A DNA stretch of 64,000 nucleotides, taken from Nereocystis luetkeana. Its lineage: Eukaryota > Sar > Phaeophyceae > Laminariales > Laminariaceae. Under the pieces are notes generated by a model. That model worked only from the letters and a program-made list of their open reading frames with translations, searched no databases and was not told the DNA's origin. The position numbers and the translations under genes are program-made. Numbering within the stretch: position 1 is the first letter of the stretch; the number at the start of each line of letters is the position of its first letter. Shown in pieces: positions 1 to 64,000 of this stretch. The stretch lies in assembly GCA_031213475.1 (NCBI GenBank), contig JARUPZ010000003.1, positions 9,498,266 through 9,562,265 of the forward strand. Reading direction: 5' to 3'.

Positions 1-71
1 TCTATCTTTTTTTTGCGATCGCCTTTCGTCTCGGGGGCGTAAATAGCGTCATGGGACACATTGCTTCTCGG

Positions 72-181
72 TTAAAACCTCTTAAGAACCGCAGCAGTCC
101 CGTATGGGGCGGGGATAAAACTACTGAGAACCTCAGCGGTTCGTCTCCAAAACGGGACAGACAACAGTCGTAGAGGGGTTG
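72..181. repeat. Family B hairpin element, diverged copy
   Basis: Two inverted halves are recognisable. The left half reads CTTAAGAACCGCAGCAGTCC and the right half carries CCAAAACGGGAC and ends in GGGGTT. The arms have drifted from the family consensus, best seen at 10806-10903. Confidence 0.6.
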
Positions 182-182
182 A

Positions 183-709
183 TGTGCGTGTTTACTTTCA
201 AGACAAGCCAGCGTTTTTTTGGGGGTTGTTTGATGTACAGCTCCTCAAAAAGCGAGGAGTGGGGAGAAACTCCGAAAATAAGCTGGTGCCATGCACCCCT
301 GTGTGACGGGACCATGCCTCCCAGGTATATATGAAAACACGGGAGGCACACACATCGCCTCATTTTACGTTCCTGCCGCGTCTATCTCCTCCATGCATGC
401 GTACACTATTCATTTCGAAACGTTGTGTGCCGGCGTGTGTGATGGGGCGGCTTCCTTCCTCCACGCGGCAGTGTCGTCGTTAGCTCGCACGGTCTGGTAT
501 GGTCCCAAAATACGTCATGTGCAAACAAACAAACAAAACAAAACAAAACAAAACATGAAAATCCATCTCTCACAAACAGCTACTGTAGTAGTAAAAGTAA
601 GAACCAACCACAGGAAAACCCAAAAACACTTGAAAAAAAATACCGGGACCGCTCTGGAGTGGGGCACGAGGACCGGTCGTGTACAAAATATAATTATCAA
701 CTTCTGACA
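183..709. other. No gene seen
   Basis: Unique-looking sequence with a short CAAAA-rich run near 523-555. Open frames here have no recognisable domain and no exon-like borders. Confidence 0.5.
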
Positions 710-822
710 ATGTCTTCTAGGGGTAGTGCCTTAATTTCTGAGCGATGCCTTCTAGGGGTAGTCCCTTAATTTCTGAGCAATGCCTTCTTGGGGTGGTGTC
801 CTAGTTTCTGAGCAATGCCTTA
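710..822. repeat. 35 bp tandem repeat, three units
   Basis: Units at 710-744, 745-779 and 780-814 share TTCTAGGGGTAGT, then TTTCTGAGC, followed by a partial fourth unit. The third unit is the most diverged. Confidence 0.85.
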
Positions 823-1042
823 ACAAATGTACCACCAATAGTATATAAGAAAGTACAAGACAAGCACTGAAAGCACCATATGCTCTGGCCGGAAGTTCTC
901 GCTGACTTGAAGGACCAACTCCACCGGTCGGAAAATATTGAGCCAAAACGTGGAACTCCCAACCGTGCGATGAGTCGCATAACAACGGTCCTTACCCCCG
1001 CACATTTTACGTCCAGAGGGACACTTCATACACACCACGTGT

Positions 1043-1115
1043 AACAATAAATCGGTTCCTTTCTACCCGCCGGTGGTGCAACAATAAATCGGTTCCTTTC
1101 TACCCGCCAGTGGAT
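1043..1115. repeat. Short tandem duplication, ~37 bp unit
   Basis: CAATAAATCGGTTCCTTTCT and the following ACCCGCC occur twice in tandem. GGTTC-TTTCTACCCGCC resembles the reverse complement of the 3' tail of LINE family X, so this may be a doubled tail remnant (inference). Confidence 0.65.
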
Positions 1116-1165
1116 GCGCCCCCGCTCCCCCCCCGCTCCCCCCCCCCCTCAAGATGAGAACGCAC

Positions 1166-1305
1166 ATTTCAATCCGCAAGTTCTCAAGGTCCATCCAGAG
1201 GACCTTGGCCCGCTCCTTGATCTCGTCCCGTTCTTGCCGAAGCCGGTCGTTCTCCGTGTCGAACTCCTCCTCCTTTTCTCGTAGCTCGTCTTTGAGTTGC
1301 GCCAA
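1166..1305 (-). CDS. Coiled-coil exon, probable third visible exon of a giant-intron gene
   Basis: A 140 nt exon on the minus strand. It is preceded by a good acceptor (CTGTTTTCAG, AG at 1307-1306) and followed by a donor (GAAAT then GTGCGT, GT at 1165-1164). The phase-0 frame encodes about 46 residues starting LAQLKDELREKEEEFD and ending DLENLRIE. They are almost all charged residues with Leu/Ile at heptad positions, a typical coiled coil. The exon at 23407-23886 ends with TQKMEDLE in phase 0, so joining the two gives an unbroken heptad series; I infer one transcript with a 22.1 kb intron. Two nucleotides of the next codon lie at the 3' border, so at least one more exon should lie below position 1166 or outside the window. 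I do not recognise the protein. Confidence 0.7.
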
Positions 1306-2317
1306 CTGAAAACAGAACACAAAACATAAAAACATATTGCAATCACCACGCCAACGAAAGAGAAAACATCAAAAAAACGACGACGACGACGGCAACGACG
1401 GCGACAAAAAAAACGACGAGGAGTTCCAGGAAAGGGGAGTGGCATTCGTGCGACGAAGATGGAGGGGAGCGGGGGGTGAGGAGGCGGAACGGGGTGGGCG
1501 AAGAGGGAGGCGTACCAACCTCAAATAAATGAGGCGGGCAGGATGGGTGCGCTTGGGTCGCGGAGACCTTCATGGCGCTACGTGTGCGCGTTTTTTTTGC
1601 TGTTTTGCTTCATCCGACCTTCACCCGGGCGAGTAGACCTCCCCTCCCCGCCCCGCCCCGGCCTCCGTCGCGAAAGGGACGCGTGGTCAAGGGTCGAATG
1701 ATCATGAACACAAGCAACAAGGGAGTACCCCCCCCCCCCCCCCCCCCTCACTCCCCCGCTCCTCTCTCCTCGTGGCAATCCTGCGGCACAATACCTACGA
1801 TCGTAGTGGCAGCATATTAATAAATATTTAATACCTGGTACCTGGTAGCAGAGTAGATACCCTCCCCGGCTGAATTACACTACGGTGTGGCGTCAAATCG
1901 TCAACAGGCATACATATATACTGGTATATATATACATACGCATCCACAAATGAAACCATGCACCCCGCCGAGAAAGCTTTCATATGGCGGTATTCATACA
2001 CAGCAGTGCGAGAAAAAACACACCCGGTGCTGGGCCCAAAACCAGCCCCAGCAGTTTGACGGGGTAGTGTTACCGACCCTCTAGAAGGGGGGGGCTAATC
2101 GACGGGAAAAAAAAAATGACCACGTACAGCTACTATTACGGCCACTGCGTGATTGGGGGTCTTCTTGCAGACCGGGGGAAGGAGGAGTCGTGCGGCACGG
2201 GTCCCACATCAGGATCCTGTCAGTACCGTTGGGAGCTCACGTGCTGATTGCAGACCGTTGAAAACACCAAAATTGACATTGTTTCGGACTCTTATCTTTT
2301 GGGTCCAAAAGGGAGCA
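1306..2317. other. Putative intron sequence, no gene seen
   Basis: Contains a 20-base C tract (1728-1747), TATTAATA at 1815-1822 and an overlapping pair of TACCTGGTA motifs at 1832-1847. The coiled coil does not extend into it. Confidence 0.5.
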
Positions 2318-2412
2318 TCGACCCGTTCAGCACAGCAGTCCCGTTTGCGGAACAAACCACATAGAATTTGAGTGATTGGTCCCCACAACGGAACTGCAGC
2401 CCTAAATAGGGC
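2318..2412. repeat. Family B hairpin element
   Basis: Left arm GACCCGTTCAGCACAGCAGT, right arm ending ACTGCAGCCCTAAATAGGG. The arms are still mostly complementary. A family A element starts about 10 bp downstream. Confidence 0.75.
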
Positions 2413-2421
2413 TGATGTTAA

Positions 2422-2530
2422 TATTACGGGGGACCATAGTAAATAGGACCAATTATTGTTGTAAAAATAGGTAAGTATCTAGGTGTTTGTGTGTACCGTA
2501 GGTCCTATTTAATAGGGTCCTTCGTAATAG
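2422..2530. mobile_element. MITE family A copy (AAATAGG arm type)
   Basis: Starts TATTACGGGGGACCATAG and ends with a slightly mutated CTTCGTAATA. Arms carry AAATAGG on the left and CCTATTT on the right. Confidence 0.85.
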
Positions 2531-2556
2531 TAGGTGGTGAAAGAAAGGGGCGGTAT

Positions 2557-2652
2557 TGACCCCTTTAGAACCGCAGTCCCGATTTGGGGACAAACTACTT
2601 AAAGTTTGAGTGGTTTGTCCCCGAATCGAGACTGCGGTTCTAAAAGGGTTAA
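2557..2652. repeat. Family B hairpin element, well preserved
   Basis: Left arm starts ACCCCTTTAGAACCGCAGTC; right arm ends GACTGCGGTTCTAAAAGGGT and is followed by TAA. The loop is only a few bases long. Confidence 0.9.
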
Positions 2653-2840
2653 TAGTAATAGTAGTGACGAACCATCGAACACGTCTTCATATAAACCAGG
2701 CACCAGGTACCAGGTACGATACATGGTACGTACCGTACGTATAATATTGATGGGTCCATCCCATCGCTCTCCCCCGCTCGTGCTCCGTCGCCGACATGCA
2801 CACGACGTGCACCGGTCTTTCGTTTCATTTCGTATTGTTT

Positions 2841-2913
2841 TATAACGGGGGACCATAGTCTATATTTCTACTAACAATATTTGGTCCTATTAACTATCCC
2901 CCCCCCTAATAGT
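2841..2913. mobile_element. MITE family A copy, internally deleted
   Basis: Both ends survive (TATAACGGGGGACCATAG and TGGTCCTATTAACTAT), but the element is only about 73 bp and the right end has become a C run. Confidence 0.6.
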
Positions 2914-3078
2914 AACATCATAGTATGTAGCTTTATTGGATTGAATTATTTAGGTTGGCAAATCGTGCAAGGATTTTGAATTCTTCCTGCTTTGAATTTG
3001 AGGTGTACGATGTGTTCCAGCCATGATCTGGGGGCTGTTTTTTTTTTTTGTACTCTTCCGATTTTACTTGTGTTTTTT

Positions 3079-3145
3079 TCCACTGGTATTCTTCCGCTCC
3101 AGTTTTGGGAGCCCGCTCTGCTGAGAACACGGACTCAATATTTAG
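3079..3145 (+). repeat. Repeat G copy
   Basis: Shares the order GGTATTCTTCC-CTCC, GGAGCC, then ACGGACT with copies at 40831-40910 and 42800-42890. The nature of the parent element is unknown. Confidence 0.6.
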
Positions 3146-3153
3146 GGCACCAG

Positions 3154-3249
3154 TCAACCCCTTCAGTAACGCAGTCCCGTTTTGGGGTAAAACTACTGAG
3201 AATTTAACTGGATTGTCCCCAAAACGGGACCGCGGTTCTAAAAGGGTTA
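3154..3249. repeat. Family B hairpin element
   Basis: TCAACCCCTTCAGTAACGCA pairs with a right arm ending GGTTCTAAAAGGGTTA. The centre reads AAACTACTGAGAATTTAAC. Confidence 0.88.
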
Positions 3250-3819
3250 CTGTGATAAAAACAACAATCGGTTAATCAAATTGCACCTTCTGCGTGCTCG
3301 TATGATACGCGAGATAAATAAACTACCTTTAGTGAATAGGAAGACGGGTACGTACGTACAAAAACGTTACCGTCGTACAAAATGAAAATAAACGCTCTTA
3401 TTACATCTTTAGGTATTATATTACCAGGTATCAGAGCATTCAAGTAAGATCCGTAAATTCATCGCCACGCGGACATGTGATACGCACAGGGATGACAGCT
3501 ACATACGGCGACAAGGGGATGGAGGGGGGCAGCCGTACTGATAGAGCCGTTGACGACCGCAGAAACGGAATGATAAGAGCTATGATAGTTGTGGCTAAGA
3601 AGTATCGGTTCGACTTTTAGCAATTGGATTCTATCGACATTAACATGGAGAAGTTTTTGGGTTTCTTGTTGAGTGGTTGGGGGTGGGGGGAGGGGGGGAG
3701 ACAGCGGCAGTACGGACACTTGACACCGCTACTGACGAGAGTAGGAAAGAGACGGCCGAGAGAGTGGCTAGATTTCCGAATCGGTTTTCTATCAATTAGC
3801 AGGGACGGGACACCCATGT
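3250..3819. other. No gene seen
   Basis: AT-rich in the first half; G runs near 3670-3700. No exon-like frame. Confidence 0.5.
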
Positions 3820-4159
3820 CACGACAGATTGTTTCTCTTAGATTTTGCTTTCATTTTTCTTCTTTTTCTTTTTCGACTTGTCTACCTTGTTTTGTTTTCT
3901 CTTTGATTGTTTCTTTTCGTTTCACTATTTCATAGATTGCGTATGTCGTGCCTGTCGTATCTAGTATGATGACATGGCTTTGCATTGCCCACTGCAGTTC
4001 ACACTGCACACGTGGCAACGTAGTATCTCTGTGGCGTAGCTTTGTGACCACAGAACTTGTATCTCTTCTAGGATGGAAGAATCGGCACGGACACTGGTTG
4101 TGCTGGATGTCGACGGGTAGAAAGAACGGTTTAATGTGAAGAACACACACACACACACA
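3820..4159 (+). mobile_element. LINE family X, 5'-truncated 3' end with CA tail
   Basis: Matches 14849-15177 almost base for base: I see one single-T length difference near 3890, and the final 240 bp look identical. It ends GGTTTAATGTGAAGAACAC followed by an (AC) run to about 4159. The CA run takes the place a poly-A tail would have. A 63-codon open frame repeated in both copies is part of the untranslated tail and not a gene. Confidence 0.85.
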
Positions 4160-4596
4160 TTAATACCAACGCCTGGGATACGATTTCCTCTTTTCTTCTT
4201 TCTCCTTTCTCTCATTTTTCTTGCTTTTTTTTTTGCCATGTCTCTCCCTTAGTTTCATTTACCCTCCCCACCCGTCCTTCGGTCGGTATATCCATCTCCT
4301 TCGTGTTGCTTTGTCCGTGCAGCAGCTATCTGTCCTTCTCGAGTGCGTATGTTTTCGTTCTATTATTAATAGTAACACTACCTGGTACCTGGTATTAAAT
4401 AGCATCATTTCTGATCTCCTTGCGTCATTTGTATTAAGTTTCATTTTTTGGATTCTTGTCTTTTTTTTTTCTCCTATTTTCAGGTCGTACTTACTTGTGT
4501 CGTTGTGTCTCGTACCCGGTACGCTGGTACACAGCAGTATTTCACTTGCTTTGCCCACGACTTCGCGAATATTTTTGCCTTTTGGTTTTTCTCTGT

Positions 4597-4710
4597 CTTA
4601 CAGTCTGTGGCCACAGAATCAGTACCCCTCTACGTAGGACAAGGAGCGAAGACGGACAATGATTGTATGAAGCCGGGTAGAAAGTAGTACGAATTAATCT
4701 GAAGACAACG
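4597..4710 (+). mobile_element. LINE family X tail, diverged
   Basis: Carries the family order CTGTGGCCACAGAA, then ACGGACAATGATTGT, then GGGTAGAAAG, matching the tail of the X copies with substitutions and small indels. Confidence 0.6.
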
Positions 4711-4907
4711 CACAACGTACAACATACGCTACATGTACGCATGTGTACGGCGGTATACGACTGTACCCGTACATAAAACACCGTTACAGTTTCGTGGAGG
4801 GTTTCGTATATTTACCATGGCTTTTTTGGCTTGTCGGTCTTGCTTCAGGATCATAATCCTCTCCCGGTAACGAGCGACCTTCCCCAGTGCTTCCTAGCAC
4901 ACCACAA

Positions 4908-4970
4908 GCAGGCAGGCAGGCAGGCAGGCAGGCAGGAAGGCAGGCGGGCAGGCAGGCGGGCGGGCAGGCG
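4908..4970. repeat. GGCA microsatellite
   Basis: About 15 units of GGCA with GGCG and GGAA variants. Confidence 0.9.
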
Positions 4971-5654
4971 CCGGAAAAAAAACAAACCGCACAAAAAACA
5001 GGAACAACCAAAACGGGAACGAAAAACGACAAACGAAAAACAAGAGAAAGAAAACAAAAAGCAACCGTCCGGGATGGAAAAAACAAATAAACCGAGGGCG
5101 GGAAGGGAGGACGAAAAAGCGAAAGAGGCAAGAGAGGCGAGAGTTAAAAACTAAACAAAAAAAAACATGGAATAAGAGAAACCAGTACCCGGTATAAATC
5201 ACACCGGGGTCGAGAGTAAATAACACTGGAGAGGGGGAGGGGGACTAAACAGGAGACGAACCTTGAGGAAGAAAAACGAAGCAAGGACATATAAATACAA
5301 AAGAGTAGTATTTCATGCGGTACAAAACAGTATCAGGGAGAGGGGGGCGGGGGCGTACTTCCTTTTTGCGAGCCTTCGTCACTTCACCTATTAATACCGA
5401 CGTTTTTTTTGTCCTACGTAACACGTCGGCATCCACCACAAGAAATACCGGTAGTGTTGAATATAGACCAGGGATCGAGCTCGATACAATATGTACGATA
5501 CCGAAAAAAAAAAAAAAAAAAACTGCTCGCAATCGATACGAGTTCGACATTTTTTTACACGACACATCGAAGCTTTCGCTCAGTTTCTGGACAAGAAACG
5601 AATTTTTCACGGGGATGCATGCCTACTCCGCGGATGTAACCCAAAACACGTACG
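4971..5654. other. No gene seen
   Basis: A-rich low-complexity DNA around 4975-5170, an 18-base A run ending near 5521, and TATTAATA at 5389-5396. Confidence 0.5.
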
Positions 5655-5840
5655 ACACAATATATCGGAATTTCGATACGATACATCGGAAGTTCGATAC
5701 ATGTCGCAACTTCGTTACGATATATCGGAATTTCGATACGATATATCGGAATTTCGATACGATATATCGGAATGTCCATACGATATATCGAATGTTCGAC
5801 ACTTCGATTCGATATATCGGAACTTTTGATACGATATCCA
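5655..5840. repeat. 21 bp minisatellite with palindromic core
   Basis: About eight units of GATACGATATATCGGAATTTC with substitutions; the core CGATATATCG is its own reverse complement. Length changes between some units shift the frame, so the repeated YRNFDTI reading is not a protein signature I would trust. Confidence 0.9.
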
Positions 5841-6106
5841 ACACTATTCCAGCACACACCCAGTGTCCGTGCGGGTCACTTCTCGTCGGGAAAACGGAAC
5901 ACAAAAAAAATAACCCATGACAAGTGACGAGCTGCTTGCTTGGCTGGCGTCGTCTAAAATAACAATATCATGGGTAGCTGTGGGTAGTCGTATCCCTCTA
6001 ATATCGTCTCTTGACATTTTACTATTAATAGTGCAAAAAAAAAATCTGACCCTAAATTCCGCGTAGTTTTTTTCCAACCGAAAAGCCTAAAAAACACGGA
6101 GGGCCT

Positions 6107-6206
6107 TGACCCTTCGGGGACTCTGCAGGCCCCGTTTAGAAGACAAAATACTTGGAATTTGACTAGCCTTTCTCCCAAAACGGGAATGCAGTACTAACAT
6201 GGTTCA
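6107..6206. repeat. Family B hairpin element, diverged
   Basis: Left arm TTGACCCTTCGGGGACTCTG; right arm CCCAAAACGGGAATGCAGTA followed by a degraded GGTT. Confidence 0.65.
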
Positions 6207-6332
6207 AAGTGAGTACACACCACTGGCTGAAAAATGATAACATGTGAATTATGGAAACATGCAAATACACCACAATCACGACTGAACCCTAGATAAAAAA
6301 GGTAAACCAAAAAAACATTTTAAGAGCTGCAT

Positions 6333-6540
6333 GTTTTTTTTTTTGTTTTTGTTTTTTCTCATCCCATTCATCATCTTCGCACATCTTCTTCTCTCTCTCC
6401 TTCCAACTCGTAACTCAGATCCGGGGTCACATAGCAGGCTCTTCTCCCCCCCTTCCCGCTACGGTACGTGCCTTCATTTTTATCGCGAGAAGATTTCAGC
6501 CTTTTCTTCCCTCGTCGACTCGCACCGAATTGTGCCTACT
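6333..6540 (-). mobile_element. SINE copy, tRNA head missing
   Basis: Reverse complement of the SINE body (compare 62150-62335). The A-rich tail appears here as T-rich DNA at 6333-6360, followed by the CTCGTAACTCAGATCCGGGG block. The copy stops at GAATTGTGCCTAC, before the tRNA-like head, as expected for 5' truncation. Confidence 0.85.
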
Positions 6541-7467
6541 AGGAACGAACGACTTTCTGCCTGTTGCTTAGGGAAAAGCGTGTATGTATGTACGTGTAGA
6601 AAACAACCCCTAAAAATTGAATCGGACTCGGAACCGTAAACGCACACCGAAATAAAAAAAAACTGGCTGAATAAGTGATGAAAACCATAGTAACCTCGTG
6701 CGTAGGTTTTGGTTTTAATTGCCTTCCCCTCGGTTTTCTTCTCCCGACTGATGCTTGTGAGCCATAAACGTCGAAGGTCATGATGCTATCTGTCGTTGAT
6801 ATTGTTCTCAGATTGACTCATGTCCAAAATACTGAGTCCGTGGTCGAAGACAAGGACAGGAGGACAGGCTCCACACACATTTAAATTGGAGCGGGATAAT
6901 ACCTCAGGGGGAGAAAGAGTCAACTGAAACAAGGACTCGTAGTACAAACAAAAACAGCCGTACCAGGTACCAGGTATGCAACAACATCATCGCTGAAGCA
7001 CACACACCATATATATACCGTACGTGGGAAGTACGTAGTACACCTTCGACAGGAGAAAGCAAAACCGTCGCACGATCTGCAACCCAATCCAATCCAAAGC
7101 AATGGGGTCGCATATAATAACACGAACAAAAAACAGAACCAACCCGGAAAAATAACCTGGCGCGAAATGAAGTGATTTGGAAGTGAAGTGAAATGAAACA
7201 CACATAAAATCTACTACTAACTGCTGTAAGCAAAACGACGACAAATAAAATCCCAAGGAGAAAAGGAGCTACAAGCAGTCAGTCGCCCTATTCATAGGTA
7301 CGCACGAGTACAAAACAAAGGGACGAACGAACGCACCGCGAAGGAGATGAAATGAAAGCGGAGCGAAAGAGCTGAACAGGAGACCTATTAATAGGAAATG
7401 CCGGAGACGAACGCAACAAAAATAACAACACTCGCATTCATACCAGTATATACGTACCTGGTATTAA
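6541..7467. other. No gene seen
   Basis: Contains a doubled TACCAGGTA at 6960-6975 and TATTAATA at 7386-7393. The open frames on either strand lack domain signatures. Confidence 0.5.
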
Positions 7468-7583
7468 TATTACGGGGGACCATAGTTAATAGGACCTATG
7501 GTATAGATAAAACCTACCAGGTATATATTCAACCATTTTTACTAACAATATTTGGTCCTATTAACTGTGGTCCCCCGTAATAG
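7468..7583. mobile_element. MITE family A copy (TTAATAGG arm type)
   Basis: Ends TATTACGGGGGACCATAG and CCCCCGTAATA; arms GTTAATAGGACC and GGTCCTATTAAC match each other. It sits directly against an older TATTAATA (7462-7469). Internally it carries one extra CCTGGTA heptamer between ATATA and GGTTTT (read on the minus strand). Confidence 0.9.
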
Positions 7584-7760
7584 TAAACGCCATGATGGGT
7601 ACCTGGGGTCAAATCGACTTTCAACATCAGTTACTGCTGTCGTATGAATATAAATAGTATCAGGCGACAGCTATTATGACTTGACATGTACCAGGTAACA
7701 AGCATTACGAATGTATACACTGCTATGTATGAGCACTGCTATTATAAGTGTATTTATACT

Positions 7761-7855
7761 CAATCCTTTCAGGGCAAACTGCAGTCCCGTACAAACCATG
7801 CTAATTCCAAGTAAATTGTCCCGAAAACGGGACTGAAGCAGTGCAAACAGGGTTA
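7761..7855. repeat. Family B hairpin element, diverged
   Basis: CAATCCTTTC on the left and AACAGGGTTAA on the right, with AACTGCAGTCCCGT and ACGGGACTGAAGCAGT as arms. The GGGGA block of the left arm is deleted. Confidence 0.7.
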
Positions 7856-7902
7856 AAAAAAAAAAAAATATGGGTTGTGTACGGAGCGGCTGAGACTGTT
7901 TG

Positions 7903-8235
7903 GGGGGGGGGGGGGGATTCGTGAGTTTCGATTTCTAAGATTGTTGCTTCTCAAGTCTCGAGAGCGTTCGCAGGCGGAGTCGGAACAAAAGATAGCAGCA
8001 CAGCTGACGACCAACCAACCTTTCACCCATTCCACCAACCAACCGAACAGGTAAAAGTGGGGACTGGGAGTGAGGAAGAGGGAGTCAGAGGGAGGAGGAG
8101 CAGGAGGGGGTGGGGGGGGGGTGGGGGTGTCCTCGATATCATGCATGGCCTTAGTGGTATATGACCATAAACCCTCGCATCCCTACAATGCCGGGACGGA
8201 GCACTAACGAAGGGTTTGCACCGACCGCGCAGACC
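7903..8235 (+). repeat. G tract plus repeat F copy
   Basis: A G run at about 7902-7916 and G-rich DNA at 8100-8125 precede the F core ATCATGCATGGCC, then ATGACCATAAACCCTCGCAT and CCGGGACGGAGCA. The same core follows G runs at 26.1, 55.6, 57.0 and 57.2 kb. Confidence 0.65.
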
Positions 8236-9248
8236 CCACACCACATGAACGACAAGGGCAGCTATTTTATCAGTAAAAAATGTCGACAGCAGTATTAACG
8301 ACATCGAGAAGCGACGAGGGAGGGGGCGCGAGGGGGAGGGACAGAACGAGTCCCCACTTTGGTCGGCCGGGAACATTTAGCTACATTTTGATCGTCACAT
8401 ATGTTGACCTCAGAATCTACACCGGGATCATTTCAAGAACAGGGTGGTAGGAAGAACCAAAACACTATTATTACTTGCTTTCTTCGGCAATCTGTCTGTC
8501 TCGCTGATCAGAGCTTCAACAAAACAGAACGATAACGTGAAAGTTGAACAAAAACAAAATACACGAACAGAAAATTCGAGGATTACTATTACAAGCTTGC
8601 CCCTGAAACTCTCCCTCTCTCTTAGCACGCGACGGGGGGTGTGTGTGTGGAAACAAGAGATATGAAGATGGATCGTAAACAGCATGAAAAAAAAAAAACG
8701 AAAGAAAGAAAGAAGGACGTGGAGCGGGTGGCGCGGGGCCTCAATCAAGGTCGATCAGCAGCTTTCTCGTACGTAGCGGCAGCATGTATGTATGTATGTG
8801 CAGTAGGTGCGTACGAGATATCGTCTGTTTATATCTCCTCTCCTCCTCCCCGTCCTTCTATTCTACTATTCTCCCTCCTTCGTTTGTTATTCCTCCTCCT
8901 CCTCCTCCTCCTCCTCTTCCTTTTTTTATTCTTCCTCCAAAGCACAAACCTGGTATATATTGGACGTACAGTAGTAACTACCGGAGGAAATATCGTCCGT
9001 CGCGTTCATTATATTTTCATTGCTCTCATGAAAAAAACAAAAAGGAGGGAGCGGCAACGAACCAACACCAAGCGGCACACCACACCACCACACACATCAC
9101 CGAAAGGAAAGGGATGAAGAAATTGGACAGGAAGGAAACTACGGCACACTTACTACTACTGACTGCCTAAATCTGGACCAACCGGGAGCGAAAGAGGCGT
9201 CGGGTCAGGCGCGGGGGTCAGTCCGGGTCGGGTCGGGCAGCAGGGGCC
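8236..9248. other. No gene seen
   Basis: Purine-rich and pyrimidine-rich blocks (CTC/CCT run at 8890-8940). No convincing exon. Confidence 0.5.
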
Positions 9249-9297
<49 letters not shown>

Positions 9298-9298
9298 T
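9249..9298. repeat. GCAC microsatellite
   Basis: About 12 uninterrupted GCAC units. Confidence 0.95.
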
Positions 9299-9601
9299 GC
9301 GCGGGGCAGATTTTGGCAAAACTGTTACTGCTGCCACCTCTGCCATCGCCGTCGCCGCCCCCGCCCTCCCCTTCAAACAAAAGAGCAGCACTCACCAACT
9401 CATCAATTCACCATGACCATGACCATCATGCGTGCGGAATGCTCCTACACAACGACGGGCAAGGAATATCCATCCACGCCCCCCGAGGTCATCTACATGG
9501 ACCGGGGCGCGGACCGAAAACTCGCGTAGCGGTGAGAATGGGCACACTAACGCACGCAGCCCGCTCCCTCCCAGGCCACCACCACCATCTGTGGTACATA
9601 C

Positions 9602-9712
9602 TATTACGGGGGACCATGGCAAATAGGACCAAACATTGTTCGTAACAATGGGGAAATATATCGTTTTTTCTGTGTACCGTAGGTCCTATTTACTATGGTC
9701 CCCCGTAATATT
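9602..9712. mobile_element. MITE family A copy (AAATAGG arm type)
   Basis: TATTACGGGGGACCATGG at the left and CCCCCGTAATA at the right; arms CAAATAGGACC and GGTCCTATTTA match. Left flank is AC, the common AC-TATTAC arrangement. Confidence 0.9.
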
Positions 9713-10134
9713 ACTATTAATGGTACCCTTTGTAGCACCGTAGGGTACGTACATATAACATATACCTGGTACCAGGTACCTGGTAATATATTATGTATAT
9801 ACACCTGGCGTGTATGTACTACAGTTGTGTACTCTATCCGGAAATGAAGACACCGTTTTGGCCAAGTCGCCCCAATACCCAGGCAGTCCCTTCCATTGTC
9901 GGGCAAGAGTTGGGTCGTGACACGTGCATACACCCTCTCGCCGGAAACACAAGCAACGTTTTGAGTTTTCACGTAGAGCATTCCGGACAGATAATTGGTC
10001 ATCATACGTACGTACGAGCACAACGTATGTCCCAGCGTACGTGTAAGGAAGGTTTGGTGGGCATTCGCATGAAAAACTCTTTCGGTTCCTATTGTTACTA
10101 TAATATGTTTCTATAATAATAGGTTTTTGCTCAG
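9713..10134. other. Motif-rich spacer
   Basis: Holds a triple heptamer TACCTGGTACCAGGTACC at about 9762-9784, showing CCTGGTA and CCAGGTA side by side. No gene seen. Confidence 0.6.
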
Positions 10135-10538
10135 GTATCTCGGCATAGATTGGGTATGATGTTCCAACACCAACCCGCAGAATACTTCGCCATTTTACCG
10201 GCCGGGCTGGGGTGCATGGTACGGGCCGGCTTGTGCTGTGTTGGGGGTCGAGGTAAGAAGGCGTGCCTGGAGTGTACCGCGAAAATGGCAACCAATCGGG
10301 GAGCTGGGCTCGAAAAGAGCACGGCCGAAGACACGGTGGACGACAGCGTCCAAGACACGCTACGCTCCCAGCTAGAGAGGTCGGACGAAATCATCACCAC
10401 CAGTACAACCACCACCAGTAGCGGTGGCGGCGGCGGCGGCGGCGGGAGACGGAGCAGCAAGCAGGACTGCAGCCGCATCTCAGCTGCTGCGATAACTGCT
10501 ACTGCCAGAGCCACAAACAAGTACAGCGACGAGGCAAG
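10135..10538 (+). CDS. Candidate internal exon, unknown protein
   Basis: The plus-strand frame is open for 134 codons between an acceptor (TTTTTGCTCAG, AG at 10133-10134) and a donor (GCAAG then GTGAGA, GT at 10539-10540). It enters in phase 0 and leaves after two bases of a codon. The peptide has a Cys-rich, Gly-rich first third (CMVRAGLCC, then KKACLECTAK), an acidic middle (STAEDTVDDSVQDTL) and a Thr/Ser/Gly low-complexity end. Third codon positions are GC-rich, unlike the flanks. It lies inside the proposed 22.1 kb intron of the minus-strand gene, on the opposite strand, so it would be a nested gene. The minus strand is also open here and could encode a hydrophobic stretch, so the strand is not certain. 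I do not recognise the family. Confidence 0.45.
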
Positions 10539-10644
10539 GTGAGAATAGCAACTGCAGTAGACGCGCGCTGCCATATATAGAGATATATATGTTGCTGAGC
10601 GTAGCAGTTTTTGGCTGAAACATTTTCCTGAACGACGGGGCTTC

Positions 10645-10746
10645 TAAACCCTTTCTTTTAGCACCGCAGTCCCATATGCGGGGACAAAACACTTAAATTA
10701 TGAGTAGTTTGTCCCTAAAACGGGACTGGGGTCCTTTAAGGGTTAA
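10645..10746. repeat. Family B hairpin element
   Basis: Left arm CTAAACCCTTTCTTTTAGCA; right arm GGGACTGGGGTCCTTTAAGG then GTTAA. The GGGGACAAA/TTTGTCCC block is intact. Confidence 0.88.
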
Positions 10747-10805
10747 CCCGAAAAGTCGTCGGAATTTCACTAATGTGTTGCGCAGTATTTTTCGTCGCAT
10801 GCTTA

Positions 10806-10903
10806 TTAACCCTGTCAGAACTGCAGTCCCGTTTTGGGTTTAATCCGGTGAAATTCCAAGTAGTTTGTCCCCAAAACGGGACTCCGGCACTAAAAGGGTT
10901 AAT
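10806..10903. repeat. Family B hairpin element, clean TTAA borders
   Basis: Starts TTAACCCTGTCAGAACTGCA and ends CACTAAAAGGGTTAA. A TTAA at each edge plus CCC/GGG termini recalls piggyBac-type ends; that link is inference, since no transposase is visible. Confidence 0.9.
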
Positions 10904-11260
10904 TTAATAGCCATGGGGATAGTTCGTCGGGTAGCACTTACATTTTTCTCAGATATCAGTTTTGGGGTGTCACTGGAATGTAATGTAGAGCGGCTCCTTG
11001 ACGTCACGCGAGGACATTCAGAAAATAATATGGTGCACCTCTTCCACTACAGGAGTAGTGATGGTCAAGCAGTAGTAGCTCAGTAGTTTAGTAGTATTAG
11101 TATAGTGGCAGCACTCATAAACATCCCCGGAAATGAAAAAAACAAAAAAAGGAAAAACTTGATATTGATAGTATATGATGTAGCCAATACGTGGAAGGAA
11201 CGAAGGGAATTTGACATATCTGGTACCAGGTATTTATTTACCAGATATAGCCACTCTTAA

Positions 11261-11379
11261 TATTACGGGGGACCATAGTTAACAGGACCTATGGTATACA
11301 TAAAAACCTGGTACCTGGTATATGTTTAACCATTTTTACTAACAATATTTGGTCCTGTTAACTATGGCCCCCCATAATA
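11261..11379. mobile_element. MITE family A copy (TTAACAGG arm type)
   Basis: Arms GTTAACAGGACC and GGTCCTGTTAAC match each other but differ from other subtypes. It carries a 10 bp CCAGGTA-type insertion between ATATA and GGTTTTT (minus reading) that plain copies lack. Right end mutated to CCATAATA. Confidence 0.9.
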
Positions 11380-11430
11380 GGACGAACTGGTAACTCATAC
11401 TGGTAGTAGCCAATGGGACGCAAGTCAGCC

Positions 11431-11781
11431 GGTAGCCCCGGTGGTTCAAGTGGTTGTCCTCGCATTCTACTTGTTTGAGTCCTGGGTTCGAACCCCAGGT
11501 GGGTCGGACTTTGACTTTATTTGCAAAAATAAAAAAGGATTCAATTGTTGAGAGCGCCTTGCAGCGTGGGTAGTCACAATTCGATGCGAGTCGACGAGGG
11601 AAGAAAAGGCTGAAATCTTCTCGCGATAAAAATGAAGGCACGTACCGTAGCGGGAAGGGGGGAGAAGAGCCTGCTATTATGTGACCCCGGATCTGAGTTA
11701 CGAGTGGGAAGGAGAGAGAGAAGAAGATGTGCGAAGATAATGAATGGGATGAGAAGAAAAAAAAGAAAGGAAAAAAAAAGA
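11431..11781 (+). mobile_element. tRNA-derived SINE, near full length
   Basis: The head has a pol III A-box-like TGGTTCAAGTGG and a B box GGTTCGAACCC. The shared body follows (TCGATGCGAGTCGACGAGG, TCTCGCGATAAAAATGAAGG) and then an A-rich tail from about 11751. Same family as 62008-62340. Confidence 0.9.
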
Positions 11782-11872
11782 AGGGAATTTGACTAAATGG
11801 TGCGTGCTGTGCGTGCGTGCTTGCAGGAAGAGCTCTGCAGGATGGAAATGATGTATCGACTAGGAGGAAGGA

Positions 11873-11932
11873 AGGCAGGCAGCAGGCAGCAGGCAGGCAG
11901 GCAGGCAGGGAAGGCAGGCAGGCCTACAGAAG
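11873..11932. repeat. GGCA microsatellite
   Basis: GGCA units with AGCA interruptions; same motif as at 4908-4970. Confidence 0.9.
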
Positions 11933-12040
11933 GGCAAAAACAAAACAAAATGCCCCCGACTAGAGCGACAGAGTAGGCGACAGAAAAACAACCAACCGAG
12001 ATGATACGATGCCCATACCTGGTACTACAGGTACTATTAA

Positions 12041-12143
12041 TATTACGGGGGACCACAGTTAGTAGGACCAAATATTGTTATTAATAGTAAAAATGGTTAA
12101 ATACATACCAGGTACCTGGTACTGGTAGGTTTTAAGGATATTC
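12041..12143 (+). mobile_element. MITE family A, right end missing, with two micro-insertions
   Basis: Begins TATTACGGGGGACCACAG but never reaches the right repeat. Relative to other copies it has an extra TTAATA inside TATTGTTAGTAAAA (12079-12086 reads TATTAATA) and about 20 bp of CCAGGTA/CCTGGTA units between ATA and GGTTTT. A SINE begins about 20 bp further on. Confidence 0.85.
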
Positions 12144-12161
12144 GGTTTATATTGGTATGGC

Positions 12162-12508
12162 ATTTTTTTCTTTTTTTTTCTTCTCATCCCATTCATTATC
12201 TTCGCACATCTTCTTCTCTCTCTCCTTCCCACTCGTAACTCAGATCCGGGGTCACATAGCAGGCTCTTCTACCCCCTTCCCTCTACGGTACGTGCCTTCA
12301 TTTTTATCGCGAGAAGATTTCAGCCTTTTCTTCCCTGGTCGACTCGCATCGAATTGTGCCTACCCACGCTGCAAGGCGCTCTCAACAATTGAGTCCCTTT
12401 TTTTATTTTTGCAAATAAAGTCAATTGTTCGACCCACCTGGGGCTCGAACCCAGGACTCAAACAAGTAGAATTCGAGGTTAACCACTTAAACCACCGGGG
12501 CGACCGGC
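12162..12508 (-). mobile_element. tRNA-derived SINE, minus orientation
   Basis: T-rich end at 12162-12180 (the A tail), body, then the tRNA-like head with B box complement GGCTCGAACCC and the terminal ACCACCGGGGCGACCGG. It abuts the truncated LINE body downstream. Confidence 0.9.
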
Positions 12509-12574
12509 CTTTTGGGTGTCGACATTGGGGTTCTGATTCCCCTATATATCAACACAATACCTGGCGGTGGGTAA

Positions 12575-14311
12575 AATCCTGCAGTAAACTTCGTGGGCAA
12601 CACAACGTTGGTCCTTCACAAAAAGAAGGATCGAACTGACTGCAACAACTATAGAGGGATCTCGCTTGTTGCCCACGCAGGCAAAGTGTTGTTGAAAATC
12701 GTCGCGTCCCGCCTCAGCAACTACTGCGAGACCGAGGAACTACTCCCCGAGGAACAGTGCGGCTTCCGCCCCGCACGATCAACGATTGATATGTTGTTCG
12801 TCGTGCGCCGGCTGCAAGAGCTCGGACGACAGAGGAAAATCCCCTTATACGTGTGCTTCATTGATCTGCAGAAAGCGTACGACTCTGTCGACCGAGAGCT
12901 GTTATGGAAGGTACTCACACGCTTTGGCGTACCAACCAAGATGCTGAGAATTATCCGTAATTTCCACGATGGCATGCGGGCTCGCGTGCGTACTGATGAC
13001 GGCGAGCTCTCGGAATGGTTTGATGTCACGCAGGGGCTGCGGCAAGGCTGTGTACTGTCACCGTTACTGTTCAACGTGTTCTTCGCTGCTGCGTTACACG
13101 TCGTACTAGTACGCTTCAGCCAAGACGAAGCCATTGTAAGGGATTTGGTCCAACTCTGTGAAGCTGGAGTAGTTCGAACAGGGAAGGAGGAGCCATTGGC
13201 GTGCGTGCGAAGGTCTGTATGGGGCATGTTGTACGCCGACGATGCAGGAATTGTCTCGAAGTCGGCTGAAGGGCTCGCAAAAATGATGACAGTCATCGTG
13301 ACTGTCTTCGAAGCAGCAGGCCTCACGGTGTCGGAAAAGAAGACTGAGACAATGGTCCTACAAACACCAGACCGGACAACCCTCGCACCACCGCTCGTCA
13401 TCGAAGCGGCAGGTCAGAGGTATAAGCAGACGACCCAGTTCTTATACCTAGGCGGCGTTATCCACGAAAACGCTGACCTCTCGCTCGAAATCGACCGACG
13501 GATCCGCCTCATGCGAGCATGCTTCAAACGGTTCGGCCCGGAGTTGTATGATAGGACGACCGCCCCCCTTAGCCTTAAAGTCCGAATGCTGAAGGCCGAG
13601 GTGATTGAGACCCTGCTGTACGGGTGTGTGACGTGGACCCTCAGAGCGGAACACTTTGCCAAGCTTCGAACGGCTCACCACCAAGTCCTGTTGCGAGTCA
13701 TTGGCTTCCAGCGCCGACTTCGTACTGACCATGCCACCCTCTCGTACGCGAAGGCCCTCAAGATGACACGTTGCGAGAGCATCGAAACGACCATTCGCAA
13801 ACGGCGGCTCTTCTTTGCGGGGGGCGTGGCACGGCAAAGCAAGGAGCGATTACCCAATCGGGTAATGCTCGGGACGATAGCTGGTGGGGAGAACCCGAGA
13901 CCAGGCGGACAGTGTAAGACTTGGCATAGATGCATAGTCGAAGACCTTAGGGAGTTCCGAGCCACCGAAGGGTCAACGGAAGTTGCCCCCTTGGTGTTTG
14001 GAGTTGAGACCGCGTTGTGGTCCACTGCAGCCAAAAAGGTGGGGAAGTGGTACCGGGGGATCCTTGAAGCAGCCGAACGGTTCATGGTGAGGTGGCACGA
14101 GGCTGAGGCTGAGATGAGTAGACAGCGCCGCGCATCCGCCGTGGATGGTGCCCAAAGGAACGGGGGGGGAGGGGGCAACAGGAGAAGTGGCATAAAGCCC
14201 GACCGAGTGAATGCGGAGAGGGGGGGGAACAGGAGGGGTAGAAGGGAAACGGCGGTAGACGAAAGTAGGAAGGAGATGGCAGACAGGGTAGCAAGGCACC
14301 AAGTCGACTAG
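12575..14311 (+). CDS. Non-LTR retrotransposon reverse transcriptase (LINE family X), 5'-truncated
   Basis: Copies LINE RNA into DNA at a nicked target. Counting from the GTG at 12593, the palm motifs are intact: NNYRGISL at residues 18-25, FIDLQKAYD at 89-97, [10 protein letters not shown] at 148-157 and the catalytic YADD at 214-217. A thumb region and the LYGCVTWTL / [14 protein letters not shown] segment common in LINE C-termini follow, then a basic Gly/Arg tail ending VARHQVD and a TAG. No frameshift or stop interrupts it. The frame opens only at 12575, just before the first conserved motif, so the endonuclease half is missing: the copy is 5'-truncated or was cut when the SINE at 12162-12508 arrived. 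It is unlikely to move by itself. A truncated second family member follows directly (14468-15177). Confidence 0.92.
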
Positions 14312-14467
14312 GAAGTAGAATATGACCATACTACTAGTGCTACCAACTGGTGCAGCTGGCTCGAACGTGGTCTTCCCTTGTCTTCTCTTTTAGTTTTGTT
14401 TTTTTTTCTTTCTTGCGCTGACTCTCCGTGATTTTCATTTCATTTTTTCTCTTCCTCTTCCTTTTCT
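14312..14467 (+). mobile_element. 3' untranslated remainder of the LINE X body
   Basis: T-rich stretch after the stop codon. It ends where homology to the neighbouring copy's tail begins. Confidence 0.55.
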
Positions 14468-15177
14468 GATTGATAAGCCGTACTCAAGGAGCCGTGTGGC
14501 GTGGTTGGAAGACGAACCTGCTCTGCTCGGCTCGTATTGTCTGACGCCAAGGGGCTGGGCATAGTTGACGAACGCAGGGCGGAGACGGCAGTCTGGGTAG
14601 CAAGGTACCAGGCGGATTAGCAGGGAGAACCTGGCTATACTACTCGTACCACAAGCTGCTGCCGCCACCTAGAAGGTGCTTTGGGCTTTGGTCTGCCTGT
14701 TATTTCCCCTTTGTTATTTTTCCTTGTTACTTTCTCCTTGGTTCTTTGTCTTACTCTGTTCACAAGCAGTGGTGTTTTTTGTTATTTCTTCTTTTTTTCC
14801 AGCTCGTTCTTTTTCAAGTGTAGGCCACCTCGCCTGCGGGGGGGGGGGCACGACAGATTGTTTCTCTTAGATTTTGCTTTCATTTTTCTTCTTTTTCTTT
14901 TTCGACTTGTCTACCTTGTTTTTGTTTTCTCTTTGATTGTTTCTTTTCGTTTCACTATTTCATAGATTGCGTATGTCGTGCCTGTCGTATCTAGTATGAT
15001 GACATGGCTTTGCATTGCCCACTGCAGTTCACACTGCACACGTGGCAACGTAGTATCTCTGTGGCGTAGCTTTGTGACCACAGAACTTGTATCTCTTCTA
15101 GGATGGAAGAATCGGCACGGACACTGGTTGTGCTGGATGTCGACGGGTAGAAAGAACGGTTTAATGTGAAGAACACA
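14468..15177 (+). mobile_element. Second LINE family X copy, 5'-truncated
   Basis: 14560-14620 encodes the end of the same ORF (IVDERRAETAVWVARYQAD, stop), homologous to the end of the preceding ORF. It then runs through a T-rich 3' region into GGATGTCGACGGGTAGAAAG and GAACACAC. The same block is found in reverse at 33628-34306, and its last 329 bp at 3820-4159. It shows that family X has at least two diverged subfamilies. Confidence 0.85.
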
Positions 15178-15387
15178 CTAACCGTAGGTATTATCATATA
15201 TACACCAGGTGTACGTCGGACTTTGACAGGTTGATTTCCTTTCTTTGTTTAATTTTCGATGCGTAAACATCGCAGTTGTTGTTCCACCACTTGGATGCAA
15301 AATCAGCCCCGGGTATGAATGCACGAACGTACCCGTTACGGAATACCACTCACTCTTGACGGAAATGTAAGGAGCGTTAGGTATTAC

Positions 15388-15496
15388 TATTACGGGGGGC
15401 CATAGTTAACAGGACCAAATATTGTTAGTAAAAATGGTTAAACATATAGGTTTTTATGTACACCATAGGTCCTGTTAACTAGGGTCCCCCGTAATA
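15388..15496. mobile_element. MITE family A copy (TTAACAGG arm type)
   Basis: TATTACGGGGGGCCATAG to CCCCCGTAATA; arms GTTAACAGG and CCTGTTAAC match. No heptamer insertion: ATATAGGTTTTT is uninterrupted. Confidence 0.92.
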
Positions 15497-15686
15497 GTGA
15501 TATTTGAGGACGCAAACGATGCATACGTTTCCGGCCGGAGTGGAAATTACCTATCAATAGCAAGTAAATACTTCGTACTTGAATACCTGGTAAACAATGC
15601 AGGATACTGGCAAAAGGCGGAAGCTACCCACGGCTACTGATCTACCGCGGGTTGCCGTACCGATTTATTATTACTGAGCATTACAT

Positions 15687-15795
15687 TATTACGGGGGACC
15701 ATAGTAAATAGGACCAAATATTGTCAGTAAAAATAGGTGAAGATATGGGTTTTTGTGTGTGCCGTAGGTCCTATTTACTCTGGTCCCCCGTAATA
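15687..15795. mobile_element. MITE family A copy (AAATAGG arm type)
   Basis: TATTACGGGGGACCATAG to CCCCCGTAATA with arms GTAAATAGGACC and GGTCCTATTTAC. Confidence 0.92.
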
Positions 15796-15849
15796 GTAGC
15801 ATACCAGGTGCCTGGTATCGATTACCCTGGAATATACGTATATCACTCT

Positions 15850-15914
15850 ATCCCGTAATATAAACACCGTTTGGTTTAACAATTAGTGTTAAAACGGTGT
15901 TTATATTATGGGAC
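15850..15914. repeat. Single-copy long hairpin
   Basis: TCCCGTAATATAAACACCG at the left pairs with CGGTGTTTATATTATGGGA at the right, and TTTAAC pairs with GTTAAA inside, leaving a loop of under 10 bp. Not related in sequence to families A or B. Confidence 0.85.
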
Positions 15915-16061
15915 AGATTGGTATAATATGATAGCACTATCAACTCATCAATATTCATGTAAGTAAGTGTCGATTGCCGTGGGTACCCCCGATATAGACC
16001 CCCCCCCCGATATAGACAGGTGCATGGATAATAAGGCGCATTATTCCGGCAACACCGACAT

Positions 16062-16166
16062 TGACCCTTTCAGCACCGCAGTCCCGTTTTGGGAGACAAA
16101 TCACTCAAAAAAAATTTGACCGGTTTGTTCCCCAAACTGGACGTCAGTGAGTCCTAAAAAGGGTCG
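16062..16166. repeat. Family B hairpin element, first of the duplicated pair
   Basis: TTGACCCTTTCAGCACCGCA pairs with a right arm ending GTCCTAAAAAGGGTC. An eight-A run lies at its centre. Confidence 0.8.
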
Positions 16167-16275
16167 AAACGAACAACTGTTTCTTTCTTATCCACAACAG
16201 CAGCAGCAGCAGTGGGGACCATCTACTTCCGGAGCGTCAAATAAAGGATCGCTTAGACTTATTATTATTTCTCTT

Positions 16276-16390
16276 GCCATCCGACAATGTGCAGCATGAT
16301 CCTCAACATGGATCACTCATAACTTTCTCGAAAGAAGAAAACCTCGGAAACAAAAGGAAACCCATGCACCCAAGTCTACCTCCCTTCCGT
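16276..16390 (+). repeat. Repeat D copy, first of the duplicated pair
   Basis: CCATCCGACAATGTGCAGCA, then ACATGGATCACTCATAAC and GGAAACCCATGCACCCAAG. Reverse copies occur at 21952-22085 and 38008-38137. Confidence 0.8.
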
Positions 16391-16403
16391 GCAACACCGA
16401 CAT

Positions 16404-16508
16404 TGACCCTTTCAGCACCGCAGTCCCGTTTTGGGAGACAAATCACTCAAAAAAAATTTGACCGGTTTGTTCCCCAAACTGGACGTCAGTGAGTCCTAAA
16501 AAGGGTCG
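16404..16508. repeat. Family B hairpin element, second of the duplicated pair
   Basis: Same sequence as 16062-16166. Confidence 0.8.
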
Positions 16509-16617
16509 AAACGAACAACTGTTTCTTTCTTATCCACAACAGCAGCAGCAGCAGTGGGGACCATCTACTTCCGGAGCGTCAAATAAAGGATCGCTTAGAC
16601 TTATTATTATTTCTCTT

Positions 16618-16732
16618 GCCATCCGACAATGTGCAGCATGATCCTCAACATGGATCACTCATAACTTTCTCGAAAGAAGAAAACCTCGGAAACAAAAGGA
16701 AACCCATGCACCCAAGTCTACCTCCCTTCCGT
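16618..16732 (+). repeat. Repeat D copy, second of the duplicated pair
   Basis: Same sequence as 16276-16390. Confidence 0.8.
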
Positions 16733-16902
16733 GCCAACTTTTCAGCTGGTCTACTCTATTTGCTGTACTTGCTCCTTCCTACTTAGACTCCGTTTTCATG
16801 TCTAAAACGTTGCTTGTTTTTCCGCCGAGAGCGGCACAGCTTTAGCGCAGGCGGGTCCAGCCGATTTGCCCCTTCTTCTTCTTCTTGCAGTGCTGTGTGC
16901 AC

Positions 16903-17018
16903 TATTACGGGGGGCCCATGTTAAACAGGACCTTCAGGTACACACAAACAGCTCTTATGTTTCGCTATTTTTGCTTTTATAACAAGATTCGGTCCTATTC
17001 GCTATGGTCCCCCGTAAT
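16903..17018. mobile_element. MITE family A copy, diverged
   Basis: TATTACGGGGGGCCCATG to GGTCCCCCGTAAT. The arms no longer match fully: AAACAGGACC against GGTCCTATTC. Confidence 0.8.
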
Positions 17019-17228
17019 CCCATGCACACTCTCTTAGCGTGCCCCCCGCTCCAGAAACTCAAAGTACTCATTTCTGCTGCTGCTGCTGCTGCTGTACGTT
17101 CCAGTATCATGCAGAAAAGGGGGTCTCGTCCGAAGCAGCGGCTGGCAGCTTGCAGACGTTTATGACAAAAACACGACGCATTCTTTTCTTCTCTCAATCC
17201 ATGTGTGCGCAACCAAAATACTCGTGTA

Positions 17229-17262
17229 ATGTAGCCAGCCAGCCAGCCAGCCAGCCAGCCTC
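17229..17262. repeat. AGCC microsatellite
   Basis: Seven or so AGCC units in tandem. Confidence 0.85.
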
Positions 17263-17288
17263 TGACGAATCGTCGGCGAAAGACGCCC

Positions 17289-17394
17289 TTAACCCCTTTA
17301 GTACCGCAGTCCCGATTTGGGGACAAACCAGCCAAATTCCAAGTGATTTGCCCCCAATTGCCCCCAAAACGGGACTGGGGTCCTAAAAGGGTTG
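17289..17394. repeat. Family B hairpin element with small internal duplication
   Basis: TTAACCCCTTTAGTACCGCA to GGTCCTAAAAGGGTT. The right arm holds TTGCCCCCAATTGCCCCCAA, a local doubling of about 10 bp. Confidence 0.88.
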
Positions 17395-17397
17395 AAA

Positions 17398-17428
17398 CAC
17401 CCTTTTCAGACTGCAGGCCCGTTCCATT
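17398..17428. repeat. Half of a family B element
   Basis: ACCCTTTTCAGACTGCAGGC is a left arm that stops where the family A element begins, consistent with disruption by that insertion; the other half is not found beyond it. Confidence 0.55.
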
Positions 17429-17537
17429 GTTACGGGGGGCCGTAGTACATAGGACCTACGGAACACTCCAAAACCTATCGTATTTCCCATATTTTTACTA
17501 ACAATATCATGTCCTATTTACTATGGCCCCTCGTAAT
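17429..17537. mobile_element. MITE family A copy
   Basis: TGTTACGGGGGGCCGTAG to CCCCTCGTAATA with arms ACATAGGACC and GTCCTATTTAC. Confidence 0.82.
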
Positions 17538-18766
17538 AACAGAGGGGGACGAACAAACCGGTCAGCAGTCAGTACTAAAACGTTGTTGAGTATTTCGCCG
17601 CGGGCTGGATTCGTTCGGATCACGCTTGCTCGCTCGCATGTTCGTACGTGTTCGTCGGGGAAAGGCGGGGCATACAGGCCGGTGGGCGGGTGGGAGGGGG
17701 CAGAGATGGAGGAGTAAGTCTGTGGAGGGTGCGCTTTTCTTTTGTGCACGGTGTGTGTACACGCGAGCCCTACAGCTACCCTCTGGACGTGCAGTAGATC
17801 CACGGAGTAGTAGTAGATAGAGCCGATTGCTCGACGGAATAGTGAAGATGGGACCACGGAATGACGGGGAGGGGGGAGGGCGGGGCGTCCGTTTTTTTCT
17901 CCAACGGAAGTATAATTTTCTTGGGGGGAGGGGGGGGTTACCTTTCGCTTTTTCCCTCATTAACCGTAGAGTATCGTAAAAAAATCATAGCTTTCTGAGA
18001 GGGAGGGGGGGGGTGATAGATAGGTACGAGCTGACCCCAACAGGGGTAGCTTCCTAGGGGGGGGGGGAGTACCTTGTACCTTTTATTCGCCCTTTACAAA
18101 AGTCTACATACACGAATCATGTTGAAATACTATACCAGGTATATGCGATACTTTACTTCAATAATTTTCGCTTGGGCCTGACGGCTTGTCGTCTGTAGAG
18201 AGTATATATATATATATATAATTACATATATATTAGATGGATGTATATGCGTGTGTACGTACATATTGTACACAAGGTATGATAATATGATGCACCGAGA
18301 GAACGATGCGACACGACGCAAAGACTGTCCGCCTCAAGAGCTGCGCCCGTCCCGATGTCCAACACCATGGCGGTGGAGGTGGCGGCGGGTTGCGGTGATG
18401 TCGTGCAAAAATCGGTCGGGGCTTTCTTTGGTTTCTCGGGCCTTATTCTATACGCACACGATATAAGAGCGGCTGACTCCGCCGCTAACTACAGCACCAG
18501 CCTATGCCGCCTATAATTCCAGGGTACGAGAGGTACATAACATCGGGTGATAATATCAATACGATTATTAATAGTCAACTCGCTGATTAGTCGGCGTGCT
18601 ATGTACGAACACACAAGACAACTGCCAGAGGCGTTCTGTCCACCCCCCACTGTTTGAACCTCGAATGCCCTCCCAAGGTCTAGTGCGCAATTCAACGGAG
18701 AAAGACACATGGATGAACACGACTGATGCTACACGCATCTCGTACTCTGTACGCACGCATCATGCT
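17538..18766. other. No gene seen
   Basis: G-rich blocks at 17860-17940 and 18000-18070, an AT-rich TATATA run at about 18200-18240, and TATTAATA at 18566-18573. Confidence 0.5.
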
Positions 18767-18862
18767 TGACCCTTTCAGAACTGCCGTCCCCATTTTGGGG
18801 ACAACCCAGTCAAATTTCAAGTACTTTATCCCCAAAACGGGACTGCGGGTCCTAAAACGGTG
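18767..18862. repeat. Family B hairpin element
   Basis: TGACCCTTTCAGAACTGCCG to GCGGGTCCTAAAACGGTGG. The GGGGACAA/TTATCCCC block is present. Confidence 0.85.
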
Positions 18863-19755
18863 GTTGACAATGTAGAGCACGAGTTTCGCATACACTCATC
18901 CTTCAGCTGGCGCCCGGTGAGGACGCCGCGATCGTGGCTCAGGAGGCATTTTTTTTTTTTTCTCAAATATTTTGCCTCCACCCTACATCAGTAGCATGTC
19001 TCGGTATTGTTATTGTTTTTATTTCGTTTTAGTTGTTTCGCTCTCTGTCGTGTTTTTAACGTTCTCGCACTCTCACGAGCGTCCGCGGCTGAAAATCTCG
19101 ACCCCTGACGTAGCCAGTACGCACGTCAGCTGAGAAAGAAAAAAAAGAAGTGCAAAAAAGTTGGAGAAAATAAAAAAGGGAGCAAAGAGCGCTATACACA
19201 CGTAAGAGTATATGTATGCCACACTGTTTGTGTCCCTACTTCATGATAACATTTTGCACCTAGTTGTTCCCCATCAAAAGGCCCCTTGCGTTCAAGGGGT
19301 TGAGAGAGTGGTATTGTTGTATTCCTTAGGTAACGGAGTCCTTCGTATACCGCTCGTAAGGATGCGGGTTATCGCACGCAGGGAGGGGTGCACGCGGCTC
19401 ATTTTAAATCAGCGCTCGTGTTGTCGACGAGAAAGGAGACAGCTCAATTGCCGAGATACCGGACGAGCTGTTTTACGGAAAAAGTCCGGTCCACGGAGTC
19501 ATCCGAAAGTGTTAAAGTTAAACTTCAGCAGCATTTTACCGTCTGTCGAAAGAAGAAACAAAACAAAAAGAGAGAGAGAGAGAGAGTTCTGAGAAACGAT
19601 TGCAACCCGCATCCTCTTGAACTACATTGCAGGACTTTCAATCCTTCTCCCACACTGGCGCTTTCCTTCCTTTTTTTTTGTTTCTTTCCCGATCCCATTT
19701 CTTTATATATCTCGCCCTTCTTTTTTCTCTCTCCCTCCGATTGATATTATACTGA
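18863..19755. other. No gene seen
   Basis: T-rich run near 18950-18965 and a (GA) run at about 19568-19586. The frame at 19212-19592 has no recognisable domain. Confidence 0.5.
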
Positions 19756-19871
19756 TATTACGGGGGACACTAGCAAATAGGACCTAACTGTGTTAGTGGA
19801 AATATGTAAATATATACCTGGTAGGTTTTTGTGTGTATCGTAGGTCGTATTTAATATGGTCCTCCGTAATA
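19756..19871. mobile_element. MITE family A copy with one heptamer insertion
   Basis: TATTACGGGGGACACTAG to CCTCCGTAATA. The interior reads ATATATACCTGGTAGGTTTT where plain copies read ATATAGGTTTT, an exact extra CCTGGTA. Confidence 0.88.
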
Positions 19872-20330
19872 GTCGTAACCCAGATAAACCATGGGGTCGC
19901 TAAAATAGTAGGCTCTCACCCCCCCCCCCCCCCCCCACCCCACTGCGGTTCGGGTTTCAGCTTTTTTTTTTTCCCCTCGCCGACCGGCGTCTTATTACTC
20001 CACTGCTGTTGCACGTAAACCATCTTTACGTAGGTACCAGGCGTGTATCATCCCAGGTTTCGAATAATAAGATAGGTTTGAAAGTATACTCTGAGCCCTC
20101 AACCGGGGTGCACGAGCAGCCCCTATACGTATGAGTAACCAGCTCAACCCCCCCCCCCCCTCTGCACGACTCTGCCCTCTCGCAGCGGGGGGATATAAAA
20201 CTTGGGGGGAGGTCTGAGTACGATGTAGGTTCACGTGTACAGGAGCAGCGCAATATGTAGCCGCAATACGCATATGCTTGTGAACGCCAGTTTTCAAGAA
20301 CTGCGAGTTGGATGAGTGCGAAACGTCGCC

Positions 20331-20394
20331 CCAGCTACTACTACTACTACTACTACTGCTACTGCTACTACTACTACCACTACTGCTACTACTT

Positions 20395-20457
<63 letters not shown>

Positions 20458-20464
20458 TTACTAT

Positions 20465-20526
<62 letters not shown>

Positions 20527-20527
20527 T

Positions 20528-20566
<39 letters not shown>
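20331..20566. repeat. CTA trinucleotide array (~235 bp)
   Basis: Nearly pure CTA with a few TTA, CCA and TGC variants, mostly in the first 70 bp. Poly-Leu, poly-Tyr and poly-Thr frames here are artefacts. Confidence 0.97.
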
Positions 20567-20569
20567 AGT

Positions 20570-21071
20570 GAGTATTCAGTTGGGTACGCTATTATAGTTG
20601 GTAGTTACAGCGGTGCCAACTATCTGACTATCAGTGGTTGGGTTTCCTTGTTTACGGAAGGCTTTCCTGCAAGAGATACACACGGGGTACGACGCATTGG
20701 TCCATGATACCACTTCGCTCGGAGAGGGGGAGAGCAGAGAGCGCCGAAAGGTACTCTGTTCGTAGTGTAGGTCTACCGCGACTCATGGCGCATCAAAAAC
20801 CAGCATTGTCATCTACGGTGTGCGGGTGCGCCGATGCAAACAGGGCCGAAGAAGGGCTGGTGTGTTCCCTATGATAAATAGGATGTACATATCGGACGAA
20901 GTAAATTTTACATGTATGTATGTACATAAACACAAGTACTGTAGTATGCTTAATGAAAGCCAAGCAGCGCCAGACCACTACAATAGTCAACTACTACTGA
21001 AAGTCCGTTCACAGCCCTCGACATGTTTTTTCCTCTGAAAACCTCGAAAGGGTTACAATAATAATACTAGT
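20570..21071. other. No gene seen
   Basis: Unique sequence between the CTA array and a family B element. Confidence 0.5.
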
Positions 21072-21160
21072 ATTTCAAGACTGAAGTCTCGTTCTGGGGA
21101 CAAACCGCTCATGTTCTGAGTAGTTAGTCCCCAGATCGAGACTGCAGTCCACAAGGGTTA
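21072..21160. repeat. Family B hairpin element, diverged
   Basis: AAGACTGAAGTCTCGTTCTG against CCCCAGATCGAGACTGCAGT, ending CAAGGGTTA. Confidence 0.75.
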
Positions 21161-21460
21161 TCTCCACGCTTTACGCCGAGCTGAGCCGAGCCGAGCCGGG
21201 CTTGTCGGTCGGTCCATCGCACAGCGAGCGGTCCGGTCCGGTCCGGGCCGATGCCGTCACGGTTGATATTTCGCACCAGTACTGTTTTCGATTATTGTAC
21301 TATTAATATTACTACGACGAGTACTATTTTGTGATCACAGCGGTTTGTATTCAGTTTTTTTTTGTGTTTTTAACACAACAGGCATTGGATAAACCATAAC
21401 GTGTACCTGGTATGTATATTATGCTTTTCGTACCCACTACGTCTCGGCCTTCCTTACCTC

Positions 21461-21570
21461 TATACGGGGGGCCATAGTAAATAGGACCAAAATTGTTAGT
21501 AACACTAGCGAAGTACATATATTTTTGTATGTACTGTAGGTCCCCTATTTAATATGGTCCCCCGGTAATA
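21461..21570. mobile_element. MITE family A copy (AAATAGG arm type)
   Basis: TATACGGGGGGCCATAGT to GGTCCCCCGGTAATA; AAATAGG and CCTATTT arms. Confidence 0.85.
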
Positions 21571-21654
21571 GCGTCTGGTGCTACAGTAGCTTCCTCAATT
21601 CTTGCGATGCAGGTGTATCGTTCAATACAATCTGCCGTCTCTTGTCTCCTAGTA

Positions 21655-21758
21655 GGGTGGTACCATAGTTAATAGGACCTATGGTATAGGTAAAAACCTA
21701 TATATTTACCCATTTTTACTAAGAGTATTTGGTCCTATTAACTATGGTCCCCCGTAAT
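21655..21758. mobile_element. MITE family A copy (TTAATAGG arm type), left tip lost
   Basis: The left end is reduced to GGTGGTACCATAGTTAATAG; the right end is intact CCCCCGTAAT. The arms still match. Confidence 0.8.
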
Positions 21759-21951
21759 TGCCTGTGACCAACGCAACATGAGATCCCCCTCACCAAACCG
21801 GGGTGGAAATAATAATCACCAATAATCACCAACACACCCGAGTGAGCTGGATGACGATGTTCGGTACCACTCCGGCCGGGTATCTTACACCCGTTCGATC
21901 TTGAAGTAAGATTCCACACGGTTATTACATTCCCGGCCAAATATTTCAAAG

Positions 21952-22085
21952 AGAAGGGAGGTAGACTTGGGTGCATGGGTTTCCTTTTTTGTTTCCGAGG
22001 TTTTCTTCTTTCGGGAAAGTTATGAGTGATCCATGTTGAAGATCATGCTGCACATTGTCGGATGGCGAGATAAATAATAATAGAA
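21952..22085 (-). repeat. Repeat D copy, minus orientation
   Basis: GGAGGTAGACTTGGGTGCAT through GTTATGAGTGATCCATGTTG to CACATTGTCGGATGGCGAG, the reverse of the 16.3 kb copies. Confidence 0.85.
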
Positions 22086-22288
22086 TAGTGGTACAACTAA
22101 AACATTTGAAAAAAAAAAAAACTCACCAAAAAACAAAACCCGAAGAGGAAGAAAGAACAACGCCGAGACTACAATCCAGAAAAAAAAGAGAGAACAACTA
22201 TGCACGAAGCCTTTGCATACCAGTCGTACACTCACCCCCTTAAAACCCACTACTGCTTTGATGTAGGCCCCTTTATTTGCTTGAAAAA

Positions 22289-22400
22289 TTGACCCTATTC
22301 GGGCAAAAAGCTGCAAAAGCACCGGTTTTGGGGACAGACCAGTCAAATTCTAAGTAACTTGTCCTCAAAACGGAACTGCAGTATTTGGTGGAAGGGTTAA
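22289..22400. repeat. Family B hairpin element
   Basis: TTGACCCTATTCGGGC at the left, GGTTTTGGGGACAGACCA and ACTTGTCCTCAAAACGGAAC as arms, then AAGGGTTAA. Confidence 0.8.
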
Positions 22401-22571
22401 TAAACCCTCTGGGGGACAAAAAGAAAATGACGGATGAAAAGTGATGAATACAGCGAAGACAACTGCATTATCGGGGGGAGGGGGTTATAGGGATGATACA
22501 AAATTGGTTATCGTCCGAGTCGCAATGAAATAAGTGCTCGCAGGCGCGAACACAATCCTACCCCGTGCGTG

Positions 22572-22762
22572 GTGCCTCCGAAGAGGTCAGGAAGACACGT
22601 CAAGAAAGGCAAAAGGTGCGCCGTCAAGGGTGTAGGGCCGAGTGTTTTCACACTAAAACCCACTGTATGCAGTTAGCTCGGCGTCAGTCAAGGCGTGTCG
22701 AGGAAAAGTTGCTGTCTTTTGTCAACGGGGTGAAAGTGCTGTCTTCTCACATCTTCGGGTAC
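22572..22762. mobile_element. MULE-like MITE H, diverged copy
   Basis: Ends CCGAAGAGGTCAGGAAGACA and, reversed, CCCGAAGATGTGAGAAGACA. The interior shares CGTCAAGGGTG and GGTGAAAGTGCTGTCTTC with 42547-42708. Partner of the copy that shows a 9 bp target duplication. Confidence 0.7.
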
Positions 22763-23157
22763 CTAGCTGTGTACCCTAGGGCTGCCCGCACGTACACGGC
22801 TGGTAAGACTAAAGCTATCATGGCTCTAGTCCCGACCAGGTGCATGTATACACCACTCTCCCTTAATATAAGTACGATTTGTATATGTGTATACTGAATG
22901 CGGACTGCCCATAGTATTCGGGGACAGAGTGGTCAAAACATGTCATATTCTCGAGGGTCTTGAAGGGGGTTTTGTTATTGACATACCGGTGTATCTACAG
23001 CAGTTATTAATAGTGTTTCACTATAAATAGCTGTCCTAATAATTTATTATGCTTGCTTTCCGACAATGTGTATGTACCCTGTTGTACCACGAGCTCCATC
23101 CAGCGTTCATCACTCGTACGCACTCCGACAAAAGGAAAAAGGAACCTCCGGGAAAAA

Positions 23158-23290
23158 AGAAGAAAAAACGAAAAAACGAAAAAAAAAAAAGAAGAAAAAC
23201 GAAGAAAATTAAGAAAAAAGAAAAAAAAAGGAACAAAGAAAAAAAGAAGAGAGAAAAAAAGAGAACAAAAAGGAGAAAGAACTAAAAACA
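23158..23290. repeat. A-rich low-complexity tract
   Basis: Almost only AAG/AAAG/AAC words; Lys-rich frames are artefacts. Confidence 0.85.
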
Positions 23291-23324
23291 AGAAAGGAAA
23301 AACCGCACGTCTGCATACGCCATT

Positions 23325-23329
23325 CGTTT

Positions 23330-23371
<42 letters not shown>

Positions 23372-23392
23372 GTTGTTTGTTGTTTTTGTTTG
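23325..23392. repeat. TTG microsatellite
   Basis: About 15 TTG units followed by TTTG variants. It lies just downstream (in gene sense) of the exon border at 23407. Confidence 0.95.
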
Positions 23393-23406
23393 TGTTCGTT
23401 TCTCAC

Positions 23407-23886
23407 CTCTAGGTCCTCCATCTTCTGAGTGACTAAGGCGTTCGAAGTTCCACCACCACCGCCGCCAGACTTGGTCTCCCCGTCCCCATCCGAGTCGCCC
23501 AAGGAGTTCCGCAACTTTGGCGTTCCGTTCTCCAGGCTGGTAACCTGGCTAAGGTCCACAGGCCCGGCCGCCCCGGCCAACGCGTCCATCGCCCCCATGG
23601 ACTTCGAGTGGACAATCTTCCCCCCACCCGTAGACCCGAAGCCTCGGAGGGCCTCGATGTCGCGCGGCGTCGCGGAAGAAAACATTTTGGGCCGCTTCAG
23701 CTCGAGGTCGTCGCCCTCCGCGAGGAGGATGCAGAGGTGCGTGTGGACCACGGACTCGGGCTCGGAGTCCTGGTCGTCGGTGACGATGTCGATGATCTTG
23801 CGGTAGAGCTCGCCGGGGCGAGCGACGCGGAGGCTCCCCTTGAGGCACTTGTCCCGCCACACCTCCATGTTGTTGCGAGCGGCCAC
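23407..23886 (-). CDS. Internal exon of the giant-intron gene, unknown protein
   Basis: A 480 nt minus-strand exon of exactly 160 codons, phase 0 at both ends. The donor is strong (CTAGAG then GTGAGA, GT at 23406-23405). The acceptor is weak (ATTGAAAAAAG, AG at 23888-23887), but an in-frame stop lies just upstream, so an intron must end near here. The peptide begins VAARNNMEVWRDKCLKGSL, continues with a mixed alpha/beta-looking stretch (ELYRKIIDIVTDD, VVHTHLCILLAEGDDLEL), then a Gly/Ser/Asp-rich linker with a Gly run, and ends ALVTQKMEDLE, where the coiled coil starts. Third positions are strongly GC-rich, unlike the AT-rich intron. I do not recognise the family. Joining to the exons at 48750-49481 and 1166-1305 keeps the frame. 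Confidence 0.75.
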
Positions 23887-24270
23887 CTTTTTTCAATATT
23901 AAAAATTATTTACGTAATTTCATCCCGTGTGTCGCGTTTGCGTGTGTGCGTGCGCATCGCGTACGTGCGTGGGTGCGTGTCACACGTGTTTTGGCGCACG
24001 CACACCGATGCGTTTCGTTGCGGTCGCGTGGGTTTCGGAGTCAATTTTTGGAGCAAAATATAAAAGGAACGGCGGCCGTGACGAAGGGCGGGGGGGGGGG
24101 GGGGGGGGGGGCGTGGGTAGATGGCAGGAAGAAGGGAGAAAGGGGAGAAGGGAGACACGGGGGGAGGGGCGGGGGGGTGGGGGTGGGGGGGGGGCGGGGG
24201 GGTGGGGCGGGGAGAAGGACGGGGTGGGATAGGGAGGGAGGATAGGGGGCGGGGGGGGGGCGGGGGGCGT
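23887..24270. other. Intron start with long G tract
   Basis: Contains a 22-base G run (24090-24111) and G-rich DNA to 24270. No gene. Confidence 0.7.
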
Positions 24271-26060
24271 TGCTATGTCAGTGGTAGGTCACCGTCATTT
24301 CACCCACGCGATATTTTTTATCCCTGTGCTTTTTCTGCGTTATAAAAACACAAGCAGAGCCCGGGGTTTTCATATACGACGAACGAGGGGAACGGGGTAC
24401 GGTTTACGGGGGGAAATGCGCAACGCGGAGCGGAGGGGGGGGGGGGTGTGGCTGGTGTTCTCCACCGAAGCTTTGCTTGGTGTGGCCACATTGGCAACAC
24501 TCCGCAGTATGTAACGCCGCGGTGTACACGAAAAGACAGTACGCAATCGCTTTTTTTTTATGCCGATTTATAGTACTTTGCGGAGGGGGGGGGGGGCAAC
24601 TAATTCGTACACGTACGTGGTTCCGTTTTTTGTATGCCGAATTCGTCATCGCGTGCCCGTGTTTTGTTCTTTTTTGTTCGGGGGTATTTTGCTCGGGGGC
24701 GCCGCACGAGCCATGGCAGAGCTATCATAGTGTGAACGTAGAAAGCTCATCCGAGTGTTCGCGCCACATAGGGTTAGGCACTAGTAAGCCTGACCCGTAA
24801 GTGTACCCAGAAAAAGCGTTATTTCTCGCTGCGCCCGCGGGCAGGTCGACGCAACCCCAACGCGACCTCTCGCACGCCTGTGTAAGCGCCTCAGACACCC
24901 AGCCTCCAACGAAAAAAAAAACGCAACCAGGTTTCGAGATATAATTATATATATTATATATATACATATATACTTCAGTATACATATATGTGTGCCAGGC
25001 TGCTACATCTCTTTTTCCTCCGTACGAGAGAGAGGGAGAGAACTTTCGAGATACCGGTGACGTGGCCGTCAGGAACGCATGTTCGCACAAACTTTCAAGT
25101 TACCGAAAATTGTTTGATCGCACGTTCGAAATGCATCTGGTTCATATATGGCATGGTATGTTTCTGACGGTGATAAAATACCGGTACGAATCATGTATAA
25201 TTATGTATATATATAGAGAGAAGTGGATCTTGGTGCGATGTGTTTTTTTAGTTCTCGTGTCCCCCTCCCCCTCCATTTCAGGTAAAAACTATGGGAAGAG
25301 AAACACCAGGGGGCGTTTAAAAACGGTACTCTCCCGTACCAGGTACGTAGATACTCTGGGTGAACCAGATTAACAGGTCACTTCGTACACGTCACACTGT
25401 TCTCTGTGTACCCGGGTATGAACCCGAGCATGACCAACACGAACAGGGTTGCAACCCGGGTAGAATGAGTACCCCAAATCAAGTATCTGGCACCCGGTAT
25501 GTACCATGCTGGCACTATTATCAACACCCTCGAAACGTGGCCAGGGTACTACATACCCACAAGTAGGAAGGGTGATTGACACATGTATGAATGTATGCGT
25601 GGGATACGGCGGACTTTTCTTGTGGACGACCACCCCCAACCTTTGGTCCCCCACCCTTTTTTACACGGTTAGCCCACGGCCCTCATTTCTGCGCACACGG
25701 CCTTCTTCACGCTATTTCGCGCATCGGGTATCTGGTACGAACTGGCATCCCACGCTGAGGAAAAAACTTCGATCTCACAGCTCAGGCGTTTCAAAGTTTC
25801 CAGGCTTATTGTCCAAACGTAGACGTGTGCTGCAGCTGGTGTACTACTGTATCGATTAGGCGTGTCTCGTCTAGAAAACCCGACGAGACACGCGCAGGGA
25901 GATAGATGGTGTGGATTGTTGGGGATGCACACAAGTGGTGTTGGTGTTGTCCTTGTGTTCGATATTCCAAGGACTTTCGTAGCTATTCATAGAGTTGGGG
26001 CGCATTTTCTACACTCATGGTTGAAGCACACCATAGTACTGCCTCTTGTTTAGGAGACAA
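24271..26060. other. No gene seen
   Basis: Mixed unique DNA with a TATATA tract near 24940-24985 and several diverged ACCCGGTA/CCAGGTA motifs (25330-25500). No exon-like frame passes inspection. Confidence 0.5.
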
Positions 26061-26178
26061 GCGTGCGAGGGGGGGGGGGGGGGGTGTAACCGATAGGAGA
26101 TATGCACTCGATATCATGCATGGCCGTAGTCGTACGACTTTAGACCGAGATGGGGCAACCGGGGGGGGGGGGGGGGGG
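26061..26178 (+). repeat. Repeat F copy between two G tracts
   Basis: A G run at about 26069-26083, then CGATATCATGCATGGCCGTA, then an 18-base G run at 26161-26178. Confidence 0.75.
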
Positions 26179-26284
26179 CTATTGGTTATATTCGATGGTT
26201 GATTGCATCTGTTTGGCTTTAGGCTTAGCGCTACGTACTAGCCTATGCGCGCAGCAGTTGTATTCGCATCATACATGACCTTCG

Positions 26285-26371
26285 ACCTTGATCCTCTTGG
26301 CAGTGCAGACCCGTTTCTACAAATAGTCAGGTGTACCCCAAAACGGGACTGCAGCAACAGTAATAAAGGGG
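26285..26371. repeat. Family B hairpin element, diverged
   Basis: CTTGGCAGTGCAGACCCGTT and CCCAAAACGGGACTGCAGCA; the terminal CCCTTT/AAAGGG is partly lost. Confidence 0.65.
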
Positions 26372-26516
26372 CTATATACAATTAATAGAAGCCTGTCGAA
26401 GAAACGGTAAACTCCTCTCCTTTTTCGCGAAGGTTTCCGATCAGTGTGTGTTCAACCTGTAAGTATTGGTATCTTCGTAGTATGTAGGCTCTGTACATAT
26501 TATTGCTACGTATTTG

Positions 26517-26590
26517 CTTGTCAATCGACAATGTGCAGCATGAGCTTCAACGTTGATCACTCTAAAACATTCCATACCGTTTTCTTCGCC
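26517..26590 (+). repeat. Repeat D copy, diverged
   Basis: TCGACAATGTGCAGCATGAG, then CAACGTTGATCACTC, in D order. Confidence 0.7.
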
Positions 26591-26999
26591 GACGTCTTCA
26601 TGAAAAATTCACGAGCAGTACTTTGAAGTTTTACGGTCTACTGCTGTAGCAGACTCTGGTTCCGCGCTTCGGGCTGTGCGCATCGTATACTACTGACTGT
26701 ACACGAGAGAGGAATGTGTTTTTGTCGTTGCATCAATCCACGGCATACGGAACACTCTTGTCAGTACTCAAGAGGTACACGTGCAAAACGGCGTAATATT
26801 GTTGCACTGCCGTTGCCGTTGCCGTCCACGGAAGAAGACGCTCGAATACAAAAAAAAAAATGCAACACACAGCACATCTGTGATTGGCGACCGCGCCAGC
26901 ACTCCCGAATCTTGCAGCCAGTCCTACAGACAGACAGCAGTGCATTGTACGTTGAACCTGAGGGGAAAAAAAAGCATGTCCGCATGGATTATGCCACAC

Positions 27000-27036
<37 letters not shown>

Positions 27037-27383
27037 TGGACTCACAAAGTAGTAGTCTAGTGCGGTATTTTTGTAATGTTGGCGCTTTCGTCCCGCAGCA
27101 ACCCCGCGTTCGATTCGATCGGCCGCGATCGGAAAACAACCGTTTCACCATGCTCTGAATATACAGCTACGATCCAATTCGCCTCTGCCTTGCTGCCTTT
27201 ATAGCCTCTAGTCCTGTGAGGTGACTGACGCATAGACTTGCATATCACGTTCGTTCATATGGCATACCCATGGGTACTTTTATCTCCCCACTATTCAGCG
27301 ATGATACTTGTGACGTGTACATCAATATGCTCTTCTTGCGAATAGTGCATACTCCCACCCCCCCGCGCCCCGGCGGGCTAGTG
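26591..27383. other. No gene seen; AGC run
   Basis: (AGC)n at about 27001-27036. The frames around it are not supported as exons. Confidence 0.5.
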
Positions 27384-27542
27384 TTACAGGGGGGCATGGC
27401 AAAATCAGAACCCACGATGGACCATAGAGGCCTCTAGGCTATCCCATAGGCCTTTAAGCCGCTTGCCTTAGAAGGCAGATAGATACTGTCGGCTCTATGT
27501 ACACCACATTCGGTTCGGTTCTGATTCCTATCCTCCCCCGGT
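27384..27542. mobile_element. MITE distantly related to family A
   Basis: Left end TTACAGGGGGGCATGG, then AATCAGAACC; right end, reversed, TACCGGGGGAGGATAGG, then AATCAGAACC. The G-run end resembles family A but the arm sequence and the ~159 bp length do not. Confidence 0.7.
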
Positions 27543-28104
27543 ACTCGATGTGTGTGCTTTTCTTCACATTGAACCGTGTTTTTTACTCGCCAACATGTTT
27601 TATTAATACTAGCACACCCAAAGTTTTCATCCGTGCAGAGCCTTCACCCTAGAGATACACGGTGAACGTGCGAAGGTCTTAGGCTACAAACTACAACACG
27701 CAGAGAGACGAAACATCGACAATGGAAGCAAGGAGAACCCAAGCAGAGGAATGCTGTGCCAGTAACAGTGCTACGGGGAGCACGTACGTGCTGTGTGGTA
27801 TTTACAAAGGATGACAACATCAGTTTGCGAAATCTATTGTTATAATAGGATTTCGTCGAAACCCATCTTTTGCAAACTGTGTGTCATGCTACTGTAGTGA
27901 TACCTTTGATACAGGTTTTACATCAATTAACGAAGGATGTATACATGTATCCCTTTTTGAGGGAAACCTAATGAGAGCTGTGGAACTCAGGTGGTGTGCA
28001 TATGCGTTTGGTAAACACATCAGCAGTAGTAGTAGTGGTGGAGGTAGCAATAACAGTCGTAGTAGCTGGTGTGGCGATAGTATTAAATGTAGTAGTGATA
28101 GTAG
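27543..28104. other. No gene seen
   Basis: TATTAATA at 27601-27608; TAG-rich DNA appears from about 28020. Confidence 0.5.
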
Positions 28105-28213
28105 TATTACGGGGGGCCATAGTTAACAGGACCATATATTGTTAGTAAAAAAGGTTAAACATATAGGTTTTTATGTAAACCATAGGTCCTGTTAACTATG
28201 GTCCCCCGTAATA
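28105..28213. mobile_element. MITE family A copy inside a TAG array (TTAACAGG arm type)
   Basis: TATTACGGGGGGCCATAG to CCCCCGTAATA with matching TTAACAGG/CCTGTTAA arms. TAG-repeat DNA on both sides makes the TA border unambiguous. Confidence 0.93.
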
Positions 28214-28226
28214 GTAGTAGTATTAA

Positions 28227-28276
<50 letters not shown>

Positions 28277-28277
28277 T
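28214..28277. repeat. TAG trinucleotide array with a TATTAATA interruption
   Basis: GTAGTAG, then TATTAATA (28221-28228), then about 15 TAG units. The interruption is a clean TTAATA added at a TA of the array. Confidence 0.92.
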
Positions 28278-28299
28278 ATAGTAGTACTTAGAGTACTCG

Positions 28300-28530
28300 A
28301 TAGGAGATAGGAGATATGTACTCGATCTCATGCATGGCCGTAGTCCTATGACCATAAACCCTCGCATCCCTACAATGCCGGGACGGAGCATGTCGGGCTT
28401 TCACCGACCAGGCACATTGCTTGCACCAAGCGCGAAGCACCGTGAAGTGTCTGGCGAGTCGCATGAAGGGTGAGCCTCATCCCACTAAGAATCGCTTGTG
28501 AGGCGGACCTGCACATGGATGACAGCTCCA
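28300..28530 (+). repeat. Repeat F copy, longest in the window
   Basis: CATGCATGGCCGTAGTCCTA, then ACAATGCCGGGACGGAGCA, AGCGCGAAGCACCGTGAAG and TCGCATGAAGGGTGAG. The later blocks recur at 56130-56260. Confidence 0.75.
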
Positions 28531-28949
28531 ACAGGTTAATTTAATTTCCGGTGTACCTGGTAGGCATTTCCAGAGAAGCCCTTGGAGTAGAGGCAGTATT
28601 AATAGTAGTGGACGAGGAGGAGGAGGAGGAGGAGTAGGGCACCCTTTTTGTCACTGGTAGACCGAATTTTTTAGAAAGGTACCGCGATTGTCCGCTCACG
28701 ACCCAATCACGACCGCCGCGACAACGTCCGTCATCCGCTTACACCGTAATATCATGCTCCAAAAAACGGAGCGCTGCCATTGTTCCTATATATATTCGCC
28801 CACGACAACGACCAGCACATCTGAGCGGGATTTCTGCATTGGGTGCACACGTGCGGCACGTGAATCCTGCGTTAGATATGGTGGCTCGCATCAAAAGGCA
28901 AGCCCGACTGTTAATAGTAGCCGGGGTCACAACCGACTCGTTGTCGTTT

Positions 28950-29150
28950 ACGCTCCGGCTCAGGAGAGCTTTTCTCGAAAGAACGGCGCTCAAAAGATCA
29001 GTGTTGACTACCTGGTATATTTGCTGTCTTCATGTACTCGCAACAACCAGTAGCGCCTGCCGCCGACGTCGTGTATGCGCCGTCCAGCTCAGAAGAGCGT
29101 TTTTTTTTTTTTTTTTGCAATGTATGAACGGCGCTCAAGGCCAGTGTTGA
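28950..29150 (+). repeat. Direct repeat pair, ~146 bp apart
   Basis: GCTCAGGAGAGCTTTTC with GAACGGCGCTCAA and CAGTGTTGAC (28958-29008) returns as GCTCAGAAGAGCG, a T run, then GAACGGCGCTCAA and CAGTGTTGAC (about 29088-29152). Confidence 0.7.
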
Positions 29151-29637
29151 CCCTTACCCCTCTGTCTATCCATCAGGCAGGATGACAATCAACACCGGTC
29201 TCGAGCGCAGCTATTTCATGAAGGTATTCTGAGCTGGAGCTTACACAACAACCAGCCGGTTGACCCCGGCTGACACACCGGTAGTGCTCGCCTCTCCCTG
29301 CGGGCTTGCCCGGTCTATAACTCAGGAGCCGCGCACCACACGCCCGGTACGGGATCCCGCTAAAAGGTCATGAGCCCTACGATACCTTCACGCAAGTAAG
29401 CACAGCTGTCGCCGTAGGACGGACTGTGAGCCAGTGCAAACAACCCACAAAAGAGACGAGTACCTACGCTGCAGAGCCTCAAGGCATCAGCGTTATCCGA
29501 GCAACGACAACGACAGAGGCCCGGGCGGCCGCGACCGCTTGCGAGCTTCTCCGCAGACTTAGCGACCCGTCTCACCCCCCTTAGGGCCTGCACTCCCTTT
29601 GTGGGCACGAAAAACATGGAATGAGAGCAGAAAAAAG

Positions 29638-29832
29638 GTGTTTCTGTACAGCAGTGCAGTACCTCCTACTGTGTATAGTATTATAGGACTGCAATGTACA
29701 GAAACACATCATCATTGCTTGACTCTATATAATGTGTTTCTGTGACTCTAGATCATGTGTTTCTGTACAGTGCACTCACTACCTTCTACTGGGTATAGGA
29801 CTGCACTGTGTACATGAACACATTATTTGTCT
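29638..29832. repeat. Repeat K: two hairpin units in tandem
   Basis: Unit 29638-29709 starts GTGTTTCTGTACAGCAGTGC and ends ACTGCAATGTACAGAAACAC; unit 29756-29832 has the same ends in diverged form. A stray GTGTTTCTGTGACTCTAG lies between them. Confidence 0.8.
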
Positions 29833-29932
29833 CTAATTCCATGTACTTTCTTCCCAAAAAGGGGATGGCAGTTCGCAAGGGGATAAGGGCCGCTAATAGT
29901 GATTAGTGTATACCAGGTACGTTCCTGGACTT

Positions 29933-30113
29933 AAACAGAGCTCTTTTTCCCCAAATTTCCAAGGAAAATCTCGATTTATGAATGTCCTATTAATCTACGG
30001 AGGAAGTGTTCTGGCACAATTTGTGATGGTATTAAAGACAGCTCTTTTTCCGGACTATGTCCAGATTCTCTCGACATACGAATGTTCTATTAAAATACGG
30101 AGGCGTTTCGCCA
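29933..30113 (+). repeat. Diverged tandem pair, ~74 bp units
   Basis: AGCTCTTTTTCC, a C/G-variable core, GAATGT-CTATTAA and TACGGAGG occur at 29933-30006 and again at 30040-30113. Confidence 0.75.
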
Positions 30114-30409
30114 CAAGATGTTTTTTTTTAACAGAGGATAAAAATACGGAACGCTTCGCATTCACATGCTCGGAAAAATATATGCGGGGAATCTGGAAGT
30201 CGTAACGATATTTTTTTGCACTGAAAACGAACGTGAAAAACATATGGAGATTTGGGACAGGAAGGTCCTTCTTCGATATTGACGGTCTTAACCAGCAGCC
30301 AAAGCAGATCCAACTTAAAACTGTTTTTGCTGAGAGAAGAGGTCAGCCGTGTTTTTTCCTCGTCGACTGGCGTCGGACTGTGTGTACACACAGCACAGTA
30401 TTACACGCG

Positions 30410-30505
30410 CCCCTTTTAGGACCCCAGTCCCGTCTTGGGGGACAAACTACTCATAATTAGAGTGTTTTGTCCCCGCATATGGGACTGCGGTTCTAAAAGG
30501 GTTAA
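30410..30505. repeat. Family B hairpin element
   Basis: CCCCTTTTAGGACCCCAGTC to GACTGCGGTTCTAAAAGGGT, then TAA. Confidence 0.9.
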
Positions 30506-30730
30506 AGTAGGCGCAATGTGGGGAAAAATTCTGCACCACCACGAGAAAAAAACTTTCCGAGTCTCTCTCGAACTCGCGAAATCGGCCCTACCAGGTTACC
30601 AGGTACCTGGCAGCGCAGTTAAGAAAAGGTTTTACTACACTGCGACCACCGTCAAGAGGGTTGATTGAGCTCGCGGCATATTACAGGGTGCAACTGTTTC
30701 TCAGCGCTCGATATTTTCAGAACGAGGAAG

Positions 30731-30830
30731 TTAACCCTTTTAGAACCGCAAGTCTCGTTTTGGGGGACAAACCAGTCATATTCTAAGCAGTTTATCCCCA
30801 AAACGGGACTGCAGTCCTGAAGGGGTCAAG
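30731..30830. repeat. Family B hairpin element
   Basis: TTAACCCTTTTAGAACCGCA to GGGACTGCAGTCCTGAAGGG, then GTCAA. Confidence 0.9.
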
Positions 30831-31045
30831 GTTGCCAATGCCGAACCAACATTGGGGGTGTTTTCGGGAATATCCGGTCGACAGAGCCTTCCGAACGAGC
30901 ACGTAAGAGGGTTTGAGTTTAGCACCCTTGGCGTTGTCGAGCACTCCCGGTAGACCGCCGGGGACAGCCGGCGCTGCACTCGCTGCCGCGCCTGTATACC
31001 TGAACTTGAACTACTGTCGGCATTGGTACAAGGTTTTTCTGCCGC

Positions 31046-31432
31046 TTATATTATGCGACCCCGCTCAGGGAGCGCTTCCAAGATTAGATGCATGATGTGA
31101 CAGACGAAGGCATGCAACAACAAAAAAGCATGATGAATGAACTCCCTGCAGCCTTTTTGTGCAACGGCGTGCAGCTGGGCCCCTCTTCGCGGTGAATCAG
31201 CTGGTGCTTTGCTTTCCGCTTGTCTTCTGAGTCGGTTAGTGATCTGTGATACTCGTAGTTCGTCGTGATCTAGGCGCAACAAAAAAGCCGCCGGTTTCAC
31301 TCCGACGAAGCAATCCCCCCCCTCCCCCCCCTCGACATGCCACAGAGAACAGACGGCAGGTTGCACACCAAGGCAGCAGAGAATGAGCAGGCAACCCAAG
31401 AAGGAAGTTCGGGTGGCTCTCCTTAGCGACAA
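31046..31432 (-). CDS. Small ORF with signal-peptide-like start, unknown
   Basis: A complete 128-codon minus-strand frame with an ATG at 31432 and a stop after PERGRII. The first 29 residues look like a secretion signal: a basic start (MSLRRATRT), then the hydrophobic FLGCLLILCCLGV with small residues and Cys after it (QPAVCS). The remainder is mixed, with an HHAFLLLHAFVCHIMHLI hydrophobic stretch near the end. No family is recognised and no intron border is obvious. It lies inside the proposed 24.9 kb intron, on the same strand as that gene. It could equally be a chance frame; the base composition is not clearly different from its flanks. Confidence 0.3.
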   Translation of the reverse strand: MSLRRATRTSFLGCLLILCCLGVQPAVCSLWHVEGGEGGDCFVGVKPAAFLLRLDHDELRVSQITNRLRRQAESKAPADSPRRGAQLHAVAQKGCREFIHHAFLLLHAFVCHIMHLILEALPERGRII

Positions 31433-32171
31433 ACTAGTCTGCGCGCCTAGTCGCGGTGCTTGGTGCGTGTGTCTGGGCGCTTGCTCTGCTGCCTTGCTAT
31501 ATGATGGAGTTTTCGGGTAGTAAATGTTTTTGGTGAAAACGCGAAAAATAGGTGAAACACTCGGCCAAGCAAGTACCCTAATAGACCTCCGGAGGTTCGC
31601 GGCAGAGCGATACCTATTTGCACATCATGTTCGGGGGAGCAGGAGCAGATAATAAGTACTGCCTGGTACACAGTAGGAACACTACTGCTGTAAACAGAAG
31701 AAGTAGTACCGGTCCCTCTATATTGCCGGCTGCCCGCTATAGATAGTGCCTGTCTTCATCGCAGAGCGGCAACTATTTGCAGATCATGTTCCGTGGCCAC
31801 AGTAGGCGACAAGTTTCAGCAGCAGGAGGAGAATAATTAATATCCATAGTGCACACAACAGAGTTCCTCCACAGCAGCAGTGCCGATTGGGAAGCGCCGG
31901 ATACCCGTTATAGTGCCCGTGGCATTGTTTTTCACTAGTGTTGCAGCAGTGTCCGAAGGTTGGGATACCGGTTGCCCACGAGTACACAGAGGGATGACTG
32001 CTCCGGTAGTATTCTGCGGCTGGCACAAAACCCCAAAACGGAACGATCCCAAGGTCATCCAATAAAAAAGTACAGGAACATCATTACGTATTAGGTACCG
32101 AGTCAGTACACAGCTGGACTACAGACCCGAGGACCTGCCAAGAAGGCGGTCTGACAGCAGCCGCTAAGTTT
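31433..32171. other. No gene seen
   Basis: Unique DNA, with TACTGCTGTA near 31683. Confidence 0.5.
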
Positions 32172-32273
32172 TCTTAACCCCTTAAGAACCGCAGACCCGT
32201 TTTGGGAAAAAAAAACCAGTCAAATTCTAAGTAATTTGTCTCCGAAACGGGACTGCGGTCCTAAAAGGGTTAA
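32172..32273. repeat. Family B hairpin element, TTAA on both edges
   Basis: CTTAACCCCTTAAGAACCGC to GGTCCTAAAAGGGTTAA. The left GGGGA block is replaced by an A run. Confidence 0.9.
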
Positions 32274-33170
32274 AAAGGGGAAAATCGAGCAAAATGTGCA
32301 CTGCTCTGTTGTGTTCTCATGAACATAATCGCCGAATATCTACTATTAATACAATGTACGAGTACTGCAGTCCCGTGGTCTCACACAGGACAGGACAGGA
32401 CAGGCTCCAAAAAAACTCTCGGATGGGAAAATACGTCTGAAAAAAAAAAGAAAAAAAAGTATAAATACAAAGCGCACCACGATACACTACATTATCGAAA
32501 CGACATCGTGCATGTCTTGGTAACGATCGTACAGACAGTTCTAGTTGGGAAAAATATGAACGTGAAATCAATTCAAAGAAAAACAAAAAAAAACAGGAGA
32601 AAAGAGACAAAAGGGAACGAGAAAGGCAAGGAAACGCATGGCAATACGTCCGAGGGAACTGACAAGAGGATACGACGGAAGCGACAAAAACGGAATCGAA
32701 TACAATGAATATACCGTACCAGGTATATGACTTGAATACTCGGAGGCAAGTCGGCAAGTATGAATATACCGGAAAGGGGGGGTGACGACGTGGCGACCCG
32801 AAAGACGAAGCCAAATAAAAGCATAGCCGCCTGTTACTGCTGGTGTACCAGGTACATGGGTTATACGAGTAGCTACGAATGAACACGCACGCACGCGGGT
32901 TTATGATATTAATAGTAAGAAAATGATTGAAAAAAAAAGCGAAAGAGTTACCACAGGTAAATGCGTACCGGCACGAATCACGAAGCACGAAAAAAAAAGA
33001 AAAGAAAAAAACAGAAAGCCGTTGTTCGCCCGCCGCAAGCACGTCTACGCACGATCACCTCGTCATCATCACGTCACTTTTTTTTTGTCGATGAAAAATG
33101 AGAGCAGCAAAAAAATATAAATGAAAAACTACGTAGACACGAGATTGAGATGAATGGTAGCCAGAGAGGA
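32274..33170. other. No gene seen
   Basis: A-rich blocks, TATTAATA at 32344-32351 and 32907-32914, and TACGAGTAC at about 32352. Confidence 0.5.
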
Positions 33171-33610
33171 TGCCGCTCGAAGCCATGGATGAGATGGAAG
33201 ATGCATGAGAGCCGTGGGGTTTGAGCTTGGTCGAACATAGGAGGAGTGCAGAGGCAAAAAGAAGATGCTACGCGAAGCCATGGATGAGATGGAACATGGA
33301 TACCGCATAGAGTGGCAGAGAGGAGAGAGGATAGGAAAGATGAAAGTATGTGCCGGGAAAAAGGCCAGCTGCAATGCCGGTATCTCCGCCGTCGGATAAA
33401 ATATCGAACAACACACCAACCCGGATAAAGGATTGCTCGTCAGTACAGCAGTTAGATGCGCATTCAATCTAAAGTCGCCTTACTGGTCAAAATGAAGCTC
33501 GTCAGAACGTAGAGCAGTATGAGAGTCATGGGCTTTGCAGTTCGTCATGGGATTGTAGAATAGATGCGAAGCCATGGATGACATAGAAAATGTATGAGAG
33601 CCATGAGCTT
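33171..33610 (+). repeat. Repeat J copy with internal GCCATGGATGA triplets
   Basis: CGAAGCCATGGATGA recurs near 33178, 33270 and 33568. GCAATGCCGGTA and GCCGTCGGATA at 33370-33400 are shared with 34380-34530. Confidence 0.6.
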
Positions 33611-33627
33611 TGCGCTTTAGTCGCAGG

Positions 33628-34306
33628 AGTGTGTGTGTTTGTGTGTGTTCTTCACACAAACCGTTTTTTCTACCCGTCGACATCCAGCACAACCAGTGTC
33701 CGTGCCGATTCTTCAATCCTAGAAGAGATACAAGTTCTGTGGTCACAAAGCTACGCCATAGAGATACTACGTTGCCACGTACGTATGCAGTATTCACAGC
33801 AGTGGGCAATGCAATACCATGTCATCATACTAGATTCGACAGGCACGACATACACGTTCTATGAAATAGAGAAACGAAAGGAAACAATCAAACAGAAAAC
33901 AAAAACAAAGAAGACAAATCGAAAGAGAAAAGAAAAAAATGAAAGAAAATTAGAAGAAACAATTTGTCGTGCCCCCCCCCCCCGCAGGCGAGGTGGCCAA
34001 CACTTGCAAAAGAACGAGCTGGAAAAAAATAAAAAAAATAACAAGAACACCACTGGTTGTAAACAGAGCAAGACAAACCGAGGGAAAATAACAGGCAGAC
34101 CAAAGCCCAAAGCACCCTCCAGGTGGCGGCAGCAGTTTGTGGTACTAGTATATAGCCAGGTTCTCCCTGCTAATCCGCCTGGTACCTTGCAACCCAGACT
34201 GCCGTCTCCGCCCTGCGTTGGTCAACTATGCCCAGCCCCTTGGCGTCAGACAATACGAAACGAGCAGAGCAGGTTCGTCATCCAACCACGCCACACGACT
34301 CCTCCA
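33628..34306 (-). mobile_element. LINE family X, 5'-truncated, minus orientation
   Basis: Begins with a GTGTGTGTTTGTGTGTGTTC run (the CA tail reversed), then ACCCGTCGACATCCAGCAC. It runs through the A-rich region and GGCGGCAGCAGTTTGTGG into the end of the ORF near 34200. Collinear with 14468-15177. Confidence 0.88.
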
Positions 34307-34379
34307 ATACGTAGGAATGCGTCGTATTGTGACGATGAGTCAATGTGAGAACAGAGAACAACAACAAGAGGCAGAGAGA

Positions 34380-34530
34380 CGAAGAGCAGGCTGGCTGCAA
34401 TGCCGGTACCGACACAGAGCAGTAGATCACCGTCGGATACTATGGCAGCGAAGAATCCACAAACTCGGACAATGAAGTGCTCGTCAAGAGCGTATAGCAC
34501 AGCCGTATTTTGAATCTAAAGTCACGTACT
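34380..34530 (+). repeat. Repeat J second copy
   Basis: GGCTGCAATGCCGGTACCGA, then CACCGTCGGATACTATGG and ATTTTGAATCTAAAGTCACG, matching 33345-33480. The two J copies bracket the LINE fragment. Confidence 0.65.
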
Positions 34531-34532
34531 GC

Positions 34533-34631
34533 TGTGACCCCGGATCTGAGTTACGAGTTGGAAGGAGAGAGAGGAGAAGATGTGCGAAGATAACAAATGG
34601 GATGAGAAAAAAAAAAAAAAAAAAAAAAAAA
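34533..34631 (+). mobile_element. SINE 3' end, strongly 5'-truncated
   Basis: TGTGACCCCGGATCTGAGTT to GGGATGAG and a 24-base A tail. The pure A tail suggests a young copy. Confidence 0.88.
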
Positions 34632-34789
34632 CTGGTCTAAATGAAGAAAGCAACAGAAAAACAGGCAGAAGCTCTGAGAGGGGCCTGAATCGAGAAGGCT
34701 CGAGAGACACGTATTGCACCCACACGTCACACAATGGCCCAAAATGCCGAAGGATGATGTGCATATAGGTTACCACTCTGCGTTTCCCA

Positions 34790-34865
34790 TCCTCCAATGC
34801 ATTATACAGCACGAGCTTCAACGCTGCTTCCACGAAAGAAGAAAACCGAGGGGAAACCTACCACG
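34790..34865 (+). repeat. Repeat D copy, diverged
   Basis: ACAGCACGAGCTTCAACGCT, then GAAAGAAGAAAACCGAGGGG. Confidence 0.6.
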
Positions 34866-34913
34866 ATATAAATACCAGGTATGTACGTGTATACATACTC
34901 GTACAGCAGTTAC

Positions 34914-35022
34914 TATTACGGGGGACCATAGTAAGTAGGACCAAATATTACTAGTGAAAAAAGGTAAATGTATAGGTTTTTGTGTATACGGTAGACCCTA
35001 TTTACCAAGGTCCCTCGTAATA
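34914..35022. mobile_element. MITE family A copy
   Basis: TATTACGGGGGACCATAG to GGTCCCTCGTAATA. The arms differ slightly (AAGTAGGACC against ACCCTATTTAC). Confidence 0.88.
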
Positions 35023-35875
35023 GTGTCGGTAGACTACCACAGATATTTCATACCACCACCCTGTTCGGAATTTTGAGGACCGTTTGGGGACAAATGTGAA
35101 CACCCCAAACGACCCTAATATTTACAGACACGGTGAGCATGCGCCTACAAACGTAATGCGCGGGTCGGACGTTTTAGTCCCCTCGATTTTGGCCACAAAA
35201 ATACCTGTTGCAGATTAGGCCCATTCACCCCCCCCCGGCCCCCGCTACTTTTACTATGGGATTTCATACAGAATGAGATTTTCTTGGGGTTGCCAAGAAT
35301 AGGGTGGGTGTTGTGACACCCCTTTTACAATCGCACTGTAAACAAACAAGTGCGTAAAATAAATAAATAAAAAAAAAAGTCTCTAAACACCGGGAATTTG
35401 GTCTTACAACCCGGGCCGAGTACAAAACCTGACAACGTGCGAACATCATCGTACCAGAATATGACACTCCGAAGGAAATGACGTGCGGGACTCCTCGCCT
35501 GGCGGCTATTAATAGTACTACTTCAGGTGGACTACAGCAATCGTTAAAGAGCTTCGTGGCTGGCGCGAGGTCGATGCTTTTTGCAGAACGGAAACATGAG
35601 CAAATATTCAGAAACTTACCGAACACAAGGCTCTGTTCGAAGTTCAAAGCGATCTGAGGCCATTGTATGGGTGGATGGCTTACCCGCAAACCACAACAAC
35701 AGCGACCAGCAGCAGCGAAATAGAGCGCCACCCCTCCACGCATGCCCCTATGATATGTCGTCAGTGTGAAAGGAGTTCTACGCTCAAGTCGTCCGTCGCC
35801 AGCAGGCAGAAATGGTCAAATCGCTGTTTTGGTGTGTGGTGGTTCTGTTGCAGCACCCTACCGCTCTTCGGCGCA
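35023..35875. other. No gene seen
   Basis: A short palindrome at about 35078-35115 (CCGTTTGGGG / CCCCAAACG) may be a B-like remnant. TATTAATA at 35507-35514. Confidence 0.5.
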
Positions 35876-35998
35876 CTCCCGAGTCTGGGCTCACGTCGTT
35901 GCTGACTTGAGTTATTTCCAAGAAGGTATGTAGCTTTTTCCCGGCGAGCTCCTTTCAAGAACTCAGGTCAGCAACGAGGTTTGCGCCCAGTCTCAGGA
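35876..35998. repeat. Inverted repeat, ~38 bp arms
   Basis: CTCCCGAGTCTGGGCTCACG plus TCGTTGCTGACTTGAGTT pairs with AACTCAGGTCAGCAACGA plus GCGCCCAGTCTCAGGAG, with a ~45 bp spacer. It may be the junction of two inverted element ends. Confidence 0.8.
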
Positions 35999-37260
35999 GA
36001 GTGCCCAGAGGAGCAGGCTTCTGCTGCAACATGGTGAACCCAGTGAGAGTTTATTATCGCCAGACAGTTGATAGAAACAGATGGTAACTATAAAGATGTC
36101 TGACTCCGACGCACCGTCCGAGAGACCCGCAGCTCCTATATACGAGTGGAGAGAAGCCAATATTGATAGGGGGAACGGCCATAGGACGAACGCCCCGCCG
36201 GCGTCGCGTTGCAACATATACGTTACTAGCGATAAGAAGGGGCGTTCAAGAGTCAGTCGAAATCCTAGCTGTATTGCGGTAGAATCGTATGTTGTGTCAC
36301 GTCCTGGTCGGACCTGGGACATAAAATGGCCTCCCCCGCCGGGGACACTCCATTGTATTCCTACATCGATATGACAGCGAGCCAGCCTACGGCCTTATCG
36401 CTGTCTTACACGATGCACCCTCCATACGTCACTGGTCAGGTCAGTCGACGTACATCACAGAATACCCTGTCGCCCCCCTGGGCGCCTTCTGGAGCCCGTA
36501 GCGCTGCAACAATGAGGATTATTCTCCGATGCCGCGTGACCTCAATTTTGACATCGCCTGAAGTCTACGTCTGGATAGAATGGTCGACTTCACCGTGCGT
36601 GGGCGAGAGACTGTCAAGAAAAGCCCCTTCTTTGGAACCCCGTAACTCGAATATCAACAATAATCGGAGGGGAGCTTCCGAGAAAGAAAACACTCCTCAG
36701 CATGGCAAAACTTGGCTGTGGTCCGGCCCACGGCCTTAATTATTTCCCCACTACATAAATGATCCATCTCTGCAGCAGTTGAAGTACGTTGTCCCGCTTT
36801 AAAGGGATTAAGGCTGACTGCTTCAGTCGGTACGTGCCAGTATAGACTTAAGTGGCTGCATCAACAGCAGTACTACTGTAGTAGTCCGTATGTTGGACTG
36901 CATAATCAGTATACTGGGCTCAAACGAACCGAGTTTGGTGTCGAGCGACGCGAGGACGATCAACCCACCCCCCCCCGGCTGTTGACGGGGGACGGGGCGG
37001 GGAGGCGCCGGATACACCGCCGGAGGCAATCACGTACGATATCTGGTATCCGGTACGTAGGCGTTTTCGTTTTGTTCACCGCGATCGAGCTCACAATGCC
37101 AGGGGATGTTCCGCATTTCGTACGAAGAGTACTTCACGACGCAAATCACTCGTACTCGTGAGCATAGTGGTGGAATTTATACTGATGTATGTAAGCATGT
37201 GTGTACCAGAGGTGACCCCGAAAGAATGAATATATGAAGATCAGCACGTACCTGGTATCG
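35999..37260. other. Relatively unique GC-moderate DNA, no gene supported
   Basis: Frames at 36081-36374 and 36326-36739 (plus strand) stay open for about 100-137 codons but show no domain, no exon borders and no codon bias that I can defend. Confidence 0.45.
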
Positions 37261-37755
37261 TAGTTATGAACCGAAAATAAAACAACTCGGTCCTTTTTTC
37301 GATTTTTAGCGAAAATTCGGTCAGCTTCGGTCGTTTGTATACGTATTAAAAACCGAACGGAAACCGCACCGAAACCGAGCCGAACACTTTTTTCGAGCGG
37401 TTTCTCCGTCGGCTTAGCGGCGAAATCAGCCAATTGGTCAACGCTTTGAAGACTTCGGTGAGAAAATGTTGGTGTCATGTGTCATGTGACGACATTATCG
37501 TATGCGACCATGGTTGTTAACCGCACGAAGAATATGGCTCGCGCCGCTTATGATATGTTTGAAGAAAGTGTCGGTCGGTTTTGGTCAATTTTTCGGGACT
37601 TCCATACAGAGATAATGCGTTATTGGCGTAGAGGACGAGGAAAAAAGACGGCCGAAAACAACGACAAACCGCCCTAAACGAATCGGTTGTCGGCCGGGAA
37701 AAAACCGAAACGAACCGGCCGGAAAAACCGAAGGACTTTGTCGGTTCGTAAACCT
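37261..37755. mobile_element. hAT-like non-autonomous DNA transposon
   Basis: The right end, reversed, reads CAGGTTTACGAACCGACAAA, and the left end TAGTTATGAACCGAAAATAA. Such ends, with many AACCGAAA/TTTCGGTT words near them, are typical of hAT elements. The subterminal zones are rich in CGGTT and ACCGA words. A 66-codon frame (37477-37677) inside is not a recognisable transposase. An 8 bp target duplication is not evident. Confidence 0.55.
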
Positions 37756-37775
37756 GATATTATGAATACTGGAAA

Positions 37776-37985
37776 TGGAACGCCTGCTCCAAATCGTCTA
37801 GGTGACCACACAGGTCGCCATTTCGAGAAGGGTGTCGAGGTTCAAGCTCCAGCTTAGGAACCGCCAAGAAGGAAGAAGGAACCGGGGGGGGAGGGACGAC
37901 AGACCCACACCGATGGCGTGGGGATGCAGCTTAGGATTTAAGAATAGAACGTTATAAGAAGGAAGGAGCAAGGACAGCAAAAGGA
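37776..37985 (+). pseudogene. LINE family Y 3' end, stop-containing fragment
   Basis: GAACGCCTGCTCCAAATCGT through GGTGTCGAGGTTCAAGCT to ACCCACACCGATGGCGTGG, matching 63788-64000. The frame reads ERLLQIV, then a stop where the 63.8 kb copy reads ERLLQIVSV, so this copy is dead. Ends near AAGGAAGGAGCAA. Confidence 0.88.
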
Positions 37986-38007
37986 GTAGACAAGCCTAAA
38001 GTTGGCA

Positions 38008-38137
38008 CAGAAGGGAGGTAGACTTGGTGCATGCATGGGTTTCCTTTTGTTTCCGAGGTTTCTTCTTTCGGGAAAGTTATGAGTGATCAATGTTGAAGAT
38101 CATGCAGCACATTGTCGGATGGCAAGGGAAATAACAA
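38008..38137 (-). repeat. Repeat D copy, minus orientation
   Basis: AAGGGAGGTAGACTTGGTGC to ACATTGTCGGATGGCAAGG, close to 21952-22085. Confidence 0.85.
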
Positions 38138-38271
38138 TACTGGTATGTATATACACCAGCGGTATGATATACCAGGTATGTACGTAGTGCTGTTGTTGTA
38201 CGGGTTCGTAAACGTGTCACATCACACGTACAGCAAGCAGCACACAGAGGTACATCCACGTATGTTCATAC

Positions 38272-38381
38272 TATTACGGGGGACCATAGTTAATAGGACC
38301 TGTGGTATACATGAAACACCTATTTCTTTAGCCATTTCTACTAACAATATTTGGTCCTATTAACTATGGCCCCCCATAATA
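38272..38381. mobile_element. MITE family A copy (TTAATAGG arm type)
   Basis: TATTACGGGGGACCATAG to CCCCCATAATA with matching TTAATAGG/CCTATTAA arms. Its right edge is followed directly by TTAATA, so it landed next to an existing TATTAATA. Confidence 0.92.
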
Positions 38382-38408
38382 TTAATACCCTTCTGGTATG
38401 TATTATTA

Positions 38409-38436
38409 GGCTTGCCATCCCACAATGTGCAGCATG
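38409..38436 (+). repeat. Repeat D fragment
   Basis: CTTGCCATCCCACAATGTGC, then AGCATGAG: only the first block of D. Confidence 0.6.
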
Positions 38437-39302
38437 AGTTCATATTGTGTTGTGATCGGATTCGTAGTCTTGAAATTTTGATAATCCTGTGGTGCGGTGG
38501 TGGGGTGCTTTTGTGTTAAAAGGCCAGCTCACACGTTGCGCTGCGGTCAAACCGCGTCGAACCGCACCGCAAAAACAGCGCGCAACTTTGTCAAGAAGAA
38601 AGCCTTGATTAATACCAGGTGCTTGCGTTCATTGCGCTGTCTGTTGAGACCTGTACCTATCAATAGTGTAGAAACAGGAACCAGGTATAAACCAAGGGAA
38701 AAAACTATCAGTGTAATCTGCTACTACTCCAGGGATGGAAGATTATGGGCGACATTCCGGATATTGGCAGCTGCATACAGCGGTATTCCGTTTTCGGTTT
38801 TTCGAAGAACGGTCGGCGTGTCGGCTTCTTCCTCATCTAACCAAACATCAATCAGTAAATAACAAACTACCGCCTCTGCCGAATCGTATCATATACTGGT
38901 ACACACACGATAATACGAAAAGATCCTGCCTCATGATTGCAGAGCAATTTAGAAAAAAAAAACGAGTGGTGGCCAACAATCCCGAATCACACAGGCAGCG
39001 GCAAAACGTACTACCTGGTATAGCCTGCACCTGTTGATACGCGCCGGTTGATACGAGGAGGAAGCGTTGCGTATCTCAGCTATTAACTCTCATCATGTGC
39101 TCTGTACTTTTTCTCGATAGCAGTTCGTGCGTACGAGTATAAACCAGACACGCGGTCCTGCTCGTGTTGTTGTGTTCTCGTACCCGGTACGCTGGCATTT
39201 CACTTGCTTGACACTTGAATTTGCGATTATTTTCATTTTTTTTTTGTCTTTCACAGCAGTGAGTGTGTGTTTTGTCTTTCTCTGTCTTGCACAGCAGTGA
39301 GC
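38437..39302. other. No gene seen
   Basis: Several TACCAGGTA-type motifs and AT-rich DNA. Confidence 0.5.
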
Positions 39303-39819
39303 AGTGAGTGTGTGTGTTCTTCACATCAAACGGTTCTTTCTACCCGCCGACATCCAGCACAACCAGTGTCCGCGCCGATTCTTCAATCCTCGAAGAGCTA
39401 CAAGTTCTGTGGCCACAAAGCTGGTACGCCACAGAGTTACTACGTTGCCACGTACCTGGTATACAGTAAGCACAGCATGGCGGGCAATGCGATGCCATGT
39501 CATTATACTGGATACGACAGGCACGACATACATGTTCTATGAAATAGAGAAACGGAAGGAGACAAAGAAAAAACAAAAACAAATGACAAATCGACAGAGA
39601 AAAAAAATAAATAGAATAACCAAACTGTCGTGCCCCCCCCCCCGCAGGCGATGTGGCAAACACTTCAAGAAAACAAGCCGGAAAAAAAAAGAAGAAAAAC
39701 ACCACTAATAATACTTGTAAACAGAGTAGGCCGAAAACCCAAGGGAAAATAACAGCAGGCAAACTAAACCACAGGCACTCTCCAGGTAGCGGCAGCAGTT
39801 TGTGGTACGAGTAGCATAG
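39303..39819 (-). mobile_element. LINE family X, 5'-truncated, minus orientation, with heptamer insertion
   Basis: GTGAGTGTGTGTGTTCTTCA (reversed CA tail) to GGTAGCGGCAGCAGTTTGTG. Compared with 33.6-34.3 kb it has an extra CCTGGTA after CCACGTA (about 39455) and a GGT insertion making CTGGTACGCC near 39422. Confidence 0.85.
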
Positions 39820-39833
39820 AGAGGTATATATAG

Positions 39834-39943
39834 TCTGTGACCACAGAACCAGTATCTCTATCAATAGGATAATGAATCAGGACGGACACTGGGTGTACCA
39901 GGTATCGATGAAGCTGGGTCGTAGAATGGACGATTGTAGACAA
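39834..39943 (+). mobile_element. LINE family X tail, diverged, plus orientation
   Basis: CTGTGACCACAGAACCAGTA, TCTCTATCAATAGGATAATG and ACGGACACTGGGTG. Head-to-head with the previous copy. TATCAATA here marks the site where 50.7 kb lacks the hexamer. Confidence 0.65.
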
Positions 39944-40055
39944 CGCCGATACGGCGATGGTCCGTGAGTGCGTGCGGTCCCGTATGTGTAGAAATAAGAT
40001 GACACCACCACCACCGGGCCAGAGCGCAAATCTGAGCGCTTCGACTTGCGTAGGG

Positions 40056-40057
<2 letters not shown>

Positions 40058-40092
<35 letters not shown>

Positions 40093-40415
40093 CCATCCCA
40101 TTCATTATCTTCGCACATCTTCTTCTCTCTCTCCTTCCAACTCGTAACTCAGATCCGGGGTCACATAGCAGGCTCTTCTCCCCCCTTCCCGCTACGGTAC
40201 GTGCCTTCATTTTTATCGCGAGAAGATTTCAGCCTTTTCTTCCCTCGTCGACTCGCATCGAATTGTGCCTACCCACGCTGCAAGGCGCTCTCAACAATTG
40301 AATCCCTTTTTTTATTTTTGCAAATAAAGTCAAAGTCCGACCCTCCTAGGGCTCGAACCCAGGACTCAAACAAGTAGAATTCGAGGTTAACCACTTGAAC
40401 CACCGGGGCGACCGG
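40058..40415 (-). mobile_element. tRNA-derived SINE, full length with long A tail
   Basis: A T run of about 35 bases (40058-40092, the A tail reversed), a complete body, and the tRNA-like head ending ACCACCGGGGCGACCGG. It looks like the youngest complete copy here. Confidence 0.92.
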
Positions 40416-40830
40416 TATAGCATACGTGGAGTAGACGGAAAGATCGGTCTAGAAAAAGCACAATTTTCGTTATGCATAGTCTCATTCTGTACTCGTATCA
40501 TGCACGGTTACGGGGGGGGTATATGCCAAATATCAGGACGAGCTTCGTCCCGACTCGCGACTACATATCCCGTGTATTAATGGAAGTATTCGGTGACGGG
40601 AGCAGCGGCACCACAGCAGCAGCAGTCGCAGCCGATGCCCAAAAACGCCGGGCGGGAGATTCAGAGAACCCAACCTTGCCGGCCACGGCGGCTCCTAACA
40701 TATCATAGGGGCATATGATTCTTTAGGTTTTTGTCTGCTATTATTAGTCTCCTTTTTGCTCCCCTGGTGTCCGCAGTGGTGGAGTGCGTATGGTTGTTTT
40801 TTGTTTTTGCCTCTGCTTTACTATTAATAC

Positions 40831-40909
40831 CGAGGTATTTCTTCCACTCCAGAGTTATTGGAGCCTGTCCTGCGACCACGGACTGCATTGTTTTGTGAGT
40901 TAATGTGAG

Positions 40910-40910
<1 letters not shown>
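40831..40910 (+). repeat. Repeat G copy
   Basis: GAGGTATTTCTTCCACTCC, then GGAGCCTGTCCTGCGACCAC and GGACT. Confidence 0.6.
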
Positions 40911-40911
<1 letters not shown>

Positions 40912-40951
<40 letters not shown>

Positions 40952-40952
40952 T
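40912..40952. repeat. CAA microsatellite
   Basis: About 13 CAA units. Confidence 0.95.
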
Positions 40953-42546
40953 GTATCATACTGCTGTACGGGAGAGGGTCAGTGCGATGAATATATACAG
41001 CCAGTACATTATGTGTACCATTTGTTATCATACCAGCTAATGTACGAGAGAAAAAACAATTCGCAATCGATTCGGATACGGGGACGGCTCTTGGAAATTG
41101 TTTTTTTTGCCTGTTTTTACGAATAGTACCGTCAGTTATATACCAGGTACATACGTCCCGTGTAAAGTCTGCAGGTCTACGAGTACTTATACGCACACTG
41201 ATGTGCCAGTACAGATAGTACGTACGTAAGATGCGAAAAAATGTCACTCGGCCGGGTGTGTGTGTTGATGTGCCGATTGATCGATATAATTAGGAAAATA
41301 CTGGGGGTGTCATTCAGTGCGGACGATGCGTGTGGCGTGCTCCTGATGACTGACGCCTGGCGTGCTCCATGCGTGCCATCGTCTCCTCGTTCTCTCTTTC
41401 CACCCCCATTTCCCCCTGTGTGCCCTCACAGCGCCTCGCCTTATAGAACTGGACACACCTCTCGGGGACGGAAAAAGTCTTTTTGAAAAATTACTATTGA
41501 AACCAGGATACGATTTAGTGTGGGGAAAAATTGTAGCCATTGTAAAAGGGCCAAAGCTGTACGAGAGTATCGTGTTGATCATTCGTGAGACAGCAAACCC
41601 TCTCGGACGTATTTCGAAGAAGGCGGAAGGGTCATTCTCCCGACCACAGGGAGGGCGTAGAAAAACGCCGAGATCGACCCACCCATAGAAATGTCCAGCG
41701 CCCACCATTATCACGGAGTGTGCCCGACCGTCCACCATGGTTTGCAGAAAAACGGCACCGAAATTCTTCACTGGGGGTGTGTAATCTTTATCACCCGTCC
41801 GTGTGATACCTCATCACCCGTGTAATGTATTACGACCCGTTCGTGTGTAATATCATCACCCGTGAGATACGGTGGAATCTACCTGATGTCTGGGCAACAA
41901 CAGGCCGCCGCACCCAGCCACAACACCTAAACCAGCCAAAAGCACTAGGAGTCGAGAAGCACACGGATCTGCACTCCAGATACGCACGAGTACCTGGTAC
42001 GATTGTCTTTATATACGTACGCAAATCAACTGTTACTGCAGCTGTGGACGGCAGAAAAATTGACTTCTTCTACCCCTGGCACTTTTTACACAATATGTTC
42101 ACCTCGTATGGTACATGATATCATACACCAGGACACCGGGAATCCCCAATCTATACCAGGTACATCGCGTATGACGTATCATCAACGTGTGTGAAATAAT
42201 ACAACGGCGGTACAACTGCGGCCGCCTGCTGCGCCATGTGCACTTACTTGTACTTAGAATGCAGAATCTCAAGTCTAAAAGTGTCAAACTACTGCTTTTA
42301 AGTGCTGTAGTAAGTTCGAACGACTTTGTATACGACGACTTGCGCCCAGTCGACCAGACCCCTACGGTCGGCGAGGGGATTTCACCACTCCTTTTCGTCT
42401 CCTTTTTTTCTCCTCTTCTCTTCTTTCCTTTCTTTCTTTGCCGGCTTCTTCACCGTTTTCTCCTTGTTTCTTTTTCTTGGAGTGATATTCTTTTTTTTTT
42501 CCAACGTGTAATTTGCTCGAGATGTACAATGTACTCCGGTTATGAT
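40953..42546. other. Mostly unique DNA; degraded gene fragment possible near 41440-41690
   Basis: The plus frame 41435-41688 (LIELDTPLGDGKSLFEKLL, then KPGYDLVWGKIVAIVKGPKL) reads like real protein and follows a CCCTCACAG acceptor-like site, but I find no family. At 41775-41870 a loose repeat of ATCACCCGT and GTGTAAT words occurs. Confidence 0.35.
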
Positions 42547-42708
42547 CAATGATGTCAGGAGACATGTCAAGCGAGGCAAAACGTGCGCTGTCAAGGGTGC
42601 AGGGTTGTTTGCTCCACAATAAAACCTAGTAATATGGAGTCTGTCAAGGCATGTCGAGGCAAACTTGCTGTCTGTCAAGGGGTGAAAGTGCTGTCTCCTG
42701 ACATCTTT
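42547..42708. mobile_element. MULE-like MITE H with 9 bp target duplication
   Basis: Flanked on both sides by GGTTATGAT (42538-42546 and 42709-42717). The ends share GATGTCAGGAGACA in inverted orientation (42550 onward and before 42708). Target duplications of 9 bp are typical of Mutator-like elements. 162 bp, no coding capacity. Confidence 0.85.
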
Positions 42709-42799
42709 GGTTATGATGTTGTACTATTAATACGGTATATTCATGTAGTACTGCTCTGAGTTTTATCGTTATTTTTTTGTTCTATTTTTTTCATCCTGA

Positions 42800-42890
42800 A
42801 GAGGTATTCTCCCACTCTATTTACAGAGTTCTCTGGAGCCTGTCGTGTGACCGCGGACTCTGTTTTTGGAGATGGGTGATGAGAACAAAC
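42800..42890 (+). repeat. Repeat G copy
   Basis: AGAGGTATTCTCCCACTC, then TGGAGCCTGTCGTGTGACCG and GGACT. It lies just downstream of MITE H, whose insertion split a longer repeat that also exists near 3000-3145. Confidence 0.6.
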
Positions 42891-43116
42891 AATAACAACA
42901 TATTCGACCTATAAGCATGGTTGAGAGTCTGGCTGTCTACGATATAAAACTCACCGTGATGATAACAATGACTCTAACAAACGTCGATCAGACTTGATCA
43001 ACTTGTTGGGACCGTAAACCGGAGCCAATCAGACCCCATCGAATACAAGTATTAATACTGTACCTGGTATACGTCGATACATGTATCATATATTCTACGT
43101 ATATACGAGTATTACA

Positions 43117-43337
43117 TTCGATGAGAGTCGATGAGGGAAGGGGTAAGTCTGCCCGCGATAAAAATGCAAGGCACCGAACCAGAGTAGTGGAGAGGGGGAA
43201 AGAAGAGCCTCTGCTTTGTGACCCCGGCAGCCCGGATCTGAGTTACGACTATTTATACTTGTGTCATTATTTTTAAAAGTACTCGTAGGAGAGAAAAGAA
43301 TGGCCAACATTGATGGAATGGAAAAAAAAAAAAAAAG
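43117..43337 (+). mobile_element. SINE copy, old and headless
   Basis: GATGAGAGTCGATGAGGGAA, CGCGATAAAAATGCAAGGC, GTGACCCCGG and CCCGGATCTGAGTTACGA in SINE order with many changes, then an A run. Confidence 0.7.
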
Positions 43338-44130
43338 GCCAACCGCAACCATAGTAGTAGTTAGTGTCGAATAGCGAAATAAAAGTGCTGAGAGCTATTA
43401 ATAATACTGCGGTCGGCAGCACCGCCGAAACCTCAGTCAGAATAATTTGTAATGTGCATTAATAAATATGACATACTGAAACGTGCGACATTTTTGAACA
43501 CACGTTGGGACAGTTTGGACACGCGTTTCGATTATGGAATATTGTTGCCGGCACATTCGGAATGTCTGTTCATGTCTTGTTGTGTGAATTGGTTATACGA
43601 AGCTCACGAGAAAAAAGGGCCCACCAACTGCCATCAACTGCCCACCTACTATTTTTAATATACTGCTGTGGTAGTGTTGTACGAACCTCCAAGTACTACC
43701 TGTACCCACAACGCGCCACACACGGCAGCAGCAGCGTCAGCAGCAGCGACAGCACAGAGAAGAGGGGCGCAGAATAAGAAGAGCTATACGTACTGCATCT
43801 ATCTACTACCTGCTCGTATAAGAACTGTTTTTCTCATTGCTCCCACGGCTGTGGCCACGAACAGTAGTCATATTTATACGGTGGTTGATGGTCGCCCACC
43901 AAAAAACCCTGATACCACTAAACCATCGATCGAACGAGTGCTGTGATGTGTAGACGTCGGCAATGCTGCTTTCGCTTGCTGTATGACCCAAAGGCATGGC
44001 TTCAAATACGTACCCTCCGACGAGTATCCTATTAATGGCGGTATAAGGGAATGCCAGATTAAGTTGTCGTACAAAATCAAGTGGGAATTGTGCAATACGG
44101 TGTACCAGGTATGTTGTTCAAGGCTGTAGT

Positions 44131-44206
44131 CAAAGTTTTAGAGACAAACTGCTGAGAATTCGGGTGGTTTGTCCCCAAAACGGGACTGCAGTTTCAAAAG
44201 GGTTAC
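44131..44206. repeat. Family B element, left arm partly lost
   Basis: AGAGACAAACTGCTGAGAAT, then TGGTTTGTCCCCAAAACGGG and CAAAAGGGTTA. Confidence 0.75.
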
Positions 44207-44236
44207 ACCGTTCCTTTTATGTCCGTATATACCAAA

Positions 44237-44270
44237 CTACATGTGCTGGATGTCGACGGGTAGAAAGAAC
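44237..44270 (+). mobile_element. LINE family X tail fragment
   Basis: TGCTGGATGTCGACGGGTAG, then AAAGAACACAC. Confidence 0.65.
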
Positions 44271-44307
44271 ACACATTGTACACACACGTTGTGTGTTCGA
44301 TACGTTA

Positions 44308-44745
44308 AATCGCTACTTTCTACCCGTCGACATCCAGCGCACCCAGTGTCCGTGACGAGTCTTCAATCACTTACAACACCTACTACTGTGGTCGCAAAAT
44401 TACAACACAGACCATACCTGGTATGACGTATGCAGTATGCGGAGTAGACAATACAATGCCATGTTATCATACCGGATACGACAGGCACGGCATACATAGG
44501 CATTCTCGCATGAGTTGAAGGATGGAGAAAAAACGAAGGAAACAAGAGGAAAACAAATTGAATCAAAAGAGAAAAGAAAAGTGTCATATGCCCCCAAAAG
44601 GAGGCAGAAAGACACGACAAATAATACCACAACAAATAAACAGAGTGAGGTTACGGACGAAAGAAAGGAAAGGACGGGAAAAACGAAGCACAACAAAAAC
44701 ACCCTCCAGGCAGCCACAGCAGCAGTTTCAGTTACGAGAAGTACG
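44308..44745 (-). mobile_element. LINE family X, 5'-truncated, diverged, minus orientation
   Basis: TTTCTACCCGTCGACATCCA to CCCTCCAGGCAGCCACAGCA. It carries a TACCTGGTA at about 44414 that is absent at the same place in the 33.7 kb copy. Head-to-head with the fragment just before it. Confidence 0.75.
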
Positions 44746-45510
44746 GACAGCTTTTACATACTACATACTACATGAGTATAATAGTAGTCGGTCTGATACC
44801 AATGCTTCCCTGTCTGCCGTCTCTTTCCTCCTTCCGTCAACCGCGGTTTCCCGCGACACCCTTGCGAAGACAAGAGGAAAGAAAGAAAAGGCAAAGATAA
44901 CACACGCGGAGTTCGTCCTGATTCTTTTTTTTAGAGAGATTACAAGGTACCTGGTACGTACAAATGATGTGGACACACAGACTGTGAGAGAAATACCACC
45001 GAACGAAAATAGTTGGTGGCCTACGAACGGTGGCCAAAAATAGATTGAAACGAAACACAGCCACGTACGCACGCACGCACGCGAGGAAAAAGGCAGGTGG
45101 ATGATGCTGGTCGGGGTGATGATTCGTCAAGTGTCCAGGGGGGCGCAAGGAAAGCTTTGCACGAGCTCCCTTGGTGTATGATATGATATGGTGGAATGCC
45201 ATATTTTTTATACGTACCTTCGCGCGACATCTATCCGGGGCAAAACAAAACAAGGCCTGTCTGCAAAAAAAAATGTATCGGGGTTGCGAGCTCATTAGGC
45301 CGGCGGCGCAAATACAAGTACTTTGTTACCTCATGCTGTATACAAGTATAAGCTCGTATGCATGTGAATACTTCGTTACACCTTACACTAGTATTTGGTC
45401 TTGAGTGATACCCTGGTATGTATATACCAATGGTATTCATTTGGATCCTGCTGAGGTCGGGTGTGTTTAGCGGGTGTGTTTAGCATTGATTTATGTTTCC
45501 GGTTGCCTTT
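44746..45510. other. No gene seen
   Basis: Unique DNA with motif copies. The GCAC run near 45065-45080 is short. Confidence 0.5.
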
Positions 45511-45840
45511 CTTTTTTTTTTTTTTTTGCTCATCTCATTTATTATCTTCGCGCATCTTCTTCTCTCTCTCCTTCCAACTCGTAACTCAGATCCGGGGTCA
45601 CATAGCAGGCTCTTCTACCCCCTTCCCGCTAAGGTACGTGCCTTCTTTTTTATCGCGAGAAGATTTCAGCCTTTTCTTCCCTCGTCGACTCGCATCGAAT
45701 TGTGCCTACCCACGCTACAAGGCGCTCTCAACAATTGAATCCTTTTTTTTTTTTTTGCAAATAAAGTCAAATGTCCGACCCACCTGGGGCTCGAACCCAG
45801 GACTCAAACACAAGTAGAATTTGAACCACCGGGGCGACCG
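45511..45840 (-). mobile_element. tRNA-derived SINE with a deletion in the head
   Basis: T tail, full body, B box present, but the segment holding the A-box side is shortened (GTAGAATTTGAACCACCGG). The internal promoter is probably lost. Confidence 0.88.
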
Positions 45841-46399
45841 TGCAACGAGCAAAAAAAAAAAAGCGAGAAACGACCACAAGACCATGACAACTGAACAACA
45901 CAATCACTTACAAATACGATACTACTGTACCAGATATCATATACCAGGTATACGATACGCGATACGCGAGAAAGAAAAAAGAAAGGAACACAGAAACAGG
46001 GAGGATCAGAAGGCGGTCCGAGGATGCGCGGTGTCCAGGCGGTTTTTTCATTCACGATTCGCCAGGGGTTAAATTTAATTACGCTAACTTGTGACTTGTG
46101 ACCGTCCGAGACGAGACTGGCGCCCGGGTACGTGCTGCGTGTGTCTGTCTTCTTGTTTGCTTCGTTTTTTCATCATAACTTCTGAAGAAAAACGGTTAAA
46201 AATGTGTTCTACCAGGTACTTGGTACGTTGTTCAGGTAAAAACACAAATGGCCCAAACAGAGACGTCACAAGCCAGACCGCAGTGATGGTTCATTTTTCC
46301 AAGTCGAAGTGCAAGAGAGTTCAAGCATCTCACCAGTGCATCACCACGCATCGCATTTTGTGGTCTACTATATATATATCTGTGTCGTACCAGGTATGT
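45841..46399. other. No gene seen
   Basis: Unique DNA with TACCAGGTA-type motifs near 45945, 46210 and 46390. Confidence 0.5.
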
Positions 46400-46522
46400 C
46401 CATAGTTTCGTGACCTACATAGTATGTATCCCTCTATTAATAGGATGAGAACCAAGACGGACACTGGGTGTGGTGGATGCCGACGGGTACTAATAATATT
46501 CAAAATACAGAGAACACACACA
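46400..46522 (+). mobile_element. LINE family X tail with TTAATA insertion
   Basis: CATAGTTTCGTGACC, then CCTCTATTAATAGGATGAG, GACGGACACTGGGTGTGGTG and GACGGGTAC. The sister at 50.7 kb (reversed) reads TCTCTCTAGGATAGG, without the hexamer. Confidence 0.75.
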
Positions 46523-46610
46523 TTCTGAAGCAGGTAGACTCGAACTACAGCAGTAAACTCGAACTACAGCAGTAATATAAGCCATGCGTGTTTTATTAGT
46601 GTTAAATCCA

Positions 46611-46829
46611 TTCCCCTTATTATTGTCTTGCCCTTTCTCCTCTCCCTCCGTCCGACGTACATACTCTTAATAACAGTCGCAACTCTCTTCCTATTAATGG
46701 TCGTAACTCGAGTTCGTTGTCACATAGCAGACTCTCTTCTCCCTCCTTCCCACTACGGTTCTTGCCTTGGAAGGCAATTTTATCGCGAGACGTCTTCGGC
46801 CCTTTCTTCTCTCGTCGACTCGCATCGAT
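46611..46829 (-). mobile_element. SINE copy, old, minus orientation
   Basis: TCACATAGCAGACTCTC, then TTATCGCGAGACGTCTTCG and CTCGTCGACTCGCATCGA. Contains a TATTAATGG near 46693 that the younger copies lack. Confidence 0.7.
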
Positions 46830-48749
46830 ACATTCTATTGAAATATTAGTGTTCATAGTGTGATGTCCAATTTCACACCATGTACAGCAACAGGGTACCA
46901 GGTTGGTGTAAACTATGTGATAATACACTTCTGTCCCATGGTCGCATTGGCAGGAAGGTGTTTTCGCTACTGACTCTGTACCAACAATCTAGGACTGCTC
47001 CGAGACGGAAAAAGAACGACGGACAAAACAACGCACGCGGTTGGTGCGCCGCTCACACCACAAGCCGACGCTATTAATAGTATTGATAGTAGCGAAACGC
47101 CCAGGCGGGAAAGTGGTCCACGCCATCACTCCCCGAAACTTCACAAACAAAACGCAAAACTAATGCCTTGCCAAGAAGTAGAGAGGGGTGGGTGGTGTGG
47201 GTAGGTGGGCATCTTTATTTCAGGTCATGAGCCTCGATACGTGCATCATTATCTCCAGGGAAAACAAGCAGCAGTCGACCGCGTCCCGATCGTGTTTATG
47301 CCCGCCTCGCCGAATCTCTTGGACCTCTTTCCTGCCCCTCTCTATTTCGTACATAATACCGTACCTGGTATGATATACCTGGTACACCACTTTTCTCTTA
47401 ATACCTCGGTACCATATCATACTGCTGTCACAGAAAGTTTTTTTTTTTTTTGTGAAAGGATGTGAATACGCAGTACATGATGGATGCACGTCGTATCGAT
47501 ACGAACATGGAGCCATGACTACTGCTGTAGTTTATGTGGCATTATTATAAGCCGTCGGGCGGTTTTGGATGTCACTGTCCGAACACACACGGAGGAACGG
47601 ATACTAATGTATCGGCCGCGGGTACGAAGTGCATAGTATAACGATGCTGAGCGCTGCATTCATTAATTCGACCAAGATATTATGAATATACCCAACATAC
47701 CTGGTAATGAATACCAGGTATCATTTCTATGGTACAAATAATAGTTTGTGTACTATTTAATAAGTATATTCCGGTATTTCACAAGCATGTCGTAAGTATA
47801 TATACCTACAATACTGGTATCTATGACGAGACTCTTTGTTTTTTGCACTGCTGGGCTCGAACGAAAATAGTTTTTTTCAACACCAGCTCTAGCTCTTGTC
47901 TGATGATTTGACATCCTCTGGCTACTCTTTAGGATCACTCGTATACGATACGATGTAAATCATGTGTGCGTCGTAGCACTTGACAATCTATCAATAGATG
48001 CGAGCACAACAATGCCTTCGATGGTGGTACAGATAATTTAACGTGGGTGGACCGGGTTGACTTCCGAAACAAGAATTGCACAGATAAGGGAATCTAGCTG
48101 GGAGGGGGGGTAGGTCGTGGAGGGAGGGAGGGAAGGGTGACAGAAAAACAAAAACGGGGACATAACAACAGCGCCACAAAAACCACACCGACACACCTCG
48201 TGTGATGAAATAATACACTGAAGCGCAGCGAGGCAAATGGCGTAATAAACATCGAAGTTTTCACAACGATCAACCTCTATTTCACGTCCCGTACCTTTTT
48301 ACCTTCCAAACGCGATAAAAAAAATAGGCCAGTGGTGTTGATTTTACAGCAGCAGTTTGTATAATCGTATTGTCTGCCAGGTATTACGGCAGTAGTCGTA
48401 GGTGTGCTGCGCTGGACAAAATCCAGCCAACAATAAACAAATGCACCAAAAAATATCGTACCACGTAGTAAACGGCCAAATAGTCTGAAATCAAGGTTCC
48501 GACAGAGTAATAAAGTACGTACAGCAGTAAATCATGTCTAGAAAGTGAGGAACGAAGGCTATACTGCTGTACGAGTACATAGAACGAACGCATGTATATA
48601 CCAGGTATACAAGTATAAACTCGTAGCTCAAGTACGAAGTACCAGCATATTTTTACATGGCAGCAACGAAGGCAAAAACAAAAAACAACACTGAGGTAGG
48701 ATGGCTGGCGAGAGAGCGAAAGAGCACAACAACAAGAAAAAAAGCGTAC
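46830..48749. other. Motif-dense spacer, no gene seen
   Basis: Contains TATTAATA (47072-47079), TACTGCTGTA (about 47519 and 48556) and numerous CCWGGTA motifs. Unique otherwise. Confidence 0.5.
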
Positions 48750-49481
48750 CTCTGGCGAAGACGGGATGAAGACCATGGCCCAGCTCATCACGATGTGCGA
48801 GTCCCACACCGATCGGTGCCCCTCTTTCAAGGCTCCGATCCACCAGAAGCCGGTCTGTCCGTTGAGCCAGCCATCCAGGACCTCAGCCGGAACCGGGGTG
48901 ACCGACTTGGTCTTCACCCCTCTCTGGAGGCAGCAATGGTTACCGAGGGTCGCGTTCACCCACACGAGCCCCCCGAGGCTCGGGCGCATCTTGTCGATGG
49001 TCGAGGTCACGGTGTCGGGAGGCGGCCCGTGATCAACGACGTTTGTGTGCTTCGACAGATTAAACACCCATCGCGCCCTGGGCTCCGGCCTGGACACGTG
49101 GTACAGGTTGAGCGTCGCGGCCGGAGCCTGCTCGCGCTGCCGCGGCGTGGTCGTCACGGCCTTTGTCATCCGCTGCCCAAGAGACTGGGACCTCTTCTTG
49201 AGCCTTCTCCCCTCCCCGCGAGGATTGCGAAGGCCTACTTGGTCGGAGTCGATGGGGTACTCGTGCTCGAACTCCCCGCGGTCGCGTTCGCGGGCTCGCT
49301 CTCCTCGATTCGCACTTCTAGGACGCGAAGATGACGGCGGCATACGGCCTCCCGGGTCCCGGACGGGGCTCCGCCTGGTCATCATCTCAATGAGATCTGC
49401 ATCCCTCCAGGGGCTGCTGGGCTTACCGACAGAATTTCCGCGATGATGGATCATGATTTTCTGATGTTTTCCAGTTTCAAA
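48750..49481 (-). CDS. First visible exon of the giant-intron gene, unknown protein
   Basis: A 732 nt minus-strand exon, exactly 244 codons, phase 0 at both borders. The acceptor is strong (TTGTTTTTTCAG, AG at 49483-49482); the donor is CCAGAG then GTACGC (GT at 48749-48748). An ATG at 49454 in the same frame could be the true start if the upstream part is 5' leader. The first ~110 residues are basic and Ser/Pro/Arg-rich (SSSRPRSANRGERARERDRG), so probably disordered. The next ~130 look folded: RARWVFNLSKHTNVVDHGPP, SLGGLVWVNATLGNHCCL, DGWLNGQTGFWWIGALKEG and SVWDSHIVMSWAMVFIPSS. I do not recognise the family. GC-rich third positions contrast with the flanks. Inferred to splice to 23407-23886. 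Confidence 0.78.
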
Positions 49482-49547
49482 CTGAAAAAACAAGATGACA
49501 ACTTACTTACTTTATTTCTACAGAGGCAGGCAGACCACGACAGTCCG

Positions 49548-49548
<1 letters not shown>

Positions 49549-49582
<34 letters not shown>
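49549..49582. repeat. CTG microsatellite
   Basis: About ten CTG units just upstream (gene sense) of the exon acceptor. Confidence 0.93.
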
Positions 49583-50696
49583 TTCTTCCTCCTCCTCCCG
49601 CTCTCCCTCCTCAGCTCCTCCCTCTGTCCCTCCTCCTCTCCTCGCCTCCTTCTGCTCCTCTCCTCGTGCTTTTGCTGTGGGTCCGCAGAAGAAGCAGCGC
49701 AGCTCTACTATTATTACTCGTACTACTTTTTTCTACTGGGAGCACTTGCTTCAGCCGGCGGACGCAAGATAGCAGAGAGGTCTCGCGGAGGGGAAGAAGG
49801 TTTGGCTGATTAATTCGCCGTCCCTAGCAAGAAGATTTGGGAATGGGCTGGATGTAGGGGTTGCGGGGTGGGGGGGCCGGTCCGACAACCATCTCGAAGC
49901 CCTTTCGACATGTATGTTCTCGTTTAGCGAACTCTCTCATTCCTCTACATGTAACGGACGCGAGCCATCAAAATGTTTACCAAAATTTCGGAAATCGGCT
50001 CTTTATACAAGTGTTAGAAAACTTTCGGACCCACATACATGAAGATTTCCCCGATTTAAGATGGATAAAGACGCGGAATCCGGGCAGAAATTTATTTAAC
50101 TGTGGGTTCCATTATTTCGAATACCCCGATTACTTTGTTCGAGTTGCGTTTCCTCCATCCTGCGTCCATAGTTTCGCGAAGCTCTCTTTTAGCTTGTTTT
50201 TGTGGTGTGTGTGACGAGGATTCTTTTGTAAAAAGCTGTGACGGACGATGATGACGATGACGATAATCGATAGAAAGATGACCAGAAGACGACGAACTAA
50301 CTCTGTGAGAACCGTAAGAGCGTAAGAACCAGAGGTGCTGCGCTACCACTCTGTAGTCCGAGAACTATGGGTCGAGGTACATTCCATCCATGATGTGATG
50401 GATGATAGTTTTGATGGTGGGTACTGCTGTGGGAGGCTCGCAACAAATTGGAGGTTGCTGTGGTGGGTGGTGTGTGCTGCTGCTGCTGCTGCATTGCTGT
50501 GTTATCTTCCTCTTGTTGTTTGGTCGAGTGGTTGTGAAATGCGTATCATACGACCACATCGCACACGCGTCAGGAGTAGTAGTAGCAGCGTCTTTATTGG
50601 GCGCGCCTGCACGCTGATTAGGGCAGGGCAATTTCTCTCTTCTCGACACTCTAGAACTAACTGCCTGCTGCTGCTGGTTGTTGTTGCTGTTGTCGT
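49583..50696. other. No gene supported
   Basis: The plus frame at 49861-50214 stays open for 117 codons with a protein-like aromatic stretch (NCGFHYFEYPDYFVRVAFP) but has no start context, exon border or known domain. A short CTG run lies near 50479. Confidence 0.4.
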
Positions 50697-50790
50697 CCTT
50701 TCTACCCAGCTTCATCAGTACACTCAGTATCCGTCCTGATTTCCTATCCTAGAGAGATACTAGTATGCCTTTATATATATATATAGTCGC
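50697..50790 (-). mobile_element. LINE family X tail, diverged, minus orientation
   Basis: TTTCTACCCAGCTTCATCAG, then CAGTATCCGTCCTGATTTCC and CTAGAGAGATACTAG. Confidence 0.6.
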
Positions 50791-51423
50791 AGCTGAGCCA
50801 CAAGTAGTCCAGGGCTCTACGAGGTATACATACAAGAAGAGCTAATCTTACAGCAGCGCTTCTGCGCTTTCGGCTTGTTTATCGTCCGCTGCCCCCGCTC
50901 TATCAAATATTTTCGATCCGAAAAGAGTACTATTAATACCACAGAAGTACTATTAATATGAACAACAAACATGGCATGGAGGGAGGTGATAGTGTCTGGT
51001 AAAGCAGTAGTAGGGTATTTGATGCTAGGGTCTGTGGTGTATACGTCCCACGCAAGACAACCACAACCTCGGATGAATCCAAGCTGGTAACCTCATCAAT
51101 GGGGAGATCGAGTGCACACGCCGTGCGACGCGTCCATTGAAAGATCCCGACGCGAGATCTCTGAGCTGCCATTTTCGCTGTGTGCCCCCTCCTTCGTTTT
51201 GAGAAAATCGAGTCTGGAATTCATCCAAAGGTTAGACAGGGGTGTGTCATCTTCGATGCACAAGTCAGTACGGCAGCAGCAGTACGACTTGTACACTGGT
51301 AAGTAAGTTCAGATTACGAATAATACAGAGCAGGATATAGCCATACGTTCATACGTCCTTTTTTAGATATTGTTGTTCCGTACCCATACGTAACTGCTCT
51401 CTAACTACACAGCAGCGCGCTAC

Positions 51424-52122
51424 GGCTGCAGTCCCGTTTTGGGGCAGCAACCTGCACGCGCTCGACGCCCCGGGCCTTGAAGAGTCTGCAGCGGATGTCT
51501 TCCGCCAGTGCGAGTGTTACACGGAGGCGGAGAAGGCAGATCTTGTGTGGGACAAGAGGACGCGCCTGCGGTACCAACGGGGGCCCCTCCGGGCGTGGAT
51601 GAATAGCCACCTATAACGCGGAGTCATGGCGAGGAGGAGTACCGGAAGGGCTGTCGCGTAATCGCAAAGGAACTGTCCATACTCGTGGGTGAACGGGTCA
51701 GGCGGAAGAGGATCGAGGAGGAGCACCGTAAGGGCTGTCGCGTAATCGCCAAGGGAACTGTACATACTCGTGGGTTGATGGGTCAGACGAAAGAGGATCA
51801 ACGGAAGGGCTGTGGCGTAATGACCAACGGAACTGCCCATACTCGTGGGTTGACGGGTCAGGCGACGTACGATCTCGCCTGACCCGTCAACCCCCGAGTG
51901 AGTGTGGACAGTTCTCTTGGCGATTACGCGACAGCCTTTCCGGTACTCCTCCTCGCCATGACTGCGCTTCAGATGGCGCTTCATCCACGTCCGGAGGGGC
52001 CCCAGCTGGTACCGCAGGCGCGTCCTCTTGTCCCACATAAGGTCTGCCTTCTGCAAACCACTCAAATTATATGTACTGTAGTGTCTCCCCAAAACGAGAC
52101 TGCGGTCCTGAATGGGTTAAGA
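51424..52122. repeat. Family B element split by a ~610 bp insertion
   Basis: The left half (GGCTGCAGTCCCGTTTTGGG) ends near 51444. The right half restarts at about 52053 with CAAACCACTCAAATTATATG and ends GACTGCGGTCCTGAATGGGT, then TAA. GCAAC/GCAAAC at the two joints may be a short target duplication. Confidence 0.8.
51445..52053. mobile_element. Foldback insertion carrying a captured coding fragment
   Basis: Inverted arms of about 180 bp (51528-51706 and 51875-52053) flank extra direct copies of a ~65 bp unit containing AAGGGCTGTCGCGTAATCGC. The plus strand of the left arm and the minus strand of the right arm both encode KADL-WDKRTRLRYQ, then GPLR-WM, with mostly amino-acid-level substitutions. 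This suggests a coding sequence was captured and inverted. The source gene is not recognised. Confidence 0.75.
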
Positions 52123-52185
52123 AACGTCAATTTGACGTTGAGGCTCTCAATGCCTTGTTTTGTAGGGGCGCACTCCAGCGGAATT

Positions 52186-52284
52186 CTTAACCCCTTTAGC
52201 ACCGCACTCCCATATGTGGGGACAATTCACTCTAATTATAAATAGTTTGTCCCCAAAACGGGACTGGGGTCCTAAAAGGGTTAA
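52186..52284. repeat. Family B hairpin element, TTAA on both edges
   Basis: CTTAACCCCTTTAGCACCGC to GGGGTCCTAAAAGGGTTAA, with GGGGACAATT and GTTTGTCCCC arms. Confidence 0.92.
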
Positions 52285-52974
52285 GGAAACGTTTCCTCTC
52301 ACTTTGTCTGGGCTCTCTTCAAAACCGCTGGGTTTCTTGAAACTGATCTTTCAACTTTTTACTGAAGTGTAGCACCTGAGTTAGGGCTCTTATCAACCGC
52401 TGCAGTTTTTTTAACCCGAGTGAGGTATCAAACACCATTTACCTACGAGGAGGTCCTGTACACTGCGGGAGGAGTCCGTGGGGTTGTTGTACGGCATTAC
52501 ATGTGCTGCCGTCCGCGCTTCTTGTTTCGTCCGGCGTTTCCGAATGGACCTCGTTTCTTATCTCGTTATGGCGTCGATTGCCGCCGGTTCTTATGTTGTT
52601 ATTTCCTATATTCTTGTCGTCCAGTTTGAGTTGCATACCTTTACAACGAGTTCCCGAGTTTTCGTGAGAGGCCGAGCCTCAATTTTTCACTGGCATACGT
52701 GAGAGCGGCTGCTGGCTGCTGTACCAGATACGGATATACTTCAACTACTACAATAGTAACTCATAGAAACTGCTGCTGTAGTGATGTTGCCGTCATACCA
52801 CGAGTGGTGGTATACTCGGCCACTACGCGCATCCGCGGAGCCAGGGCGGGCGCCAGCCCACCGCGGTAAAGTCCCCTTGGAGCGCCCCTTGGATTTCATA
52901 TATTTCGGCTTGTCTGACAGGTGGTTTGTCTGAGGTCGGCGTCGAATGATCTATAGCAGTACATCTCTTGGCGA
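52285..52974. other. No gene seen
   Basis: Unique DNA; hydrophobic frames at 52420-52700 are not supported. Confidence 0.45.
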
Positions 52975-54235
52975 ACCCGTGGCGCGTCCCATGGTAATCC
53001 CACGTCCCTTAGGCCCCCCTGTAAGAATCCCATCGGATGCGTCACGGAATGACCCATGGGATATGACGTCCCATAGGATGTCCCATGGCATTCCATATAG
53101 ATTCTCCCACAAGTCGAACCATGAGACATTCATAGGTTGTCCATCTTCCCATTGGATGCCCCATAGGAAGTCTGACGGCTAACATGCCTCACCGCATGGC
53201 AGGGCCATGGGATGACCCGTGGGACGTCCCGTGGGAAGATATGCTGCCCGCGGGGCGTCCCGTTGGACGACCCATGGGATGAATTGCCACCCACGGGACA
53301 TATCATGGGACGACCCATAAGCCGTCCCATGTGTTGTCGCACGGGTGTAAATTCATAGCATGGAAGGGTTGTGGGATGACCCGTGGGACGTCCCACAGGG
53401 TGGACAATGGACGTCCCATAGGAAGACATGCTGCCCGTGGGGCATATCCCATGAGATGTCGCATGGGTTGTAATTTATTCCATGGGCCGTCTCACGGGAT
53501 GTTTTCCGGCCAGCATGTCACCCTATCGGAGGTCCTATGGGATGACATCATGCATATCGGACGCCCCGTGGGATGGCCCACGTGACGTGGCATCGTCCCT
53601 TGGATCGTTCCATAGACCATACCGTGGGAGGCCCCATGGGGAGCATGTTATCCCACTAACATTCCGTTTACATCCCGTGAGTCATAAAAATATCCGTTTG
53701 GGTCCCATGGGTTATCCCATGGGCCCTCCCGCGGGACGTGGGATACATACTACCCATGAGACCTCCCATGGGTTATCTAATACGTCGTCGTACAGTAATT
53801 CCATGGGTCGTCCCGTAGATAGTCTCATGGGATATCCCACGGGATGGTTTACATACTATGGACGAATAACTCATGCGATTTCCCATGGGACAATAAACTA
53901 CCTATGGGATGCCCATGGGACGACCCATTCTACACCCATGGGGCGTCCCACGCGATGACATGCTCACGAGATTCCCATGGGATGTGTTGCTTTTTTGGAC
54001 CGAACCATTGGACGACCCACCGGGCGACAGACATCCTACCCATAATGGGATCGTGGTTCATCCCATAGTACGTTTGCGTCCCACAGGTCGTCACACAAGT
54101 CGTCCCATGGGATATATCCCGTGGGATGTGTTTCGTCCTGTGGGACGAACCACATCGAACGTTCCATAGAATGGAATGTCACCCATGCATGGGAGGTCCC
54201 ATGGAACGTCCCATACGAGACGTCGGATCGTCTCA
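52975..54235. repeat. CCCATGGG palindrome field
   Basis: About 1.26 kb built from variants of CCCATGGGA, CCCGTGGGA, GACGTCCCAT and GGATGTCCCA spaced some 10-25 bp apart. Larger blocks are also duplicated: GGAAGATATGCTGCCCG at about 53232 returns as GGAAGACATGCTGCCCG at about 53419. No other copies in this window; His/Gly/Ser/Met-rich frames are artefacts. Confidence 0.9.
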
Positions 54236-54944
54236 TATATCGCCACATAGTAGGATAATAACAAAAACTGAATCAATGCTTCGTGCGCCAGCAACAACAT
54301 ACAACAACTAACTGCAGTGGGATTGATTATGTGGAATCGCAAGATAAACAAAGGGGGATATCATATAATATACGTACATATTTTCATTTACGTACAGGGT
54401 ATATATACATATGATGTGTATACGTATATGTATCGTGCGCGGTAAGATCGATTACGTTATATAATACGTGATTATATAACGATGATAATGTACTGTGAGT
54501 AGAACAATGGCAATATTTCTCACGATGTGATATTTTTTTGGGAATTGTGGAACTAAACGTATACCATGGTACCGTTGATGTACGTATATACTTCGTATCA
54601 AGAGTAACATCCAATCCATCCGTCATCATACGTTCATCCTTTCACGTATCGTCATATGTGTTATATCGTACACTGGTGTTAATTAATGTTGGTGGTGCTC
54701 TATACGACGAGTGAATGATGAGTACCTGGACCAGGTTGTAATATTGAATAATAGATGGAAGAGAAATGATCAGACTGACCAGACCACGTGGATGACGGGT
54801 TGATTTGATCCGGATATCATATCATATAATAATATCGCACCAAACCACCTGATTATTTGATTGCCTGATCCTTGCTTCATACATACCAGGTACCAGGTAG
54901 CATTGAACAGCCTACCAGGCTCTCCGGTCTCGTTGAAGAATTGC
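54236..54944. other. AT-rich spacer, no gene seen
   Basis: Many TACGTA/ATACGT words around 54350-54600 and paired TACCAGGTA near 54885-54899. Confidence 0.5.
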
Positions 54945-55562
54945 ACGGAGGGAAGGGGGGGTGAGGGGGGGAAGGAGGGAGGGAGGCAGGGAGGGCATAC
55001 AGTCTGTGGTAATGACTCGGGGAGGAGTGGGGGAGTACCTATCAAAACAAATATATCTGCAAAAAATGCGCCCTGGGAGCAGGGGAGGGGGGAGTGAGGG
55101 CGAGGGGGGAGGAGTTGGGGGGTGGGGGGGAACGAGAGAATCTGCCCCGGGGGGAGGAGAAGGGGGGAGTATGTGACTGGGGAGAGGGGCAGAAAAGACG
55201 GGGGGGGGGGGGGGGGGAGGGGGGGGGCGCGGGGAGGGGGGGGGGGTCACAAGTTTTACGAGAACATGTTCTCTGGGGAGGGGAAGGGGACGGTGGGGTT
55301 ATTCATTTAGTGCTTGCCTTAGTCATTTGACCCTTGACGTATCCCTTTCGAGCCGGAGCAAGAAGGGGCGTGGGGGAGGCGGGAGAGGGAGGGCTGGGGG
55401 AGGCCATTGCGGGGGGGGAGGGGTGGAAGTGGCGAGGGGCGGGGAGGATCGGCGATCAGTGGGGGAAAAGGAGTTGCAGCTATACGCTGGCAGAGTGTGC
55501 TCGAGGATACGCCCTACGGGAGCGGAAGAGGAAGAGGGAACGAGGGGGCAAAGGGTGGCGGT

Positions 55563-55735
55563 GTAGTCATTATCATGCATGGCGGCCGTCGTATGATCAT
55601 TGGGGGGGGGGGGAGGGAAGGGGGTATACCCATTGCCATGCATGGCCGTAGTCATATAACCGCAAACTCTACAATGCCGAGGCGTAGCACGTCGGGTTTA
55701 CACTTTCCAGGCAAACATTGGTTGCTGTAGTAGAG
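55563..55735 (+). repeat. Repeat F, two copies
   Basis: ATCATGCATGGCGGCCGTCG and, after a G run, CCATGCATGGCCGTAGTCAT, then CTACAATGCCGAGGCGTAGC. Confidence 0.75.
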
Positions 55736-56129
55736 GCTCAGTGTCGTGGTAAGGGAATTGGATGCTGGAAATATCTGAACTGGCTAAGGTAGGAAGGCAG
55801 TATGTCTTGTTTAGGAAACTTATTGTGTTGTTGTATTATTAATGGTCCCCTTCATGGTGAGGTGATGGGAGATAAGGGACCTGTTGAGAATTATTCGATA
55901 AGGGCTTGGTTCATGGCATCAAACCCACTCTGCTCTCCCTCTATCAATCCGTTAGACGGGTATTACTTGTCCGAGGAAGATTCCTCGGGCGCTTGTCTAC
56001 TTTTCTCCTGTCGGCTATCCTAACCATTGTACCGCAAAGGAAACTTCAGAACTCCCGGGGTACTCTTCGGGTGTTACGCTACGTCTATCCCGTGACCACT
56101 CTTCGTATTGTCCAATACTACTCCGTATC

Positions 56130-56260
56130 ACATCACATTGCACCGAGCGCGAAGCGCCATGAGGTGTTCCTCCAGTCGCATGAAGGGTATGCTAGCTGCA
56201 TCCTACTGGAAAACCGCTTGTGAAGCGAACTTCGGCACCTTGTGCATGCTTTCTTGCATA
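56130..56260 (+). repeat. Repeat F, distal part
   Basis: CACCGAGCGCGAAGCGCCAT, TCGCATGAAGGGTATG and CGCTTGTGAAGCG, matching 28410-28510. Confidence 0.7.
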
Positions 56261-57310
56261 CCGATCACAGCATCGAATGGCTTGGTTCCTATTTTTCGTA
56301 TGCGAGGGGTGGAGGAGAGGAGGGAAATTGCAAGGAGGAGGGGGGGGGGGGGGGGGGGAGCGTACTCATTTGTTGCCTGCCTTAGTCATTAGACCATTGA
56401 CCACGCATCATTTTCGAGACGGAGCACCGTTCATACTCCCAGTATCAATCGAGATACCTCCAATATTTAGGCGCTCAATACGTTGTTCCCTTAGAATACA
56501 TAGAAACATTTTGCTGATCTTATCCCCTTCCTGTTTCGCCGCCTGTTGCCACCATCCTTTTCCTAGGATAGCGGTCATGTTCTCGCCGCTATCTAGTGTA
56601 TCAAACTCCGAACTCCTCTATGCCACGTTCGTCTGTTTCCCTCATCTCTTCTAACGAGGGAGGGGGGGGAGAGAAAGCGAGGCTGGGGGGGGGGGGGGGC
56701 ACTGGTGGTGTCTTAGGGGAAAAGGGCATCAATATGGTTCGCGGCCTATGCGGCAAAATGCGCTCTGGGTGGGAACAAGGGGGAGGGAGGGGTGTATGGC
56801 AGGAGGGGGCCAGGGAGGCGGGGGGGGTAGGGTAGGTGGAGGGGGGGGGGAAGAGGGCGGCGGGGGGGGCACTGTTGATGACTCGAAGAGAAGGAGCAGA
56901 AGAAATGTTCGCAGCGTTTGCGACAAGATGCGTCCCTTCGCGGGGGGGGGGGGGGGGGGGGGTACTCATTGTCCATTATCATGCATGGTCGCGTAGTCGA
57001 ATGATTGAGAGGGGGAGGGGGGTGGGAGGGGTCTGGGTTGGGCGCGGAGGGGGCTGAGGATGACTCAGGATGACTCAGGAAATACGAGCAGCACGTGTGT
57101 TTGCAGATTGTGCGACGAGATGTGCGCTGGGGGGGAGCACTAAAGATGGGGGGGGAGTACACGTTGTCATGCATGACCATAGTCGTATGGAAGGCAGAAG
57201 AGGAGGCGGAGGCGAAGGTGACCGGGGGGAGGGCGGGGCAGGGGGTGTGATGCAGGGTTCGGGAAGGGAATTGGCAGGGGCGCGGGGTGGGGAAGACGCG
57301 GGGGGTTGTG

Positions 57311-58942
57311 ATTATTCGAGAATAAATAGAACGATTTATATACCAGGTATATATACTACGTAGCCTCCCTTACACTCATATTTTCGGCAGAAATAATCCA
57401 ATATATTTCTTATGGAGTGTTTTCGCCTCGAGTTTTAGCCGTCGCCGTGGAGATTGGGGCGAATCTGTGAATTAACGTGCATGTATAAACCTTGGTATAC
57501 TTTACAACCAGTTCTGCAGAATTGGTTACGTCTCGGGGCAGATGATGGATTCGCCCGTCGTGGTCTGCCGCCGATCTCTCAAGCCAGATCTTTGCCCGAT
57601 CTTGTATAATACTGCTCATGTTGTCAGACGAGACGCGTAATAACAATCTGCATGATCTATGAATAGCGCATGTTTCCTGGTTTGATAGGTATAACGTATG
57701 CAGATCCTGCGCTGCCTCTCACAACAGCAGGCGCGGAACTAATTATCTACTGTTAATACTGTTTGCAGATCATGCAATGATCTGTGTCCGACGTGTGGAA
57801 AGCTTCCTGGAAAATTATTTGGAGCGGCGGCTAATTTTGCGGCGATTTTTTATACTCCCCAGGGTTAGCTACCACAGCAGTGCTCAGTGCTGTACGAGGA
57901 AGGATCAGATAGGCAAACTTTAGTACAACTACCCACTCGCTCTTGGCAGTAAATAATACAGAGTGTCGACCCTGGTGTACTGCTGTGTATCTGGTATTTA
58001 TACGTAGTTAGTGATGTTTGATAGGATAGATGGGTTGATAAAAAATATCGCTCAAAGTCTGGACGTTATTATAAATACATTTTGAACATTAACATCTAGA
58101 CTAGACGGTCCTCACATTTCCGCCCAGATTTGAGTGGTTGGTAAATACTGTCAATAATCATGTGTGTTTTAAAAGGGAAATAAACGAAGCGTGTTGTAAA
58201 AAAAAGCATGGCGAGCATTTATTTGCCCCAGGTGCCCGATTGAATGGACACCAAAATATGGGATGGACGGAGGATGCGTTAGTATGGGAGAGCGAAAAAT
58301 CATGAGATTCCCAGTGAGAATCGAGAGTGGGGAGAGCGGGAGAGTAGGGACAGGTAGTGGTAGGTGGCGCGTCGGTGGTTATTAGTGGCACACGCACTTT
58401 AACTCTCTTCCACATCGTTGAATTACCTCGCTCGGCAATAAGTAGCCGCCATTGTAAGTGACAAGTCGCGATAGTTCGGGTAGATTTGCACGATGCGGTC
58501 TTCGGGCTGCTGTACTGCTGTCCGACCACGACTGCCCTCCTGTGGCGCAGCGACGCTCCACCGTCTACATATTTCCTGGTGCTCGTTCTTACTCCGTGCT
58601 GTGCTGTACGTTGTACGTGCGTATTCTAGCCGCCTTGTGTGATAAGTGACAGCGGCATGCGTCCCCTTCCCGTTCCCAACAAGGAGAGGGGCCTGAACGC
58701 ATAAAATTGAAATAAATGCACTGCCGGTGAATCAATCAATGCCAGGCTTTAACCAATAAGTTCAAAGTCTAGTTGATGTTTCTTCTTCTTCTTGTTCTTA
58801 TTCTTATTCTTATTCTTCTTCTTCTTCGTCTTGCCCCCCTTTCCAACCAAAGCAAAGCAAAGCCCGCCGTACGAGAGGCTGAAACCTCAACGAGCGAACG
58901 GCCTTCTGGGCTACAAGCCGCGTGCTCACATCACTCATGGTG

Positions 58943-58943
<1 letters not shown>
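57311..58943. other. Repeat-poor stretch, no gene firmly supported
   Basis: The minus frame at 57491-57620 (SIIQDRAKIWLERSAADHDG) ends at an AAG-GTTTAT donor-like site and could be a small exon, but the other border is unclear. A TTCTTA run lies near 58776-58826. Confidence 0.4.

Positions 58944-58975
<32 letters not shown>
58944..58975. repeat. 32-base C tract
   Basis: Uninterrupted C run, the longest homopolymer I found. Confidence 0.95.
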
Positions 58976-58976
<1 letters not shown>

Positions 58977-58983
58977 ACCCCCC

Positions 58984-59125
58984 TCTCCCCACGACGCTTC
59001 GCACTTCGTGCAAGCAACCAATGCCTGCCTGCTCGGTGCAAACCTGACATGCTCCGTCCCGGCGTTGAGTGTCCATGGCAATACGACCTCGGCCGTCCAT
59101 AACCTGATGAGTACACCCCCCCCCC
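58984..59125 (-). repeat. Repeat F copy, minus orientation
   Basis: Reverse reading: a G run, TGTACTCATC, GGACGGCCGAGGTCGTATTG, CCGGGACGGAGCATGTCAG. C runs on both sides equal the G runs seen beside the other copies. Confidence 0.75.
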
Positions 59126-59278
59126 CTCCGCAACCGCCGCCGCCGCCGCCCCGGTACCAGCCTTTCTTTGTCTTTGTAACGCACCAGGTTCAGCACTATT
59201 ATTGCCTATTCATACGTGCTCCTTCCTTCTTCTGCTTCCCATTTACTACATCCCCCCTCCTTTTCTGCCGGCCTCTCC

Positions 59279-59388
59279 TATTACGGGGGACCATAGTTAA
59301 TAGGACCAAATATTGTTAGTAAAAATAGGTGAATATATAGTTATTTTGTGTCTACCGTAGGTCCTATTAACTATGGTTCCCCGTAATA
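59279..59388. mobile_element. MITE family A copy (TTAATAGG arm type)
   Basis: TATTACGGGGGACCATAG to TTCCCCGTAATA with matching TTAATAGG/CCTATTAA arms; sits against a SINE fragment. Confidence 0.92.
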
Positions 59389-59389
59389 G

Positions 59390-59540
59390 TCGTAATTTAG
59401 GTTCGGGGTCGCACTGCAGGCTCTCCTACAACACCGTTCGCACTAGGTACGGACCGCGCCCCTTATTTTCTTTATCGCGAGCATAGGCTGCATTCGGCCC
59501 TTCCTTCTCCTCCCCTCCTGGTCGCCTCACTCGCGTCTAA
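59390..59540 (-). mobile_element. SINE fragment, old
   Basis: GTCGTAATTTAGGTTCGGGG, TTTATCGCGAGCATAGGCTG, then CCTCCTGGTCGCC in SINE order. Confidence 0.6.
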
Positions 59541-60509
59541 TTTCTGCCGTCTACTTTCTTCCACGGATCTCGCCAACCGTCGCTGCTTTTAGGCGCGCAG
59601 TATTGCGTTTGTTTGTGTTTTCCCTCCGACCAAACTACTAAATATCATACGCACGTGTGCACCATGTCGTGAGCTTCAGCGATGATCGCTCACAAACGTT
59701 CTCGGAGAACAAAGAAACAAAAACCAAAAAAAAAAGAAAAAAAAAAAGATAAAAACCAAAGGCAACCGAAAAGCAAAATAAGAAGAAGCCCCACCTATGT
59801 ATGCGCAAAGCCTACGAGCCACTCCCTTTTTTTGGGTGCCTAAAACTTCTCCCGCTTTCTTTTATCTTAGATCTGAATACCAAACGCGGATAGTGTTTCC
59901 GGCTACAGAGCGGCGGTATCTACTTCGCTGCCCTTGCCCATTCCTCGCTAACAACGATAGTAGTAGTACTTGGAAGCTCTGCATACGCGACGGGAGAAGA
60001 CTCGGGAAAAAAAGGCGGTTTTTGTGTATCGTTTTGCACCAGAATGCAGATTAACCGACAATCGATTGCCAGTGCGATCGCCCCCAACCAGTCCGGAAGC
60101 AGCTGGCGGAAAATCTGCCCGTTGAGGCGAGGTTCCTCAGAAGCGCCCGAACAAAAGTGACGCCGGTCTAATAAGGGGGGCGGGGGGGCGGTTCGTCACG
60201 AAACGGAAACGTTTTTTTTGCCCCCGATGGTGATATTGTTTCCGGCTTCCGCTCACCACGGCGGCCCCCACCTCGACCCGGAACTCTCGATCTAACGATG
60301 TGTGACCCTAGGCCTGACCCCAACCAGAGAGAGGCCGTATGGCTTGCTTGCTGCTTGCTGATTGGTTGCTGTACCGGCTGGTCGTTGTGCTTGGAAAGGC
60401 TCTATTTTCTGCTCGGGGACGTCTATCTCGTTATCTCAGGAAGTTCGCCTGAACGTGCAAATCTGGGAGGAGCGCCATTTAATTTCCAGTTGTAGACCAC
60501 AACAAACAG
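59541..60509. other. No gene seen; repeat D remnant at 59660-59735
   Basis: CATGTCGTGAGCTTCAGCGA and ACGTTCTCGGAGAACAAAGA are a diverged D copy. The rest is unique. Confidence 0.5.
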
Positions 60510-60515
60510 TCGTAT

Positions 60516-60592
60516 TAGTAGTAGTAGTAGTAGTAGTAGTAAATAGTAGTAGTAGTAGTAGTAGTAGTAAGTAGTAGTAGTTGCAGTATTAA

Positions 60593-60652
<60 letters not shown>

Positions 60653-60731
60653 TAGTAGTAGTAGTAGTGGTAGTAGTAGTAGTAGTAGTAGCAGTGGTAG
60701 TAGTAGTAGTGGTAGTAGTAGTAGTAGCAGC
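60516..60731. repeat. TAG trinucleotide array with TATTAATA interruption
   Basis: Two TAG blocks separated near 60572-60600 by TTGCAG, then TATTAATA (60587-60594). Later units include TGG variants. Confidence 0.95.
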
Positions 60732-61059
60732 CACTCCACCTGTGTGTATATCCGGTAACGAGCGAGTCGTCGTCTTTTCAAAGTTTGCTCTTCTCTCCAC
60801 ACTGAAAACCCGATGCTGCACATAAAAATCAGGGGTGCGCCTTGCCCGTACCGGCTCGCGAACGGGTCGTAAAATACATACCAGGTACATTGCAGCAAAG
60901 CCTACCTGGCACCACTCTGGGTGTCTGTCAATATAAGGGTCACGTCATGCTGATATTAATGCATAAACTGTCTTTATATTTCTGCCCAGAGTAGTACAAT
61001 ACCTGGTATATCATACCTTCTGCGCGCGACGAAAACTACTGTATGCGCGCAACAGTTAC
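60732..61059. other. No gene seen
   Basis: Contains TACCAGGTA (about 60880) and TACCTGGTA (about 61002). Confidence 0.5.
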
Positions 61060-61320
61060 AAAACAGCTATTTTTGTATGGACCGCGAGTTTTTGGTCGAT
61101 ATTTCTTCGGAATGACTCGGGGGGGGGGGGGGGGCTGGACACCTTGCGGACGGGGGGGGGGGAAAGAGAGAAACGGCAGTAGTAATAGGAGTAGCATGTT
61201 GGGGGGAGGGAGGTGAGGGATGCTCGTTTGTTGCTTGCCATAGTCATTTAACCGTTGACCACGCATCCCTTTCGAGACGGAGCGCCGTTCCTACTCCTGA
61301 TAGAGACACCTCCATTATTT
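61060..61320 (+). repeat. Repeat N plus repeat F variant around G runs
   Basis: GTTTTTGGTCGATATTTCTT before a G run (about 61119-61134), then TTGCTTGCCATAGTCATTTA and CCTTTCGAGACGGAGCG. The first block recurs at 61690-61730 and the second at 56375-56430. Confidence 0.65.
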
Positions 61321-62007
61321 TGTACTCAGGTTTATTAGTAATAGTTGATACCTGGTACCTGGCAGCATTTTCCACGTTTGAAGTCTGTGGATTTTACAGC
61401 AGTAGTGTTGCCCTTTTGATATGTGGATGGTAACGTTGGAAAAAGAGCTGCTCATTGTCAGATGGCAAATTAAATATTATTAATGATAATATCTCGGGGG
61501 GGGAAGAGGGGGAGGGGGGTAAAGCTACACAGCAAGCGGAACGGCAGGGATACTTTCCGTGAAAACGTCCGAAAATAACCGATGACAGCAGTTCGGGCCA
61601 ACAGCAACAACACCGCACGACCTTCTGCGCCTTGAAACAAGCACGTGGCAGTTTTACAAACAAGCATTTTTTTTTCGGATGACAGCGGATTTTTGGTCGA
61701 TGGTTCGTAGGGAAAAAACTACAGGGGGGTCTGGGGTCGGTCTCCCTTTCTGAGACATAAGATGCAGGACACGCCCTACGTGCAGGACGGGTTGGCACAC
61801 AATTTACTGTAGTGCAGCAAGCGGTTCTTGGTCAAGGCTGGCATTTCGGCCTCCCCGATGTGTGCTGGAAAAACGCCACCCAAAATATTACAACGCCTCC
61901 GGTGATGTACAATGCTTTTGTTTTATGTATATACTCCCCCCCTTCTCTTTACGAATTGTCACGAGGGGGTGGATGGGGATGATATCAATTCATTGCCTAC
62001 CACTACG
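61321..62007. other. No gene seen; second repeat N copy
   Basis: ATTTTTGGTCGATGGTTCGT at about 61690 is the second N copy. A D-like fragment (ATTGTCAGATGGCAAATTAA) lies near 61453. Confidence 0.5.
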
Positions 62008-62340
62008 GTCGCCCCGGTGGTTCAAGTGGTTAACCTCGAATTCTACTTGTTTGAGTCCTGGGTTCGAGCCCCAGGAGGGTCGGACTTTGACTTTATTTGC
62101 AAAAATAAAAAAAGGGATTCAATTGTTGAGAGCGCCTTGCAGCGTGGGTAGGCACAATTCGATGCGAGTCGACGAGAGAAGAAAAGGCTGAAATCTTCTC
62201 GCGATAAAAAATGATTGCACGTACCGTAGCGGGAAGGGGGGAGAAGAGCCTGCTATGTGACCCCGGATCTGAGTTACGAGTTGGAAGGAGAGAGAGAAGA
62301 AGATGTGCGAAGATAATGAATGGGATGAGAAAATAAATAA
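62008..62340 (+). mobile_element. tRNA-derived SINE, full length
   Basis: Head GGTCGCCCCGGTGGTTCAAG with A-box-like 62018-62029 and B box GGTTCGAGCCC at 62061-62071, body, and an A-rich tail from 62330. The pol III boxes are intact, so it could be transcribed (inference). Confidence 0.93.
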
Positions 62341-62937
62341 ATATTTATATATCTATATATATATACGAGTATCGCACTTTCTTTGCGGCATTATCTCATT
62401 CATACTCGTAAAATAAAAAACAACGGCTGTGAGATCGATGATTTCGTCGAAACTTGCATCTTTGCTAGCGGTGTGTGCGTGATACTTCGATCGCGCATAC
62501 TATGGGTTAAACATGACTTCCATGCAGGAAATACTGCCCGCATGTGAGGAATAAAAAACCCGAAGCTGCGGAAAACAAGGAGTGGGTGCGTCTATATCAA
62601 TACAACTAAAATAATAATACAACTAAATCTTCCAAGTTTGCGCGTACCTTGTCACGAGTGGGGACGTTTTTCGGTGCATCATTGGAGCGGCTCTTACTGG
62701 AGTGGGTGCAGTTCTCACAACAATCAATTGGTCATTTGACGGCAATGATACCGACTACCGACTACAAAGGAGACACCTTAGGTCCTGGTAGATAGGCTCA
62801 GCCTTGACCCTTTACCTCCGCGATAATAATAATAGTGGAAATAAGACAAGAACAACACGCATTTCAGGAGTGTTTTGAATTATCAACTTTGAAGCTTATT
62901 ATGCTGCACATGGTCGAATGGGAATCATAACGTAATA
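62341..62937. other. No gene seen
   Basis: AT-rich near 62341-62370. A short D-like fragment (TGCTGCACATGGTCGAATGG) lies at about 62901. Confidence 0.5.
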
Positions 62938-62958
62938 ATAACAATAATAATAATAATG

Positions 62959-62999
<41 letters not shown>

Positions 63000-63111
63000 C
63001 ATAATAATCATAATAATCATAATAATCATAATAATCATAATAATCATAACAACAATAACAACAATAATAATAATAATAATAATGATAATAATAATGATAA
63101 TAATAAAAATA
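62938..63111. repeat. AAT/ATC microsatellite
   Basis: About 55 units of AAT with regular ATC substitutions in the middle third. Confidence 0.95.
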
Positions 63112-63185
63112 AAAGACAGACCCACACCGATGGGGTGGGGATGGAGCTTGGATGCAGCTTAGGATTTAAGAATAGATAGTTATAC
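63112..63185 (+). mobile_element. LINE family Y 3' tip
   Basis: AGACAGACCCACACCGATGG, then GATGCAGCTTAGGATTTAAG, matching 63909-63965. It is cut off where the next copy starts. Confidence 0.8.
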
Positions 63186-63956
63186 CAGCAGAGGAGTTCG
63201 TGGGCATGGGAAGGCGCTTCATAGGCATCGAGGAGCACGTGGCGGTGAGGTGCCCCTGCTGCGAGGCAGTCGACATAGACACACGCCACGCGCGCATCTG
63301 TCCCAGAGCAGGGGCACAGACAGGTGAACCAACATCAACCGTTGGTTCACGCGATCTCCCGCACGCTGAAGCGGCTGGGAATCCCTCACCAAGTGGAGAG
63401 CGGCGAACCGTTCACTGCAGACCGGAACCTGCGGATGGACATCGTTGTCAGGAGAGGAGGTCTTCGGGACACTCCTAATAGGGAATACAGGGAAAAGTCC
63501 ATCCTGCTGGACGTCACCCATGCAGACCCGCAAGCGCAGGTCCACCTGCGAGGAGGCAGCGCTGATCATGATGGATCAGCTGCCTCTACCTCCGAGGCGC
63601 GCAAGCGCCAACACTACGCGCGTCCGGGACATGTCTCCTTCGACGAGCGGAGCCACAAACTAGCCACCTTAGCGGTGGAAAGCTTTGGGCGCCTCGGGGT
63701 AGAGGGCAGCAACTTCATCGACCAGCTGGCAGCTAGCGTCGTGGGGGGGAGGGATGGTGGGTCGATGGCAAGGAAGGGGGTAGTGAAGGAACGCCTGCTC
63801 CAAATCGTCTCGGTGACCACTCAGGTCGCCATTTCGAGGAGGGTGTCGAGGTTCAAGCTTCAGCTTAGGGACCGCCAAGAAGGAAGAAGGAACAAGGGAG
63901 GGAGGGACGACAGACCCACACCGATGGCGTGGGGATGGAGCTTAGATGCAGTTTAG
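63186..63956 (+). pseudogene. LINE family Y C-terminal region: zinc knuckle and restriction-like endonuclease, frameshifted
   Basis: The first frame (open from 63176, GTG at 63200) carries a CCHC knuckle, CPCCEAVDIDTRHARIC. Near 63310 the frame shifts. The second frame runs from before 63324 to a TAG at 63954-63956. It begins with a HAISRTLKRLG helix and continues with the acidic positions of a PD-(D/E)xK-like nuclease (RMDIVV, then ILLDVTHADP), a basic C-terminus and PTPMAWGWSLDAV. A knuckle followed by a restriction-like endonuclease is the arrangement of R2/NeSL-type LINEs, which nick the target for reverse transcription. The reverse transcriptase itself is absent: the copy is 5'-truncated against the previous copy's tail. 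It is inactive unless the shift is a sequencing error. Confidence 0.82.
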
Positions 63957-64000
63957 GATTTATTTAAGGATAGAACGTAATGAGAAGGAAGGAGCAAATA
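63957..64000 (+). mobile_element. LINE family Y 3' untranslated tail
   Basis: GATAGAACGTAATGAGAAGG corresponds to GAATAGAACGTTATAAGAAG at 37.95 kb; runs off the window. Confidence 0.75.

Follow-up and report, generated by a model that had tools for sequence, protein, structure and literature searches.

TACCWGGTA motifs in the Nereocystis luetkeana genome as probable excision scars of a mariner-type transposon

Abundance and form of the motif

A 64-kb stretch of Nereocystis luetkeana DNA (the window) contains the heptamer CCWGGTA so often that its origin calls for explanation. A preliminary description counted over fifty copies, often doubled or tripled with either central base, and proposed that they are excision scars of a TA-targeting element. 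The count holds: the window has 57 instances of TACCWGGTA, whereas 100 shuffled versions average 0.47 and never exceed 3. Genome-wide there are 182,395 in 465 Mb, compared with 1,744 for the reversed control, and the excess over control is much greater genome-wide than in the window. By our own arithmetic, this DNA totals approximately 1.3 Mb of the 465 Mb.

Manual grouping of the 57 motifs gives 50 runs, 44 of them single, five double and one triple (9763-9785). The central base is A in 30 motifs and T in 27, and both occur within single runs (T-A-T at 9763, A-T at 12106). The coordinates first reported are correct.

Putative scars in the window (strand "." in every row; all from the motif scan, with additional evidence in parentheses)
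1832..1847, scar run, 2 units (T,T)
2708..2716, scar, degenerate unit before it (context)
3422..3430, scar
4379..4394, scar run, 2 units (T,T)
6961..6976, scar run, 2 units (A,A)
7455..7463, scar immediately ahead of MITE A copy (context)
7515..7523, scar, MITE A hot spot (repeat-copy alignment)
7689..7697, scar
9763..9785, scar run, 3 units (T,A,T)
11224..11232, scar
11312..11320, scar, MITE A hot spot; truncated unit ahead, net +10 bp vs empty copies (repeat-copy alignment)
12016..12024, scar
12106..12121, scar run, MITE A hot spot, 2 units (A,T) then CTGGTA (context)
15584..15592, scar
18133..18141, scar
19815..19823, scar, MITE A hot spot; 2-base gap in 14/20 aligned rows (alignment)
21404..21412, scar
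25337..25345, scar
28554..28562, scar; bare TA in 2/2 aligned rows (alignment)
29009..29017, scar
29911..29919, scar
30597..30605, scar adjoining two degenerate units at 30589 and 30604 (context)
32717..32725, scar
32846..32854, scar
34873..34881, scar
37249..37257, scar
38170..38178, scar
39012..39020, scar
39453..39461, scar in LINE X repeat; TA in L007 copy, TACGTA in window 33779 copy (alignment)
39896..39904, scar
41141..41149, scar
41991..41999, scar
42154..42162, scar
43061..43069, scar
44103..44111, scar
44415..44423, scar; two poor aligned rows without a clean empty site (alignment)
44948..44956, scar
45942..45950, scar
46210..46218, scar
46388..46396, scar
47362..47370, scar, 14 bp ahead of 47376 scar
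47376..47384, scar, 14 bp past 47362 scar
47698..47706, scar, 14 bp ahead of 47712 scar
47712..47720, scar, 14 bp past 47698 scar
48599..48607, scar
54884..54899, scar run, 2 units (A,A)
57341..57349, scar
60879..60887, scar
61000..61008, scar
61349..61357, scar

Empty and filled sites in repeat copies

Within repeats, the motif is a TA converted to TACCWGGTA, a gain of 7 bp, and the flanks around the collapsed TA form a palindromic target motif. Copies of the repeat MITE A that lack the heptamer read ATATAGGTTTTT at the hot-spot position, and a single heptamer is present there in each of the copies at 7515 and 19815. The 7515 copy has an additional one-base difference in an A run, which is why the gap is three bases in 14 of 21 related rows. 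The copy at 11.3 kb has 10 additional bp compared with 16 of 24 aligned rows, and the insert at 12.1 kb, read from its sequence context, consists of 7+7+6 bp. In LINE X, relatives of the site at 39453 have TA or TACGTA. The preliminary description of indels at identical sites, with its 10-bp and 20-bp versions and the LINE X gain near 39.455 kb, is thus accurate. Terminal bases between two TAs, the trace of excision, are found in these repeat copies as historical scars only. Such variation among copies of a repeat serves here as a proxy for polymorphism between individuals.

Two other origins bear on these observations. Selection for a functional palindrome, for example a binding site, would suit a heptamer that is palindromic and well preserved (per-site decay of approximately 3% by our own arithmetic). 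However, the heptamer is present or absent among repeat copies as 7 bp at a TA, the palindromic target motif lies outside it, and its minor variants (below) are those that break repair would give; selection on a functional site is barely credible. Alternatively, the heptamer could be a tandem repeat spread by slippage or by templated, telomere-like addition, and in a tally of 122 runs, ten are multi-unit compared with 0.46 expected at random TAs. The remaining 112 runs are single, however, W can vary between units of one run, lone heptamers occupy positions at which related repeats show a bare TA, and the runs agree with re-insertion at a preferred TA. We consider tandem spread extremely improbable.

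A plant-type mariner family at the same TA

A single TA in MITE A has received insertions in 285 copies. Among 100 listed, exact scars make up 60, half of them with A and half with T, and minor products include CCATGG and CCGG, three of each. When the hot spot is re-read without plain scars, two of 47 matches (L041 and L042) are intact elements with ends CCACTCYGAC. They identify a candidate source at the same TA as the scars, a plant-type mariner family with termini TA|CCA(G/C)TCYGAC, that is 5'-CCA(G/C)TC...GA(G/C)TGG-3'. A TA-targeting element had been anticipated, and this family is a candidate for it; its ends are CCA...TGG rather than the CCW...WGG proposed.

L041 is an 84-bp MITE, counting both TAs, with inverted repeats. 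L042 is a deleted transposase copy (PF01498, E 7.9e-8, over the cut-off; DUF7769, E 2.1e-5, under it) and is irregular: its left end carries a doubled unit of approximately 20 bp, and its right end, CCAGGTAACC, does not mirror the left, so that terminal inverted repeats are absent as a matching pair. Away from the hot spot, L066 is 2,020 bp long with both TAs included and has a 33-bp terminal inverted repeat at 97% and one open frame of 492 codons (DUF7769, E 2.6e-7, over the cut-off; PF01498, E 4.4e-5, under it). From these matches, a helix-turn-helix DNA-binding part of Tc1/mariner type is predicted in both L042 and L066. L063 begins CCAGGAGTCCGAC; among the four transposase loci, both ends can be read only in L066.

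The L066 transposase has 39 residues between the presumed second and third D of what we take to be a DD39D triad. The triad was read from motifs because no DDE Pfam model matches the transposase at E 0.1 and profile searches of the genome with PF13358 and PF01359 gave no match; with PF01359 the control genomes were likewise without one. A PDB sequence search returned one match (E 0.26), and a scan of viral contigs no relative of the transposase.

The 84-bp MITE has 167 candidate places in the genome, of which 40 were scored. Boundaries run from TA to TA in L041, in L066 and, among 20 MITE copies retrieved, in 17; L060-L062, where TA was not seen at both ends, were set aside. Two of the 20 (L053 and L057) are inserted in the TA of a scar. 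The scars and the intact copies share a target signature: in 38 flanks of 19 intact elements, T occurs at +6 in 23 (background 0.22) and A or T at +7 in 33 (background 0.47), and the targets differ from random TAs (Mann-Whitney P 3.9e-7). T at +3 (13/38, P 0.13) is not significant.

We recognised no intact family member within the window, and exactly matching intact ends number 281 genome-wide, compared with 182,395 scars. By our own count, 68 of 100 listed ends begin CCAC. Such ends cannot self-pair with a 4-nt stagger, and a 3-nt stagger leaves an A.A contact only.

Other candidate sources

With so many more scars than intact ends, excision must have far outnumbered retention, or other families contribute. 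The scars could derive mostly from another TA-targeting family, extinct or unsampled, with the same CCA terminal bases. The ratio of scars to exact intact ends, approximately 650 to 1, is consistent with this, as are the inserts without family assignment among the 47 hot-spot matches and the presence in the genome of a further, distinct TA element whose ends read CGCGACAGC. On the other hand, the recognisable intact inserts at the hot spot belong to the CCA(G/C)TC family or look like decayed members, and copies of this family have the scars' target signature. We regard another source as unlikely, and most scars would derive from the CCA(G/C)TC mariner family.

Searches for pogo, DDE_3 and Transposase_1 gave no route to a scar-making element. 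There are 28 DDE_1 (pogo) matches in the genome; the loci read were ten of them, including 1.5 kb of flanking sequence either way, together with L039 and its duplicate L040, and the other 16 were left out. No terminal inverted repeat beginning CCA was found around the ten, and the CGCGACAGC ends are those of L039, an element with terminal inverted repeats. TA-bounded inverted-repeat pairs comprise MITE A and others, with no free-standing element ending in CCA. In the window, the region 51572-52011 begins and ends with CCA; its inverted repeat, however, extends into the flanks. Half sites (TACCWGG not followed by TA, approximately 100 in 288 kb) are for the most part, judged by eye, either single-base mutants or segments of larger repeats, and have no common inner sequence across copies in different surroundings. 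An apparent enrichment of TACCAGTGTA reflects one satellite in L026 (seven of ten places), and TACCACTCTGTCCC in L015 and L018 is part of a larger repeat.

Proposed mechanism

TACCWGGTA is very probably a double-strand break repaired after a mariner-type cut-and-paste transposon left its TA target. An element with termini 5'-CCA(G/C)TCYGAC would duplicate the TA upon insertion. During excision the transposase may cut the non-transferred strand within the element, a few bases from either terminus, and both flanks would therefore carry 3' overhangs of CCA (or CCAG). The flanks would join with their A bases opposed and, with the partner CC copied to GG, give CCAGG over CCAGG. The centre would be W because the single A.A mismatch in this product would be fixed as A or T by replication or repair. 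We infer this end-joining route and a stagger of 3 or 4 nt; a 4-nt stagger would leave CCAGCTGG or CCACGTGG. Doubled and tripled runs would result from repeated insertion and excision at one preferred TA.

The A.A overlap would account for the W, in line with the repair of a one-base mismatch between two ends suggested in the preliminary description. The asymmetry that it predicts among minor scars is seen: TACCATGGTA, the CCATGG scar, occurs 3,002 times in the genome (control 623), and TACCTAGGTA, containing CCTAGG, is at background (175; control 182). Random trimming of one A from one of two filled-in 3-nt ends could also generate W: without a trim the product would be CCATGG, with one it would be CCWGG and with two CCGG, and all of these are found. 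However, independent trimming can supply at most one half of products as CCWGG and cannot yield the 60:3:3 seen at the hot spot, which makes it improbable. The two broken ends seem to have been aligned together at joining.

It is conceivable, though doubtful, that this mariner family excises nearly every insertion by specialised end joining with a near-single product, and that other TA families (TATTAATA from MITE A) do likewise. If so, a few hundred copies would persist, whereas TAs in the hundreds of thousands would bear 7-bp scars; the programmed excision seen in ciliates would be an analogue.

Comparison with known systems

Stowaway elements end in CTCCC, whereas the family described here has CCASTC. 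The Mos1 terminus begins CCAGG, and a Mos1 scar retains three terminal bases from one side (TACCATA or TATGGTA); in contrast, TACCATA shows no excess here (42 vs 42.1).

Mos1 does resemble the proposed mechanism in that, according to portions of PMC7827188, the first mariner nick falls three nucleotides inside the element. Passages of PMC1925063 and PMC9632168 describe plant mariner-like elements and Stowaway MITEs, which are similar to this family in TA target, short terminal inverted repeats and MITE derivatives, and report insertion adjoining an earlier footprint at the same TA. Osmar5, Ppmar2 and Stowaway footprints contain one to four terminal bases. The footprints described for these elements are several different ones or diverse, whereas here one product, CCWGG, dominates. 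For Sleeping Beauty/Tc1, excerpts of PMC4378557 and PMC7827188 give consensus scars TACAGTA and TACTGTA and joining of 3-nt 3' overhangs by NHEJ. The pair of scars with central A or T is shared; however, there are three bases between the TAs instead of five, and Sleeping Beauty/Tc1 belongs to a different superfamily branch. Mariner-Tc1 families of Ectocarpus likewise comprise autonomous elements with abundant MITE derivatives, as portions of PMC12477816 indicate; the word 'footprint' is absent from the main text of that paper. Among the matches listed in literature searches for the motif, and for scars or footprints, none describes such scars.

Biological significance

The heptamer is most likely the scar of each mariner excision, and the genome therefore records very many past jumps of a family with few surviving copies. 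The mechanism is of a known kind, and the surprise is its scale. A TA-bounded palindrome can pass for a regulatory motif, and caution is warranted where one is found. In most assemblies excision is difficult to detect; approximately 182,000 scars, datable by their decay, make it possible to count insertions that were later lost, and the repeat copies serve as a natural excision assay complete with repair products. The loss and retention of DNA transposons, their target choice and the fidelity of end joining would become measurable from sequence alone.

Abundance and target of the probable scar

The window has 57 copies of the probable excision scar (TACCAGGTA or TACCTGGTA), compared with a mean of 0.47 and a largest value of 3 in shuffled sequence. 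These copies group into 50 runs, of which five are double and one is triple; a preliminary description gave more than fifty heptamers, often doubled or tripled. Genome-wide (465,085,209 bases in 1,987 contigs) there are 182,395 scar sites, compared with 1,744 for the backwards pattern used as a control. A G+C content of approximately 50% and the repeats may point to a brown alga. A 318-kb sample of 36 stretches including the window, non-random in that some stretches were chosen for carrying the motif or a transposase match, contains 122 scar runs (112 single, nine double, one triple). Insertion at random TAs would give on average 0.46 multi-copy runs (largest 3), compared with the ten observed. 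Scar density is uneven (mean 4.4, variance 13.5 over 26 bins of 10 kb).

When each run is collapsed to one TA, the flanks of 236 oriented sites, set against a background of 34,002, form a palindromic motif: R-TA-Y, then T six bases and A/T seven bases from the TA. The alternating purine-pyrimidine core resembles Tc1-type targets. Bendable target sites are among the subjects treated in PMC7827188. Some scar pairs are spaced exactly 14 bp apart, with a gap of 5 between them (window 47362/47376 and 47698/47712; also stretches L004 and L033), which fits the T-A/T preference at +6/+7. Four of the eight pairs closer than 60 bp in the 318-kb sample have this gap.

Insertion at TA

The heptamer is an insertion at TA. 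Among 117 scar runs tested against the sampled sequence, an aligned relative spanning the site was found for 14 (97 rows).

Scar sites compared with aligned repeat relatives
L012:7563, bare site in five rows (four TA, one CA); clean case
L014:1556, one TA and one TG row; clean case
L030:2269, bare TA in 3/3 rows; clean case
Window 28554, bare TA in 2/2 rows; clean case
Window 39453, bare TA in 1/2 rows, TACGTA in the other; clean case
Window 19815, 2-base gap in 14/20 rows, some other than TA; clean case
L019:6350, 4-base gap in 8/12 rows; offset by adjacent indel or deletion
Window 7515, 3-base gap in 14/21 rows; offset by adjacent indel or deletion
Window 11312, -1 in 16/24 rows; offset by adjacent indel or deletion

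The gaps or bare TA in relatives at window 7515, 19815 and 39453 bear out the indel at identical repeat sites described earlier, and the 11.3-kb copy of the MITE A repeat, described as a 10 bp version, is indeed at +10 (window 11312). Alignments at L011:8154 and window 44415 are poor. The heptamer is present in both copies of the L013/L014 duplication (3 rows), and those scars therefore predate it.

The MITE A hot spot

MITE A has 2,064 candidate places in the genome, 40 of them scored. A gapped pattern identified 285 genomic copies with 1–31 extra bases at its hot spot, compared with none for the control, so that the repeat serves as a natural assay of excision. Among the 100 of these that were listed 60 are exact scars, of which 50 lie at one TA and the remaining 10 at the neighbouring TA, with A at the centre in 30 and T in 30. 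The other 40 include CCGG (3), CCATGG (3), CCCTGG (2), single-ended remnants, one doubled unit, variants differing at one base, short inserts rich in TA, and CTCCGTATA, a non-scar variant in three tandem copies. The unrelated palindromic inserts TACTCCGGAGTA and TACTTCGAAGTA (G000:C2:3872716, C7:5751145), also among the 40, are probably scars of further TA elements.

Excluding plain scars left 47 matches, chiefly doubled, tripled or imperfect scars, plus intact insertions. L041 (C29:6151060) is an 84-bp MITE consisting of TA, CCACTCTGACCC..., an inverted repeat and TA. L042 (C35:3888130) is a 1.2-kb element encoding on the minus strand a Tc3-type HTH protein (PF01498, E 7.9e-8; DUF7769, 2.1e-5). 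It has a doubled unit at the left, and its right end (CCAGGTAACC...) is not the mirror of the left, an irregularity that weighs slightly against a tidy account. A third insertion, C32:3175838 (CCTGTGCCGAAATATAAGCC), lies approximately 0.2 kb from a transposase match (C32:3175145-3175624). Some of the other matches, such as C30:6594543, have unassigned inserts.

The 84-bp MITE has 167 candidate places in the genome (40 scored, 71 match rows); 17 of 20 fetched copies have TA-to-TA ends and were used, and L060-L062 were left out. The L042 protein has 52 genome matches, part of them on duplicated contigs; the best after L042 itself are 99% alike, and one of these contains an open frame of 489 codons. 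L066 alone of four fetched transposase loci shows both ends, a full pair not being found in L063, L064 or L065. This 2,020-bp element (TA + CCAGTCCGACATTTTATATAGG...) has TIRs of 33 bp and a single 492-codon open frame. Aspartates in its product lie 39 residues apart, the spacing of plant-type mariner transposases (class DD39D). The L066 protein gives no score with any DDE Pfam model, and PF13358 and PF01359 have no match genome-wide. This family (L041, L042, L066) is a candidate for the TA-targeting element sought genome-wide, with listed ends reading CCAG or CCAC rather than the CCW...WGG anticipated.

Linking the scars to the element family

Four points link the scars to the mariner-type family: a shared TA, the target motif, a minor scar and a parallel in MITE A. 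The same TA in MITE A is used by scars and by intact elements. The flanks of 19 intact elements, a set that includes L041, picked from the hot spot, and related copies that may be partly non-independent, agree with the scar motif at +1 (Y, 31/38, P 0.0046), +2 (R, 25/38, P 0.0058), +6 (T, 23/38, P 4.8e-7) and +7 (A/T, 33/38, P 3.9e-7); T at +3 is not significant (13/38, P 0.13). With a scar-trained matrix these elements outscore random TAs (Mann-Whitney P 3.9e-7). Since the ends read CCA, the predicted blunt product is CCATGG, not CCTAGG; the former occurs 3,002 times (control 623) and the latter 175 (control 182). Finally, TATTAATA is the expected leftover of MITE A's own ends (TT...AA), an internal parallel to the scar and element pair. 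It is found at 73 sites in the 318-kb sample (for example window 12035, 28221 and 38380) and is strongly enriched (142 compared with 3.2, both strands counted). G at +1 occurs in 53% of both TATTAATA (67 sites) and MITE A (30 copies), against 23% in the background, and TATTAATA is likely MITE A's own excision scar.

Probable origin of the central base

Because the listed intact ends read CCAG (32/100) or CCAC (68/100), the GG of the scar is best read as a copy of the partner's CC. Independent loss of A from each filled-in end would make CCWGG at most half of CCWGG, CCATGG and CCGG together. At the hot spot it is 60 of 66, which suggests that the two A bases aligned and that W probably arises from an A.A mismatch between the ends. 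The one-base mismatch proposed earlier fits this share, with A.A as its probable form. If the stagger is 4 nt and the ends are CCAG, A.A would gain stability from two flanking C-G pairs, as in Sleeping Beauty; a 3-nt stagger would leave A.A as the sole contact, yet would be compatible with CCAC ends and CCATGG. Neither CCAGCTGG nor CCACGTGG occurs between TAs in the 318 kb. The stagger may be 3 or 4 nt.

Other repeats

Window 12593-14308, LINE-like element, its open frame matching reverse transcriptase (RVT_1, E 5e-36)
Window 2559-2651, 10657-10746, 52195-52284 and others, short palindromic MITE family, arms like CCCTTTTAGAACCGCAG, GGGTTAA end in several copies
Window 16049-16348 and 16391-16690, direct repeat pair, 300 nt, 100% identity
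Window 3890-4148 and 14920-15178, direct repeat pair, 259 nt, 100% identity
Window 20287-20617, 60505-60759 and 62897-63118, long TAC/TAG/TAA trinucleotide arrays

Nine other scanned open frames in the window have no Pfam match. The palindromic family with GGGTTAA ends is piggyBac-like by its look, and both direct repeat pairs are recent duplications. L039 (C872) and L040 (C2:7.92 Mb) share 7,945 identical bp, indicating that the assembly holds duplicated contigs; within this stretch lies a TIR element that ends TA + CGCGACAGCACTTAAGAAT and contains a DDE_1 match.

Age and novelty

One-substitution scar variants number 106 compared with 69.1 expected, an excess of approximately 37, and nearly the same sequence set holds 133 perfect copies. 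By these counts decay is approximately 3% per site, and the average scar is young. The 182,395 scars compare with 281 exact intact ends (control 0), a count that gives a minimum for the family. Footprints of mariner-type elements are already known; PMC1925063 and PMC9632168 include footprints retaining 1–4 bases. Among the papers listed for the motif and for scars and footprints, what looks new is the scar itself, its single dominant product, the identified source and the numbers.
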